This document shows, in pieces, positions 1 through 64,000 of a stretch of 64,000 nt of DNA; positions within the stretch are counted from its first letter, which is position 1; every line of letters starts with the position of its first letter. This stretch comes from Xenopus tropicalis (lineage: Eukaryota > Chordata > Amphibia > Anura > Pipidae). Where the stretch lies: NCBI RefSeq assembly GCF_000004195.4, contig NC_030680.2:1924964-1988963 (forward strand), read 5' to 3'. The position numbers and the translations under genes were made by a program. The notes below the pieces were generated by a model that was not told the DNA's origin, ran no database searches, and saw nothing but the letters and a program-made list of their open reading frames with translations.

Positions 1-350
1 GTTCTCTGTTCCTGCAATTGGAGTTGGGAGCAATAAGCACAGTTTCCCAGCACTGAACAAGTCTGTCCCTTTATCCCCATGTCTGATTCCTGTGCCATAT
101 AATGAAGGGAAAATGCCATCATTATCTCTATATGTAAGGTACCAGCAAGGGGCCTGACACAGGGAATCAGCATTCTCATTGGTCACTTCTCTTGCATCTA
201 TAATGAAGTTTTGGGTCGGTAGAATTCTCATTGGTTTGCCTTAGCAGCCGGCACCGGGAATAGGTTACACTGATATTAGCTGCTGTTTCTATGGTGCTTG
301 TGCTTAGAAACCAATGGGCTTTTAATGTACACTAGATAAAGGCCACTTAC
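1..350. other. Intron of the minus-strand Ig gene
   Basis: This stretch lies downstream of the V exon of the minus-strand gene. Any further exons, such as a C1 domain or membrane segment by analogy with the plus-strand paralogue, would lie beyond the left edge. I see no exon or recognisable repeat here. Confidence 0.5.
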
Positions 351-686
351 CTGATACTTCTACAGTGGATCTTCCCTCTGCTTTATCTGCACCAGAGGTA
401 ACAGTGCAGGAATATTCTCCCCCGTCCCTGATCTGGGCCTGTGGTATATAGAGTCCAGCGTTGCCTATTTTAAGCTCCCTGTCCGACAGTTCTGATCCCG
501 GCCTGATGGGGTTGTGGGAGCCTCTGTCATACATATAAACTGGGCCGGATCCCAGGGTCCAATGGACAGAGAGGCGCTGTAGGTCCAGTTCTGCGCTGCT
601 GTATCCAGTGATTGTACATGGGATAAACACATCCTGGTCCCTCAGTACTTTCACTGGCGAGTCGCTCACTTTCACTTCTACTGGGT
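351..686 (-). CDS. Ig V-set exon, minus-strand paralogue (partial gene)
   Basis: This exon encodes one V-set Ig domain of 112 codons, phase 1 at both ends. The acceptor AG is at 687-688 and the donor GTAAGT at 345-350 (minus strand). The B-strand Cys (FIPCTITGY), C-strand Trp (VHWTLGSG) and the F-strand motif GGEYSCTV with its Cys are all present. The VYMYDRG segment resembles B7/butyrophilin-type V domains. The first 63 or so residues match the plus-strand V exon at 11242-11574 with a single visible difference (V for G after RDQD). The last third, covering strands E to G, is strongly diverged. It is joined in phase to the signal-peptide exon at 2445-2520. The rest of the gene is outside the window, so whether it carries the lectin and pore modules is unknown. 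The domain call is strong; a specific orthologue is not claimed. Confidence 0.88.
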
Positions 687-712
687 CTGAGGTGTAAAAA
701 AAAAAGAAAAGC

Positions 713-1217
713 TTAAAGGGAAACTAAAGCCTAAAAAAGAATATGGCTAGAAATGTTTAGCTGTGGGGTTTGAGCCCCTGTACCAGCCCAACGGCACCAA
801 AGCTCTATAGAAATAAAGCACCATGCCCCTGAAGATGCCCACAGTAGCTCTCCATCTTTTGCCCAACTACTGCACATGCCCAGTCTGCTCTTGGCTGATG
901 TCACTGAGCTTAGGGAGCGACTCACAATATTCTTCTTTCCCCTGCCTGCTTGCTCTAGTCTCTGCCTGTTCCCTACATGCATACAGGCCAACCAATCACA
1001 GTCCTGTCTGGCACTTTGAGCTTGGGGCGAGACTTTAGCTGAATCCTTATTGTGTGACTTTTCTTTCCCCCTTGTAATGACCCCAAATGCTTGCTTATAC
1101 AAACAGCCCCCCCGGGAATACATTCCCCCATTACAAAGGTCTCTCTGTATATAATATACTGATTTACATATGCACCTTATAGTCTCCCCAATGTACAGAG
1201 CATTATTGGCTTTAGTT
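713..1217. mobile_element. T2-type MITE in intron 1 of the minus-strand gene
   Basis: The left end reads TTAAAGGGAAACTAAAGCC, which fits the TTAAAGGRR terminus of T2-type (TTAA-target) MITEs known from Xenopus. The inverted counterpart GGCTTTAGTT occurs at 1208-1217, after which the outer part of the right terminal repeat is lost or mutated. The interior has no coding potential. A stretch near 935-1010 resembles the unit of the 71-bp array at 20.6-23.6 kb (CTCTAGTCTCTGCCT, ACCAATCACAG). Confidence 0.6.
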
Positions 1218-1438
1218 GTGCGGATATAAACCAATCACTTCTGTCACAGTGTTTATGAAGCAGTTGCATGGGGGTGTGTGTGCATTACACACGGGGAGAG
1301 GCCAAACTGTGCCAGTAGGTGTATAGGCAGAACAACATGTACAGGGGAACCTCTGCACAAACACTATGTTCCTTCCCAGGATGCAAAGTGACTGACACTG
1401 AGCTCAGAGTTTGTGTCTCACTATTATAAACAGGCTGT

Positions 1439-1590
1439 GTATGGCACCCCCAGTCTGTATGGCACCCCCAGTCTGCATGGCGCCCCCCGTCTGCGTGGCG
1501 CCCCCCGTCTGCGTGGCGCCCCCCGTCTGCGGGGCGCCCCCCGTCTGCGGGGCGCCCCCCGTCTGTGTGGCGCCCCCAGTCTGCTCAGCA
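1439..1590. repeat. 18-bp GC-rich minisatellite
   Basis: About eight tandem copies of an 18-bp unit, consensus GTCTGCGTGGCGCCCCCC with variants. The unit length is a multiple of three, so open frames across it are artefacts. It lies in intron 1 of the minus-strand gene. Confidence 0.9.
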
Positions 1591-1636
1591 AAGTGTTTTA
1601 AACACTTTCAACCAAGTCACCTATTGCCCAAAGGAA

Positions 1637-1748
1637 CTTGATCATGATAGATCTGGAAAGCTAAGCAGGGCTTGCCCTGGTCAGTGCTTGGAAGGGAGAC
1701 CACTGGGTACTCTTTGAATTTGGTCATGGCCCTTTTGACTTTAGCTTG
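1637..1748 (+). repeat. 5S rRNA-derived element
   Basis: Positions 1637-1710 match the 3' two thirds of 5S rRNA, including the internal control region. AGCTAAGCAGGG (box A) is followed by CCTGGTCAGTGCTTGGAAGG and GGGAGACC (box C). Similarity to a second copy at 33761 continues about 40 bp past the 5S homology (TTTGACTTTAGCTT). This is therefore a dispersed 5S-headed element, SINE-like, rather than a 5S gene. The 5' third of 5S is missing. Confidence 0.75.
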
Positions 1749-1764
1749 CTGCCTTTCTCATCTA

Positions 1765-2390
1765 CTTACCTACAGTACTGTCACTCACTCACCCAACCAC
1801 CCACCTACCTACCTACCTACAATTCTGCGACTTACCTACCTACGATACTGCCACTCACCTACCTACCCACCTACCTACGGTACTGCCACTCACTCATCTA
1901 CCTACCTGCCTTCGATACTGCGACTTACCTACCTACGATACTGCCACTCACCTACCTACCCATCTACCCACCTACCTACGGTACTGCCACTCACTCACCT
2001 ACCTACCTATGGTACTGCCACTCACCTACCTACCCACCCACCTACCGACCCACCTATTTACGGTACTGCCACTAACTCACCTACCTACCTTCGACACTGC
2101 GACTTACCTACCTATGATACTGCCACTCACCTACCTACAGTACTGCCACTCACTTACCCACCTACCTACCCACCTACCTACCCACCTACCTACGGTACTG
2201 CCACTCACCTACCTACCTACCTACCTTCAACACTGCGACTTACCTACCTATGATACTGCCACTCACCTACCTACCTACAATACTGCCACTCACCTACCCA
2301 CCTACCTACGGTACTGCCACTCACTCATCTACCTACCTTCGATACTACGACTTACCTACGGTATTGCCACTCAACTGCCTACAACATACA
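1765..2390. repeat. ACCT-rich compound array
   Basis: Tandem CTAC/CTACC tetranucleotide blocks alternate with GGTACTGCCACTCAC-type phrases, giving irregular units of about 30-45 bp. It lies in intron 1 of the minus-strand gene. Open frames across it are low-complexity artefacts. Confidence 0.9.
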
Positions 2391-2444
2391 TAATCAATTT
2401 CAAATCCAACCCATGATACCTGTTTCTTATAGAATTGTACTTAC

Positions 2445-2520
2445 CAGTTCCTGGCAGTGAGACAGAGACCAGCAGAAAGCAGAACAGGACGGGGGGATTC
2501 AGGCCGATTCCCAGATCCAT
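2445..2520 (-). CDS. Signal-peptide exon of the minus-strand Ig gene
   Basis: The ATG is at 2518-2520 (minus). The exon encodes 25 residues plus one base, and ends at a GTAAGT donor (2439-2444) in phase 1, matching the V exon at 351-686. The peptide has a hydrophobic core (VLFCFLLVSVSL) and a small-residue end (PGTG), as in a cleavable signal peptide. It is nearly the same as the plus-strand signal exon at 9922-10018 but has a shorter N-terminus (MDL instead of MGPPGIQEKL). The 5' flank holds three tandem AGCACTG repeats. No TATA box was identified. Confidence 0.85.
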
Positions 2521-3773
2521 CGGGTGTCAGTGCTCAGTGCTCAGTGCTCTCCCCAATCCATTCCATTCCAGGAGTTGGAGGAACAAGTTATACAAATGAG
2601 ACACCAGGAATTCTACAGGATAAACACCTCCTCCCATAGTGTATCCACCCTGCCGGAATTCATTATCTTTTGCAACGTCTGGGTGCTGCTTTTCTGTATC
2701 TCTTGTATAAACAGAGGCTTGTGAAAATTTTTGGCAGTAGAATTTTCATTGGTGAATTTTCTTGCATCTATAATTATGTTTTTCGGCAATTTCTATAGCA
2801 ACACTAGGGGGCGCCGTGGGACGGCGTTGTGGTTAAAAGACGCCAGTAGTGTTGCTATTTCACCTCTATAAAATCTGACACAGCTACAAATCTGTATTAA
2901 AATCGCCTTGAGTGAAATGTATATTTATTTCCCAAGAGCCAAGAAATATATTGGGAATAAAAAAGCAGCATCTTTGTGGGGTTTGGATGTAGAATGAGAT
3001 TCTGTCAATTTATTTTGATTACTTGTATCTTCGCTCTTAATGTTGTTCTTTTCATTTTGTTAATTAATAAATGATTGTTGAAACCTTATCTCGCCCTTTA
3101 CTGCAGTTTTGTGCCGCTTTATGGTCGCTTAGATCATGTGATCGGCTTCTTCGTTAACTTCTCGCTCCCCGGATGTAACAATAACCCTGAGATGCAGCTG
3201 AGAGGGTGAAAAATGTTAAATTAAATTTAAATACATGATTGTTATATAACGACATTCCATTGGGAGTGTAATTGTAGGGAGTGCTCCATTAATTGCTTCC
3301 CCGGTTCCACCGATCCCTCTATTCTCTGCCTTTCTGGAAAAGCAACACGTCGGCCACATACCGTATAAATAGGGCACCGCTCTGTTAGAGAGCAGAGAAT
3401 CCCTTGGGAAATATTGGCATACGATGGGGCAAGGTTTGCACCCACACTGGCGCCCTAAATCTGGCAAAAGTACCGATCGTGGAATCTAAAGTGGATCTCA
3501 GTCAGAACAAATTCAAGCAAATCAAATTCGAGTACATACGGCCGGTGCCACTTTTCTTTCCCTACTTTTTTTCCCATCTGTGGCTTTTGGTACCTCTCCA
3601 GCTTATAGGGCCCCCACTAAAGCCCCCTCTTGTGTCCCTTCCCCAACCCAATGGCCTAGGGGTGCCACCAGTCCAGTTTTGGCCCAGACAGTCTGGCTTT
3701 CAGTAGGGCTGTACGGGTCAAAACTACCTGCCCAGTTTTCCCAATTTGGAAAACCAAGGATTTGCCCCGCCCC
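2521..3773. other. Left part of the divergent intergenic region
   Basis: No convincing exon is visible. It contains a small foldback: ATAGCAACACTA at 2795-2806 and its inverse complement at 2847-2858, separated by 40 bp. The rest is ordinary AT-rich non-coding sequence. Any promoter of the minus-strand gene should lie near 2521-2700, but no diagnostic core element is seen. Confidence 0.5.
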
Positions 3774-4760
3774 TATGATGGCCCACCCCATGTGACATCA
3801 CACCCCGCCCCTGTGATGGCCTACCCCATGTGACATCACACCCCGCCCCTGTAATGGCCCACCCCATGTGACATCACACCCCGCCCCTGTGATGGCCCAC
3901 CCCATGTGGCATCACATCCCGCCCCTGTGATGGCCCACCCCATGTGACATCACACCTCGCCCCTGTGATGGCCCACCCCATGTGACATCACACCCCACCC
4001 CTGTGATGGCCCACCCCATGTGACATCACACCCCGCCCCTGTGATGTCACATGCCCAGTTTTCCCAATTTGGAAAACCAAGGATTTGCCCCGTCCCTATG
4101 ATGGCCCACCCCCATGTGACATCACACCCCACCCCTATGATGGCCTACCCCATGTGACATCACACCCCGCCCCTATGATAGCCCACCCCATGTGACATCA
4201 CACCCCGCCCCTGTGATGGCCCACCCCATGTGACATCACACCCCGCCCCTGTGATGGCCCACCTCATGTGACATTACACCCCGCCCCTCTGATTGCCCAC
4301 CCCATGTGACATCACGCCCCGCCCCTATGATTGCCCACCCCATGTGACATCACGCCCCCGCCCCTATGATTGCCCACCCCATGTGACATCACACACCGCC
4401 CCTATGATTGCCCCACCCCATGTGACATCACACCCCGCCCCCTATGATTGCCCACCCCATGTGACATCACGCCCCGCCCCTATGATTGCCCATCCCATGT
4501 GACATCACACCCCGCCCCTATGATTGCCCACCCCATGTGACATCACACCCCGCCCCTATGATTGCCCACCCCATGTGACATCACACCCCGCCCCTATGAT
4601 TGCCCACCCCATGTGACATCACACCCCGCCCCTATGATTGCCCACTCCATGTGACATCACACCCCGCCCCTATGATTGCCCACCCCATGTGACATCACAC
4701 CCCGTCCCTATGATTGCCCACCCAATGTAACATCACACCCCGCCTCTGTGATGGCACGCT
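3774..4760. repeat. 38-bp minisatellite with CRE-like and GC-box motifs
   Basis: About 26 tandem copies of a 38-bp unit. Nearly every unit holds TGTGACATCAC, a near-palindrome one base from a CRE/ATF core, followed by CCCCGCCCC, a GC-box core. The array lies between the two divergent Ig gene starts, 1.3 kb upstream of the minus-strand ATG. A short interruption near 4050-4085 repeats a flank segment (CCCAATTTGGAAAACC) also found at 3739. Confidence 0.92.
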
Positions 4761-7065
4761 CCACCTACAACCCTGCAACGGCCCCAGTGATGACCGTAAC
4801 TGCACCCATGTCATCATCACGAGTCGGCTGTTGGGGTATTAAACTGCCCTACAGCTGCCCCCTTTTTCTCTGCTTCTCATTGATATTAGTGGAACCTTCC
4901 TGCTGCTAGCTGCCCCAGTGCCAGTGAGATCTGCCCCACCTGCCCCCAGGTAACACATTTGCACCCATTACACAAACACAATGCACACTAATTGCACATT
5001 TTTACCCAATTTTACCTTTTTTTGCATTTTTCCCACTTATATAGATTGTAAGCTCTACGGGACAGGAACCTCCATCCTCTTGTGTCTTTGACTCTTAACT
5101 TATTGCAATGACATACTTATTGATTTTCAAGATAATTTGCTGATCATATGAAAATTCAGATAATTTATTTATTTCTCGAAAAATTTCTGGTGAAAGTTTC
5201 CCCCAAAATTTTGAGAATATTGGCAGAAATATTGCCGGAGAGTTTTTTTTAATGGACATTTATTTCCTTCAACAGCTGAGTAAGGTTTAGTTGAGCCGCA
5301 GGGTTTAGTTCCCCTTTAATTACTGTACCTATGTATGATACCCAACACCAACTCTTATGTTTTACACCAGTCCCATCTGGGTAAAAGAGCTCCTGGCAGT
5401 TGCCCTTCCCCAGGCTGTCAGGCATGTTAAAGTAGAAAGACAGAGAAGCCTCTGTATAAACAATCCCCCCCTCCGGCAGAGAGAGACAAATGAGTAGAAA
5501 CAGGTGATGTTGGGGGGCTGTAACATGGTTCTTGTTTCTCCCCCAGATTTGGGGGGTCCCATCCCTCTGAACTTTCAGTTTGGAGCGGGGCTGTTATCTG
5601 CCCCAGGCACAGCCCTATATAAAACGACATAGTGGGTTCTGTATATGGGATCCAATCTAGCAGGGCTGCAGGCTGGTTCCGTTGCACAGGGGGTCCTATA
5701 GTGCGGCACCTCCTGTATAATCTATAATCCTTCCCTAATACACACAGAGAGAGGCAGGTTTCTTTGTGGGTAAGACATTCTGTAACTAAAAATTAAAGCA
5801 GAAATTGACCCATTTTCTCTTGCACTTTCATTTATTTAAAGGGATATCGACCCATAAGGTTCTGCCTGTTGCTGTCCGTCTGTCCCTTTTTTACTCCTCA
5901 CTCAGATTAAACAATGTTGTTGATCTCCTTCAGCACAAACAGTTCCGCTAATCAGCTGCTTCCGATACATTGTTTCAGGAGTCAGAACCACCAGTGAGGG
6001 AATATATAAATGACTATAAAGCAGTTACAGCCCTATAGAAAGGAGGGTCCGTGCTGCTGTAGTTGCCCCCAGTATCCCCCCCATCTCTCTATTTGCCCTG
6101 GCACTGCCCATGCTCAGTTTGCTCTGTGTATCAGATTCCTGAGTTTAGGGACCGACTGACAATATCCTGAAAGCAAATGATCATTTGTTCAAGTAATATC
6201 TAATCAGATAAACAGGGGGTTCCTATTTCATTCAATGGGACAATGTTGCTCAAGTGGAGTCGGTTTAGAAGCAATTACAGGGCTCTGCGCCCCGGTGCTG
6301 ACTGCAATGATATCTATGCGGCCATGCAATGCACACAATTAACATTCTAAACTGTCAGTAAAATACAATATTTCAGTATCATTACAGCAGTGGTTTAATT
6401 GGAATTTAATATTTCCGCATCAATCTAAAGGGTTAATGTGATCTGCTTTTCCAGCAATTCCTAAATTAAATAATAACAACCAGTTACTGACAGAAAAGGA
6501 ACCTTTCCATGTAGAGACACCGCGCTAAACCTGTTGCGCTTCCAGTATGTACTTGATTATACGTATACAGAGTGCCCTCTTCTGTTTGCCCCATTTGCCC
6601 CAGGCAGTCGCCAAAGCTCCCATACAGCACAGGCCCAGTCTCTGCCCCCATGATGCCCCGAGTATGGGGAGAGCAGATCACTCAGGGACACATATAGAAA
6701 ATCCAGGCAGCAGGGCTCAACACAGTTTAATTAAAACACAATCAAAACCCTGCAACATGTATGTATTAGACGTGTCCCTGAATTTTCCAGTGCTCTGCTC
6801 ACCCTGCCCTAGTATTCAGGGAGGAGGGGGCACAAATATTCAGTCCTGAACCCATTGTGCCCCCACTGATACCCATTGTGCCCCCACTGATACCCACTGG
6901 GGCTGCAGCTCTCTGACTCCGACAGGTAGGGAATCCCAGTGAGAAACACCTGAGGGGGCGGGGCCTGAGAGTGGAACAGGAAGTGGCAGTCGCTGTGTGA
7001 GGTGAGAGAAGGAACCAGTTCTGTGTTATTGTGTAAAACTTTACTTAATAATAAACACCCCCTGA
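4761..7065. other. Intergenic, with repeat fragments
   Basis: No gene is supported. A stretch at 5042-5075 (ATTGTAAGCTCTACGGGACA) resembles the common vertebrate L2/MIR-type 3' tail. A T2-type terminus, GGGTTTAGTTCCCCTTTAA, ends at 5319. Another possible T2 start, TTAAAGGGATA, is at 5836. Sequence at 6090-6160 resembles the MITE interior at 860-930. A minus-strand open frame at 5427-5687 has no recognisable domain. Confidence 0.4.
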
Positions 7066-8072
7066 CACACACACACACACATATACTGTATATATATATT
7101 CACACTCACTCACACACACACATATACTGTATATATATATATATTCACACTCACACACACACACATATACTGTATATATATGTATATTCACACTCACACA
7201 CACACACACACACATATACTGTATATATATATATATTCACACTCACACACACATATACTGTATATATATATTCACACTCACACACTCACACACACACACA
7301 TATACTGTATATATATATATTCACACTCACACACACACACACACATATACTGTATATATATATATATTCACACTCACACACACACACACACACATATACT
7401 GTATATTTATATATTCACACTCACACACTCACACACACACACACACACATATACTGTATATATATATATATTCACACTCACACACACACACATATACTGT
7501 ATATATATATATTCACACTCACACACTCACACACACACACACACATATACTGTATATATATATATATTCACACTCACACACACACACATATACTGTATAT
7601 TTATATATTCACACTCACACACACACACATATACTGTATATATATATATATCACACTCACACACACACACATATACTGTATATATATATATTCACACTCA
7701 CACACTCACACACACACACATATACTGTATATATATATATTCACACTCACACACTCACACACACATATACTGTATATATATATATTCACACTCACACACT
7801 CACACACACACACACATATACTGTATATATATATATATTCACACACACACACACATATACTGTATATATATATATATATTCACACACACACACATATACT
7901 GTATATATATATATTCACACTCACACACTCACACACACACACATATACTGTATATATATATATTCACACTCACACACACACACACACACACACATATACT
8001 GTATATATATATATATTCACACTCACACACACACACATATACTGTATATTTATATATTCACACTCACACACT

Positions 8073-8103
<31 letters not shown>

Positions 8104-9293
8104 TGTATATATATATATATTCACACTCACACACACACACATATACTGTATATATATATATTCACACTCACACACTCACACACACACACACACATATACT
8201 GTATATATATATATATATTCACACTCACACACACACACATATACTGTATATTTATATATTCACACTCACACACACACACATATACTGTATATATATATAT
8301 TCACACTCACACACACACACATATACTGTATATATATATATATTCACACACACACACACATATACTGTATATATATATATATATTCACACACACACACAT
8401 ATACTGTATATATATATATTCACACTCACACACACACACACACATATACTGTATATATATATATTCACACACACACACATATACTGTATATATATATATT
8501 CACACTCACACACACACACACATATACTGTATATATATATATTCACACACACACACATATACTGTATATATATATATTCACACTCACACACACACACACA
8601 TATACTGTATGTATATATATTCACACTCACACACTCACACACACACTCACACACACACACACATATACTGTATATATATATATTCACACTCACACACTCA
8701 CACACACACACATATACTGTATATATATATATTCACACTCACACACACACACACACATATACTGTATATATATATATATTCACACACACACACATATACT
8801 GTATATATATATATTCACACTCACACACACACACACACATATACTGTATATATATATATATTCACACACACACACACATATACTGTATATATATATATTC
8901 ACACACACACACATATACTGTATATATATATATTCACACTCACACACACACACACACATATACTGTATGTATATATATTCACACTCACACACTCACACAC
9001 ACACTCACACACACACACACATATACTGTATATATATATATTCACACTCACACACTCACACACACACACATATACTGTATATATATATATTCACACTCAC
9101 ACACACACACACATATACTGTATGTATATATATTCACACTCACACACTCACACACACACTCACATATACTGTATGTATATATATTCACACTCACACACTC
9201 ACACACACACACACACACACATATACTGTATATATATATATATTCACACTCACACACACACACACATATACTGTATATATATATATTCACACT

Positions 9294-9324
<31 letters not shown>

Positions 9325-9395
9325 TGTATATATATATATTCACACTCACACACTCACACACACACACATATACTGTATATATATATATTCACACT

Positions 9396-9426
<31 letters not shown>

Positions 9427-9576
9427 TGTATATATATATATATTCACACTCACACACTCACACACACACACACACACACTCACACACACACACATATACT
9501 GTATATATATATTCACACTCACTCACACACACATATACTGTATATAATATATATATTCATTCACACTCACACAAAG
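7066..9576. repeat. 2.5-kb CA/TA compound satellite
   Basis: Repeated phrases of the form (CA)n ATATACTGTATATATATAT TCACACTC, with lengths varying through changes in CA and TA number, about 30-60 bp each. The strand-alternating purine-pyrimidine blocks could adopt Z-DNA or cruciform structures. Long open frames across it (up to 890 codons of His/Thr/Tyr/Ile) are artefacts of composition. Confidence 0.95.
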
Positions 9577-9921
9577 CCACCAATTATCTGCCTCACCCTG
9601 GGGCAAACTATGGACCGGACTCAAAGGTGAGAGACTGGGGCAGAAGTGAGTTTGTGGGGAGGGGCAGCAGGTAGAGGAGCTTCACTAGGAGACACCGGGC
9701 CCCAAGGCAACGTCCATTCAGGGCCCTCAGGGCGCAGCCCACAATCTGTTGTTTCTCTCACTGTTCTGTCAGGGCGGATCCATCGCTGCTGAGTCAGTGT
9801 CTCCCTCTCCCTCCGGCTCAGCTCTGTCTCTTCTTCCTCAGCCCCTCGGCCCATTCACTCCTACTGGGTCGGACTGGGGAGAACTGTCTCACTCACTGGG
9901 CCCCTAATGAACTGATGCCTG
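9577..9921 (+). promoter_or_regulatory. Presumed promoter/5'UTR region of the plus-strand gene
   Basis: This 345-bp unique stretch lies immediately upstream of the ATG at 9922 and is GC-rich compared with its left flank. No TATA box or initiator could be assigned. It is assigned by position only, since the array to the left makes it the only unique sequence next to exon 1. Confidence 0.35.
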
Positions 9922-10018
9922 ATGGGGCCCCCAGGGATACAGGAGAAACTGGGAATCGGCCTGAATCCCCCCGTCCTGTTCTGCTTTATACTGGTCTCTG
10001 TCTCACTGCCGGGAACTG
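9922..10018 (+). CDS. Exon 1: signal peptide
   Basis: The ATG at 9922 opens 32 codons plus one base, ending at a GTAAGT donor at 10019. The peptide has a long polar N-region (MGPPGIQEKLGIG), a hydrophobic core (VLFCFILVSVSL) and a PGTG end. This fits an ER signal peptide and closely matches the minus-strand paralogue from LGIG onward. The ATG was chosen because it is in frame and the next downstream ATG lies beyond the hydrophobic core. The exon sends the product to the secretory pathway and leaves phase 1 for the V exon. Confidence 0.85.
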
Positions 10019-13000
10019 GTAAGTACATTCCTATTCCCCCCAGTCTGGGTAACACTGTGCGGCTCTGTATAGTAATACTGAGTATCTAGTGACAGATCTG
10101 CCCCAGCTTTATTGGTTATAGAGAGGCCTGGCCCCTCCCAGTCTGGGGCGGGTAACACTGTGCGGCTCTGTATAGTAATACTGAGTATCTAGTGACAGAT
10201 CTGCCCCAGCTTTATTGGTTATAGAGAGGCCTGGCCCCTCCCAGTCTGGGGCGGGTAACACTGTGCGGCTCTGTATAGTAATACTGAGTATCTAGTGACA
10301 GATCTGCCCCAGCTTTATTGGTTATAGAGAGGCCTGGCCCCTCCCAGTCTGGGGCGGGTAACACTGTGCGGCTCTGTATAGTAATAATGAGTATCTAGTG
10401 ACAGATCTGCCCCAGCTTTATTGGTTATAGAGAGGCCTGGCCCCTCCCAGTCTGGGGTGGGTAACACTGTGCGGCTCTGTATAGTAATACTGAGTATCTA
10501 GTGACAGATCTGCCCCAGCTTTATTGGTTATAGAGAGGCCTGGCCCCTCCCAGTCTGGGGCGGGTAACACTGTGCGGCTCTGTATAGTAATACTGAGTAT
10601 CTAGTGACAGATCTGCCCCAGCTTTATTGGTTATAGAGAGGCCTGGCCCCTCCCAGTCTGGGGCAGGTATTACTGTGCGGCTCTGTATAGTAATACTGAG
10701 TATCTAGTGACAGACCTGCCCCAGCTTTATTGGTTATAGAGAGGCCTGGCCCCTCCCAGTCTGGGGCGGGTAACACTGTGCGGCTCTGTATAGTAGTACT
10801 GAGTATCTAGTGACAGATCTGCCCCAGCTTTATTGGTTATAGAGAGGCCTGGCCCCTCCCAGTCTGGGGCGGGTAACACTGTGCGGCTCTGTATAGTAAT
10901 ACTGAGTATCTAGTGACAGATCTGCCCCAGCTTTATTGGTTATAGAGAGGCCTGGCCCCTCCCAGTCTGGGGCAGGTATTACTGTGCGGCTCTGTATAGT
11001 AATACTGAGTATCTAGTGACAGACCTGCCCCAGCTTTATTGGTTATAGAGAGGCCTGGCCCCTCCCAGTCTGGGGCGGGTAACACTGTGCGGCTCTGTAT
11101 AGTAATACTAAGCATCTAGTGACAGATCTGCCCCAGCTTTATTGGTTATAGAGAGGCCTGGCCCCTCCCAGTCTGGGGCGGGTAACACTGTGCGGCTCTG
11201 TATAGTAATACTGAGTCTCACCTTCGGTTCTTACACCTCAGACCCAGTAGAAGTGAAAGTGAGCGACTCGCCAGTGAAAGTACTGAGGGACCAGGATGGG
11301 TTTATCCCATGTACAATCACTGGATACAGCAGCGCAGAACTGGACCTACAGCGCCTCTCTGTCCATTGGACCCTGGGATCCGGCCCAGTTTATATGTATG
11401 ACAGAGGCTCCCACAACCCCATCAGGCCGGGATCAGAACTAGACATTCGGCTGATTAAAGGCAACGCTGGGCTTTCCCTGGCGCGGGTACAAATCACTGA
11501 TGAGGGAGAATATACCTGCGCTGTTACCTACGATAATGAGCGGGCAGAGGGGAGATCTGCTCTGGAGGTGGCAGGTAAGTGGCCTTTAGTGCAATATAAG
11601 TACAGAGGGTAGCAGCCAATAGAAATACAGGCAGGGACAGTAAGGGTTGGGGCCTGGGAATGTTGCTTTACGGTGCAGTAGCCATGAGCGCTGTATGGAT
11701 AATACACTGATAATTATAACATATAACCATGGGGACGGCTGGCCGAATGACTTATAAAGCATCTTCCCATATTGCTGCTAGTTTGAATTAAGTTACCAGG
11801 CTTCCTGGCCAAAGGTTGGGCACTAAATTGCCCATGCCAAGGCTCTAAACAAAAATGTTACTGAAATGGCACTCAAAAACATTGTCAAAAATACAGTGGG
11901 GCTGACGTGGGCCATACCAAAAGGGAAACCCTGTAATATAACAGAGCTGAAGCTGTCCTGGGTGGGAGATTGGGCCAACACAGAACTGGGGGGTACCAAA
12001 CGCCAACATAGAACTGGTGGGTACCATTGGCCAACACAGAACTGGGGGGTACCAGGGCCAACATAGAACTGGTGGGTACCATTGGCCAACATAGAACTGG
12101 TGGGTACCATTGGCCAACATAGAACTGGTGGGTACCAGCGGCCAACATAGAACTGGTGGGTACCATTGGCCAACATAGAACTGGTGGGTACCATTGGCCA
12201 ACATAGAACTGGTGGGTACCAGCGGCCAACACAGAACTAGTGGGTACCATTGGCCAACATAGAACTGGTGGGTACCAGAGGCCAACATAGAACTGGTGGG
12301 TACCATTGGCCAACATAGAACTGGTGGGTACCATTGGCCAACATAGAACTGGTGGGGACCAGCGGCCAACATAGAACTGGTGGGTACCAGCGGCCAACAT
12401 AGATCTGGTGGGTACCAGCGGCCAACATAGAACTGGTGGGTACCATTGGCCAACATAGAACTGGTGGGTACCATTGGCCAACATAGAACTGGTGGGTACC
12501 AGCGGCCAACACAGAACTAGTGGGTACCATTGGCGAACACAGAACTGGTGGGTACCAGAGGCCAACATAGAACTGGTGGGTACCATTGGCCAACATAGAA
12601 CTGGTGGGTGCCAGCGGCCAACATAGAAATGGTGGGTACCAGCGGCCAACACAGAACTGGTGGGTACCATTGGCCAACACAGAACTGGTGGGTACCAGAG
12701 GCCAACATAGAACTGGTGGGTACCAGCAGCCAACACAAAACTGGTGGGTACCAGAGGCCAACATAGAACTGGTGGGTACCAGTGGCCAACATAGAACTGG
12801 TGGGTACCAGCGGCCAACATAGAACTCGTGGGTACCAGCGGCCAACATAGAACTGGTGGGTACCAGCAGCCAACACAAAACTGGTGGGTACCAGTGGCCA
12901 ACATAAAACTGGTGGGTACCAGTGGCCAACATAGAACTGGTGGGTACCATTGGCCAACATAGAACTGGTGGGTACCAGCGGCCAACATAGAACTGGTGGG

Positions 13001-16000
13001 TGCCAGTGGCCAACATAGAACTGGTGGGTACCAGTGGCCAACATAGAACTGGTGGGTACCAGCGGCCAACATAGAACTGGTGGGTACCATTGGCCAACAT
13101 AGTGTAAAGATCCATAGGAGGACAGGTGGTCTCTGAAGCCAAAACCATTGGCCGTTGATAAGGAACAGGGACATCAAGGCTGGAACTAGGAGTCGGCAGG
13201 AGAGGAGACTGAATAGGGCGCAATGGGGCTGAGGGCGCAATGTAAAGTAAAGATTAGATTAATATGTCCCTCATTTTTCTAAATATGTACTTGCTCTGCG
13301 TTGCTATGGGCTTGCTCTGCGTTGCTATGGGCTGACCTCTTCCTAATGCCCCTTCTCTCCCCGTGCAGTTAAACCCAGTGCCAGCCTGGTGCCCCCCGAC
13401 GTTATTATAGAGGAAGGAACAGAGGGGGGGGTTACATGCCGAGCCAGTAATTATTACCCAGAAACAATAAAGTTCCAGTGGATAAAACATCTCAATGACG
13501 GTGAACATGTTGTGCTGCGCCGAGGAGTCTCCACCAATGAGCCGCTAGAGAATGGGGACGGAACCTTCACTGTAACCAGTCAGCTGCTGTTAAAGCCTTC
13601 TATGGGGGATGATGGGGGAAAGTATTCCTGTGTCATATCCCACAGATCCCTGGGAGACTCTCTGGTTCTGGATTTTATTCTCTCTGTAAAGGGTAAGTAA
13701 AGGGTAAGTACTGCTGTAGGGTATAAGTACATATACTTAGATGGACAAGTATAATGGAAGTGATGCCGAACATGGTGATACATTCCCTCTGTTTGTTAAT
13801 ATTTATGTTTCCTGCCGTTACAGAGTCACATGTCCTGATGATCAGAGCTGTGATTGGCACACTGGCTGCCCTCATACTGCCGTTATGTATTTGGGGCTAC
13901 AAAACGCTTGTGAGAAACGGTAAGAACTGTAAAACATTAGTATTTTTGGAACTGTGGGAGGGCAGAGCCCCCAAAATGATTGATGGTCAAGTGGGTAACA
14001 AATATCACTTTCCTATTAGCACAAACCCTACAAACTCAGTCCATTGGGGTCCAAGGACAAGCCGCCATCTTGGTACACCTAATCCCTAAACTTCCTGCTC
14101 CTCCATCTTTTTACTCGGTGCCAGGAGAAACACAGACCATAATCATGGGCCCAGTGAGAACCTTTTGAAAGGGTTGTTATCATAAAGGTCGGTTCCCTGT
14201 TGGGTCCAGTTTCTACAATACCCAGAATCAGTGATCCACATGAGACTCTACTTTCCCCCAATGGCCAATAGATTATATTAAGGAGAAGAACAGGGTGACC
14301 ACATTTTTTTCCCTCCCCTTCAGTATTATTATAGACCTTCTGCTACGACACCCTCTATAGGGTACACACATTCAACCAAATCCAGAAGGCCCAAACCAAA
14401 TTGGAACCGTTACCATCACATGACTTGGGACCACTGGACAACTAAGAGTTTTTCTTATGCTGCACCTGTGAGATTCGGCCAGATTTTTTTGTGATGGATT
14501 CAGTTTTTTATTTCAGCTGCGAAACTGTGGATTTGGTGCAAACTTACCCTTTAACTACCCCTCTCAAAAGAGAATGAATATTGGGTCGGCCCATAGGACT
14601 AACCTTCTGCCGTCACTGTTACTGTTTCAGCCAATGGGTTTGTGTGTTTCAGAGCCGCCCAGACTTTCTCCAATAACGGGATCACAATATTTGCTCCATA
14701 TGAAAAAGGCAACTATGTTCTTCCAGATCTCAGGGTTCCGCCCCAAACCCATCCATATTTCTATACATTTGAAAAGAAAATGGGGCGAATCAACTGAAAT
14801 TTACTCCTGGAATTCTGAGGCACAAACTGGTTCCTCTGCCCCACGGAACAGCGACGGATCTGATACGGCAGAGATGGTCCCGTTGGTGAGAGATGGGGAT
14901 GGGCACAATCTGCCCCCTCTGCAGCTTCAGGTGGTTCCTGATGTAAAATCAAGTAAAAGGGGTATTTACTCCTGTCAGTGCACAATGTATATAACCCCCG
15001 ACATGCACGAAGATGATGGGGCAGAACTGACAGTGAGGGTCAATCACATGACTCTGATCTCTCCCATCTCTGTGTCCTGTCGGCTCAAAGTGCTGAAAGG
15101 TAAGAACATTTTCTGTTCTGTTTCCTCATTGCTGGGGTTGGTTTGGTTAGGGTTGGGTAGCATTGGATTGGGTAGCGTTGGGTTGGGTGGGGTTGGATTG
15201 GGTAGGGTGGGGTGGGGTTGGGTAGGGTTGGGTAGGATTTGGTAGGGCAGGGTAGCGTTGGGTTGGGTAGGGTGGAGTGGGGTTGGGTAGCGATGGGTTG
15301 GGTAGAGTAGGGTACAGTTGGGTTGGGTAGGGTGGGGTTCTAGGTAGGGTAGGGTGGGGTTGGGTTGGGTAGGGTAGGGTGGGGTGGGGTTGGGTAGGGT
15401 TGGGTAGGATTGGGTAGGGTAGGGTAGCGTTGGGTTGGGTAGGGTGGAGTGGGGTTGGGTAGCGATAGGTTGGGTAGAGTAGGGTTGGGTAGGGTAGGGT
15501 GGGGGTTGGTAGGGTAGGGTTGGGTTGGGTAGGGTAGGGTGGGGTTCTGGGTTGGGTAGGGTTGGGTGGGGTTGGGTAGGGTAGAGTAGGGTAGGGTTGG
15601 GTAGGGTGGGGTTCTGGGTTGGGTAGGGTGGGGTTCTGGGTTGGGTAGGGTAGGGTGGGGTTGGGTAGGGTAGGGTTGGGTAGGGTAGGGTTCGGTAGCG
15701 TTGGGTTGGGAAGCATTGGGTTGGGTTGGGTTGGGTAGGGTAGGGTTGGGTAGGGTTGGGTAGCATTTGGTTGGGTTGGGTAGGGTGGGGTGGGGTGGGT
15801 AGGGTGGGGTTGGGTTGGGTTGGTTGCTATTGTACTCCATGTATCTGATCATCTAAAGGTCTCATGTCCTTTACTTAAAGGAAAACTATCCCCCCAGAAT
15901 AAATACTTAACCAACAGATAGTTTATAATCTATTAAGTGGCCTATTAAAGAATCTCCCCAAACTGGAATATATATATCAGTAAATATTGCCCTTTTACAT

Positions 16001-19000
16001 CTTTTCCCTTGAGCCGCCATTTTGTGATGGGCTGTGTGTTCCCTCAGAGATCAGCTGACAGGAAGTGATGCAGGAAGTAGTGTGGGAGTAAATGACAGAA
16101 CTCTGCCCATTCATCGGCTCATGTGACCTAGCATGTATGTGTGCCATGGCTTGTTTGTGTGCACTGTGAATCATATGATCCCAGGAGGCGGGTCTTAGCA
16201 CTTAAAATGGTGGTTTCCTATTTAGGATTACCCAATAGCACATACTGCTAAAAAAGTATATTTTTATAGAGACCAACATTGTTTGGGGTGTAGTAGGTCT
16301 GGACATGTGTGTTCTTTTGGGTACAGACCCTTAGGGGACACTTTGGTCAATTAAATGCACCAATAGTGCTCATTTACAGCAGCTCCCCCCTTGCTTTACT
16401 TTAACAGAACCCCCAAAACCTTCTCCAATTGGGGGAGCGGAACGCCTGGTGCATCTGAGAAAATCGACCCTGCGCTGTCGGATCCCCGGGTCCCTGCCAG
16501 AACCCACTGAAATCACTTTATATTTGCAAAGAAAAGGCGAAGAACAGATTGAGATTCTCTCTTGGAAACCTGGGGGGAAAGCTCTGCCATTTACTGCAGT
16601 GTCACAAAGCGCTGAGGGGCAGGTGGCTAATAAGGCAAAAACAGAGCAGGAAGTGAGTAATGGAAATTCAGCGAGTCTGCCCCCGGCACAGAGGCCCCTG
16701 CGAGTGGAAATGGTTCCTGTAATAACAACAAGTACAAATGGCGACTCCAACTGTCAGTGCATAATCCATATAACCCCCGACATAGAGGAAGATGATGGGG
16801 CAGAACTGACTGTGAGGGTCACTCACTCTGAGCTGAGAGAACCCTACTCTGTATCCTGTCGGCTGGAGGTGAACGAAGGTTTGTTTTTATTTAATAACAT
16901 GGAAGAGATCAGTAAGGGCTATTGTGTAGCTCCGAGTGTGGCTCCGCATGCGGCTCCGTGTGTGGCTCCGTGTGTGGTTCCGCTTGTGGCTCCGCATGTG
17001 GCTCCGTGTGTGGCTCCGCGTGTGGCTCCGTGTGTGGTTCCGCTTGTGGCTCCGCATGTGGCTCCGTGTGTGGCTCCGTGTGTGGTTCCATTTGTGGCTC
17101 CGCGTGTGGCTCCGAGTGTGGGTTGATCAGTACTGATCAGTAGAAGGAATTGCCAGACCACGTTACACTAATTCACAGAAAGGGGGCGTCAGTCGTATTC
17201 TCTCAGAGCATTACTGGGGGGGCTAGTGATGTCCATCAAGCAAACAGGTCTCATTATATATATTTATTAGTTGGGTGGATTGGGGGACACTTATAGAGAT
17301 CCATAGGAGAGTAGACCTGGGCTTTATTATATTAGATGAACGAGGGAGGGGGGGCATTTATACAGACCTGCAGATACCCTGGGGCCTTTAATGATCGTTA
17401 GACTAAAGTGTGGGGCCCATTCATATATTGAATTGCTTCGTTATTACTTACAGATAAGTGAATATTCTGTGTGTATTAGTCAGATTGGCATTACTTTCCC
17501 TTTGCAGAGACAATGTTACTGGTGATGGATGAGGATTATACAGTGAGAGTTGCCCCACCGCCCCGGGACCCTACAGATAACTTCCACACGAGGGCAATAA
17601 CTCTGGGGAGACTTGAGGGATTAGATAACATTGCCCTGAGTCCTACTGGGAAACTCTTTGCCATCCGAGAGGGAAATCTCTACACCGGCCCAGTGTCGTC
17701 TTGTATCAACCAAATCTTGTTCTCCCTCGACCGAAGAATTGGGCGCGGTGCGTGGGACATGTTTAAACTCTTCTCAGTTGATCCCAGGGGGCTTCTCTGT
17801 GCAGTGGGGGATTCTGGATCAGTTTACTGGGGCCCCCGCCCAGAGGATGAAAGCCAGAACTGGGTTGGGGACCTGGGTGAATATGTAGGAAACTATAACT
17901 GCAGTGATACCGACTCTATCGTCTTCGACCCACAAGGGGCTTTATATGCAATAACAAGCAATGGTCGGATTCAGATGTGGGTCAGACCAGCAGAGACAGA
18001 CAGTGATTGGTTGGACTTGGGAACCGCACTCAGCCAAAGAGACGGCAGAGATTCCCCCCATGTGATCTCTTTCTGCCCTGAGGGAAACCTCTGGTGGGTC
18101 AGTAAGGCTGATGGCAAACTGTATAAAGGGCCCCAGCCAACTCAGGGGAACCCGGGGTATTGGGAGAAGGCCACGTTCTTGGGCCCCGACTATCATCGTT
18201 ACAGGCTATTTGGCTTCATCGGAGCAACGTTCATTCAGAAGATCCAGAGTTTCGAGTTCCTCCCTGAACTGGGGAAAATTGTCAAAGAAAGGAATATAAT
18301 AGTCAATACAGAGACCTATAATAACAGTACAGGGGGCACCACACTGAATGGCACTTACAGGTGAGTGATTTACATTCTTCTTCTTTTTCTTCCTTTTCTT
18401 CTTCTTTTTTCTTCTTCTTTTTTCTTCTTCTTTTTTCTTCTTCTTTTTTCTTCTTCATTTTCTTCTTCTTCTTTTCTTCTTTTTTTTTCTTCTTTTTTCT
18501 TCTTTTTCTTCCTTTTTTTCTTCTTCTTTTTCTTCTTCCTTTTCTTCTTTTTTCTTCTTTTTCTTCTTTTTTCTTCTTTATCTTCTTCCTTTTCTTCTTC
18601 TCTTTCTTCTTTTTTTCTTCTTCTTTTTCGTCTTCCTTTTCTTCTTTTTTCTTCTTTTTCTTCTTTTTTCTTCTTTTTTTTCTTCCTTTTCTTCTTTTTT
18701 CTTCTTTATCTTCTTCCTTTACTTCTTCTTTTTCTTCTTTTTTTATTATGCCACAGGAGAAGGTGCACAATGGACTAATGACATGGGGAAATAGTTGTAA
18801 GGAATTTTAGGAAGATGTTTTCTTCCCATAGACAGATAGTTGTACCAATGAGCTTATCACTGGATAAGATGGTGAAAGTGTGAGGAGCACAGGACTCTGA
18901 GGTTCTAAGACTGAGGCCTCACAGGGTTTATGGCCACTGCTTTCCTTGTGCATGTTTTACCCTGTGTCCCTCAGCCTTAAGCTGGTCAAATACAACATTG

Positions 19001-22000
19001 GACCAATGATATTTCTTCAGTTCATTAGATACGGACTAAGTATATTGGGAAGCCTAACAAGCAGTGTCTTCATTTTACAATTGTATTGCTCTATATCTGT
19101 CTTTACTCCATATCTGTAGCCAGGGGCTGGGGCTGCTGTGAGATACTATAGACACTCAAATTATAAATTTGGACTACGAGGGCTGTTTGGGCCTCTGTGT
19201 ACTGGTATAGGGGTTAGTTACATCAATGTAAATTAGAGTTTTAATGTTCCTGATAGGCCAGGGCCTGTTTTGAATGTTAGTCCAGACCTGTCTAATATAT
19301 ATTTATCAGAATATGATGTGTAAATAAGTAATAAGTAATGGGAATAATGAGATGATGGCAAGTAAATAGCAGATATTCATTCTTTCTTTCATTCAGCTTC
19401 AAGGAAACCATAAAGGAAGTGAGCAGATTTATTCATGATCATAACATTGTGTTTGTGGGGGAGGCAGAAACCACTTTCACCGGGGGGATTCCTGTTATTG
19501 GCATGGAAAGGGCTTCCAGGATTTCCCTCGATAATAACGTCACTCACCGGTGGGATTTCACCAACACCAATGAGCGAGAGGTAACCGGATCAGTGAATCA
19601 TTTTTTTTCCCTCGATTTGAGTTTTTTGCCCTTAAAAAACTCGAATTCCAGTTATGGTTTGAAAACTTGAATGTCTGGTATTAATTAAGAGCAAAAAAAC
19701 GCAAACATTTCAATGTAAAACTTCTACATCTAAAAGCTTGAGAGTTTCTATAGAAACCAATGGGAGCCGAGTCCTGAGTCAAGCCGTATGTTCAATTCGA
19801 GATTACGAGTTTTGTTCAAGTTTTGTTCAAGTTTGAGTATTTCTTTTTATTCGCACGAGTTTCCCACGTTAATGAATAAGCGAACGTTCAATATGTGAGT
19901 TTAATAGGTTTAGAAAAACAAACTCGAATTCACAAATTCAAAAATGGATAAATAAGCCCCTAACGATCCCGTAGCGCAACTGCTGTATCCAAACATTTTC
20001 TCCTTTCGTTTAGGTGACTTTATCGCTACAAGAAGCTGTTGCGGTTGGAAGTGGGAAGACTGTACGTATGGGGGCGTCGGTCCAGAAAGCCAAAGTGCGA
20101 GTTCCCTACAGGGTCCGGCTCCTCACAGCCCAAGGCCGCACTGTAACCATTGGGGGCAGCTGGGAAGGGACCACCTTCTATAAGCTGAGGGCGGTACCAA
20201 GAGAAGCCCGGGGCAGGGGGCGGAAGAAACGCTCATACCCTAAGTTACCACCAGAAGACATTTGGAAAGAAGAGAGCTGCTATGATTCAATGTACAGAGA
20301 CCGGTGGGACAGAGACAGTGACATCTCCAGCAACGAGAGGTTCCTACCGAGACGCAGAGTAACAAAAGGCAAGTGCAAATATAGAGATTCCCTTCCCTGC
20401 CTACTGTATGTGTGTGTGTGAGGTATCTGTACTGCAGGGCACAGTCCCAACACTATTTTGTCTATTGGATATGAACAGATTTAAAGGGGCACTAAATGCA
20501 AAAATTGTATTATTTTTAATTTATATCTTACTTGAATTTTAAGGCAAAAAGTAACAATTGTCTAATGCAATTTCTGTATTTATTTCATTTAGTTCTTGTG
20601 CTGTGACGATTCCTTATCCCTCTGCCTTCTCCCTCTAGTCTCCGCCTATTCACTATTAATCATGCATACACACTAACCAATCCCAGCCCTGCCTGCCTTC
20701 TCCCTCTAGTCTCCGCCTATTCACTATTAATCATGCATACACACTAACCAATCCCAGCCCTGTCTGCCTTCTCCCTCTAGTCTCCGCCTATTCACTATTA
20801 ATCATGCATACACACTAACCAATCCCAGCCCTGCCTGCCTTCCCCCTCTAGTCTCCGCCTATTCACTATTAATCATGCATACACACTAACCAATCCCAGC
20901 CCTGCCTGCCTTCCCCCTCTAGTCTCCGCCTATTCACTATTAATCATGCATACACACTAACCAATCCCAGCCCTGCCTGCCTTCCCCCTCTAGTCTCCGC
21001 CTATTCACTATTAATCATGCATACACACTAACCAATCCCAGCCCTGCCTGCCTTCTCCCTCTAGTCTCTGCCTATTCACTATTAATCATGCTTACACACT
21101 AACCAATCCCAGCCCTGCCTGCCTTCTCCCTCTAGTCTCCGCCTATTCACTATTAATCATGCATACACACTAACCAATCCCAGCCCTGCCTTCTCCCTCT
21201 AGTCTCTGCCTATTCACTAGTAATCATGCATACACACTAACCAATCCCAGCCCTGCCTGCCTTCTCCCTCTAGTCACTGCCTATTCACTATTAATCATGC
21301 ATACACACTAACCAATCCCAGCCCTGCCTGCCTTCTCCCTCTAGTCTCCGCCTATTCACTATTAATCATGCATACACACTAACCAATCCCAGCCCTGCCT
21401 TCTCCCTCTAGTCTCTGCCTATTCATTATTAATCATGCATACACACTAACCAATCCCAGCCCTGCCTGCCTTCTCCCTCTAGTCTCTGCCTATTCACTAG
21501 TAATCATGCATACACACTAACCAATCCCAGCCCTGCCTGCCTTCTCCCTCTAGTCACTGCCTATTCACTATTAATCATACATACACACTAACCAATCCCA
21601 GCCCTGCCTGCCTTCTCCCTCTAGTCTCCGCCTATTCACTATTAATCATGCATACACACTAACCAATCCCAGCCCTGCCTTCTCCCTCTAGTCTCTGCCT
21701 ATTCATTATTAATCATGCATACACACTAACCAATCCCAGCCCTGCCTGCCTTCTCCCTCTAGTCTCTGCCTATTCACTAGTAATCATGCATACACACTAA
21801 CCAATCCCAGCCCTGCCTTCTCCCTCTAGTCTCTGCCTATTCATTATTAATCATGCATACACACTAACCAATCCCAGCCCTGCCTGCCTTCTCCCTCTAG
21901 TCTCCGCCTATTCACTATTAATCATGCATACACACTAACCAATCCCAGCCCTGCCTGCCTTCTCCCTCTAGTCTCTGCCTATTCACTATTAATCATACAT

Positions 22001-25000
22001 ACACACTAACCAATCCCAGCCCTGTCTGCCTTCTCCCTCTAGTCTCTGCCTATTCACTATTAATCATGCATACACACTAACCAATCCCAGCCCTGCCTTC
22101 TCCCTCTAGTCTCTGCCTATTCACTATTAATCATGCATACACACTAACCAATCCCAGCCCTGCCTTCTCCCTCTAGTCTCTGCCTATTCACTATTAATCA
22201 TGCATACACACTAACCAATCCCAGCCCTGCCTGCCTTCTCCCTCTAGTCTCTGCCTATTCACTATTAATCATGCATACACACTAACCAATCCCAGCCCTG
22301 CCTTCTCCCCTCTAGTCACTGCCTATTCACTATTAATCATGCATACACACTAACCAATCCCAGCCCTGCCTTCTCCCTCTAGTCTCCGCCTATTCACTAT
22401 TAATCATGCATTACACACTAACCAATCCCAGCCCTGCCTGCCTTCTCCCTCTAGTCTCTGCCTACTCACTATTAATCATGCATACACACTAACCAATCCC
22501 AGCCCTGCCTGCCTTCTCCCTCTAGTCTCTGCCTATTCACTATTAATCATGCATACACACTAACCAATCCCAGCCCTGCCTTCTCCCTCTAGTCTCCGCC
22601 TATTCACTATTAATCATGCATACACACTAACCAATCCCAGCCCTGCCTGCCTTCTCCCTCTAGTCTCTGCCTATTCACTATTAATCATGCATACACACTA
22701 ACCAATCCCAGCCCTGCCTGCCTTCTCCCTCTAGTCTCTGCCTATTCACTATTAATCATGCATACACACTAACCAATCCCAGCCCTGCCTGCCTTCTCCC
22801 TCTAGTCTCTGCCTATTCACTATTAATCATGCTTACACACTAACCAATCCCAGCCCTGCCTGCCTTCTCCCTCTAGTCTCCGCCATTCACTATTAATCAT
22901 GCATACACACTAACCAATCCCAGCCCTGCCTGCCTTCTCCCTCTAGTCTCCGCCTATTCACTATTAATCATGCATACACACTAACCAATCCCAGCCCTGT
23001 CTGCCTTCTCCCTCTAGTCTCTGCCTATTCACTATTAATCATGCATACACACTAACCAATCCCAGCCCTGCCTTCTCCCTCTAGTCTCTGCCTATTCACT
23101 AGTAATCATGCATACACACTAACCAATCCCAGCCCTGCCTGCCTTCTCCCTCTAGTCACTGCCTATTCACTATTAATCATACATACACACTAACCAATCC
23201 CAGCCCTGCCTTCTCCCTCTAGTCTCTGCCTATTCACTATTAATCATGCATACACACTAACCAATCACAGCCCTCCCTGCCTTCTCCCTCTAGTCACTGC
23301 CTATTCACTATTAATCATACATACACACTAACCAATCCCAGCCCTGCCTTCTCCCTCTAGTCTCTGCCTATTCACTATTAATCATGCATACACACTAACC
23401 AATCCCAGCCCTGCCTTCCCCCTCTAGTCACTGCCTATTCACTATTAATCATGCATACACACTAACCAATCCCAGCCCTGCCTTCTCCCTCTAGTCTCTG
23501 CCTATTCATTATTAATCATGCATACACACTAACCAATCCCAGCCCTGTCTGCCTTCTCCCTCTAGTCTCTGCCTATTCACTAGTAATCATGCATACACAC
23601 TAACCAATCCCAGTCCTATCTGTCCTATCCCTCTTGTCTCTGCCTATTGACACATGTCCTATATTTTAATGATCTCTAGAACTTAACCCATTCTATACTA
23701 TAACTATAGTCGTGTTTCTGGAGCAAACATGGAACTCTACCTGTGCAGGGCAATGGTACATTATATTCGACACTTGTCTGTTTTTGGGCAATAGAATTAC
23801 ATTTTTTGGCACATTCTATACAGAATTAGGGGGGCAGGTTTATCATTGAGCTCCCCTGTAGGTCTCGGCCAATGGGAATGCACATAAACACTCGACATCT
23901 GATTTCTTGGGTACAGATTAGGGGGAGACTCGAGTCAATTAACCCCTGTATTGCCATAGGGTGGAATAGGGAATGCAGATACAATGCCCATATATAACTG
24001 CATTAATATTAAGGACTAATCATTGTTATTAACCCAGGAATGGGCTCCACAGCTTTAACTGTAACATTATTTATCTACATTATAACCTGTGTAATGTGCA
24101 TGGCCTGTAGCCTCTGTATCTCTATGGGACCAATACAGCTCATTTACAGCAGCTCCCCCCTTGCTTTACATTAACAGAACCCCCAAAACCTTCTCCAATT
24201 GGGGGAGCGGAACGCCTGGTGCATCTGAGAAAATCCACCCTGAGCTGTCGGATCCCCGGGTCCCTGCCAGAACCCACTGAAATCACTTTATATTTGCAAA
24301 GAAAAGGCAAAGAACAGATTGAGATTCTCTCTTGGAAACCTGGGGAAAAACCTCTGCCATTTACTGCAGTGTCACAAAGTGCAGAGGGGCACTTGGCTGT
24401 TGAGCCAGAGAGAGAAGGGTTAGTGGGTAACGGGGAGACTAATCTGCCCCCGGCACAGAGGGCGCTGCGAGTGGAAATGGTTCCTGTAATAACAACAAGT
24501 AAAAATGGCGACTTCAACTGTCAGTGCACAATCCATATAACCCCCGACATAGAGGAAGATGATGGGGCAGAACTGACTGTGAGGGTCACTCACTCTGCCC
24601 TGAGGGGCCCCATCTCTAAGTCCTGTCGGCTGGAGGTGAATGAAGGTTTGTTTTTTATTTTATTCAATAATAATGAAGGGGGGAGCAGCAATCTAGTTAC
24701 TAGGGTCCAAATTATAGAAGCTATCTGGTTGCTAGGGTCCAAATTATAGAAGCTATCTGGTTGCTAGGCTCCAAATTATAGAAGCTATCTGGTTGCTAGG
24801 ATCCAAATTATAGAAGCTATCTGGTTGCTAGGGTCCAAATTATAGCAGGTATCTGGTTGCTAGGGTCCAAATTATAGAAGCTATCTGGTTGCCAGGGTCC
24901 AAATTATAGAAGCTATCTAGTTGCTAGGGTCCAAATTATAGAAGCTATCTGGTTACTAGGGTCCAAATTATAGAAGCTATCTGGCTACTAGGGTCCAAAT

Positions 25001-28000
25001 TATAGAAGCTATCTGGTTACTAGGGTCCAAATTATAGAAGCTATCTGGTTACTAGGGTCCAAATTATAGAAGCTATCTGGTTACTAGGGTCCAAATTATA
25101 GAAGCTAGCTAATTGCTAGGATTTAAATTACTCGAGCGACTAAGCAGAGATGTGAGTGAGACACTGAGATATGAATAGGGGGATAGAAAGGTAAGTAATA
25201 AAATGTAAAAATATCAATAAAATTGTAAACAGTAGTTTCTTTTAGAAGAAAAAGGCAAATAATTCAAAAACTATTTAAAAAAAAAATGAAGACCATTCAA
25301 AAAGTTTCTATGAATTTTTCATTCTATAACCTACTAAAAGTCAAATTGAAGGTGAACTGCCCCTTTAAAGTATGTTACACTAGTATGTGGGGTCCATTTA
25401 TATATTGAATAGCTGATATAATTTACAGATACACCGATGAATGAGGGAGGGGGGGCATTTATACCTGCAGATACCCTGGGGCCTTTAATGATCGTTAGAC
25501 TAAAGTGTGGGGCCCGTTCATATATTGAATTGCTTCATTATTACTTACAGGTAAGTGAATATTCTGTGTATTAGTCAGATTGGCATTACTTTCCCTTTGC
25601 AGAGACAATGTTACTGGTGATGGATGAGGATTATACAGTGAGAGTTGCCCCCCCGCCCCGGGACCCTACAGATAACTTCCACACGAGGGCAATAACTCTG
25701 GGGAGACTTGAGGGATTAGATAACATTGCCCTGAGTCCTACTGGGAAACTCTTTGCCATCCGAGAGGGAAATCTCTACACCGGCCCAGTGTTGTCTTGTG
25801 TCAACCAAATCTTGTTCTCCCTCGACCGAAGAATTGGGTGCGGTGCGTGGGACGTGTTTAAACTCTTCTCAGTTGATCCCAGGGGGCTTCTCTGTGCAGT
25901 GGGGGATTCTGGATCACTTTACTGGGGCCCCCGCCCAGAGGATGAAAGCCAGAACTGGGTTGGGGACCTGGGTGAATATGTAGGAAACTATAACTGCAGT
26001 GATACCGACTCTATCGTCTTCGACCCACAAGGGGCTTTATATGCAATAACAAGCGATGGTCGGATTCAGATGTGGGTCAGACCAGCAGAGACAGACAGTG
26101 ATTGGTTGGACTTGGGAACCGCACTCAGCCAAAGAGACGGCAGAGATTCCCCCCATGTGATCTCTTTCTGCCCTGAGGGAAACCTCTGGTGGGTCAGTAA
26201 GGCTGATGGCAAACTGTATAAAGGGCCCCAGCCAACTCAGGGGAACCCGGGGTATTGGGAGAAGGCCACGTTCTTGGGCCCCGACTATCATCGGTACAGG
26301 CTATTTGGCTTCATCGGAGCAACGTTCATTCAGAAGATCCAGGACTTTGAGTTCCTCCCTGAACTGGGGGAAATTGTCACAGAAAGGAATATGATATTAA
26401 TGGAAGAGACCTATGATAACGGCGACGGGGGCGGCACATTAAATGAGACTTTCAGGTGAGTGATTTACCCTCTCTTATTACTGAGCCCCCGGGGAACGAT
26501 GCTATTGATTCTATGGATTTAGTTTTCTTCCCACCAGTAACCCCCCCAAATGGGATTCTAGAAAAACATTGTCTTAATTATGAAACAATTGTACATATAC
26601 AGTAAGTAATGGGAATAATGAGACAATGGCAAGTAAATAGCAGATATTAATCCTTTCTTTCATTCAGTTTCAGGAAATCCATAAAGGAAGTGAGCAGATT
26701 TATTCATGATCATAACATTGTGTTTGTGGGGGAGGCAGAAACCACTTTCACCGGGGGGATTCCTGTTATTGGCATGGAAAGGGCTTCCAGGATTTCCCTC
26801 GATAATAACGTCACTCACCGGTGGGATTTCACCAACACCAATGAGCGAGAGGTAACGGGATCAGAGAATAATGTACCCCCTACTGTATAGTGTAAGGATA
26901 TTATAAGTCACTGAGGGGTTCTGTGCCCCCCATATAAAGGCACAAGGCTGCAGGCTGAGTTATACAGGGAACTCTGAGTATCACTCATGTATTATAAGGG
27001 ATAATGTACCCCCTACTGTAAATGATAAGGATATTAGCAGTCACTGAGGGGTTCTGTGCCCCCCATATAAAGGCACAAGGCTGCAGGCTGAGTTATACAG
27101 GGAACTCTGAGTATCACTCATGTATTATAAGGGATAATGTACCCCCTACTGTAAATGATAAGGATATTAGCAGTCACTGAGAGGTTCTGTGCCCCCCATA
27201 TAAAGGCACAAGGCTGCAGGCTGAGTTATACAGGGAACTCTGAGTATCACTCATGTATTATAAGGGATAATGTACCCCCTACTGTAAATGATAAGGATAT
27301 TAGCAGTCACTGAGGGGTTCTGTGCCCCCCATATAAAGGCACAAGGCTGCAGGCTGAGTTATACAGGGAACTCTGAGTATCACTCATGTATTATAAGGGA
27401 TAATGTACCCCCTACTGTAAATGATAAGGATATTAGCAGCCACTGAGGGGCTCTGTGCCCATATAAAGGCACAAGGCTGCAGGCTGAGTTATACAGGGAA
27501 CTCTGAGTATCACTCATGTATTATAAGGGATAATGTACCCCTACTGTAAATGATAAGGATATTAGCAGTCACTGAGGGGTTCTGTGCCCCCCATATAAAG
27601 GCACAAGGCTGCAGGCTGAGTTATACAGGGAACTCTGAGTATCACTCATGTATTATAAGGGGTAATGTACCCCCTACTGTAAATGATAAGGATATTAGCA
27701 GTCACTGAGGGGTTCTGTGCCCCCCATATAAAGGCACAAGGCTGCAGGCTGAGTTATACAGGGAACTCTGAGTATCAAACAGTCACTATTTATTGGGCTG
27801 GGGGGGCTGTTTGTGCCTCTCGGTACTGGGAATGCCGGGGGGGCTGTAAGGTGCCACAGACAGTCACTATTTATTGGGCTGGGGGGGCTGCTTGTGCCTC
27901 TGGGTACTGGGAATGCCAGGGGGGCTGTAAGGTGCCACAGACAGTCACTATTTATTGGGCTGGGGGGGCTGTTTGTGCCTCTCGGTACTGGGAATGCCGG

Positions 28001-28808
28001 GGGGGCTGTAAGGTGCCACAGACAGTCACTATTTATTGGGCTGGGGGGGCTGCTTGTGCCTCTGGGTACTGGGAATGCCAGGGGGGCTGTAAGGTGCCAC
28101 AGACAGTCACTATTTATTGGGCTGGGGGGGGGGGCTGTTTGTGCCTCTGGGTACTGGGAATGCCGGGGGGGCTGTAAGGTGCCACAGACAGTCACTATTT
28201 ATTGGGCTGGGGGGGCTGTTTGTGCCTCTGGGTACTGGGAATGCCGGGGGGCTGTAAGGTGCCACAGACAGTCACTATTTATTGGGCTGGGGGGGGCTGT
28301 TTGTGCCTCTGGGTACTGGGAATGCCAGGGGGGCTGTAAGGTGCCACAGACAGTCACTATTTATTGGGCTGGGGGGGGCTGTTTGTGCCTCTGGGTACTG
28401 GGAATGCCAGGGGGGCTGTAAGGTGCCACAGACAGTCACTATTTATTGGGCTGGGGGGGCTGTTTGTGCCTCTGGGTACTGGGAATGCCAGGGGGGCACA
28501 ATGACTGATTCTGAACATTTTGTTCTTTATTTTAGGTGACTTTATCGCTACAAGAACCTGTTGTGGTTGGAAGTGGGAAAACTGTACGTATGGGGGCGTC
28601 AGTCCAGAAAGCCAGAATAAGTGTTGCCTACAGGGTCCGGCTCCTCACAGCCCAAGGCCGCACTGTAACCATTGGGGGCAGCTGGGAAGGGACCACCTTC
28701 TATAATCTGAGGGCGGTACCAAGAGAAGCCCGGGGCAGGGGGAAGCATTTGGGCTTTACAAGAACAGACAGTTGGGAGGAGGAGACCCACTCTAATTACT
28801 CTGATTAA
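9922..28808 (+). CDS. Predicted 13-exon Ig - tachylectin - aerolysin fusion gene
   Basis: The gene model joins 9922-10018, 11242-11574, 13369-13692, 13824-13919, 14653-15099, 16408-16878, 17508-18360, 19397-19580, 20014-20368, 24178-24645, 25603-26455, 26668-26851 and 28536-28808. The exon lengths sum to 4938 nt, exactly 1646 codons including the stop, and every junction keeps frame. Domain order is signal peptide, V, C1, TM, C1-like, C1-like, tachylectin-2, aerolysin-like, then C1-like, tachylectin-2, aerolysin-like. All donors are GT except GC at 20369. The N-terminal half looks like a B7/butyrophilin-type receptor and the C-terminal half like a lectin-guided pore-former. The data do not prove a single transcript. 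The TM exon could be skipped, or the locus could make separate receptor and effector products. Intron repeats are not conserved between the two modules. Confidence 0.55.
10045..11217. repeat. 103-bp tandem repeat in intron 1
   Basis: About 11 highly similar copies with a 103-bp period, measured between successive AGTATCTAGTGACAG phrases. It fills intron 1 from just after the donor to 24 bp before the V exon acceptor AG, so little unique intron sequence remains. Confidence 0.95.
11242..11574 (+). CDS. Exon 2: Ig V-set domain
   Basis: This exon has 111 codons, phase 1-1, with acceptor TTACACCTCAG and donor GTAAGT at 11575. It encodes a V-set Ig domain: Cys in FIPCTITGY, Trp in VHWTLGSG, and a DEGEYTCAV F-strand with the second Cys. 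The VYMYDRG segment recalls B7/butyrophilin V domains. In the mature protein it would be N-terminal and ligand-binding by analogy with that family. The first two thirds are nearly the same as the minus-strand V exon and the final third is diverged. I see no J-like segment or recombination signal, so it is not a rearranging receptor. Orthology to B7-H6, NKp30 or the Xenopus MHC-linked XMIV genes cannot be decided here. Confidence 0.9.
11575..11974. other. Intron 2, unique part
   Basis: Ordinary non-coding intron sequence between the V exon and the 28-bp array. No exon or known repeat was recognised. Confidence 0.5.
11975..13104. repeat. 28-bp minisatellite in intron 2
   Basis: About 40 copies of a 28-bp unit (GGCCAACATAGAACTGGTGG plus GTACC and a short variable ending ATT, AGC or AGT). 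The variable tri-nucleotide alternates in a mosaic, consistent with unequal exchange. Minus-strand open frames up to 451 codons across it are artefacts. Confidence 0.95.
13369..13692 (+). CDS. Exon 3: Ig C1-set domain
   Basis: This exon has 108 codons, phase 1-1, with acceptor CCCCGTGCAG and donor GTAAGT at 13693. The pattern GVTCRASNYYPETIKFQW is the classic C1-set B-C strand signature (Cys, Tyr-Pro, then Trp). DDGGKYSCVISH supplies the F-strand Cys and the trailing His typical of C1 domains. Like C1 domains in B7-H6, butyrophilin and tapasin, it would form the membrane-proximal domain before the TM exon. V followed by C1 is the ectodomain of that group. Confidence 0.9.
13824..13919 (+). CDS. 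Exon 4: transmembrane segment
   Basis: This exon has 32 codons, phase 1-1. It encodes a stretch of about 20 hydrophobic residues (AVIGTLAALILPLCIWGY), preceded by an Arg (MIRAV) and followed by a basic KTLVRN stop-transfer segment. This is a type I membrane anchor. The Arg at the outer membrane border recalls activating receptors that pair with acidic adaptors, but it may simply lie outside the bilayer. Because the exon is symmetric, skipping it would give a soluble product with the frame intact. If retained with the downstream exons, the lectin and pore modules would be placed in the cytosol. That fits poorly with their cysteines and function. Confidence 0.8.
13920..14652. other. Intron 4
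   Basis: Unique non-coding sequence. The reading frame of the next exon stays open upstream to an ATG at 14574 and includes LLPSLLLFQP. That could act as an alternative signal-peptide-like start, but it coincides with the polypyrimidine tract of a good acceptor and is more likely intron. Confidence 0.45.
14653..15099 (+). CDS. Exon 5: divergent C1-like Ig domain without the B-strand Cys
   Basis: This exon has 149 codons, phase 1-1. It is homologous to exons 6 and 10: EPPRLSP matches EPPKPSP, the ITPDMHEDDGAELTVRVNH block is nearly the same as theirs, and it ends SVSCRLKV. The B-strand position reads ATMFFQISG where the other two read STL[RS]CRIPG, so the usual B-strand Cys is Phe. A YSCQC motif and a late SCRLKV Cys remain. 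In all three copies the expected F-strand Cys position is Val (AELTVRVTH), so the disulfide pattern differs from a standard C1 domain. The family is not one I can name more precisely than C1-like. Confidence 0.75.
15125..15830. repeat. G-rich pentamer array
   Basis: About 700 bp of interspersed GGGTT, GGGTA and GGGGT pentamers on the plus strand, just after the exon 5 donor. Dense G3-4 runs predict G-quadruplex capacity in the transcribed RNA and on the plus strand. The unit is not the vertebrate telomere hexamer. Confidence 0.95.
15875..16293. mobile_element. T2-type MITE in intron 5
   Basis: It starts TTAAAGGAAAACTATCCCCC and ends near ACATTGTTTGGGGTGTAG. The interior phrases ACAGATAGTTTATAATC, ATATTGCCCTTTTACATC and GATTACCCAATAGCACATAC are typical of an abundant Xenopus T2-type MITE. 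The outer right terminal repeat is eroded. It is absent from the corresponding place before exon 10. Confidence 0.75.
16408..16878 (+). CDS. Exon 6: C1-like Ig domain, first module
   Basis: This exon has 157 codons, phase 1-1, with acceptor TTAACAG and donor GTTTGT at 16879. It carries STLRCRIPGSLPEPTEITLYL, a B-C region with Cys and a Pro-rich turn. A long variable loop follows (about residues 60-90). Then come NCQCIIHITPD, DDGAELTVRVTH and a late SCRLEV Cys. It is about 90% similar to exon 10 outside the variable loop, where the two differ in length and sequence (VANKAKTEQEV versus LAVEPEREGLV). It directly precedes the propeller exon and forms a cassette with it. Its binding partner is unknown. 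Confidence 0.78.
16925..17122. repeat. 12-bp minisatellite
   Basis: About 16 copies of a 12-bp unit (GTGTGGCTCCGC and variants) in intron 6. It is absent from the paralogous intron before 25603. The unit is divisible by three, so all frames stay open artefactually. Confidence 0.93.
17508..18360 (+). CDS. Exon 7: tachylectin-2-type beta-propeller, first module
   Basis: This exon is 853 nt, entering in phase 1 and leaving in phase 2, with donor GTGAGT at 18361. It encodes about 284 residues. The blade pattern is of tachylectin-2 type: WDMFKLFSVDPRGLLCAV, then DSIVFDPQGALYAIT, then ISFCPEGNLWWVS, each followed by a short phrase with G and Y/W such as GKLYKGPQP. Tachylectin-2 is a five-bladed propeller that binds GlcNAc, so a sugar-binding or targeting role is likely. 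From about FEFLPELG the sequence leaves the propeller and begins the first strands of the aerolysin-like module, continuing into exon 8. The paralogue at 25603 differs at about six positions in the propeller but at about thirteen in the last 38 residues. Confidence 0.88.
18370..18752. repeat. Polypyrimidine (TTC/TTTC) tract
   Basis: About 380 bp of almost pure C/T on the plus strand, starting 10 bp after the exon 7 donor. Mirror-like TTCTTCTTTT blocks could form triplex (H-DNA). It is absent from the paralogous intron after 26455. The Lys/Glu-rich minus-strand frame across it is an artefact. Confidence 0.95.
18753..19396. other. Intron 7, unique part
   Basis: Non-coding; I see no exon or recognisable repeat. 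The last 80 bp (AATGGGAATAATGAGA onward) are conserved with the paralogous intron before 26668. Confidence 0.5.
19397..19580 (+). CDS. Exon 8: aerolysin-like module, first half (module 1)
   Basis: This 184-nt exon, phase 2 in and phase 0 out, is bounded by CATTCAG and GTAACC. It continues the beta-rich fold begun at the end of exon 7. GEAETTFTGGIPVIG matches the Gly-Ile-Pro motif of natterin/aerolysin/ETX-MTX2 proteins, followed by a strand pair ending RWDFTNTNERE. In that superfamily this region sits near the membrane-inserting hairpin and the stem strands. It is almost the same as the exon at 26668 except for three changes near its start. The product would oligomerise into a beta-barrel pore by family analogy; activity is not shown. 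Confidence 0.82.
19600..19965. mobile_element. AT-rich MITE-like insertion in intron 8
   Basis: This segment is absent from the paralogous intron, where sequence diverges right after GTAAC[CG]GGATCAG. It is rich in TTCGAATT/ACTCGAATT-type phrases and ends GGATAAATAAGCCCC, resembling a common Xenopus short DNA element. The terminal repeats could not be delimited exactly. Confidence 0.45.
20014..20368 (+). CDS. Exon 9: aerolysin-like module, second half, plus basic linker
   Basis: This exon has phase 0 in (acceptor CGTTTAG). The first part runs VTLSLQEAVAVGSGKTVRMG to a VPYRVRL strand and a GGSWEGTTFY strand, matching the C-terminal strands of aerolysin-like folds. A tail of about 45 residues follows that the module-2 copy lacks in this form. 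It begins RGRGRKKRSYPK, where RKKR|S fits a furin-type R-X-K/R-R site, and it is very rich in Asp, Glu and Arg. At 20369 an AAAG|GCAAGT sequence is a strong GC-AG donor in phase 1, compatible with exon 10. If unspliced, the frame stops at 20419-20421, but no AATAAA lies nearby, which favours splicing. Confidence 0.72.
20481..20629. mobile_element. T2-type MITE left end
   Basis: The sequence begins TTAAAGGGGCACTAAATGC, a T2-type terminus, and continues AT-rich into the 71-bp array. No matching right end was found near 23650. The array may have grown inside this element. Confidence 0.5.
20630..23645. repeat. 71-bp tandem array in intron 9
   Basis: About 43 copies of a 71-bp unit, with a common 67-bp variant that drops a CCTG. 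Each unit contains CCCTCTAGTCTCTGCCTATT, a CATGCATACACAC phrase and ACCAATCCCAG. The reversed-CCAAT-like ACCAAT occurs once per unit. The unit resembles an internal piece of the MITE at 713-1217 (935-1010). The array lies between the two effector modules. Confidence 0.95.
23646..24177. other. Intron 9, 3' part
   Basis: Non-coding. No exon is recognised apart from the acceptor at its end. The last 50 bp before 24178 match the sequence preceding exon 6, marking the left part of the module duplication. Confidence 0.5.
24178..24645 (+). CDS. Exon 10: C1-like Ig domain, second module
   Basis: This exon has 156 codons, phase 1-1, with acceptor TTAACAG and donor GTTTGT. It is the paralogue of exon 6. 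It carries STLSCRIPG, a variable loop (SAEGHLAVEPEREGL), NCQCTIHITPD, DDGAELTVRVTH and SKSCRLEV. The flanking introns are also related at their exon-proximal ends, so the Ig + propeller + pore cassette was duplicated as a block. The variable loop differs from exon 6 while the framework is conserved, suggesting the loop may be the functionally diversifying surface. Confidence 0.78.
24690..25118. repeat. 32-bp array grown inside a MITE
   Basis: About 13 copies of a 32-bp unit built on TGGTTGCTAGGGTCCAAATT. That phrase is also a normal single-copy internal part of a common Xenopus MITE whose remaining 3' half follows directly at 25119-25368. The array therefore arose by internal tandem expansion of that element. 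Confidence 0.9.
25119..25368. mobile_element. 3' half of a T2-type MITE
   Basis: It contains AGTAATAAAATGTA, GGCAAATAATTCAAAAACTA, ATGAAGACCATTCAAAAAG and CATTCTATAACCTACTAAAA, and ends GGTGAACTGCCCCTTTAA. This is the typical right end (TTAAAGGGGCAGTTCACC inverted) of an abundant Xenopus element. The left terminus is missing. Confidence 0.7.
25603..26455 (+). CDS. Exon 11: tachylectin-2-type beta-propeller, second module
   Basis: This 853-nt exon is the same length and phase as exon 7. Its blade motifs WDVFKLFSVDPRGLLCAV, DSIVFDPQGALYAIT and ISFCPEGNLWWVS are preserved. Differences in the propeller are few (for example SSCIN to LSCVN and RIGRG to RIGCG, the latter adding a Cys). The C-terminal 38 residues leading into the pore-forming fold differ heavily (NMILMEETYDN against NIIVNTETYNN). 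A carbohydrate-binding role is inferred from the tachylectin-2 family. Confidence 0.88.
26668..26851 (+). CDS. Exon 12: aerolysin-like module, first half (module 2)
   Basis: This 184-nt exon is phase 2 in and phase 0 out. It is the paralogue of exon 8 with the same GGIPVIG motif and NTNERE end. Only the first few residues differ (SFRKSIKE against SFKETIKE). The donor GTAACG is weak but shared with the first module. Confidence 0.82.
26868..27776. repeat. 133-bp tandem repeat in intron 12
   Basis: About seven copies with a 133-bp period, measured between successive AATGTACCCCCTACTG phrases. The copies are nearly the same, with small deletions in the fifth. The array begins within about 20 bp of the exon 12 donor. 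Confidence 0.95.
27777..28505. repeat. 81-bp tandem repeat in intron 12
   Basis: About nine copies of an 81-bp unit (CAGTCACTATTTATTGGGCT start). Length varies in a G7-G10 run, and positions alternate CAGG/CCGG and GGTACT/CGGTACT. Two further copies at 31066-31215 precede the duplicated exon. Confidence 0.95.
28536..28808 (+). CDS. Exon 13: aerolysin-like module, second half, with stop
   Basis: This exon enters in phase 0 after TTTATTTTAG and encodes 90 residues ending in TAA at 28806-28808. It carries VTLSLQEPVVVGSGKTVRMG, a V[AP]YRVRL strand and GGSWEGTTFY, paralogous to exon 9. After RGRGK the tail is short and acidic (SWEEETHSNYSD) and lacks the RKKR motif and the linker of exon 9. This would be the natural C-terminus of the long product. 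AATAAA follows at 28909. Confidence 0.82.
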   Translation: MTLSLQEPVVVGSGKTVRMGASVQKARISVAYRVRLLTAQGRTVTIGGSWEGTTFYNLRAVPREARGRGKHLGFTRTDSWEEETHSNYSD

Positions 28809-28908
28809 ACTACTTTGCCTTAATATGAGTCTCCACAAAATGGCGCCTGTCTGAAGCTCTGATTGGGGATACAAGAGAAAACAAGATTTAAATAATTTAT
28901 ATGTTCTA

Positions 28909-28914
28909 AATAAA
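28909..28914 (+). terminator. Poly(A) signal of the fusion gene
   Basis: A canonical AATAAA 100 bp after the stop, followed by GTTTATTTTG, a T/G-rich downstream element. It is repeated at 31624 in duplication copy B. Confidence 0.7.
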
Positions 28915-28974
28915 GTTTATTTTGCTCGGTTTATACAATAAACCAGGATTTGGAATTATTTCTTGGGGTGCCAG

Positions 28975-30300
28975 GTCCCCACTATGGGTTGTCTGGGAGT
29001 TGGACATTATTACAAGGCCCATTGGTCTGGGGCTGGGGGTCACTGTACAGTAAGGCTAACACTGACACCTACTGGGAGTATCTGGAATTGCCCCTGTACC
29101 CACCTTTACAGACCCTCACTGGCTGCATATTGGGGGGGTCTAAGTAACTGGGAATGATACTGATCAGCAATGGAAATGATATTCCACCTCCTTTGGAGTC
29201 TGGGCAGGGTAAATGCACCTGGGCAGCTTGGTACCCCCTATGGAAGCAGTCAGGATAGATACCCCAGTCCTCAGGTTGATACCCCTAGCGTGTGAGTAGG
29301 GATCAAGGTTTATTTTAACCTGTCTCCTATCTCTACCCCGTGGCCCTACTGCTGAGGCAACATTGCCGGATGGAAGAAATACTTCCTACTACTTTCCTTG
29401 GTGGGGCTGGAAAACTGCCCTTGCTTCCTTCCCTTTCTACCTCACTCCCCTAGAGAGAGCTTGACTAGAGTAACTATCTAACTAATCCTCATTCATGGGG
29501 CCCTGTCCCCGACTTCACCAGAGTGGATGTTGTCATTCTGGGGTAAATGGCTTTACTGGGGCCTGTTTCTGCTCCCAGGCTCAGTGGTCCTTCACCCGAG
29601 AAGCAGAGGCAGCTAAAGAGGAAGCCACACCCTCCTGCTAGACACTATATTAGTCTGCAGGGGGCGTGTACAACCCTAATAACCAATAAGATATAAGGCA
29701 TAGTGCCAACTAGATACATGGGGCTCTGCCCAGTAACAGTAATAAAAAGAACTGGTAGGGGATTAAAGCCATAGGAGGGCTAAACCCTATGGGCCCCTAC
29801 ATTCACCCAGGGGAATATAGGGAATATAATTACATATGTTCAAGCATAATAAGCAGTGCATGAATTAGTGCAAAAATAACACAGTACCAACATCCTTCCA
29901 TTCCTTCCAACCCCCGTACCCCGTAAGAGGCAGAAAAGGCAATGGGTCCCACCTAAAGGCAGGTTCAGGTAGAAGTTGGAGTGAGGGCTCAGCAGTCCTG
30001 TCTCTAGAACCCAACTATTTACAGTCAATTGTCTCTCCAAGGAGAGGGTTCAACAAATTAAATGAGCAAGCCCATTATTGTGGGGCAACAAACGGCAGAG
30101 CAGGGTCACACCCTAGATGTCTCAAACGTAGAGGGAGTCTCTAGGTGTGGAGCAAATTGGTGGAAGATCCGGGTATATGATGGTACCTATGGATTTCTCC
30201 CACCCTCCCGGGTACACAATTCCTCAAGTCTGAGGAAACCAATTAGGACTTCAGAAGTGGCGGTCATACTTGGCCCTTGTGTCCTCAAAGGAGATTTTGA
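28975..30300. other. 3' flank, non-coding, duplicated
   Basis: No exon is supported. It contains dispersed-looking sequence (for example around 29640-29830), with short minus-strand open frames and no recognised domain. The whole stretch recurs at 31690-33015. Confidence 0.4.
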
Positions 30301-30317
30301 TATGTCATAGAGGTGGT

Positions 30318-30764
30318 TCACATCCTTTTGCCTTTAGGCAGGATCACTCCCCGGGACCTCAGTTTCTCCCTATGGACCAGATCACCATAGATCCACTCCT
30401 CCAGATGCTTCTCAACTTTATCGTAGACCCATTCTGGAGCGTAGGGCATATAGTAGCCCCACCTCTCAAACACTTGGGCATTGATGATCCTCTGCACTCT
30501 GGAGACTGTGCGCTGCTTTACAGGGTTTGCCCTTCCTGGAGCCACCCAGAAATGGTCATCTGTGGCAGGCACATAGGGTGTAAAGATGGTTGCGATGGCT
30601 CTGGGGATGTTACTGGTTCCTCCTCTTTGAAGGACGAGTTCCCGGATAGAGGCCCAAAGTCCATGAGGTCCCACTTTGGTTTTGGGGATTTCCTCTTGGT
30701 TTGGTTGAATTCTGGATTGGATGCGCCAGGTGTTGGTGCCACTGCTTACCCCTCCCCACAGCAC
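30318..30764 (-). other. Unrecognised minus-strand open frame in a dispersed element
   Basis: A 148-codon frame with a non-repetitive composition (VERWGYYMP-like aromatic patches and KVEKHLEEWIYGDLV). It is repeated almost unchanged at 33033-33479. Neighbouring frames on the same strand are also open in pieces. The composition suggests a decayed, possibly gag-like, retroelement reading frame, but no zinc knuckle, protease or polymerase motif is visible. I do not assign a function. Confidence 0.3.
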
Positions 30765-31065
30765 TCCTGGCCACCATCTCTGGATCCACCATATATAAGT
30801 TCAGCTGCGATGCGGTCCTCAGCCAGCTAGGCTCCTCCTGCTTCATGGCTGCAGTGGTAGCAACAGGCAGGCTTTGCACTGATATGGCCTTTCAGGGTTC
30901 CTTAGCAGTGAGGGGAATTGAAGGTTTTACAGGCACAGTGGTAGAACCCTCCTTGGGGAGGCACCATCCCCTGCGGACTTTTGGAGGTGGGTGTTGCCTC
31001 CGTCACTGTGGAGGAATTCTCCAAGTCACCTGGGGCCTGAATGAACCTGATCGTGATAGACAGAC

Positions 31066-31215
31066 AGTCACTATTTATTGGGCTGGGGGGGCTGTTTGTG
31101 CCTCTGGGTATTGGGAATGCCAGGGGGGCTGTAAGGTGCCACAGACAGTCACTATTTATTGGGCTGGGGGGGGGCTGTTTGTGCCTCTGGGTACTGGGAA
31201 TGCCAGGGGGGCACA
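31066..31215. repeat. 81-bp repeat, two copies
   Basis: The first two units after the duplication junction. They match the array at 27777-28505, with a longer G run in the second. Confidence 0.92.
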
Positions 31216-31250
31216 ATGACTGATTCTGAACATTTTGTTCTTTATTTTAG

Positions 31251-31514
31251 GTGACTTTATCGCTACAAGAACCTGTTGTGGTTGGAAGTGGGAAAACTGT
31301 ACGTATGGGGGCGTCAGTCCAGAAAGCCAGAATAAGTGTTCCCTACAGGGTCCGGCTCCTCACAGCCCAAGGCCGCACTGTAACCATTGGGGGCAGCTGG
31401 GAAGGGACCACCTTCTATAATCTGAGGGCGGTACCAAGAGAAGCCCGGGGCAGGGGGAAGCATTTGGGCTTTACAAGAACAGACAGTTGGGAGGAGGAGA
31501 CCCACTCTGATTAA
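31251..31514 (+). CDS. Duplicated terminal pore-module exon (orphan or alternative last exon)
   Basis: This is a copy of exon 13 with an intact acceptor (TTTATTTTAG) and an open frame to a TAA at 31512-31514. It differs by A to P in V[AP]YRVRL and by a shorter end (THSD rather than THSNYSD). No preceding Ig, propeller or GGIP exon was duplicated with it. It can only be used as an alternative last exon spliced from 26851, or it is a non-functional remnant. An AATAAA lies at 31624. Confidence 0.6.
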   Translation: MTLSLQEPVVVGSGKTVRMGASVQKARISVPYRVRLLTAQGRTVTIGGSWEGTTFYNLRAVPREARGRGKHLGFTRTDSWEEETHSD

Positions 31515-31623
31515 TCTGATTAAACTACTTTGCCTTAATATGAGTCTGCACAAAATGGCGCCTGTCTGTAGCTCTGATTGGGGATACAAGAGAAAACAAG
31601 ATTTAAATAATTTATATGGTCTA

Positions 31624-31629
31624 AATAAA
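31624..31629 (+). terminator. Poly(A) signal, duplicated exon
   Basis: A canonical AATAAA 110 bp after the stop of the duplicated exon, in the same context as 28909. Confidence 0.6.
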
Positions 31630-33032
31630 GTTTATTTTGCTCGGTTTATACAATACACCAGGATTTGGAATTATTTCTTGGGGTGCCAGGTCCCCACTAT
31701 GGGTTGTCTGGGAGTTGGACATTATTACAAGGCCCATTGGTCTGGGGCTGGGGGTCACTGTACAGTAAGGCTAACACTGACACCTACTGGGAGTATCTGG
31801 AATTGCCCCTGTACCCACCTTTACAGACCCTCACTGGCTTCATATTGGGGGATTCTGTGTGACTGGGAATGATACTGATCAGCAATGGAAATGATATTCC
31901 ACCTCCTTTGGAGTCTGGGCAGGGTAAATGCACCTGGGCAGCTTGGTACCCCCTATGGAAACAGTCAGGATAGATACCCCAGTCCTCAGGTTGATACCCC
32001 TAGCGTGTGAGTAGGGATCAAGGTTTATTTTAACCTGTCTCCTATCTCTACCCCATGGCCCTACTGCTGAGGCAACATTGCCGGATGGAAGAAATACTTC
32101 CTACTACTTTCCTTGGTGGGGCTGGAAAACTGCCCTTGCTTCCTTCCCTTTCTACCTCACTCCCCTAGAGAGAGCTTGACTAGAGTAACTATCTAACTAA
32201 TCCTCATTCATGGGGCCCTGTCCCCGACTTCACCAGAGTGGATGTTGTCACTCTGGGGTAAATGGCTTTACTGGGGCCTGTTTCTGCTCCCAGGCTCAGT
32301 GGTCCTTCACCCGAGAAGCAGAGGCAGCTAAAGAGGAAGCCACACCCTCCTGCTAGACACTATATTAGTCTGCAGGGGGCGTGTACAACCCTAATAACCA
32401 ATAAGATATAAGGCATAGTGCCAACTAGATACATGGGGCTCTGCCCAGTAACAGTAATAAAAAGAACTGGTAGGGGATTAAAGCGATAGGAGGGCTAAAC
32501 CCTATGGGTCCCTACATTCACCCAGGGGAATATAGGGAATATAATTACATATGTTCAAGCATAATAAGCAGTGCATGAATTAGTGCAAAAATAACACAGT
32601 ACCAACATCCTTCCATTCCTTCCAACCCCCGTACCCCGTAAGAGGCAGAAAAGGCAATGGGTCCCACCTAAAGGCAGGTTCAGGTAGATGTTGGAGTGAG
32701 GGCTCAGCAGTCCTGTCTCTAGAACCCAACTATTTACAGTCAATTGTCTCTCCAAGGAGAGGGTTCAACAAATTAAATGAGCAAGCCCATTATTGTGGGG
32801 CAACAAACGGCAGTGCAGGGTCACACCCTAGATGTCTCAAACGTAGAGGGAGTCTCTAGGTGTGGAGCAAATTGGTGGAAGATCCGGGTATATGATGGTA
32901 CCTATGGATTTCTCCCACCCTCCCGGGTACACAATTCCTCAAGCCTGAGGAAACCAATTAGGACTTCAGAAGTGGCGGTCATACTTGGCCCTTGTGTCCT
33001 CAAAGGAGATTTTGATATGTCATAGAGGTGGT

Positions 33033-33479
33033 TCACATCCTTTTGCCTTTGGGCAGGATCACTCCCCGGGACCTCAGTTTCTCCCTATGGACCAGATCAC
33101 CATAGATCCACTCCTCCAGATGCTTCTCAACTTTATCGTAGACCCATTCTGGAGCGTAGGGCATATAGTAGCCCCACCTCTCAAACACTTGGGCATTGAT
33201 GATCCTCTGCACTCTGGAGACTGTGCGCTGCTTTACAGGGTTTGCCCTTCCTGGAGCCACCCAGAAATGGTCATCTGTGGCAGGCACATAGGGTGTAAAG
33301 ATGGTTGCGATGGCTCTGGGGATGTTACTGGTTCCTCCTCTTTGAAGGACGAGTTCCCGGATAGAGGCCCAAAGTCCATGAGGTCCCACTTTGGTTTTGG
33401 GGATTTCCTCTTGGTTTGGTTGAATTCCGGATTGGATGCGCCAGGTGTTGGTGCCACTGCTTACCCCTCCCCACAGCAC
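33033..33479 (-). other. Unrecognised minus-strand open frame, copy B
   Basis: The duplicate of the 148-codon frame at 30318-30764, with one visible residue change (SGIQPNQ against SRIQPNQ). Its preservation reflects the recent duplication rather than selection. Confidence 0.3.
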
Positions 33480-33760
33480 TCCTGGCCACCATCTCTGGAT
33501 CCACCATATATAAGTTCAGCTGCGATGCAGTCCTCAGCCAGCTAGGCTCCTCCTGCTTCATGGCTGCAGTGGTAGCAACAGGCAGGCTTTGCACTGATAT
33601 GGCCTTTCAGGGTTCCTTAGCAGTGAGGGGAATTGAAGGTTTTACAGGCGCAGTGGTAGAACCCTCCTTGGGGAGGCACCATCCCCTGCGGACTTTTGGA
33701 GGTGGGTGTTGCCTCCGTCACTGTGGAGGAATTCTCCAAGTCACCTGGGGCCTGAATGAA

Positions 33761-33872
33761 CCTGATCGTGATAGATCTGGAAAGCTAAGCAGGGCTTGCC
33801 CTGGTCAGTGCTTGGAAGGGAGACCGCTGGGTACTCTTTGAATTTGATCATGGCCCTTTTGACTTTAGCTTA
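33761..33872 (+). repeat. 5S rRNA-derived element, second copy
   Basis: CCTGATCGTGATAGATCTGG, AAGCTAAGCAGGG, CCTGGTCAGTGCTTGG and GGGAGACCGCTGGGTA follow the order of 5S rRNA from about its position 28 to 105. The 40-bp tail matches the copy at 1637-1748. A truncated third copy (the first 15 bp) ends duplication copy A at 31046-31060. Confidence 0.78.
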
Positions 33873-33884
33873 GCGCCTTTCTAA

Positions 33885-34330
33885 GCTTTTTTCTTAATAT
33901 GATTTTTATTGATTTTGGGTAACAAAGGTGGGGGGTAACAGTACACATAATTGCGTCTTACGTGTTATATTCATTCAAAGTTATACATTGTATTAAAACT
34001 TAAAAATAAAAAGGGGAAAGAAAGAAGGAATGGGGTAGGGATGTCCCTCTAGCGAGCTGGGTTATAGATTGTTTGTAGAAGTCCGGTTCTTTGGAAGATA
34101 GCCGGTGAAACCATGTTGCGCTGTAGGTGCTGTAGTGTTCCAGAAAGGCTGAATAAGTGGACATGTCCAAAATATGTGCAGCAATGAGCCTTTGTCTTTG
34201 TTGCATCTCAAGCAGATATCGCTGGTATCCTTATAAATTAGTTTCAGTTTGGAAGGGGTATAGTACCATCTTGTAGCAATTTTATCATTTGTTTCTTGGA
34301 TTCTACGGCATCGAGAGCTTGTACAGAGAA
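33885..34330 (-). mobile_element. L1-like LINE ORF2 3' fragment
   Basis: Read on the minus strand from about 34300, it encodes TRWYYTPSKLKLIYKD, then CLRCNKDKGSLLHIFWTCP and FWNT. This is the characteristic C-terminal segment of L1/Tx1-type ORF2 (W/YYTP, CxRC, H..W.C). A stop, a short 3'UTR and ATCAATAAAAATC follow at the element's 3' end near 33900. No endonuclease or RT core is present, so this is a 5'-truncated dead copy. Confidence 0.8.
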
Positions 34331-34855
34331 AAGGGAATCATTTAACCATGAAATAAACCCAATAGGGCTGTTCTGCCCCAATAAGGGGTAATTATATCTT
34401 AGTTGGGATCAAGTACAGGTACTGTTTTATTATTACAGAGAAAAGGGAATCATTTAACCATGAAATAAACCCAATAGGGCTGTTCTGCCCCAATAAGGGG
34501 TAATTATATCTTAACAGTACCTGTACTTGATCCCAACTAAGATATAATTACCCCTTATTGGGGCAGAACAGCCCTATTGGGTTTATTTAATGGTTAAATG
34601 ATTCCCTTTTCTCTGTAATAATAAAACAGTACCTGTACTTGATCCCAACTAAGATATAATTACCCCTTATTGGGGCAGAACAGCCCTATTGGGTTTATTT
34701 CATGGTTAAATGATTCCCTTTTCTCTGTAATAATAAAACAGTACCTGTACTTGATCCCAACTAAGATATAATTACCCCTTATTGGGGCAGAACAGCCCTA
34801 TTGGGTTTATTTAATGGTTAAATGATTCCCTTTTTTTGTAATAATAAAACAGTAC
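34321..34855. repeat. 112-bp tandem and inverted repeat cluster
   Basis: From 34514, about three direct copies of a 112-bp unit start ACAGTACCTGTACTTGATCC. The same unit lies inverted at 34325-34512, so the cluster forms a large foldback centred near 34513. Flanking phrases (GGGGTAATTATATCTTA) match across the centre. Confidence 0.88.
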
Positions 34856-34926
34856 CAGCAGTTGATATCTATTTATTTCATTCTTTTGGGTGGACTTCTC
34901 TTTTAATCTTTTGTTTGTTTCCTCAG

Positions 34927-35023
34927 TGCTCTCTGCTGCCCCAAGTGGCCGGTATCTCCCCTATAAATACCCGCTCAGAGGGCCAGGCCGGCCTTTATAA
35001 AATGGCTGCTCACAAAGCAACAG
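34927..35023 (+). CDS. Candidate tail exon (low confidence)
   Basis: This 97-nt stretch has a good acceptor (TTTGTTTCCTCAG) and donor (GTAAGAAC). Entered in phase 1, as the TM exon or exon 9 would require, it encodes VLSAAPSGRYLPYKYPLRG and soon stops. That would be a short cytoplasmic-like tail with two or three Tyr. Entered in phase 0, it stays open and reads on into 35399-35470. No transcript evidence is available and conservation is unknown. Confidence 0.3.
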
Positions 35024-35398
35024 GTAAGAACTCAGAGCTTGAACTTGTTTCTTTTTTTATTCTTTTTTTTTTTATATTATGTTTGATTCAAATACAGATA
35101 TGTTTGTACAGGTATTTCATGCTCAGCCCATGTGAATTACAGGGCTCTCTGATACAATTAATGCCATGTGCAAACAACTCTAGCACAGGCTTCAAGCAGT
35201 GAGTAGGCCTCAGTTTGTATCAGTAACTCAGGGCAGGAGGGTTCATTGAGCCTCACACTGAGCATGTCAGACTGATACACAATCATTGTTGGGTTTGAAT
35301 CTGGTTTCTGCCTAGTGAAGTTACTTAGCAGGAATTAAAATAAAATAAATATTCTTACTGTGGGCTGAGTATAACATTTTATTTTTTTCCCCCTTAAG

Positions 35399-35470
35399 GT
35401 TTCCAGAAATACATAAATACAAAGAGAAATGAAGAGCAAAGGATCTGAGATTCTCTGTTCACTGAAACAG
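35399..35470 (+). CDS. Candidate tail or UTR exon (low confidence)
   Basis: This 72-nt stretch lies between a pyrimidine-rich acceptor (TTCCCCCTTAAG) and GTGAGG. In frame with the phase-0 reading of 34927-35023 it encodes GFQKYINTKRNEEQRI and stops. It could equally be a 5' or 3' non-coding exon. Confidence 0.25.
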
Positions 35471-35604
35471 GTGAGGTTTATATATAAACTGCCTCCTACT
35501 ATAAAATGTATATATAAATATAAATGTATAATATGGTCTTTATATAGTTCAGCTGGTTTAGTTCATGCTAGCTAATGCAGTTTTTGCACTGATTAAAGTG
35601 CTAC

Positions 35605-36556
35605 GGGTGGGGGGGTACATGGGGGTACCACTGTGATACAGGTGGGGGGGTACATGGGGGTGCCAGTGTGCTACAGGCGGGGGGTACATGGAGGTGCCAG
35701 TGTGCTACAGGTGGGGGGGGTGCCAGTGTGCTACAGGCGGGGGGGTACATGGGGGTGCCAGTGTGCTACAGGCAGGGGGTACATGGGGGTGCCAGTGTGC
35801 TACAGGCGGAGGGGTACATGGGGGTGCCAGTGTGCTACAGGCGGGGGGGTACATGGGGGTGCCAGTGTGCTACAGGCAGGGGGTACATGGGGGTGCCAGT
35901 GTGCTACAGGTGGGGGGGGTACATGGAGGTGCCAGTGTGCTACAGGTGGGGGGGGTGCCAGTGTGCTACAGGTGGGGGGGGTACATGGAGGTGCCAGTGT
36001 GCTACAGGTGGGGGGGGTGCCAGTGTGCTACAGGTGGGGGGGGTACATGGGGGTGCCAGTGTGCTACAGGCGGAGGGGGTACATGGGGGTGCCAGTGTGC
36101 TACAGGCGGAGGGGGTACATGGGGGTGCCAGTGTGCTACAGGCGGGGGGGTACATGGGGGTGCCAGTGTGCTACAGGCAGGGGGTACATGGGGGTGCCAG
36201 TGTGCTACAGGTGGGGGGGTACATGGGGGTGCCAGTGTGCTACAGGCAGGGGGTACATGGGGGTGCCAGTGTGCTACAGGCAGGGGGTACATGGGGGTGC
36301 CAGTGTGCTACAGGCGGGGGGGTACATGGGGGTGCCAGTGTGCTACAGGTGGGGGGGGTACATGGGGGTGCCAGTGTGCTACAGGTGGGGGGGTACATGG
36401 GGGTGCCAGTGGTGCTACAGGTGGGGGGGGTACATGGGGGTGCCAGTGTGCTACAGGTGGGGGGGGTACATGGGGGTGCCAGTGTGCTACAGGCGGGGGG
36501 GTACATGGGGATGCCAGTGTGCTACAGGCGGGGGGGTACATGGGTGTGCCAGTGTG
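35605..36556. repeat. About 36-bp G-rich minisatellite
   Basis: About 26 copies of GGTACATGGGGGTGCCAGTG TGCTACAGG(C/T) with a G5-G8 run of variable length. Frames across it shift with the G-run length and are not coding. Confidence 0.95.
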
Positions 36557-36899
36557 CCCTGGGAGCCAGGGGGACACTTCCCTGAAAGAGAATCCATGTT
36601 GCGAGTGGTACAGCTGCTAGAGGTGGGGGCTGCTCCATAGTTGGGACTTGCTCTGTAAGGGCCCTGCAGGGCATCTCTCTAAGTTGTGGCTCTGGCTTTG
36701 ATGATCCGCTGTGCCAATTCCAGTGAAGGTAACCCCCCTATGGAACTTCTGAATGGTTGTGTCCTCTTTAGAACCCCTGGCTCCCAGGGCAAACTGGGAA
36801 CTTGTTGTGCAGTCCCGTCTGTATCACTGAAATATTGTCCTTATGACTGAAATATTGGCATGTAAATGTATAAATAATTTCATCATACTGTCCTAGGCA
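36557..36899. other. Unique spacer between two arrays
   Basis: Non-coding. The part at 36600-36730 (GCTGCTAGAGGTGGGGGCTG, TTCCAGTGAAGG) faintly resembles the 330-bp segments embedded in the following array and may be their ancestral or diverged copy. Confidence 0.4.
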
Positions 36900-37977
36900 C
36901 ATGTGCGCCATATGCCCTCTTTATATTCTTGGCTTCATTTTGATAAATGTGTATTCCTGCCCTTAATTCAAAAGGAATACTGGGCCATATGCCCTCTATA
37001 GGAATACTGGGCCCTATGCCCTCTATAGGAATACTGGGCCCTATGCCCTCTATAGGAATACTGGGCCCTATGCCCTCTATAGGAATACTGGGCCCTATGC
37101 CCTCTATAGGAATACTGGGCCCTATGCCCTCTATAGGAATACTGGGCCCTATGCCCTCTATAGGAATACAGGGCCATATGCCCTCTTTATATTCTTGGCT
37201 TCTTGCCATTAAATGTGTATTCCTGCCTTTAATTTCAAAAGGAATACAGGGCCATATGCCCTCTATATATTCTTGGCTTCTTGCCATTAAATGTGTATTC
37301 CTGCCTTTAATTTCAAAAGGAATACTGGGCCATTTGCCCGCTATAGGAATACAGGGCCATATTCCCTCTTTATATTCTTGGCTTCATGCCATTAAATGTG
37401 TATTCCTGCCCTTAATTCAAAAGGAATACTGGGCCATTTGCCCGCTATAGGAATACTGGGCCATATGCCCTCTATAGGAATACAGGGCCCTATGCCCTCT
37501 ATAGGAATACAGGGCCCTATGCCCTCTATAGGAATACTGGGCCATATGCCCTCTATAGGAATACTGGGCCCTATGCCCTCTATAGGAATACTGGGCCCTA
37601 TGCCCTCTATAGGAATACTGGGCCCTATGCCCTCTATAGGAATACAGGGCCATATGCCCTCTTTATATTCTTGGCTTCTTGCCATTAAATGTGTATTCCT
37701 GCCTTTAATTTCAAAAGGAATACTGGGCCCTATGCCCTCTATAGGAATACTGGGCCCTATGCCCTCTATAGGAATACTGGGCCATATGCCCTCTATAGGA
37801 ATACTGGGCCATATGCCCTCTTTATATTCTTGGCTTCATGCCATTAAATATGTATTCCTGCCCTTAATTCAAAAGGAATACTGGACCCTATCTCCTCTAT
37901 AGGAATACTGGGCCCTATGCCCTCCATAGGAATACTGGGCCCTATGCCCTCTATAGGATTACAGGGCCATATGCCCC

Positions 37978-38310
37978 TTTAATGCTGCCCCTATGAATCC
38001 TGGGAGGTAGAGTTCCTGGGGCTGGCACTTATCAGAAAGAGCCCAAGTTGGGGGGCAGTTTGGCTGCTAGAGGGGGGGCTGCTCCGGCTGGGATTGATGG
38101 GCTGCAAGGCGCCTGCAGTTCTTCTTTCACTGAAGTTGTAACTCTTACTTTGAAACAGCCATTTTAATTCTAATGAAAGGTTAATAACTCTTGGTACTTG
38201 GCTTAATGCAGAATCAGTGTGTATTCCCATCTTTCCTTCCAGTGGGATACAGGGCCATATGCCCTTTTATACTGCCCCCCTTTAATATGCTTGGACTCGT
38301 GCCAGTAAAT
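37978..38310. repeat. 330-bp embedded segment, copy 1
   Basis: Non-27-bp sequence from CTTTAATGCTGCCCCTATGA to CTTGGACTCGTGCCAGTAAA. It differs from the other four copies by an extra GTAGA after TGGGAG. Confidence 0.9.
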
Positions 38311-41181
38311 GTGTATTCCTGCCCTTAATGCAAAAGGAATATAGGGCCATATGCCCTCTTTATATTTTTAGCTTGATGCAGGTTAAATGTGTATTCCTGC
38401 CCTTTATTCAAATGGAATATAGGGCCATATGCCCTCTATAGGAATACAGGGCCCTATGCCCTCTTTATATTCTTGGCTTCATGCCATTAAATGTGTATTC
38501 CTGCCCTTAATTCAAAAGGAATACTGGGCCATATGCCCTCTTTATATTCTTGGCTTCATGCCATTAAATGTGTATTCCTGCCCTTAATTCAAAAGGAATA
38601 CTGGGCCATTTGCCCGCTATAGGAATACTGGGCCATTTGCCCGCTATAGGAATACTGGGCCATATGCCCTCTATAGGAATACAGGGCCATATGCCCTCTA
38701 TAGGAATACAGGGCCATATGCCCTCTATAGGAATACAGGGCCATATGCCCTCTATAGGAATACAGGGCCATATTCCCTCTTTATATTCTTGGCTTCATGC
38801 CATTAAATGTGTATTCCTGCCCTTAATTCAAAAGGAATACTGGGCCATTTGCCCGCTATAGGAATACTGGGCCATATGCCCTCTATAGGAATACAGGGCC
38901 ATATGCCCTCTTTAGGAATACAGGGCCCTATGCCCTCTATAGGAATACAGGGCCATATGCCCTCTATAGGAATACAGGGCCATATGCCCTCTTTATATTC
39001 TTGGCTTCATGCCATTAAATGTGTATTCCTGCCCTTAATTTCAAAAGGAATACTAGGCCATATGCCCTCTTTATATTCTTGGCTTCTTGCTATTAAATGT
39101 GTATTCCTGCCCTTTATTCAAAAAGAATACTGTGCCATATGCCCTCTTTAGGAATACAGGGCCATATGCCCTCTATAGGAATACAGGGCCATATGCCCTC
39201 TTTATATTCTTGGCTTCATGCCATTAAATATGTATTCCTGCCTTTAATTTCAAAAGGAATACAGGGCCATATGCCCTCTTTAGGAATACAGGGCCATATG
39301 CCCTCTATAAGAATACAGGGCCATATGCCCTCTATAGGAATACAGGGCCATTTGCCCTCTATAGGAATACAGGGCCATATGCCCTCTTTATATTCTTGGC
39401 TTCATGCTATTAAATGTGTATTCCTGCCCTTAATTCAAAAAGAATACTGGGCCATATGCCCTCTTTAGGAATACAGGGCCATATGCCCTCTATAGGAGTA
39501 CAGGGCCATATGCCCTCTATAGGAGTACAGGGCCATATGCCCTCTATAGGAGTACAGGGCCATATGCCCTCTATAGGAGTACAGGGCCATATGCCCTCTA
39601 TAGGAGTACAGGGCCATATGCCCTCTATAGGAGTACAGGGCCATATGCCCTCTATAGGAGTACAGGGCCATATGCCCTCTATAGGAGTACAGGGCCATAT
39701 GCCCTCTATAGGAGTACAGGGCCATATGCCCTCTATAGGAGTACAGGGCCATATGCCCTCTATAGGAGTACAGGGCCATATGCCCTCTATAGGAGTACAG
39801 GGCCATATGCCCTCTATAGGAGTACAGGGCCATATGCCCTCTATAGGAGTACAGGGCCATATGCCCTCTATAGGAGTACAGGGCCATATGCCCTCTATAG
39901 GAGTACAGGGCCATATGCCCTCTATAGGAGTACAGGGCCATATGCCCTCTATAGGAGTACAGGGCCATATGCCCTCTTTATATTCTTGGCTTCATGCCAT
40001 TAAATGTGTATTCCTGCCCTTAATTCAAAAGGAATACAGGGCAATATGCCCTCTTTAGAAATACAGGGCCATATGCCCTCTTCAGGAATACAGGGCCATA
40101 TGCCCTCTTTATATTCTTGGCTTCATGCCATTAAATGTGTATTCCTGCCCTTAATTCAAAAGGAATACAGGGCCATATGCCCTCTTTAGGAATACAGGGC
40201 CATATGCCCTCTTTATATTCTTGGCTTCATGCTGGTAAATGTGTATTCCTGCCCTTAATTCAAAAAGAATACAGGGCCATATGCCCTCTTTACATTCTTG
40301 GCTTCATGCTATTAAATGTGTATTCCTGCCCTTAATTCAAAAAGAATACAGGGCCATATGCCCTCTTTACATTCTTGGCTTCATGCCATTTAATGTGTAT
40401 TCATGCCCTTAATTCAAAAAGAATACTGGGCCATATGCCCTCTTTAGGAATACTGGGCCATATGCCCTCTTTAGGAATACAGGGCCATATGCCCTCTTTA
40501 TATTCTTGGCTTCATGCCATTAAATGTGTATTCCTGCCCTTAATTTCAAAAGGAATACTGGGCCATATGCCCTCTATAGGAATACAGGGCCATATGCCCT
40601 CTTTATATTCTTGGCTTCATGCCATTAAATGTGTATTCCTGCCCTTAATTCAAAAGGAATACAGGGCCCTATGCCCTCTATAGGAATACAGGGCCCTATG
40701 CCCTCTATAGGAATACGGGGCCATATGCCCTCTATAGGAATAATGGGCCATTTGCCCTCTATAGGAATACAGGGCCCTATGCCCTCTTTATATTGTTGGC
40801 TTCATGCTATTAAATGTGTATTCCTGCCCTTAATTTCAAAAGGAATACTGGGCCATATGCCCTCTTTATATTCTTTGCTTCATGCCATTAAATGTGTATT
40901 CCTGCCCTTAATTTCAAAAGGAATACTGGGCCATATGCCCTCTATAGGAATACTGGGCCATTTGCCTTCTATAGGAATACAGGGCAATATACCCTTTATT
41001 GGAATACAGGGCAATATACCCTTTATAGGAATACAGGGCCCTATGCCCTCTATAGGAATACAGGGCAATATACCCTTTATAGGAATACTGGGCCATATGC
41101 CCTCTTAAGGAATACAGGGCCATATGCCCTCTATAGGAATACTGGGCCCTATCCCTTTATAGGAATACAGGGCCATATGCC

Positions 41182-41505
41182 CCTTTAATGCTGCCCCTAT
41201 GAATCCTGGGAGTTCCTGGGGCTGGCACTTATCAGTAAGAGCCCAAGTTGGGGGGCAGTTTGGCTGCTAGAGGGGGGGCTGCTCCGGCTGGGATTGATGG
41301 GCTGCAAGGCGCCTGCAGTTCTTTCACTGAAGTTGTAGCTCTCGCTTTGAAACAGCCATTTTAATTCTAATGAAAGGTTAATAACTCTTGGTACTTGGCT
41401 TAATGCAGAATCAGTGTGTATTCCCATCTTTCCTTCCAGTGGGATACAGGGCCATATGCCCTTTTATACTGCCCCCCTTTAATATGCTTGGACTCATGCC
41501 AGTAA
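41182..41505. repeat. 330-bp embedded segment, copy 2
   Basis: Same segment as 37978, lacking the GTAGA insertion and with a small deletion in the CTTCTTTCACTG phrase. Confidence 0.9.
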
Positions 41506-44500
41506 ATGTGTATTCCTGCCCTTTTAAAAGGAATACAGGGCCCTATGCCCTCTATAGGAATACAGGGCCATATGCCCTCTTTATATTCTTGGCTTTATGC
41601 TGTTAAATGTGTATTCCTACCCTTAATGCAAAAGGAATACAGGGCCATATGCCCTCTTTATATTTTTGGCTTCATTCTGTTAAATGTGTATTCCTACCCT
41701 TTATTCAAAAGGAATACAGGGCCATATGCCCTCTATAGGAATACAGGGCCATATGCCCTCTATAGGAATACAGGGCCATATGCCCTCTATAGGAATACAG
41801 GGCCATATGCCCTCTATAGGAATACAGGGCCATATGCCCTCTATAGGAATACAGGGCCATATGCCCTCTATAGGAATACAGGGCCATATGCCCTCTATAG
41901 GAATACAGGGCCATATGCCCTCTATAGGAATACAGGGCCATATGCCCTCTTTAGATTCTTGCCTTTATGCTTGTAAATGTGTATTCCTGCCCTTAATGCA
42001 AAAGGAATACAGGGCCATATGCCCTCTATAGGAATACAGGGCCATATGCCCTCTTTATATTCTTGGCTTCATGCTATTAAATGTGTATTCCTGCCCTTAA
42101 TTCAAAAGGAATACAGGGCCATATGCCCTCTATAGGAATACAGGGCCATATGCCCTCTATAGGAATACAGGGCCATATGCCCTCTATAGGAATACAGGGC
42201 CATATGCCCTCTATAGGAATACAGGGCCATATGCCCTCTATAGGAATACAGGGCCATATGCCCTCTATTGGAATACAGGGCCATATGCCCTTTATAGGAA
42301 TACAGGGCCATATGCCCTCTATAGGAATACAGGGCCATATGCCCTCTATAGGAATACAGGGCCATATGCCCTCTATAGGAATACAGGGCCATATGCCCTC
42401 TATAGGAATACAGGGCCATATGCCCTCTATTGGAATACAGGGCCATATGCCCTCTATAGGAATACAGGGCCATATGCCCTCTATAGGAATACAGGGCCAT
42501 ATGCCCTCTTTATATTCTTGGCTTCATGCCATTAAATGTGTATTCCTGCCCTTAATTCAAAAGGAATACAGGGCCATATGCCCACTATAGGAATACAGGG
42601 CCCTATGCCCTCTTTATATTCTTGGCTTCATGCCATTAAATGTGTATTCCTGCTCTTAATTCAAAAGGAATACAGGGCCATATGCCCTCTATAGGAATAC
42701 AGGGCCATATGCCCTCTATAGGAATACAGGGCCATATGCCCTCTATTGGAATACAGGGCCATATGCCCTCTATAGGAATACAGGGCCATATGCCCTCTAT
42801 AGGAATACAGGGCCATATGCCCTCTTTATATTCTTGGCTTCTTGCCATTAAATGTGTATTCCTGCCATTCAAAAGGCATACAGGGCCATATGCCCTCTAT
42901 AGGAATAATGGGCCATATGCCCTCTTTATATTCTTGGCTTCATGCCATTAAAATTGTATTCCTCCCCTTAATTTCAAAAGGAATACTGGGCCATATGCCC
43001 TCTATAGGAATACAGGGCCATTTGCCCTCTATAGGAATACAGGGCCATTTGCCCTCTATAGGAATACAGGGCCATTTGCCCTCTATAGGAATACAGGGCC
43101 CTATGCCCTCTATAGGAATACAGGGCCCTATGCCCTCTATAGGAATACAGGGCCCTATGCCCTCTATAGGAATACAGGGCCCTATGCCCTCTATAGGAAT
43201 ACAGGGCCCTATGACCTCTATAGGAATACAGGGCCATATGCCCTCTATAGGAATACAGGGCCATATGCCCTCTATAGGAATACAGGGCCATATGCCCTCT
43301 ATAGGAATACAGGGCCATATGCCCTCTATAGGAATACAGGGCCATATGCCCTCTATAGGAATACAGGGCCATATGCCCTCTATAGGAATACAGGGCCATA
43401 TGCCCTCTATAGGAATACAGGGCCATATGCCCACTTTATATTCTTGGCTTCATGCCATTAAATGTGTATTCCTGCCCTTAATTCAAAAGGAATACAGGGC
43501 CATATGCCCTCTTTATATTCTTGGCTTCTTGCCATTAAATGTGTATTCCTGCCATTCAAAAGGCATACAGGGCCATATGCCCTCTATAGGAATAATGGGC
43601 CATATGCCCTCTTTATATTCTTGGCTTCATGCCATTAAAATTGTATTCCTCCCCTTAATTTCAAAAGGAATACTGGGCCATATGCCCTCTATAGGAATAC
43701 AGGGCCATTTGCCCTCTATAGGAATACAGGGCCATTTGCCCTCTATAGGAATACAGGGCCCTATGCCCTCTATAGGAATACAGGGCCCTATGCCCTCTAT
43801 AGGAATACAGGGCCCTATGCCCTCTATAGGAATACAGGGCCCTATGCCCTCTATAGGAATACAGGGCCCTATGCGCTCTTTATATTGACGGCTTCATGCT
43901 ATTAAATGTGTATTCCTGCCCTTAATTTCAAAAGGAATACTGGGCCATATGCCCTCTTTAGGAATACAGGGCCATATGCCCTCTTTATATTCTTGGCTTC
44001 ATGCTATTAAATGTGTATTCCTGCCCTTAATTCAAAAAGAATACTGTGCCATATGCCCTCTTTAGGAATACTGGGCCATATGCCCTCTTTAGGAATACAG
44101 GGCCATATGCCCTCTATAGGAATACAGGGCCCTATGCCCTCTATAGGAATACAGGGCCCTATGCCCTCTATAGGAATACAGGTCCATATGCCCTCTAGGA
44201 ATACAGGTCCATATGCCCTCTTTAGGAATACAGGGCCATATGCCCTCTATAGGAATACAGGGCCCTATGCCCTCTATAGGAATACAGGGCCCTATGCCCT
44301 CTATAGGAATACAGGGCCATATGCCCTCTTTAGGAATACAGGGCCATATGCCCTCTTTAGGAATACAGGGCCCTATGCCCTCTATAGGAATACAGGGCCA
44401 TATGCCCTCTATAGGAATACAGGGCCATATGCCCTCTTTATATTCTTGGCTTCATGCCATTAAATGTGTATTCCTGCCCTTAATTTCAAAAGGAATACAG

Positions 44501-47500
44501 GGCCATATGCCCTCTTTAGGAATACAGGGCCATATGCCCTCTTTAGGAATACAGGGCCATATGCCCTCTTTAGGAATACAGGGCCATATGCCCTCTTTAG
44601 GAATACAGGGCCATATGCCCTCTTTAGGAATACAGGGCCATATGCCCTCTTTAGGAATACAGGGCCATATGCCCTCTATAGGAATACAGGGCCATATGCC
44701 CTCTATATATTCTAGGCGTTTTGCCATTAAATGTGTATTCCTGCCTTTAATTTCAAAAGGAATACAGGGCCATATGCCCTCTATAGGAATACAGGGCCAT
44801 ATGCCCTCTATAGGAATACTGGGCCATATGCCCTCTTTATATTCTTGGCTTCATGCCATTAAATGTGTATTCCTCCCCTTAATTTCAAAAGGAATACTGG
44901 GCCATATGCCCTCTATAGGAATACAGGGCCATTTGCCCTCTTTAGGAATACAGGGCCATATGCCCTCTATAGGAATACAGGGCCATATGCCCTCTATAGG
45001 AATACTGGGCCATATGCCCTCTTTATATTCTTGGCTTCATGCCATTAAATGTGTATTCCTCCCCTTAATTTCAAAAGGAATACTGGGCCATATGCCCTCT
45101 ATAGGAATACAGGGCCCTATGCCCTCTTTATATTGTTGGCTTCATGCCATTAAATGTTTATTCCTGCCCTTAATTTCAAAAGGAATACTGGGCCATATGC
45201 CCTCTATATATTCTTGGCTTCATGCCATTAAATGTGTATTCCTGCCCTTAATTCAAAAGGAATACAGGGCCATATGCCCTCTATATATTCTTGGCTTCAT
45301 GCCATTAAATGTGTTTTCCTGCCCTTAATTCAAAAGGAATACAGGGCCATATGCCCTCTTTAGATATACAGGGCCATATGCCCTCTTTATATTCTTGGCT
45401 TCATGCCATTAAATGTGTATTCCTGCCCTTAATTCAAAAGGAATACAGGGCCATATGCCCTCTATAGGAATACAGGGCCATATGCCATCTTTATATTCTT
45501 GGCTTCATGCTATTAAATGTGTATTCCTGCCCTTAATTCAAAAAGAATACAGGGCCATATGCCCTCTTTATATTTTTGGCTTCATGCCATTTAATGTGTA
45601 TTCCTGCCCTTAATTCAAAAAGAATACTGGGCCATATGCCCTCTTTAGGAATACAGGGCCATATGCCCTCTTTAGGAATACAGGGCCATATGCCCTCTTT
45701 AGGAATACAGGGCCATATGCCCTCTATAGGAATACAGGGCCATATGCCCTCTTTAGGAATACAGGGCCATATGCCCTCTTTATATTCTTGGCTTCATGCC
45801 ATTAAAAGTGTATTCCTCCCCTTAATTTCAAAAGGAATACTGGGCCATATGCCCTCTATAGGAATACAGGGCCATTTGCCCTCTATAGGAATACAGGGCC
45901 ATTTGCCCTCTATAGGAATACAGGGCCATATGCCCTCTTTATATTCTTGGCTTCATGCTATTAAATGTGTATTCCTGCCCTTAATTCAAAAAGAATACAG
46001 GGCCATATGCCCTCTTTAGGAATACAGGGCCATATGCCCTCTTTAGGAATACAGGGCCATATGCCCTCTATAGGAATACAGGGCCATATGCCCTCTTTAG
46101 GAATACAGGGTCATATGCCCTCTTTATATTCTTGGCTTCATGCCATTAAATGTGTATTCCTGCCCTTAATTTCAAAAGGAATACAGGGCCATATGCCCTC
46201 TTTAGATATACAGGGCCATATACCCTCTTTATATTCTTGGCTTCTTGCCATTAAAAGTGTATTCCTCCCCTTAATTTCAAAAAGAATACTGGGCCATATG
46301 CCCTCTATAGGAATACAGGGCCATTTGCCCTCTATAGGAATACAGGGCCATATGCCCTCTTTATATTCTTGGCTTCATGCTATTAAATGTGTATTCCTGC
46401 CCTTAATTCAAAAAGAATACAGGGCCATATGCCCTCTTTAAATTTTTGGCTTCATGCCATTTAATGTGTATTCCTGCCCTTAATTCAAAAAGAATACTGG
46501 GCCATATGCCCTCTTTAGGAATACTGGGCCCTATGCCCTCTTTAGGAATACAGGGCCATATGCCCTCTATAGGAATACAGGGCCATATGCCCTCTTTAGG
46601 AATACAGGGCCATATGCCCTCTATAGGAATACAGGGCCATATGCCCTCTTTAGGAATACAGGGCCATATGCCCTCTTTATATTCTTGGCTTCATGCCATT
46701 AAATGTGTATTCCTGCCCTTAATTTCAAAAGGAATCAGGGCAATATGCCCTCTATAGGAATACAGGGCCATATGCCCTCTATATATTCTTGGCTTCTTGC
46801 CATTAAATGTGTATTCCTGCCTTTAATTTCAAAAGGAATATTGGGCCATATGCCCTCTACAGGAATACAGGGCCATTTGCCCTCTATAGGAATACAGGGC
46901 CCTATGCCCTCTTTATATTGTTGTCTTCATGCTATTAAATGTGTATTCCTGCCATTAATTTCAAAAGGAATATTGGGCCATATGCCCTCTACAGGAATAC
47001 AGGGCCATTTGCCCTCTTTAGGAATACAGGGCCATATGTCCTCTTTATATTCCTGGCTTCATGCTATTAAATGTGTATTCCTGCCCTTAATTCAAAAGGA
47101 ATACTGGGCCCTATGCCCTCTATAGGAATACAGGGCCATATGCCCACTATAGGAATATTGGGCCATATTCCCTCTTTATATTCTTGGCTTCATGCCATTA
47201 AATGTGTATTCCTGCCCTTAATTCAAAAGGAATACTGGGCCATATGCCCTCTATAGGAATACAGGGCCATATGCCCTCTTTATATTCTTGGCTTCATGCC
47301 ATTAAATGTGTATTCCTGCCCTTAATTCAAAAGGAATACTGGGCCATATGCCCGCTATAGGAATACTGGGCCATATGCCCGCTATAGGAATACTGGGCCA
47401 TATGCCCGCTATAGGAATACAGGGCCATATGCCCTCTATAGGAATAATGGGCCATATGCCCTCTTTATATTCTTGGCTTCATGCCATTAAATGTGTATTC

Positions 47501-49696
47501 CTGCCCTTAATTTCAAAAGGATTACTGGGCCATATGCCCTCTTTAGGAATACAGGGCCATATGCCCTCTATAGGAATACAGGGCCATATGCCCTCTATAT
47601 ATTCTTGGCTTCATGCCATTAAATGTGTATTCCTGCCCTTAATTCAAAAGGAATACAGGGCCATATGCCCTCTATATATTCTTGGCTTCATGCCATTAAA
47701 TGTGTATTCCTGCCCTTAATTCAAAAGGAATACAGGGCCATATGCCCTCTATATATTCTTGGCTTCATGCCATTAAATGTGTATTCCTGCCCTTAATTCA
47801 AAAGGAATACAGGGCCATATGCCCTCTTTAGATATACAGGGCCATATGCCCTCTTTACATTCTTGGCTTCATGCCATTTAATGTGTATTCCTGCCCTTAA
47901 TTCAAAAAGAATACTGGGCCATATGCCCTCTTTAGGAATACAGGGCCATATGCCCTCTTTAGGAATACAGGGCCATATGCCCTCTTTAGGAATACAGGGC
48001 CATATGCCCTCTATAGGAGTACAGGGCCATATGCCCTCTATAGGAGTACAGGGCCATATGCCCTCTTTAGGAATACAGGGCCATATGCCCTCTTTATATT
48101 CTTGGCTTCATGCCATTAAATGTGTATTCCTGCCCTTAATTCAAAAGGAATACAGGGCAATATGCCCTCTTTAGAAATACAGGGCCATATGCCCTCTTCA
48201 GGAATACAGGGCCATATGCCCTCTTTATATTCTTGGCTTCATGCCATTAAATGTGTATTCCTGCCCTTAATTCAAAAGGAATACAGGGCCATATGCCCTC
48301 TATAGGAATACAGGGCCATATGCCCTCTTTACATTCTTGGCTTCATGCCATTTAATGTGTATTCCTGCCCTTAATTCAAAAAGAATACTGGGCCATATGC
48401 CCTCTTTAGGAATACAGGGCCATATGCTTTCTTTAGGAATACAGGGCCATATGCCCTCTTTAGGAATATAGGGCCATATGCCCTCTATAGGAGTACAGGG
48501 CCATATGCCCTCTTTATATTCTTGGCTTCATGCTATTAAATGTGTATTCCTGCCCTTAATTCAAAAAGAATACAGGGCCATATGCCCTCTTTACATTCTT
48601 GGCTTCATGCCATTTAATGTGTATTCCTGCCCTTAATTCAAAAAGAATACTGGTCCATATGCCCTCTTTAGGAATACAGGGCCATATGCTTTCTTTAGGA
48701 ATACAGGGCCATATGCCCTCTATAGGAGTACAGGGCCATATGCCCTCTTTAGGAATACAGGGCCATATGCCCTCTTTATATTCTTGGCTTCATGCCATTA
48801 AATGTGTATTCCTGCCCTTAATTCAAAAGGAATACAGGGCCATATGCCCTCTATAGGAATACAGGGCCATATGCCCTCTTTATATTCTTGGCTTCATGCC
48901 AGTAAATGTGTATTCCTTCCCTTAATTTCAAAAGGAATACAGGGCCATATGCCCTCTATAGGAATAATGGGCCATTTGCCCTCTATAGGAATACGGGGCC
49001 ATATGCCCTCTATAGGAATACTGGGCCATATGCCCTCTATAGGAATACAGGGCCCTATGCCCTCTTTATATTGTTGGCTTCATGCTATTAAATGTGTATT
49101 CCTGCCCTTAATTTCAAAAGGAATACTGGGCCATATGCCCTCTATAGGAATACTGGGCCATTTGCCTTCTATAGGAATACAGGGCCATATGTCCTCTTTA
49201 TATTCTTGGCTTCTTGCCATTAAATGTGTATTCCTGCCCTTAATTTCAAAAGGAATACTAGGCCATATGCCCTCTATAGGAATACAGGGCCATATGCCCT
49301 CTATAGTAATACAGGGCCATATGCCCTCTTTATATTCTTGGCTTCTTGCCATTAAATGTGTATTCCTGCCCTTAATTTCAAAAGGAATACTGGGCCATAT
49401 GCCCTCTATAGGAATAATGGGCCATATGTCCTCTATAGGAATACAGGGCAATATACCCTTTATAGGAATACAGGGCAATATACCCTTTATAGGAATACAG
49501 GGCCCTATGCCCTCTCTAGGAATACAGGGCAATATACCCTTTATAGGAATACTGGGCCATATGCCCTCTTTATATTCTTGGCTTCATGCCATTAAATATG
49601 TATTCCTGCCCTTTATTCAAAAGAAATACTGGACCCTATCTCCTCTATAGGAATACTGGGCCCCATGCCCTCTATAGGAATACAGGGCCATATGCC

Positions 49697-50027
49697 CCTT
49701 TAATGCTGCCCCTATGAATCCTGGGAGTTCCTGGGGCTGGCACTTATCAGTAAGAGCCCAAGTTGGGGGGCAGTTTGGCTGCTAGAGGGGGGGATGCTAC
49801 GGCTGGGATTGATGGGCTGCAAGGCGCCTGCAGTTCTTCTTTCACTGAAGTTGTAGCTCTTACTTTGAAACAGCCATTTTAATTCTAATGAAAGGTTAAT
49901 AACTCTTGGTACTTGGCTTAATGCAGAATCAGTGTGTATTCCCATCTTTCCTTCCAGTGGGATACAGGGCCATATGCCCTTTTATACTGCCCCCCTTTAA
50001 TATGCTTGGACTCGTGCCAGTAAATAT
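49697..50027. repeat. 330-bp embedded segment, copy 3
   Basis: Same segment, with the variant GATGCTACGG in place of GCTGCTCCGG. It lies 125 bp left of the T2 MITE insertion. Confidence 0.9.
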
Positions 50028-50150
50028 GTATTCCTGCCCTTTTAAAAGGAATACAGGGCCCTATGCCCTCTATAGGAATACAGGGCCATATGCCCTCTTT
50101 ATATTCTTGGCTTTATGCTATTAAATGTGTATTCCTACCCTTAAAGGAGA

Positions 50151-50703
50151 AGGAAAGGCTACACAAGAGTTAATCTGTAAGAGCAGGCTTACCATCTGTG
50201 GTCTCAACGCTGCCCTTAAGTCTCCCCATATCCGGTTCGTTTAGGTGCACTAAATCCAAAGCGCTGCAAAAACCACTGAGTTGTGTCAGGAACGCTCCCA
50301 TGATGCATCGCGCTTCTGAAGACTTCACGACTTCTAATCCAGGCAGCACATGCGCAGTCTGCAGAAGTCGTGGACGCGCTCAGGCAGGCGCGCTCTCCCT
50401 CTTCACCCTCTGGACCGGCCTCTAGGAGCGCGCACCATAAGCGCATGCGCAGAAAAGGACGCGCGCCTAGGCTGGGGGAAGGAAGGAAGCTTGCGCATGC
50501 GCAGTACAGACGCCGAAGGAACGGAAGAGGGCGAACAACTTCAAAGATGGCCGCGCCATTCTTTAGATAGAGCAAAAAGTTTAAAGTAAGATTTTATAAG
50601 TTTTTCTTAATATAATTGGCCCCAAAGTGTAGCGTTTTTGTTTATCAATACTAGCACTATGTAATGGTAGTATTTATAAATTTTGCCTTTCCATTTCCTT
50701 TAA
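50151..50703. mobile_element. T2-type MITE inserted in the 27-bp array
   Basis: The left end is TTAAAGGAGAAGGAAAGGC and the right end is GCCTTTCCATTTCCTTTAA, inverted copies with two mismatches. The interior (50200-50580) is CpG-rich with three GCGCATGCGC-like (NRF-1-type) motifs and AAGATGGCCGC (YY1-like). The array reads CCC-TTAA before it and TTAA-TGAAAAAGGAATAC after it, while uninterrupted units elsewhere read CCCTTAATGCAAAAGG. It therefore inserted at a TTAA, leaving a TTAA duplication. It has no transposase frame. Confidence 0.9.
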
Positions 50704-53700
50704 TGAAAAAGGAATACAGGGCCATATGCACTCTATAGGAATACAGGGCCATATGCCCTCTATAGGAATACAGGGCCATATGCACTCTATAGGAATACAG
50801 GGCCATATGCCCTCTATAGGAATACAGGGCCATATGCCCTCTATAGGAATACAGGGCCATATGCCCTCTATAGGAATACAGGGCCATATGCCCTCTATAG
50901 GAATACAGGGCCATATGCCCTCTATAGAAATACAGGGCCATATGCCCTCTATAGGAATACATGGCCATATGCCCTCTATAGCAATACAGGGCCATATACC
51001 CTCTATAGCAATACAGGGCCATATACCCTCTATAGGAATACAGGGCCATATGCCCTCTATAGAAATACAGGGCCATATGCCCTCTATAGGAATACATGGC
51101 CATATGCCCTCTATAGAAATACAGGGCCATATGCCCTCTATAGCAATACAGGGCCATATACCCTCTTTATATTCTTGCCTTTATGCTTGTAAATGTGTAT
51201 TCCTGCCCTTAATGCAAAAGGAATATAGGGCTATATGCCCTCTTTATATTCTTGGCTTTATGCTTGTAAATGTGTATTCCTGCCCTTAATGCAAAAGGAA
51301 TACAGGGCCATATGCCCTCAATAGGAATACAGGGCCATATGCCCTCTATAGGAATACAGGGCCATATGCCCTCTATTGGAATACTGGGCCATATGCCCTC
51401 TTTATATTCTTGGCTTTATGCTTGTAAATGTGTATTCCTGCTCTTAATTCAAAAGGAATACAGGGCCATATGCCCTCAATAGGAATACAGGGCCATATGC
51501 CCTCAATAGGAATACAGGGCCATATGCCCTCTATAGGAATACTGGGCCATATGCCCTCTTTATATTCTTGGCTTTATGCTTGTAAATGTGTATTCCTGCT
51601 CTTAATTCAAAAGGAATACAGGGCCATATGCCCTCAATAGGAATACAGGGCCATATGCCCTCTATAGGAATACAGGGCCATATGCCCTCTATAGGAATAC
51701 AGGGCCATATGCCCTCTATAGGAATACAGGGCCATATGCCCTCTATAGGAATACAGGGCCATATGCCCTCTATAGGAATACAGGGCCATATGCCCTCTAT
51801 AGGAATACAGGGCCATATGCCCTCTTTATATTCTTGGCTTCTTGCCATTAAATGTGTATTCCTGCCCTTAATTTCAAAAGGAATACTAGGCCATATGCCC
51901 TCTATAGGAATACAGGGCCATATGCCCTCTATAGTAATACAGGGCCATATACCCTCTTTATATTCTTGGCTTCTTGCCATTAAATGTGTATTCCTGCCCT
52001 TAATTTCAAAAGGAATACTGGGCCATATGCCCTCTATAGGAATACAGGGCCATATGCCCTCTTTATATTCTTGGCTTCTTGCCATTAAATGTGTATTCCT
52101 GCCCTTAATTTCAAAAGGAATACTAGGCCATATGCCCTCTATAGGAATACAGGGCCATATGCCCTCTATAGGAATACAGGGCCATATGCCCTCTATAGGA
52201 ATACTGGGCCATATGCCCTCTTTATATTCTTGGCTTCATGCCATTAAATGTGTATTCCTGCCCTTAATTTCAAAAGGAATACTGGGCCATATGCCCTCTA
52301 TAGGAATACAGGGCCATTTGCCCTCTATAGGAATACAGGGCCATATGTCCTCTTTATATTCTTGGCTTCATGCTATTAAATGTGTATTCCTGCCCTTAAT
52401 TCAAAAGGAATACTGGGCCCTATGCCCTCTATAGGAATACAGGGCCATATGCCCACTATAGGAATATTGGGCCATATTCCCTCTTTATATTCTTGGCTTC
52501 ATGCTATTAAATGTGTATTCCTGCCCTTAATTCAAAAAGAATACTGGGCCATATGCCCTCTTTAGGAATACAGGGCCATATGCCCTCTTTAGGAATACAG
52601 GGCCATATGCCCTCTTTAGGAATACAGGGCCATATGCCCTCTTTAGGAATACAGGGCCATATGCCCTCTTTAGGAATACAGGGCCATATGCCCTCTTTAG
52701 GAATACAGGGCCATATGCCCTCTATAGGAATACTGGGCCCTATGCCCTCTTTATATTGTTGTCTTCATGCTATTAAATGTGTATTCCTGCCCTTAATTTC
52801 AAAAGGAATACTGGGCCATATGCCCTCTATAGGAATACAGGGCCATTTGCCCTCTATAGGAATACAGGGCCATATTCCCTCTTTATATTCTTGGCTTCAT
52901 GCTATTAAATGTGTATTCCTGCCCTTAATTCAAAAAGAATACTGGGCCATATGCCCTCTTTAGGAATACAGGGCCATATGCCCTCTTTACATTCTTGGCT
53001 TCATGCCATTTAATGTGTATTCCTGCCCTTAATTCAAAAAGAATACTGGGCCATATGCCCTCTTTAGGAATACAGGGCCATATGCCCTTTTTAGGAATAC
53101 AGGGCCATATGCCCTTTTTAGGAATACAGGGCCATATGCCCTCTTTAGGAGTACAGGGCCATATGCCCTCTATAGGAGTACAGGGCCATATGCCCTCTAT
53201 AGGAGTACAGGGCCATATGCCCTCTATAGGAATACAGGGCCATATGCCCTCTATAGGAATACAGGGCCATATGCCCTCTTTAGAAATACAGGGCCATATG
53301 CCCTCTTTATATTCTTGGCTTCATGCCATTAAATGTGTATTCCTGCCCTTAATTCAAAAGGAATACAGGGCCATATGCCCTCTTTAGGAATACAGGGCCA
53401 TATGCCCTCTTTATATTCTTGGCTTCATGCTGGTAAATGTGTATTCCTGCCCTTAATTCAAAAAGAATACAGGGCCATATGCCCTCTTTAGGAGTACAGG
53501 GCCATATGCTTTCTTTAGGAATACAGGGCCATATGCCCTCTTTAGGAATACAGGGCCATATGCCCTCTTTATATTCTTGGCTTCATGCCATTAAATGTGT
53601 ATTCCTGCCCTTAATTTCAAAAGGAATACTGGGCCATATGCCCTCTATAGGAATACAGGGCCATATGCCCTCTTTATATTCTTGGCTTCATGCCATTAAA

Positions 53701-56141
53701 TGTGTATTCCTGCCCTTAATTCAAAAGGAATACAGGGCCATATGCCCTCTTTAGGAATACAGGGCCATATGCCCTCTTTATATTCTTGGCTTCATGCTGG
53801 TAAATGTGTATTCCTGCCCTTAATTCAAAAAGAATACAGGGCCATATGCCCTCTTTAGGAGTACAGGGCCATATGCTTTCTTTAGGAATACAGGGCCATA
53901 TGCCCTCTTTATATTCTTGGCTTCATGCCATTTAATGTGTATTCCTGCCCTTAATTCAAAAAGAATACTGGGCCATATGCCCTCTTTAGGAGTACAGGGC
54001 CATATGCTTTCTTTAGGAATACAGGGCCATATGCCCTCTTTAGGAATACAGGGCCATATGCCCTCTATAGGAGTACAGGGCCATATGCCCTCTTTATATT
54101 CTTGGCTTCATGCTATTAAATGTGTATTCCTGCCCTTAATTCAAAAAGAATACAGGGCCATATGCCCTCTTTACATTCTTGGCTTCATGCCATTTAATGT
54201 GTATTCCTGCCCTTAATTCAAAAAGAATACTGGGCCATATGCCCTCTTTAGGAATACAGGGCCATATGCCCTCTTTATATTCTTGGCTTCATGCCATTTA
54301 ATGTGTATTCCTGCCCTTAATTCAAAAAGAATACTGGGCCATATGCCCTCTTTAGGAGTACAGGGCCATATGCTTTCTTTAGGAATACAGGGCCATATGC
54401 CCTCTTTAGGAATACAGGGCCATATGCCCTCTATAGGAGTACAGGGCCATATGCCCTCTTTATATTCTTGGCTTCATCCTATTAAATGTGTATTCCTGCC
54501 CTTAATTCAAAAAGAATACAGGGCCATATGCCCTCTTTACATTCTTGGCTTCATGCCATTTAATGTGTATTCCTGCCCTTAATTCAAAAAGAATACTGGG
54601 CCATATGCCCTCTTTAGGAATACAGGGCCATATGCTTTCTTTAGGAATACAGGGCCATATGCCCTCTTTAGGAATACAGGGCCATATGCCCTCTATAGGA
54701 GTACAGGGCCATATGCCCTCTTTAGGAATACAGGGCCATATGCCCTCTTTATATTCTTGGCTTCATGCCATTAAATGTGTATTCCTGCCCTTAATTTCAA
54801 AAGGAATACTGGGCCATATGCCCTCTATAGGAATACAGGGCCATATGCCCTCTTTATATTCTTGGCTTCATGCCATTAAATGTGTATTCCTGCCCTTAAT
54901 TCAAAAGGAATACAGGGCCATATGCCCTCTATAGGAATACAGGGCCATATGCCCTCTTTATATTCTTGGCTTCATGCCATTAAATGTGTATTCCTGCCCT
55001 TAATTCAAAAGGAATACAGGGCCATATGCCCTCTATAGGAATACAGGGCCATATGCCCTCTTTATATTCTTGGCTTCATGCCATTAAATGTGTATTCCTG
55101 CCCTTAATTTCAAAAGGAATACAGGGCCATATGCCCTCTTTATATTCTTGGCTTCATGCCATTAAATGTGTATTCCTGCCCTTAATTTCAAAAGGAATAC
55201 AGGGCCATATGCCCTCTATAGGAATAATGGGCCATTTGCCCTCTATAGGAATACAGGGCCCTATGCCCTCTTTATATTGTTGGCTTCATGCTATTAAATG
55301 TGTATTCCTGCCCTTAATTTCAAAAGGAATACAGGGCCATATGCCCTCTATAGGAATAATGGGCCATTTGCCCTCTATAGGAATACAGGGCCCTATGCCC
55401 TCTTTATATTGTTGGCTTCATGCCATTAAATGTGTATTCCTGCCCTTAATTTCAAAAGGAATACAGGGCCATATGCCCTCTATAGGAATAATGGGCCATT
55501 TGCCCTCTATAGGAATACAGGGCCCTATGCCCTCTTTATATTGTTGGCTTCATGCCATTAAATGTGTATTCCTGCCCTTAATTTCAAAAGGAATACTGGG
55601 CCATATGCCCTCTATAGGAATACTGGGCCATTTGCCTTCTATAGGAATACAGGGCCATATGTCCTCTTTATATTCTTGGCTTCATGCCATTAAATGTGTA
55701 TTCCTGCCCTTAATTTCAAAAGGAATACTGGGCCATATGCCCTCTATAGGAATAATGGGCCATATGCCCTCTATAGGAATACAGGGCAATATACCCTTTA
55801 TAGGAATACAGGGCAATATACCCTTTATAGGAATACAGGGCCCTATGCCCTCTATAGGAATACAGGGCAATATACCCTTTATAGGAATACTGGGCCATAT
55901 GCCCTCTTTAGGAATACAGGGCCCTATGCCCTCTATAGGAATACTGGGCCATTTGCCCTCTATAGGAATACAGGGCCATAAGCCCTCTTTATATTCTTGG
56001 CTTCATGCCATTAAATATGTATTCCTGCCCTTAATTCAAAAGAAATACTGGACCCTATCTCCTCTATAGGAATACTGGGCCCCATGCCCTCTATAGGAAT
56101 ACTGGGCCCTATCCCTTTATAGGAATACAGGGCCATATGCC

Positions 56142-56470
56142 CCTTTAATGCTGCCCCTATGAATCCTGGGAGTTCCTGGGGCTGGCACTTATCAGTAAGA
56201 GCCCAAGTTGGGGGGCAGTTTGGCTGCTAGAGGGGGGGCTGCTCCGGCTGGGATTGATGGGCTGCAAGGCGCCTGCAGTTCTTCTTTCACTGAAGTTGTA
56301 GCTCTTACTTTGTAACAGCCATTTTAATTCTAATGAAAGGTTAATAACTCTTGGTACTTGGCTTAATGCAGAATCAGTGTGTATTCCCATCTTTCCTTCC
56401 AGTGGGATACAGGGCCATATGCCCTTTTATACTGCCCCCCTTTAATATGCTTGGACTCGTGCCAGTAAAT
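56142..56470. repeat. 330-bp embedded segment, copy 4
   Basis: Same segment, with TTTGTAACAGCC in place of TTTGAAACAGCC. Flanks on both sides match those of copy 3 (AAATACTGGACCCTATCTCC to the left), marking a larger repeat period. Confidence 0.9.
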
Positions 56471-59410
56471 ATGTATTCCTGCCCTTTTAAAAGGAATACA
56501 GGGCCCTATGCCCTCTATAGGAATACAGGGCCATATGCCCTCTTTATATTCTTGGCTTCTTGCCATTAAATGTGTATTCCTGCCATTCAAAAGGCATACA
56601 GGGCCATATGCCCTCTATAGGAATAATGGGCCATATGCCCTCTTTATATTCTTTTCTTCATGCCATTAAAAGTGTATTCCTCCCCTTAATTTCAAAAGGA
56701 ATACTGGGCCATATGCCCTCTATAGGAATACAGGGCCATTTGCCCTCTATTGGAATACAGGGCCCTATGCCCTCTATAGGAATACAGGGCCCTATGCCCT
56801 CTATAGGAATACAGGGCCCTGTGCGCTCTTTATATTGACGGCTTCATGCTATTAAATGTGTATTCCTGCCCTTAATTCAAAAGGAATACAGGGCCATATG
56901 CCCTCTTTAGGAATACAGGGCCATATGCCCTCTTTAGGAATGCAGGGCCATATGCCCTCTTTAGGAATACAGGGCCATATGCCCTCTTTAGGAATACAGG
57001 GCCATATGCCCTCTATAGGAATACTGGGCCATATGCCCTCTATATATTCTTGGCGTTTTGCCATTAAATGTGTATTCCTGCCTTTAATTTCAAAAGGAAT
57101 ACAGGGCCATATGCCCTCTATAGGAATACTGGGCCATATGCCCTCTTTATATTCTTGGCTTCTTGCCATTAAATGTGTATTCCTGCCTTTAATTTCAAAA
57201 GGAATACAGGGCCATATGCCCTCTATAGGAATACTGGGCCATATGCCCTCTTTATATTCTTGGCTTCATGCCATTAAATGTGTATTCCTGCCCTTAATTT
57301 CAAAAGGAATACTGGGCCATATGCCCTCTATATATTCTTGGCTTCATGCCATTAAATGTGTATTCCTGCTCTTAATTCAAAAGGAATACAGGGCCATATG
57401 CCCTCTTTAGATATACAGGGCCATATGCCCTCTTTATATTCTTGGCTTCATGCCATTAAATGTGTATTCCTGCCCTTAATTCAAAAGGAATACAGGGCCA
57501 TATGCCCTCTTTAGGAATACAGGGCCATATGCCCTCTTTATATTCTTGGCTTCATGCCATTAAATGTGTATTCCTGCCTTTAATTTCAAAAGGAATACAG
57601 GGCCATATGCCCTCTATAGGAATACAGGGCCATTTGCCCTCTATAGGAATACAGGGCCATATGCCCTCTTTATATTCTTGGCTTCATGCTATTAAATGTG
57701 TATTCCTGCCCTTAATTCAAAAAGAATACAGGGCCATATGCCCTCTTTATATTTTTGGCTTCATGCCATTTAATGTGTATTCCTGCCCTTAATTCAAAAA
57801 GAATACTGGGCCATATGCCCTCTTTAGGAATACAGGGCCATATGCCCTCTTTAGGAATACAGGGCCATATGCCCTCTATAGGAATACAGGGCCATATGCC
57901 CTCTTTAGGAATACAGGGCCATATGCCCTCTTTATATTCTTGGCTTCATGCCATTAAATGTGTATTCCTGCCCTTAATTCAAAAAGAATACTGGGCCATA
58001 TGCCCTCTTTAGGAATACTGGGCCATATGCCCTCTTTAGGAATACTGGGCCATATGCCCTCTATAGGAATACAGGGCCATATGCCCTCTTTAGGAATACA
58101 GGGCCATATGCCCTCTTTAGGAATACAGGGCCATATGCCCTCTTTAGGAATACAGGGCCATATGCCCTCTTTAGGAATACAGGGCCATATGCCCTCTATA
58201 GGAATACAGGGCCATATGCCCTCTTTAGGAATACAGGGCCATATGCCCTCTTTATATTCTTGGCTTCATGCCATTAAATGTGTATTCCTGCTCTTAATTT
58301 CAAAAGGAATCAGGGCAATATGCCCTCTATAGGAATACAGGGCCATATGCCCTCTATATATTCTTGGCTTCTTGCCATTAAATGTGTATTCCTGCCCTTA
58401 ATTTCAAAAGGAATATTGGGCCATATGCCCTCTACAGGAATACAGGGCCATTTGCCCTCTTTAGGAATACAGGGCCATATGCCCTCTTTATATTCTTGGC
58501 TTCATGCCATTAAATGTGTATTCCTGCCCTTAATTTCAAAAGGAATACTGGGCCATATGCCCTCTATAGGAATACAGGGCCATTTGCCCTCTATAGGAAT
58601 ACAGGGCCATATGTCCTCTTTATATTCTTGGCTTCATGCTATTAAATGTGTATTCCTGCCCTTAATTCAAAAGGAATAATGGGCCCTATGCCCTCTATAG
58701 GAATACAGGGCCATATGCCCACTATAGGAATATTGGGCCATATTCCCTCTTTATATTCTTGGCTTCATGCTATTAAATGTGTATTCCTGCCCTTAATTCA
58801 AAAAGAATACAGGGCCATATGCCCTCTTTAGGAATACAGGGCCATATGCCCTCTTTAGGAATACAGGGCCATATGCCCTCTATAGGAATACTGGGCCCTA
58901 TGCCCTCTTTATATTGTTGTCTTCATGCTATTAAATGTGTATTCCTTCCCTTAATTTCAAAAGGAATACTGGGCCATATGCCCTCTATAGGAATACAGGG
59001 CCATATGCCCTCTTTATATTCTTGGCTTCATGCTATTAAATGTGTATTCCTGCCCTTAATTCAAAAAGAATACTGGGCCATATGCCCTCTTTAGGAATAC
59101 AGGGCCATATGCCCTCTATAGGAATACTGGGCCATATGCCCTCTTTAGGAATACAGGGCCATATGCCCTCTATAGGAATACTGGGCCATATGCCCTCTAT
59201 AGGAATACTGGGCCATATGCCCTCTATAGGAATACAGGGCCTTATGACCTCTATAGGAATACAGGGCCATATGCCCTCTATAGGAATACTGGGCCATATG
59301 CCCTCTATAGGAATACTGGGCCATATGCCCTCTATAGGAATACAGGGCCTTATGCCCTCTTTAGGAATACAGGGCCCTATGCCCTCTATAGGAATACAGG
59401 GCCTTATGCT

Positions 59411-59735
59411 CCTTTAATGCTGCCCCTATGAATCCTGGGAGTTCCTGGGGCTGGCACTTATCAGTAAGAGCCCAAGTTGGGGGGCAGTTTGGCTGCTAGA
59501 GGGGGGGCTGCTACGGCTGGGATTGATGGGCTGCAAGGCGCCTGCAGTTCTTCTTTCACTGAAGTTGTAACTCTTACTTTGAAACAGCCATTTTATTTCT
59601 AATGAAAGATTAATAACTCTTGGTACTTGGCTTAATGCAGAATCAGTGTGTATTCCCATCTTTCCTTCCAGTGGGATACAGGGCCATATGCCCTTTTATA
59701 CTGCCCCCCTTTAATATGCTTGGACTCGTGCCATT
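59411..59735. repeat. 330-bp embedded segment, copy 5
   Basis: Same segment, with GCTGCTACGG and TTTTATTTCTAATG variants. It lies 600 bp before the right end of the array. Confidence 0.9.
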
Positions 59736-60325
59736 AAATGTGTATTCCTGCCCTTAATTCAAAAGGAATACAGGGCCATATGCCCTCTTTATATTCTTGG
59801 CTTCATGCTGTTAAATGTGTATTCCTGCCCTTAATTCAAAAGGAATACAGGGCCCTATGCCCTCTTTATATTCTTGGCTTCATGCTGTTAAATGTGTATT
59901 CCTGCCCTTAATTCAAAAGGAATACAGGGCCCTATGCCCTCTATAAGAATACAGGGCCCTATGCCCTCTATAAGAATACTGGGCCATATGCCCTCTATAG
60001 GAATACTGGGCCATATGCCCTCTATAGGAATACTGGGCCATATGCCCTCTATAGGAATACTGGGCCATATGCCCTCTATAGGAATACTGGGCCATATGCC
60101 CTCTATAGGAATACTGGGCCATATGCCCTCTATACGAATACTGGGCCATATGCCCTCTATAGGAATACTGGGCCATATGCCCTCTATAGGAATACTGGGC
60201 CATATGCCCTCTATAGGAATACTGGGCCATATGCCCTCTATAGGAATACTGGGCCATATGCCCTCTATAGGAATACTGGGCCATATGCCCTCTATAGGAA
60301 TACTGGGCCATATGCCCTCTTTCAT

Positions 60326-60557
60326 ATACGTTGTAGATTATTCCCCATTTATATTCTTGGTTTCAGTACTTATCTTTGTTTTGCAAATGCATATTTTAGA
60401 TTACATAAATAACTGCTTTTTACAAACCATAATTTGTTTTAACTTTATAAAAAATTCTTATCTGTGTACATGATACTATGGCACATTGGGGAGGGGGAAA
60501 TTATCCCCTGTTCCTGCCTTTCATTTTCCATTTATCCTTCCCTTCTATGTTTTTCAG
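60326..60557. other. Unique sequence after the array
   Basis: AT-rich non-coding sequence ending in a pyrimidine-rich acceptor-like stretch (TTCTATGTTTTTCAG). Confidence 0.4.
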
Positions 60558-60681
60558 AAGCCCAGTGAGGAATCCCCATAAAGGAGAGTGAGAGGAACGA
60601 GACGAGGGGCGGCAGTTATGGGCAGAGCTCGCTGGGTGAGGTTGGTATCTGTGCCAGTCTCTCCCCCATTCCTCTAATAAA
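60558..60681 (+). CDS. Candidate terminal exon with poly(A) signal (low confidence)
   Basis: A strong acceptor precedes AAGCCCAGTGAGG. All three frames stop within 11 codons, so if real it is mostly 3'UTR. AATAAA lies at 60676-60681. A GGTGAG donor at 60635 would alternatively make a 78-nt internal exon. Which gene it belongs to is unknown. Confidence 0.25.
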
Positions 60682-60808
60682 CACCGTAACGATCAGTCGC
60701 TAAACGTCTATGGGAGGTGGGACAGTGGGACGGCAGAGGGATTTGTTCTATAAAACTTACCGTTTGGTTTCGGCGGCTCACTGATGTTTCCATTGGTTTC
60801 TCTTGCAG

Positions 60809-60855
60809 ATCCTACTAAGGCCCCTTCCCATCACAATGAAGGATTTTCTGTCTAA
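60809..60855 (+). CDS. Candidate terminal coding exon (low confidence)
   Basis: A strong acceptor (TTGGTTTCTCTTGCAG) is followed, in phase 1, by DPTKAPSHHNEGFSV and a stop at 60853-60855. The phase matches the TM exon and the Ig exons of the upstream gene, but the 40-kb distance makes the link speculative. Confidence 0.25.
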
Positions 60856-62315
60856 ATTGTATTTCTGGAAATTGTAATGTTGTAAAACTGTTTTGGAAAT
60901 TGTATATTTGGAATTGTGTATATAAATTGTTATGGTTCTAAAGGTCCATTATGGAGCTCCAGGGAACAGCACTGTCACTGCTTCACTCATTTACACAATT
61001 AAACGCACTGACAATAAGGATCCACTCGCTGATTTGTTTGACTTCTCTGAGCTAAAGGGTCGATGCCAGTGGCAGAATATAAGGAGATGGGGGGCATTTG
61101 TAACTGGGTTACTTTTACCATGGGGTGCTGATTATAATTTAGTCATAGTCAAGGTATATTATCATGGCCTGTTGGCATTGCATATTCCCAGTGTAAAGCA
61201 ATGATAGAATCCACTAGAAGCGCAGCTTTCAGACGTGATATTAAGATCCTTCCTATGTTTGTCTTTTGCCCCCCAGTCGTAACTGTAAATACAACCGGGC
61301 AGGATTTATAAGCCCAATGTATAAAAGCCTATTGGCAAGTACCTTCATTAATAAGGCTAATTTATCTGCTGTTGAATGTTTGTGCCACCATTAGGTTTGG
61401 GGGTAAGTAGAGAGTTTGCCTTTTCCAGAATAATCCTGCTGCCACTTGTCCAACTCACTGCCGCCCAACTCACTGCCGCCCAACAGAAGGAATGGGATCC
61501 ATTTAAAGCACTAAATAGGGATCTTAAAACACCAGAGTTTGGAACAAATTGCAGCATTTTGCATTTAAAAGTATTTTGGCTGGCTGTCTGCACAAACCAT
61601 TCCTAAGTGCCATTACTGATTGTTACTCCATTTCTGTCGGCCAAGGTGCCCAAACACATTCAGCTTTGAGTCTCTTTCTGACGAATGTTTGGGTATCGGA
61701 CGTTTAAATGCAACGAAATGTAACATTCAGACTGACAGTGTAGGATAAAGCTCTAATAATAACTAATTGGAGGATAATCTGGACATGAAATACTTGGCAG
61801 AGACCAATCATATGAAAGTGTCTTCCAATTGTGCCCCCCCAAAGGATATTGTGATTAAGAACAGAATGTGCCGGAAGGTTTAAAGCTGTATGGAAATAAT
61901 GTTTAGATGAAGGACTAACAGACAGTGGTAGGTTTTATATCACTGATGCTTTCTGGATACATTTCAGCTTTATTCTATAATAATCATATTACATGATGGA
62001 GGAGTAAAGTTGTCATTTTCAGCCTGGTCCCAGATAAATCAGCTTTTCTATTACATTATCATGAAATGAAAGACTTTATTGCTATTAATAAACCTTAAAC
62101 CTACCCATTGAACCCAACATCCCAACCCAATTCCTCTTTCCCAGCCCCAGTAGATCAACCTGAGCAGAGTATTAATATTTATTCCCAATGCTGAGCCGAC
62201 ACATGGTGGGACAATGGAGTTTCTCCAGTTACCAGTCTGGTACCGACTCATTCTCATTGCTGGAAGGCCTATTTACAAAAAGTCTATGAAGATTTTCATT
62301 CATCCAGGTCATGGT
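60856..62315. other. Non-coding, no feature recognised
   Basis: Ordinary unique-looking sequence. Short open frames (for example 60932-61204) show no domain. Two adjacent copies of CAACTCACTGCCGCC occur at 61450-61480. Confidence 0.4.
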
Positions 62316-62495
62316 ATATCTAGTATAAATAAATTTAAAGCAACTGGACTTGTTTAGTAATCATTGAAGATGTTTCACTACTCATCCGAGCAGCTTCTTC
62401 AGCTTCTTCTTCTGAAGCTGCTCGGATGAGTAGTGAAACGTCTTCAATGATTACTAAACAAGTCCAGTTGCTTTAAATTTATTTATACTAGATAT
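62316..62495. repeat. 82-bp-arm palindrome (foldback)
   Basis: The left arm 62316-62397 and right arm 62414-62495 are inverse complements with one mismatch (GATGTTT against GACGTTT), separated by 16 bp. Arms contain CTCATCCGAGCAGCTTC and CAACTGGACTTGTTTAG. Such near-perfect arms suggest a recent inverted duplication of the tail of a dispersed element. Confidence 0.93.
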
Positions 62496-63307
62496 CTATT
62501 TACAAAAAGTTTCTACCCCTCCCCATTGTTCTCCTACTGGGTATCCCTCATCCTGCTCTTGCTTGGACTCGTACATAGTATAGTCATTTATTCAACATTC
62601 AGCTTAAATGGACCCCTGGGGAAAAGCCTAATGAGGGCAGTGCTTTTTTTTTTTTTTTTTTTTATAATCATGAAATCACAGGTAGAAGGTTGGTCATTTT
62701 AGTCCTTGGGCGCCCAACAAATGGACACAGTGATTTTGATCTCTTAACCAGGCAATTAATGTGCTAATGAGCAGCTTTACTGTTTACTAATAACCAGTTG
62801 TAACTGTCTCATTGGTAATAGGAGAAGAGGCATTAGTGATAGAGGCTGTAGGCCAGTATCTAGGTTGAGAAAATTTTGCTTAAAAAAATGTTTTGGGACC
62901 CAGAACTTTTACAATATTGGGCCCTATAAGCAGGCAACATTCATAGCCGTATAGAATAACCTTAAGGAAGTCCTGACAAATTCACAATTTCACTATCCTG
63001 GTGCAAAACGTTCTTGCAAGGTTTTGGGAAAGTGCGAGGCCCTAGAATGGCCTTTAGGGGAAGGTCGGGCATAACGGTTCCCTTACTGTACTGAATAAGG
63101 GAAATACTGGGGCCCGACTGGCACTATTTCCATTTGGCACAATTGTGATCGCTGCGCACAATGAGGGCAGGGCTCCAAGGGAAGGACATTACAGGCATGA
63201 GTTATAAGGGGATAGTGTGTGTCTGCAGAAGGAAAGCTCATAGAGATAAAAGCAATGTATCACCCATTGCCACGTAAAGACTTGTGCCATAAAATCATTA
63301 AGAGCTG
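62496..63307. other. Non-coding, no feature recognised
   Basis: It contains a T21 tract at 62647-62667, which may be the reverse-oriented tail of a retroposed sequence, but no body is recognised next to it. Confidence 0.35.
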
Positions 63308-63830
63308 GGATCCCCAACCTTTTATACACATGAGTAGTGATGAGCAGATTTTTTTGCCAGGCATGGATCCGCAGCAAATTTCTGCATTTCGCCATTGGCA
63401 AATTATTTTGTGAAACTTCCATAAAAAATTTGCCGTAGAAATGTTTTTTTGTTGCACGTCAATTCGGGCGCGGTTGTGTCAAAATTGGGCTCGGTCAGGT
63501 CAAATAACTGCAGGTGATTAAAAAAAAATAGATGCGTGCGACAAAAAAAAATCGCGTGACATGAATTTTTCACTGTTTCGCTGATTTTATGGTGAAGCTA
63601 AACGGGACAGATTCGCTCATCGCTACGTGTGAGCCACATTTAAATGGAAAAAGTGTTGGGGTATGAAAAAGTCTCCTGGGGTGCCAATAAGAGCTGTATT
63701 TGGCTATTTAATAGCCCCTATCTGAACAGGCAGCCAACAGGGGGCATTATACTTGGTTTTTATGCAGCTACAACTTGCCTCCTACCCAGAAATTCAAAAA
63801 GAAGCCCCAGCTTTGAGGCCACCGACTGAG
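63308..63830. mobile_element. hAT-like Xenopus element, split by a second element
   Basis: The left part, GGGATCCCCAACCTTTTATA, and the right part (GAGCCACATTTAAATGGAAA, TCTCCTGGGGTGCCAATAAG, TTGGCTATTTAATAGCCCC) together match an abundant Xenopus short hAT-like element. The inner element at 63335-63625 interrupts it. Confidence 0.65.
63335..63625. mobile_element. Nested short DNA element with terminal inverted repeats
   Basis: The ends TAGTGATGAGCAGATTT and AGATTCGCTCATCGCTA form an imperfect inverted repeat (TAGYGATGAGC core). The flanking 8-mers CACATGAG and CGTGTGAG agree at five of eight positions, with transitions only, consistent with a decayed 8-bp target duplication. The interior has typical TTCGCCATTGGC and GCGACAAAAA phrases. 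Confidence 0.65.
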
Positions 63831-64000
63831 CAATGATTAGATTGGAAACCAGAATGACAGCCAATGCGATAAAGGAACCAAGACCAGGGCACGGGGTAAC
63901 AATGCCACATGTTACAAACCCTGTATCCCTGATCCCCCTGGGAGTAACCGGGTGCTATGTCCTCACTGTACTAATCTGAATATATGGGAAAATATTTATA

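What the first reader, a model, noticed from the sequence alone, without database searches (positions are those of the whole stretch)
9922..28808. Ig receptor ectodomain fused in frame to lectin-propeller and aerolysin-like pore modules
Thirteen predicted exons with compatible phases sum to exactly 1646 codons. They place B7/butyrophilin-like V and C1 domains and a TM segment upstream of Ig-like, tachylectin-2 and aerolysin-like domains, twice. Recognition Ig domains joined to a sugar-binding, pore-forming effector would be a new immune architecture. I know aerolysin folds fused to crystallin, DM9 or jacalin-like domains, but not to Ig domains.
Basis: partly seen in the sequence, partly recalled or inferred. 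Interest (0 to 1): 0.93.

Follow-up and report, generated by a model that had tools for sequence, protein, structure and literature searches.

The report
Frog Ig receptor–lectin–pore fusion gene
A genome that is likely a frog's carries thirteen exons in one unbroken reading frame that are predicted to be spliced into a single protein joining antibody-like recognition domains to two sugar-binding, aerolysin-like modules that would punch holes in membranes; a 2011 paper described the same layout in a related frog but suspected an artefact, and this locus and its copies suggest that it is probably real.

Summary
Thirteen exons have matching phases, no internal stops and total 4938 nt, exactly 1646 codons including the stop; 11 of 12 introns are GT-AG, one is GC-AG. 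V-set, C1-set and tachylectin-2 pass Pfam cut-offs. The aerolysin call fails Pfam, but two exon profiles hit aerolysin-fold proteins in the PDB, collinearly on one of them. Phase match and lack of poly-A signals say little about fusion. Better evidence: all three lectin-bearing units found on this contig have V, C1, TM and Ig upstream on the same strand, and no signal-peptide first exon was found in the key introns. The 'new architecture' claim is not supported: Szczesny et al. 2011 (PMC3110756) reported Ig tandem, TM and duplicated tachylectin-2/aerolysin in Xenopus laevis, suspected a false CDS, and said X. tropicalis lacks it. Preferred mechanism, inferred: the symmetric 96-nt TM exon can be skipped, giving a secreted, lectin-guided pore former. 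No transcript was available.

The parts
9922..10018 (+). Exon 1: start codon and predicted signal peptide (32 codons + 1 nt)
   Evidence: found by the first-exon scan
11242..11574 (+). Exon 2: Ig V-set domain
   Evidence: Pfam V-set 28.3 bits, cut-off 26; best PDB match CD276, E 3.5e-13
13369..13692 (+). Exon 3: Ig C1-set domain
   Evidence: Pfam C1-set 45.5 bits; PDB: IgA1 heavy chain first, B7-H6 (3PV6, 6YJP) fifth and sixth
13824..13919 (+). Exon 4: predicted transmembrane segment, 96 nt, phase 1-1 (symmetric)
14653..15099 (+). Exon 5: Ig-like (C1-like) domain
   Evidence: alignment A4
16408..16878 (+). Exon 6: Ig-like (C1-like) domain; weak donor GTTTGT
17508..18360 (+). Exon 7: tachylectin-2 propeller plus a C-terminal stretch that is probably the start of the aerolysin-like part
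   Evidence: Pfam PF14517 126.1 bits; 1TL2 E 1.4e-16, profile E 1.2e-48
19397..19580 (+). Exon 8: aerolysin-like, middle part
   Evidence: profile A2: sole PDB match at E up to 10 is the Laetiporus hemolytic lectin LSL, residues 192-244, E 0.0039
20014..20368 (+). Exon 9: aerolysin-like, last part, then a linker with RKKR; GC donor, else runs to a stop at 20419
   Evidence: profile A3: natterin-like protein 5ZU4 E 7.4e-4, LSL residues 255-308 E 0.0024
24178..24645 (+). Exon 10: Ig-like domain of module 2; weak donor GTTTGT
   Evidence: 84% identical to exon 6
25603..26455 (+). Exon 11: tachylectin-2 propeller, module 2
   Evidence: Pfam PF14517 123.6 bits; 93% identical to exon 7
26668..26851 (+). 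Exon 12: aerolysin-like, middle part, module 2
   Evidence: 95% identical to exon 8
28536..28808 (+). Exon 13: aerolysin-like, last part, and stop codon
   Evidence: 89% identical to exon 9 over the 65 residues aligned
28909..28914 (+). poly-A-type hexamer AATAAA, 101 nt past the stop
31251..31511 (+). Duplicate of exon 13 in a tandem copy of at least 2.66 kb (99% identical), with its own AATAAA at 31624

Best explanation
The thirteen exons are predicted to form one gene of what is likely a frog, whose product would join B7-like V and C1 Ig domains to two Ig-like - tachylectin-2 - aerolysin-like modules, and which likely acts as an immune effector that binds target surfaces through its Ig and lectin domains and would then insert pores. 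Shown: the frame, the exon order, the V, C1 and tachylectin domains, the same V-C1-TM-Ig-lectin-pore order in the three lectin-bearing units found in this cluster, and a symmetric 96-nt TM exon. Inferred: (1) one transcript spans E1-E13; (2) leaving the TM exon out, which keeps the frame, gives a secreted form, while keeping it gives a membrane form; (3) the RKKR site after module 1 is cut in the secretory route, separating the two modules; (4) the aerolysin-like parts oligomerise into a membrane pore on sugar-bearing targets. Origin (inferred): a secreted, Ig-less lectin-pore gene of the type still present on contig C1 was captured downstream of a B7-type receptor gene.
For: Frame and phases. 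The genome search found 8 tachylectin exons, 4 on C4 and 4 on C1; the 4 on C4 fall into 3 units, and in 3 of 3 V, C1, a TM exon and an E5/E6-type Ig exon lie upstream on the same strand. The unit at 2.185-2.192 Mb has E1, V, C1, TM, Ig, lectin, E8 and E9 within about 7.2 kb. Between it and the window the TM, Ig, lectin and E9 exons have diverged (dS 0.98, 0.56, 0.20, 0.17; E8 only 0.03) and there is no DNA match at E 1e-10 between window 13710 and 14633, yet order and splice phase are kept. A first-exon scan finds no signal-peptide exon in the E4-E5, E5-E6, E6-E7 or E9-E10 introns; it recovers 5 of 6 known E1 exons and fires in 8 of 172 3-kb windows of the cluster, some of which hold known E1 exons. 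A C1 lectin locus has a signal-peptide-like exon about 1 kb upstream, whose relative lies at a second C1 locus (91% over 34 columns, start Met not in the match), so the module looks ancestrally secreted. Szczesny et al. report the same layout in an X. laevis protein.
Against: No transcript was examined. If the TM exon is included, everything after it would face the cytosol, an odd place for a lectin and pore former. The V-C1 block is 97% identical between window and 2.19-Mb unit while Ig, lectin and E9 blocks are 75-88% (E8 block 94-96%), as expected if the parts were separate genes, or after gene conversion. Poly-A hexamers do not help: none in E4-E5 and E9-E10, but shuffles expect only 0.67 and 2.2 there, and E5-E6 holds three and E10-E11 two. 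Four other V-C1-TM-Ig units have such hexamers in the TM-Ig intron: 2.19-Mb unit 2, gene B 9, gene C 1, 2.02-2.09-Mb unit 15 in 26 kb. E6 and E10 donors are weak and the E9 donor is GC. The E9-E10 intron is mostly a 71-bp tandem repeat, so finding no first exon there says little. No signal-peptide exon was found upstream of the lectin at a third C1 locus (chr1a). Szczesny et al. suspected a false CDS and place Ig and lectin-toxin of X. tropicalis in separate ORFs.
Confidence: 0.48

Rival explanations
1. Two adjacent genes: a B7-like receptor (E1-E4 plus an unseen tail) and a separate Ig-lectin-pore gene beginning near E5, duplicated together.
For: The V-C1 part and the 3' part differ in divergence between units. 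Minus-strand gene A has V, C1 and TM with no E5/E6-type Ig or lectin exon matched after it before gene B. Szczesny et al. put Ig and lectin-toxin of X. tropicalis in separate ORFs.
Against: No signal-peptide first exon found in the E4-E5, E5-E6 or E6-E7 introns (scan recall 5 of 6); the E5/E6-type Ig exon follows V-C1-TM in 5 of 5 units seen, two of them without lectin; X. laevis protein reported with both parts.
Confidence: 0.22
2. One gene with the TM exon always included: V-C1 outside the cell, and Ig-lectin-pore modules tethered in the cytosol, to act on damaged or infected compartments.
For: A TM exon is present in all three lectin units found, and the X. laevis protein is reported to contain a TM motif between the Ig tandem and the lectin part.
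Against: Post-TM exons of neighbouring genes B and C are ordinary Ig domains: 6 of 7 exons tested pass at least one Pfam Ig cut-off, with cysteines in the usual places by eye, which points to an oxidising, extracellular setting. Two C1 relatives look secreted.
Confidence: 0.12
3. The two modules are separate: E9 is a terminal exon that runs to the stop at 20419-20421 and module 2 belongs to another transcript.
For: E9 is open to that stop without the GC splice; its relatives on contig C4 end in stops.
Against: No first exon found between E9 and E10, though that intron is mostly repeat; the GC donor has the usual GC-AG consensus (recalled) and the right phase; the X. laevis protein is reported with the duplicated module.
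Confidence: 0.13
4. A decaying, unexpressed fusion kept only by recent duplication.
For: dN/dS between C4 copies is 0.43-0.91 for Ig exons and 0.57-2.64 for lectin exons.
Against: No stop or frameshift in 13 exons; lectin exons of C1 copies a and b show dN/dS about 0.13 (dS saturated, so rough), and E8/E9 of C4 versus C1 copies 0.18-0.33.
Confidence: 0.05

Closest known systems
X. laevis LOC494812 (Szczesny et al. 2011, PMC3110756)
   Same: Ig tandem, TM motif, then duplicated tachylectin-2-like plus aerolysin-like domains
   Different: Its authors suspected a false CDS and said X. tropicalis lacks it. I did not have its sequence, so post-TM Ig domains and exon order were not compared.
X. tropicalis LOC613112 (same paper) and the four C1 lectin loci here
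   Same: Tachylectin-2 followed by aerolysin-like part; C1 lectin exons 33-38% identical to E7
   Different: No Ig exon matched upstream: 2 loci checked over about 7 kb, the other 2 only over 1.5 kb. That LOC613112 is one of the C1 loci is not shown.
Laetiporus sulphureus hemolytic lectin LSL (1W3A) and natterin-like protein 5ZU4
   Same: Lectin plus aerolysin-fold pore domain (recalled); E8 and E9 profiles match 192-244 and 255-308 of LSL
   Different: Other lectin folds; no Ig domains (recalled)
B7 family, B7-H6 type
   Same: V then C1 then TM; C1 matches B7-H6 structures, V matches CD276 best
   Different: B7 receptors carry no lectin or pore modules (recalled); orthology not tested
beta-gamma-CAT of Bombina maxima (PMC10206775, start of abstract seen)
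   Same: Amphibian aerolysin-family pore former fused to other domains
   Different: Crystallin domains in place of Ig and tachylectin

Membership tests
Tachylectin-2 (PF14517) | Profile match over the curated cut-off | tested here: met
   126.1 and 123.6 bits against 29.8; profile to 1TL2 E 1.2e-48
Tachylectin-2 (PF14517) | GlcNAc/GalNAc sites kept in all five blades | tested here: inconclusive
   In alignment A1 a Trp in each of two blades is present in 4 of 4 C1 copies and absent in 4 of 4 C4 copies; which residues bind sugar was not looked up and binding cannot be tested
Aerolysin-like superfamily | Pfam aerolysin-type model match (exons scanned apart) | tested here: not met
   No family at E up to 1 for E8, E9, E12, E13; short pieces lower the power
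Aerolysin-like superfamily | Sequence profile similarity to solved aerolysin-fold proteins, collinear | tested here: met
   E8: LSL 192-244, the only hit; E9: natterin-like 5ZU4 250-313 and LSL 255-308, the top two of 15. E-values are modest (7.4e-4 to 0.0039)
Aerolysin-like superfamily | Forms oligomeric beta-barrel pores | not testable with these tools
   Needs purified protein
B7-type Ig receptors | Signal peptide, V-set, C1-set, TM in this order | tested here: met
   (signal peptide and TM by hydrophobicity only)
B7-type Ig receptors | Phylogenetic place within the B7 family | not tested
   PDB matches mix CD276, B7-H6, PD-L1, TAPBPR, titin and antibodies
Ig domain (E5, E6, E10) | Ig fold | tested here: inconclusive
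   C1-set matched by 3 of 8 members of A4 at E up to 1, best 0.013; PDB profile hit to an IgA chain E 2e-4 over 22 positions only; model pLDDT 65.9 matches Ig-type chains, best E 2.1e-3
X. laevis LOC494812-type architecture | Ig tandem - TM - tachylectin/aerolysin, duplicated | tested here: met
   Exon order in the window against the published description; the sequence itself was not available, and joint splicing is not shown

The most novel reading that the evidence does not exclude
Frogs have evolved a germline family of one-chain immune killers in which B7-type Ig domains are built into the same polypeptide as a lectin-guided aerolysin pore, with one symmetric TM exon as the switch between a surface receptor and a secreted, antibody-like pore former, spread by exon shuffling and evolving fast at its Ig end.
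Probability: 0.33. Interest if true: 0.87.

Novelty: new member of a known kind. Interest (0 to 1): 0.62.

Why it matters
Recognition by Ig domains and killing by pores are normally split between molecules (antibody, complement, perforin). A vertebrate gene that holds both would be a rare direct fusion. A published but doubted frog protein layout appears here as an intact exon series with two further chromosomal units, so the question can be settled with one long-read cDNA experiment.

Tried and rejected
Protein search of E7 in the 5.8-billion set: 816 candidates, none at E up to 0.001. AlphaFold model of E7: pLDDT 55.8, too poor, so no fold search was made with it. Paper searches: in the listings shown (titles and starts of abstracts, 2 to 20 rows each; held more papers than they listed) I saw no second description of the Ig-lectin-aerolysin layout beyond PMC3110756. 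Only that paper was opened (12 of 16 passages, and part 1 of 2 of section 7); the others were not read. A paper on Xenopus B7H6/NKp30 clusters that I recall is not held, so its contents are not used. Donor scores printed used several boundaries that were one or more bases off; the exon table replaces them.

Full report
WHAT IS THERE. The window lies at contig C4:1924964-1988963 of a 1.45-Gb, 167-contig genome. I rebuilt the exon model from the raw sequence. Acceptors are AG in 12 of 12; donors GT in 11 of 12 and GC in one (E9, AAAG|GCAAGT). E6 and E10 share a weak donor (GTTTGT).

DOMAINS. E2 is a V-set and E3 a C1-set domain over Pfam's cut-offs; E7 and E11 are tachylectin-2 propellers (126.1 and 123.6 bits against 29.8). 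E4 codes for a hydrophobic, TM-like segment. E5, E6 and E10 are related to each other and are Ig-like only by weaker evidence: C1-set in 3 of 8 relatives at E up to 1, best 0.013; profile hits to an IgA chain (E 2e-4 over 22 positions) and, above E 0.05, to CD1, IgY, TCR and beta-2-microglobulin chains; and a medium-confidence model (pLDDT 65.9) whose 50 listed Foldseek matches look by title like Ig-type chains (TCR, Fab, nanobody, nectin, MPZ), none with E of 0.001 or better. The aerolysin-like exons match no Pfam family alone. Profiles from six copies each do better: E8's only PDB match is the aerolysin-fold lectin LSL at residues 192-244 (E 0.0039), and E9's top two of 15 are a natterin-like protein (E 7.4e-4) and LSL at 255-308 (E 0.0024). 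Two exon profiles reaching the same protein in the right order is good support, though each E-value is modest.

ONE GENE OR TWO? Phase match is not decisive, since the V, C1, TM and Ig exons are all phase 1-1. Two better tests follow. (a) The genome search found 8 tachylectin exons, 4 on C4 and 4 on C1. The C4 exons form three units: the window (two lectin exons), 2.02-2.09 Mb, and 2.185-2.192 Mb. In 3 of 3, V, C1, TM and an E5/E6-type Ig exon precede the lectin on the same strand; the last unit, with its E1, spans only about 7.2 kb. The 2.02-2.09-Mb unit is loose (32 kb from C1 to Ig; E9 26.6 kb after E8) and may not be one gene. Between window and 2.19-Mb unit, TM, Ig, lectin and E9 exons have dS 0.98, 0.56, 0.20 and 0.17, E8 only 0.03, and the DNA around the TM exon no longer matches at E 1e-10, yet order and phase persist. 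(b) A scan for signal-peptide first exons finds none in the E4-E5, E5-E6, E6-E7 and E9-E10 introns, nor in the TM-Ig intron of the 2.19-Mb unit; it recovers 5 of 6 known E1 exons and fires in 8 of 172 3-kb windows of the cluster, known E1 exons included. The E9-E10 intron is mostly a 71-bp tandem repeat, so for that junction the scan says little.

POLY-A SIGNALS DO NOT DECIDE. AATAAA/ATTAAA is absent from 10 of the 12 introns, E4-E5 and E9-E10 among them, but shuffled introns would hold only 0.67 and 2.2 there; three hexamers lie in E5-E6 and two in E10-E11, and one lies 101 nt after the E13 stop. Hexamers also occur in the TM-Ig introns of the other four V-C1-TM-Ig units (2, 9, 1 and 15).

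AGAINST ONE GENE. The V-C1 block is 97% identical between the two units while Ig, lectin and E9 blocks are 75-88% (E8 94-96%): the 5' part has been copied or converted apart from most of the 3' part. And an included TM helix would put the lectin-pore part in the cytosol.

NEIGHBOURS. On the minus strand upstream, gene A (partly in the window) has V, C1 and TM, with no E5/E6-type Ig or lectin exon matched before gene B. Genes B and C have V, C1, TM, an E6-type Ig exon and then further Ig-like exons; 6 of 7 of those tested pass at least one Pfam Ig cut-off. So TM followed by Ig exons is the house style of this cluster, with or without lectin: an E5/E6-type Ig exon follows V-C1-TM in 5 of 5 units in which such an Ig exon was seen. 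Ordinary disulfide-type Ig domains after a TM exon are easiest to understand if the TM exon is optional (inference). It is 96 nt and symmetric, so skipping keeps the frame. On contig C1, one lectin locus has a signal-peptide-like exon about 1 kb upstream with a relative at a second locus (91% over 34 columns, the start Met outside the match); at a third (chr1a) the scan found none and the fourth was not scanned. No Ig exon matched upstream (about 7 kb in 2 loci, 1.5 kb in the other 2). These are likely the secreted, Ig-less ancestor type.

MECHANISM (inferred). Secreted form: Ig and propeller domains bind the target, RKKR in the E9 linker is cut and separates the modules, and the aerolysin-like parts assemble a pore. 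Surface form: the TM exon is kept. A Trp in each of two propeller blades is present in 4 of 4 C1 copies and missing in 4 of 4 C4 copies, so sugar specificity may have changed.

WHAT IS KNOWN. Szczesny et al. 2011 (PMC3110756) describe X. laevis LOC494812: Ig tandem, TM, duplicated tachylectin-2 plus aerolysin; they call it possibly a false CDS and absent from X. tropicalis, where Ig and lectin-toxin lie in separate ORFs. The listings of seven paper searches showed me no other description; those other papers were not opened. The window shows that the exons for the whole layout exist in order in what is probably X. tropicalis, which argues against the false-CDS view and for a conserved gene, but does not prove the transcript.

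VERDICT. Observation confirmed; one gene likely; architecture already in print though doubted; function untested. Interest 0.62.

Noticed in passing
window 1-700 and locus L014 (minus strand): Gene A: V-C1-TM receptor gene running away from the finding (V 80% and C1 79% identical to E2 and E3); no E5/E6-type Ig or lectin exon matched after its TM before gene B.
   Followed up: partly
L009-L014, C4:1875000-1917000 (minus strand): Genes B and C: V, C1, TM, an E6-type Ig exon, then further C1-like Ig exons after the TM exon.
   Followed up: partly
window 11244-11570 and 13371-13691: Versus the 2.19-Mb unit the V and C1 exons show more replacement than silent change (V 6:1, C1 8:1): possible diversifying selection, but counts are tiny and untested.
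   Followed up: no
window 28401-31060 and 31114-33775: Tandem duplication of at least 2.66 kb, 99% identical, that copies exon 13 with its poly-A hexamer, a possible alternative last exon.
   Followed up: partly
window 36973-59409: About 22 kb of 27-bp-unit minisatellite that fills the ORF list with spurious frames.
   Followed up: no
window 7066-9573: CA-rich 43-45-bp repeat array that opens spurious frames of up to 901 codons just upstream of exon 1.
   Followed up: no
C4:1992044-1992139 (locus L015): A second exon 1 identical at the protein level (32 of 32 residues), 57 kb downstream on the same strand: perhaps another receptor copy.
   Followed up: no
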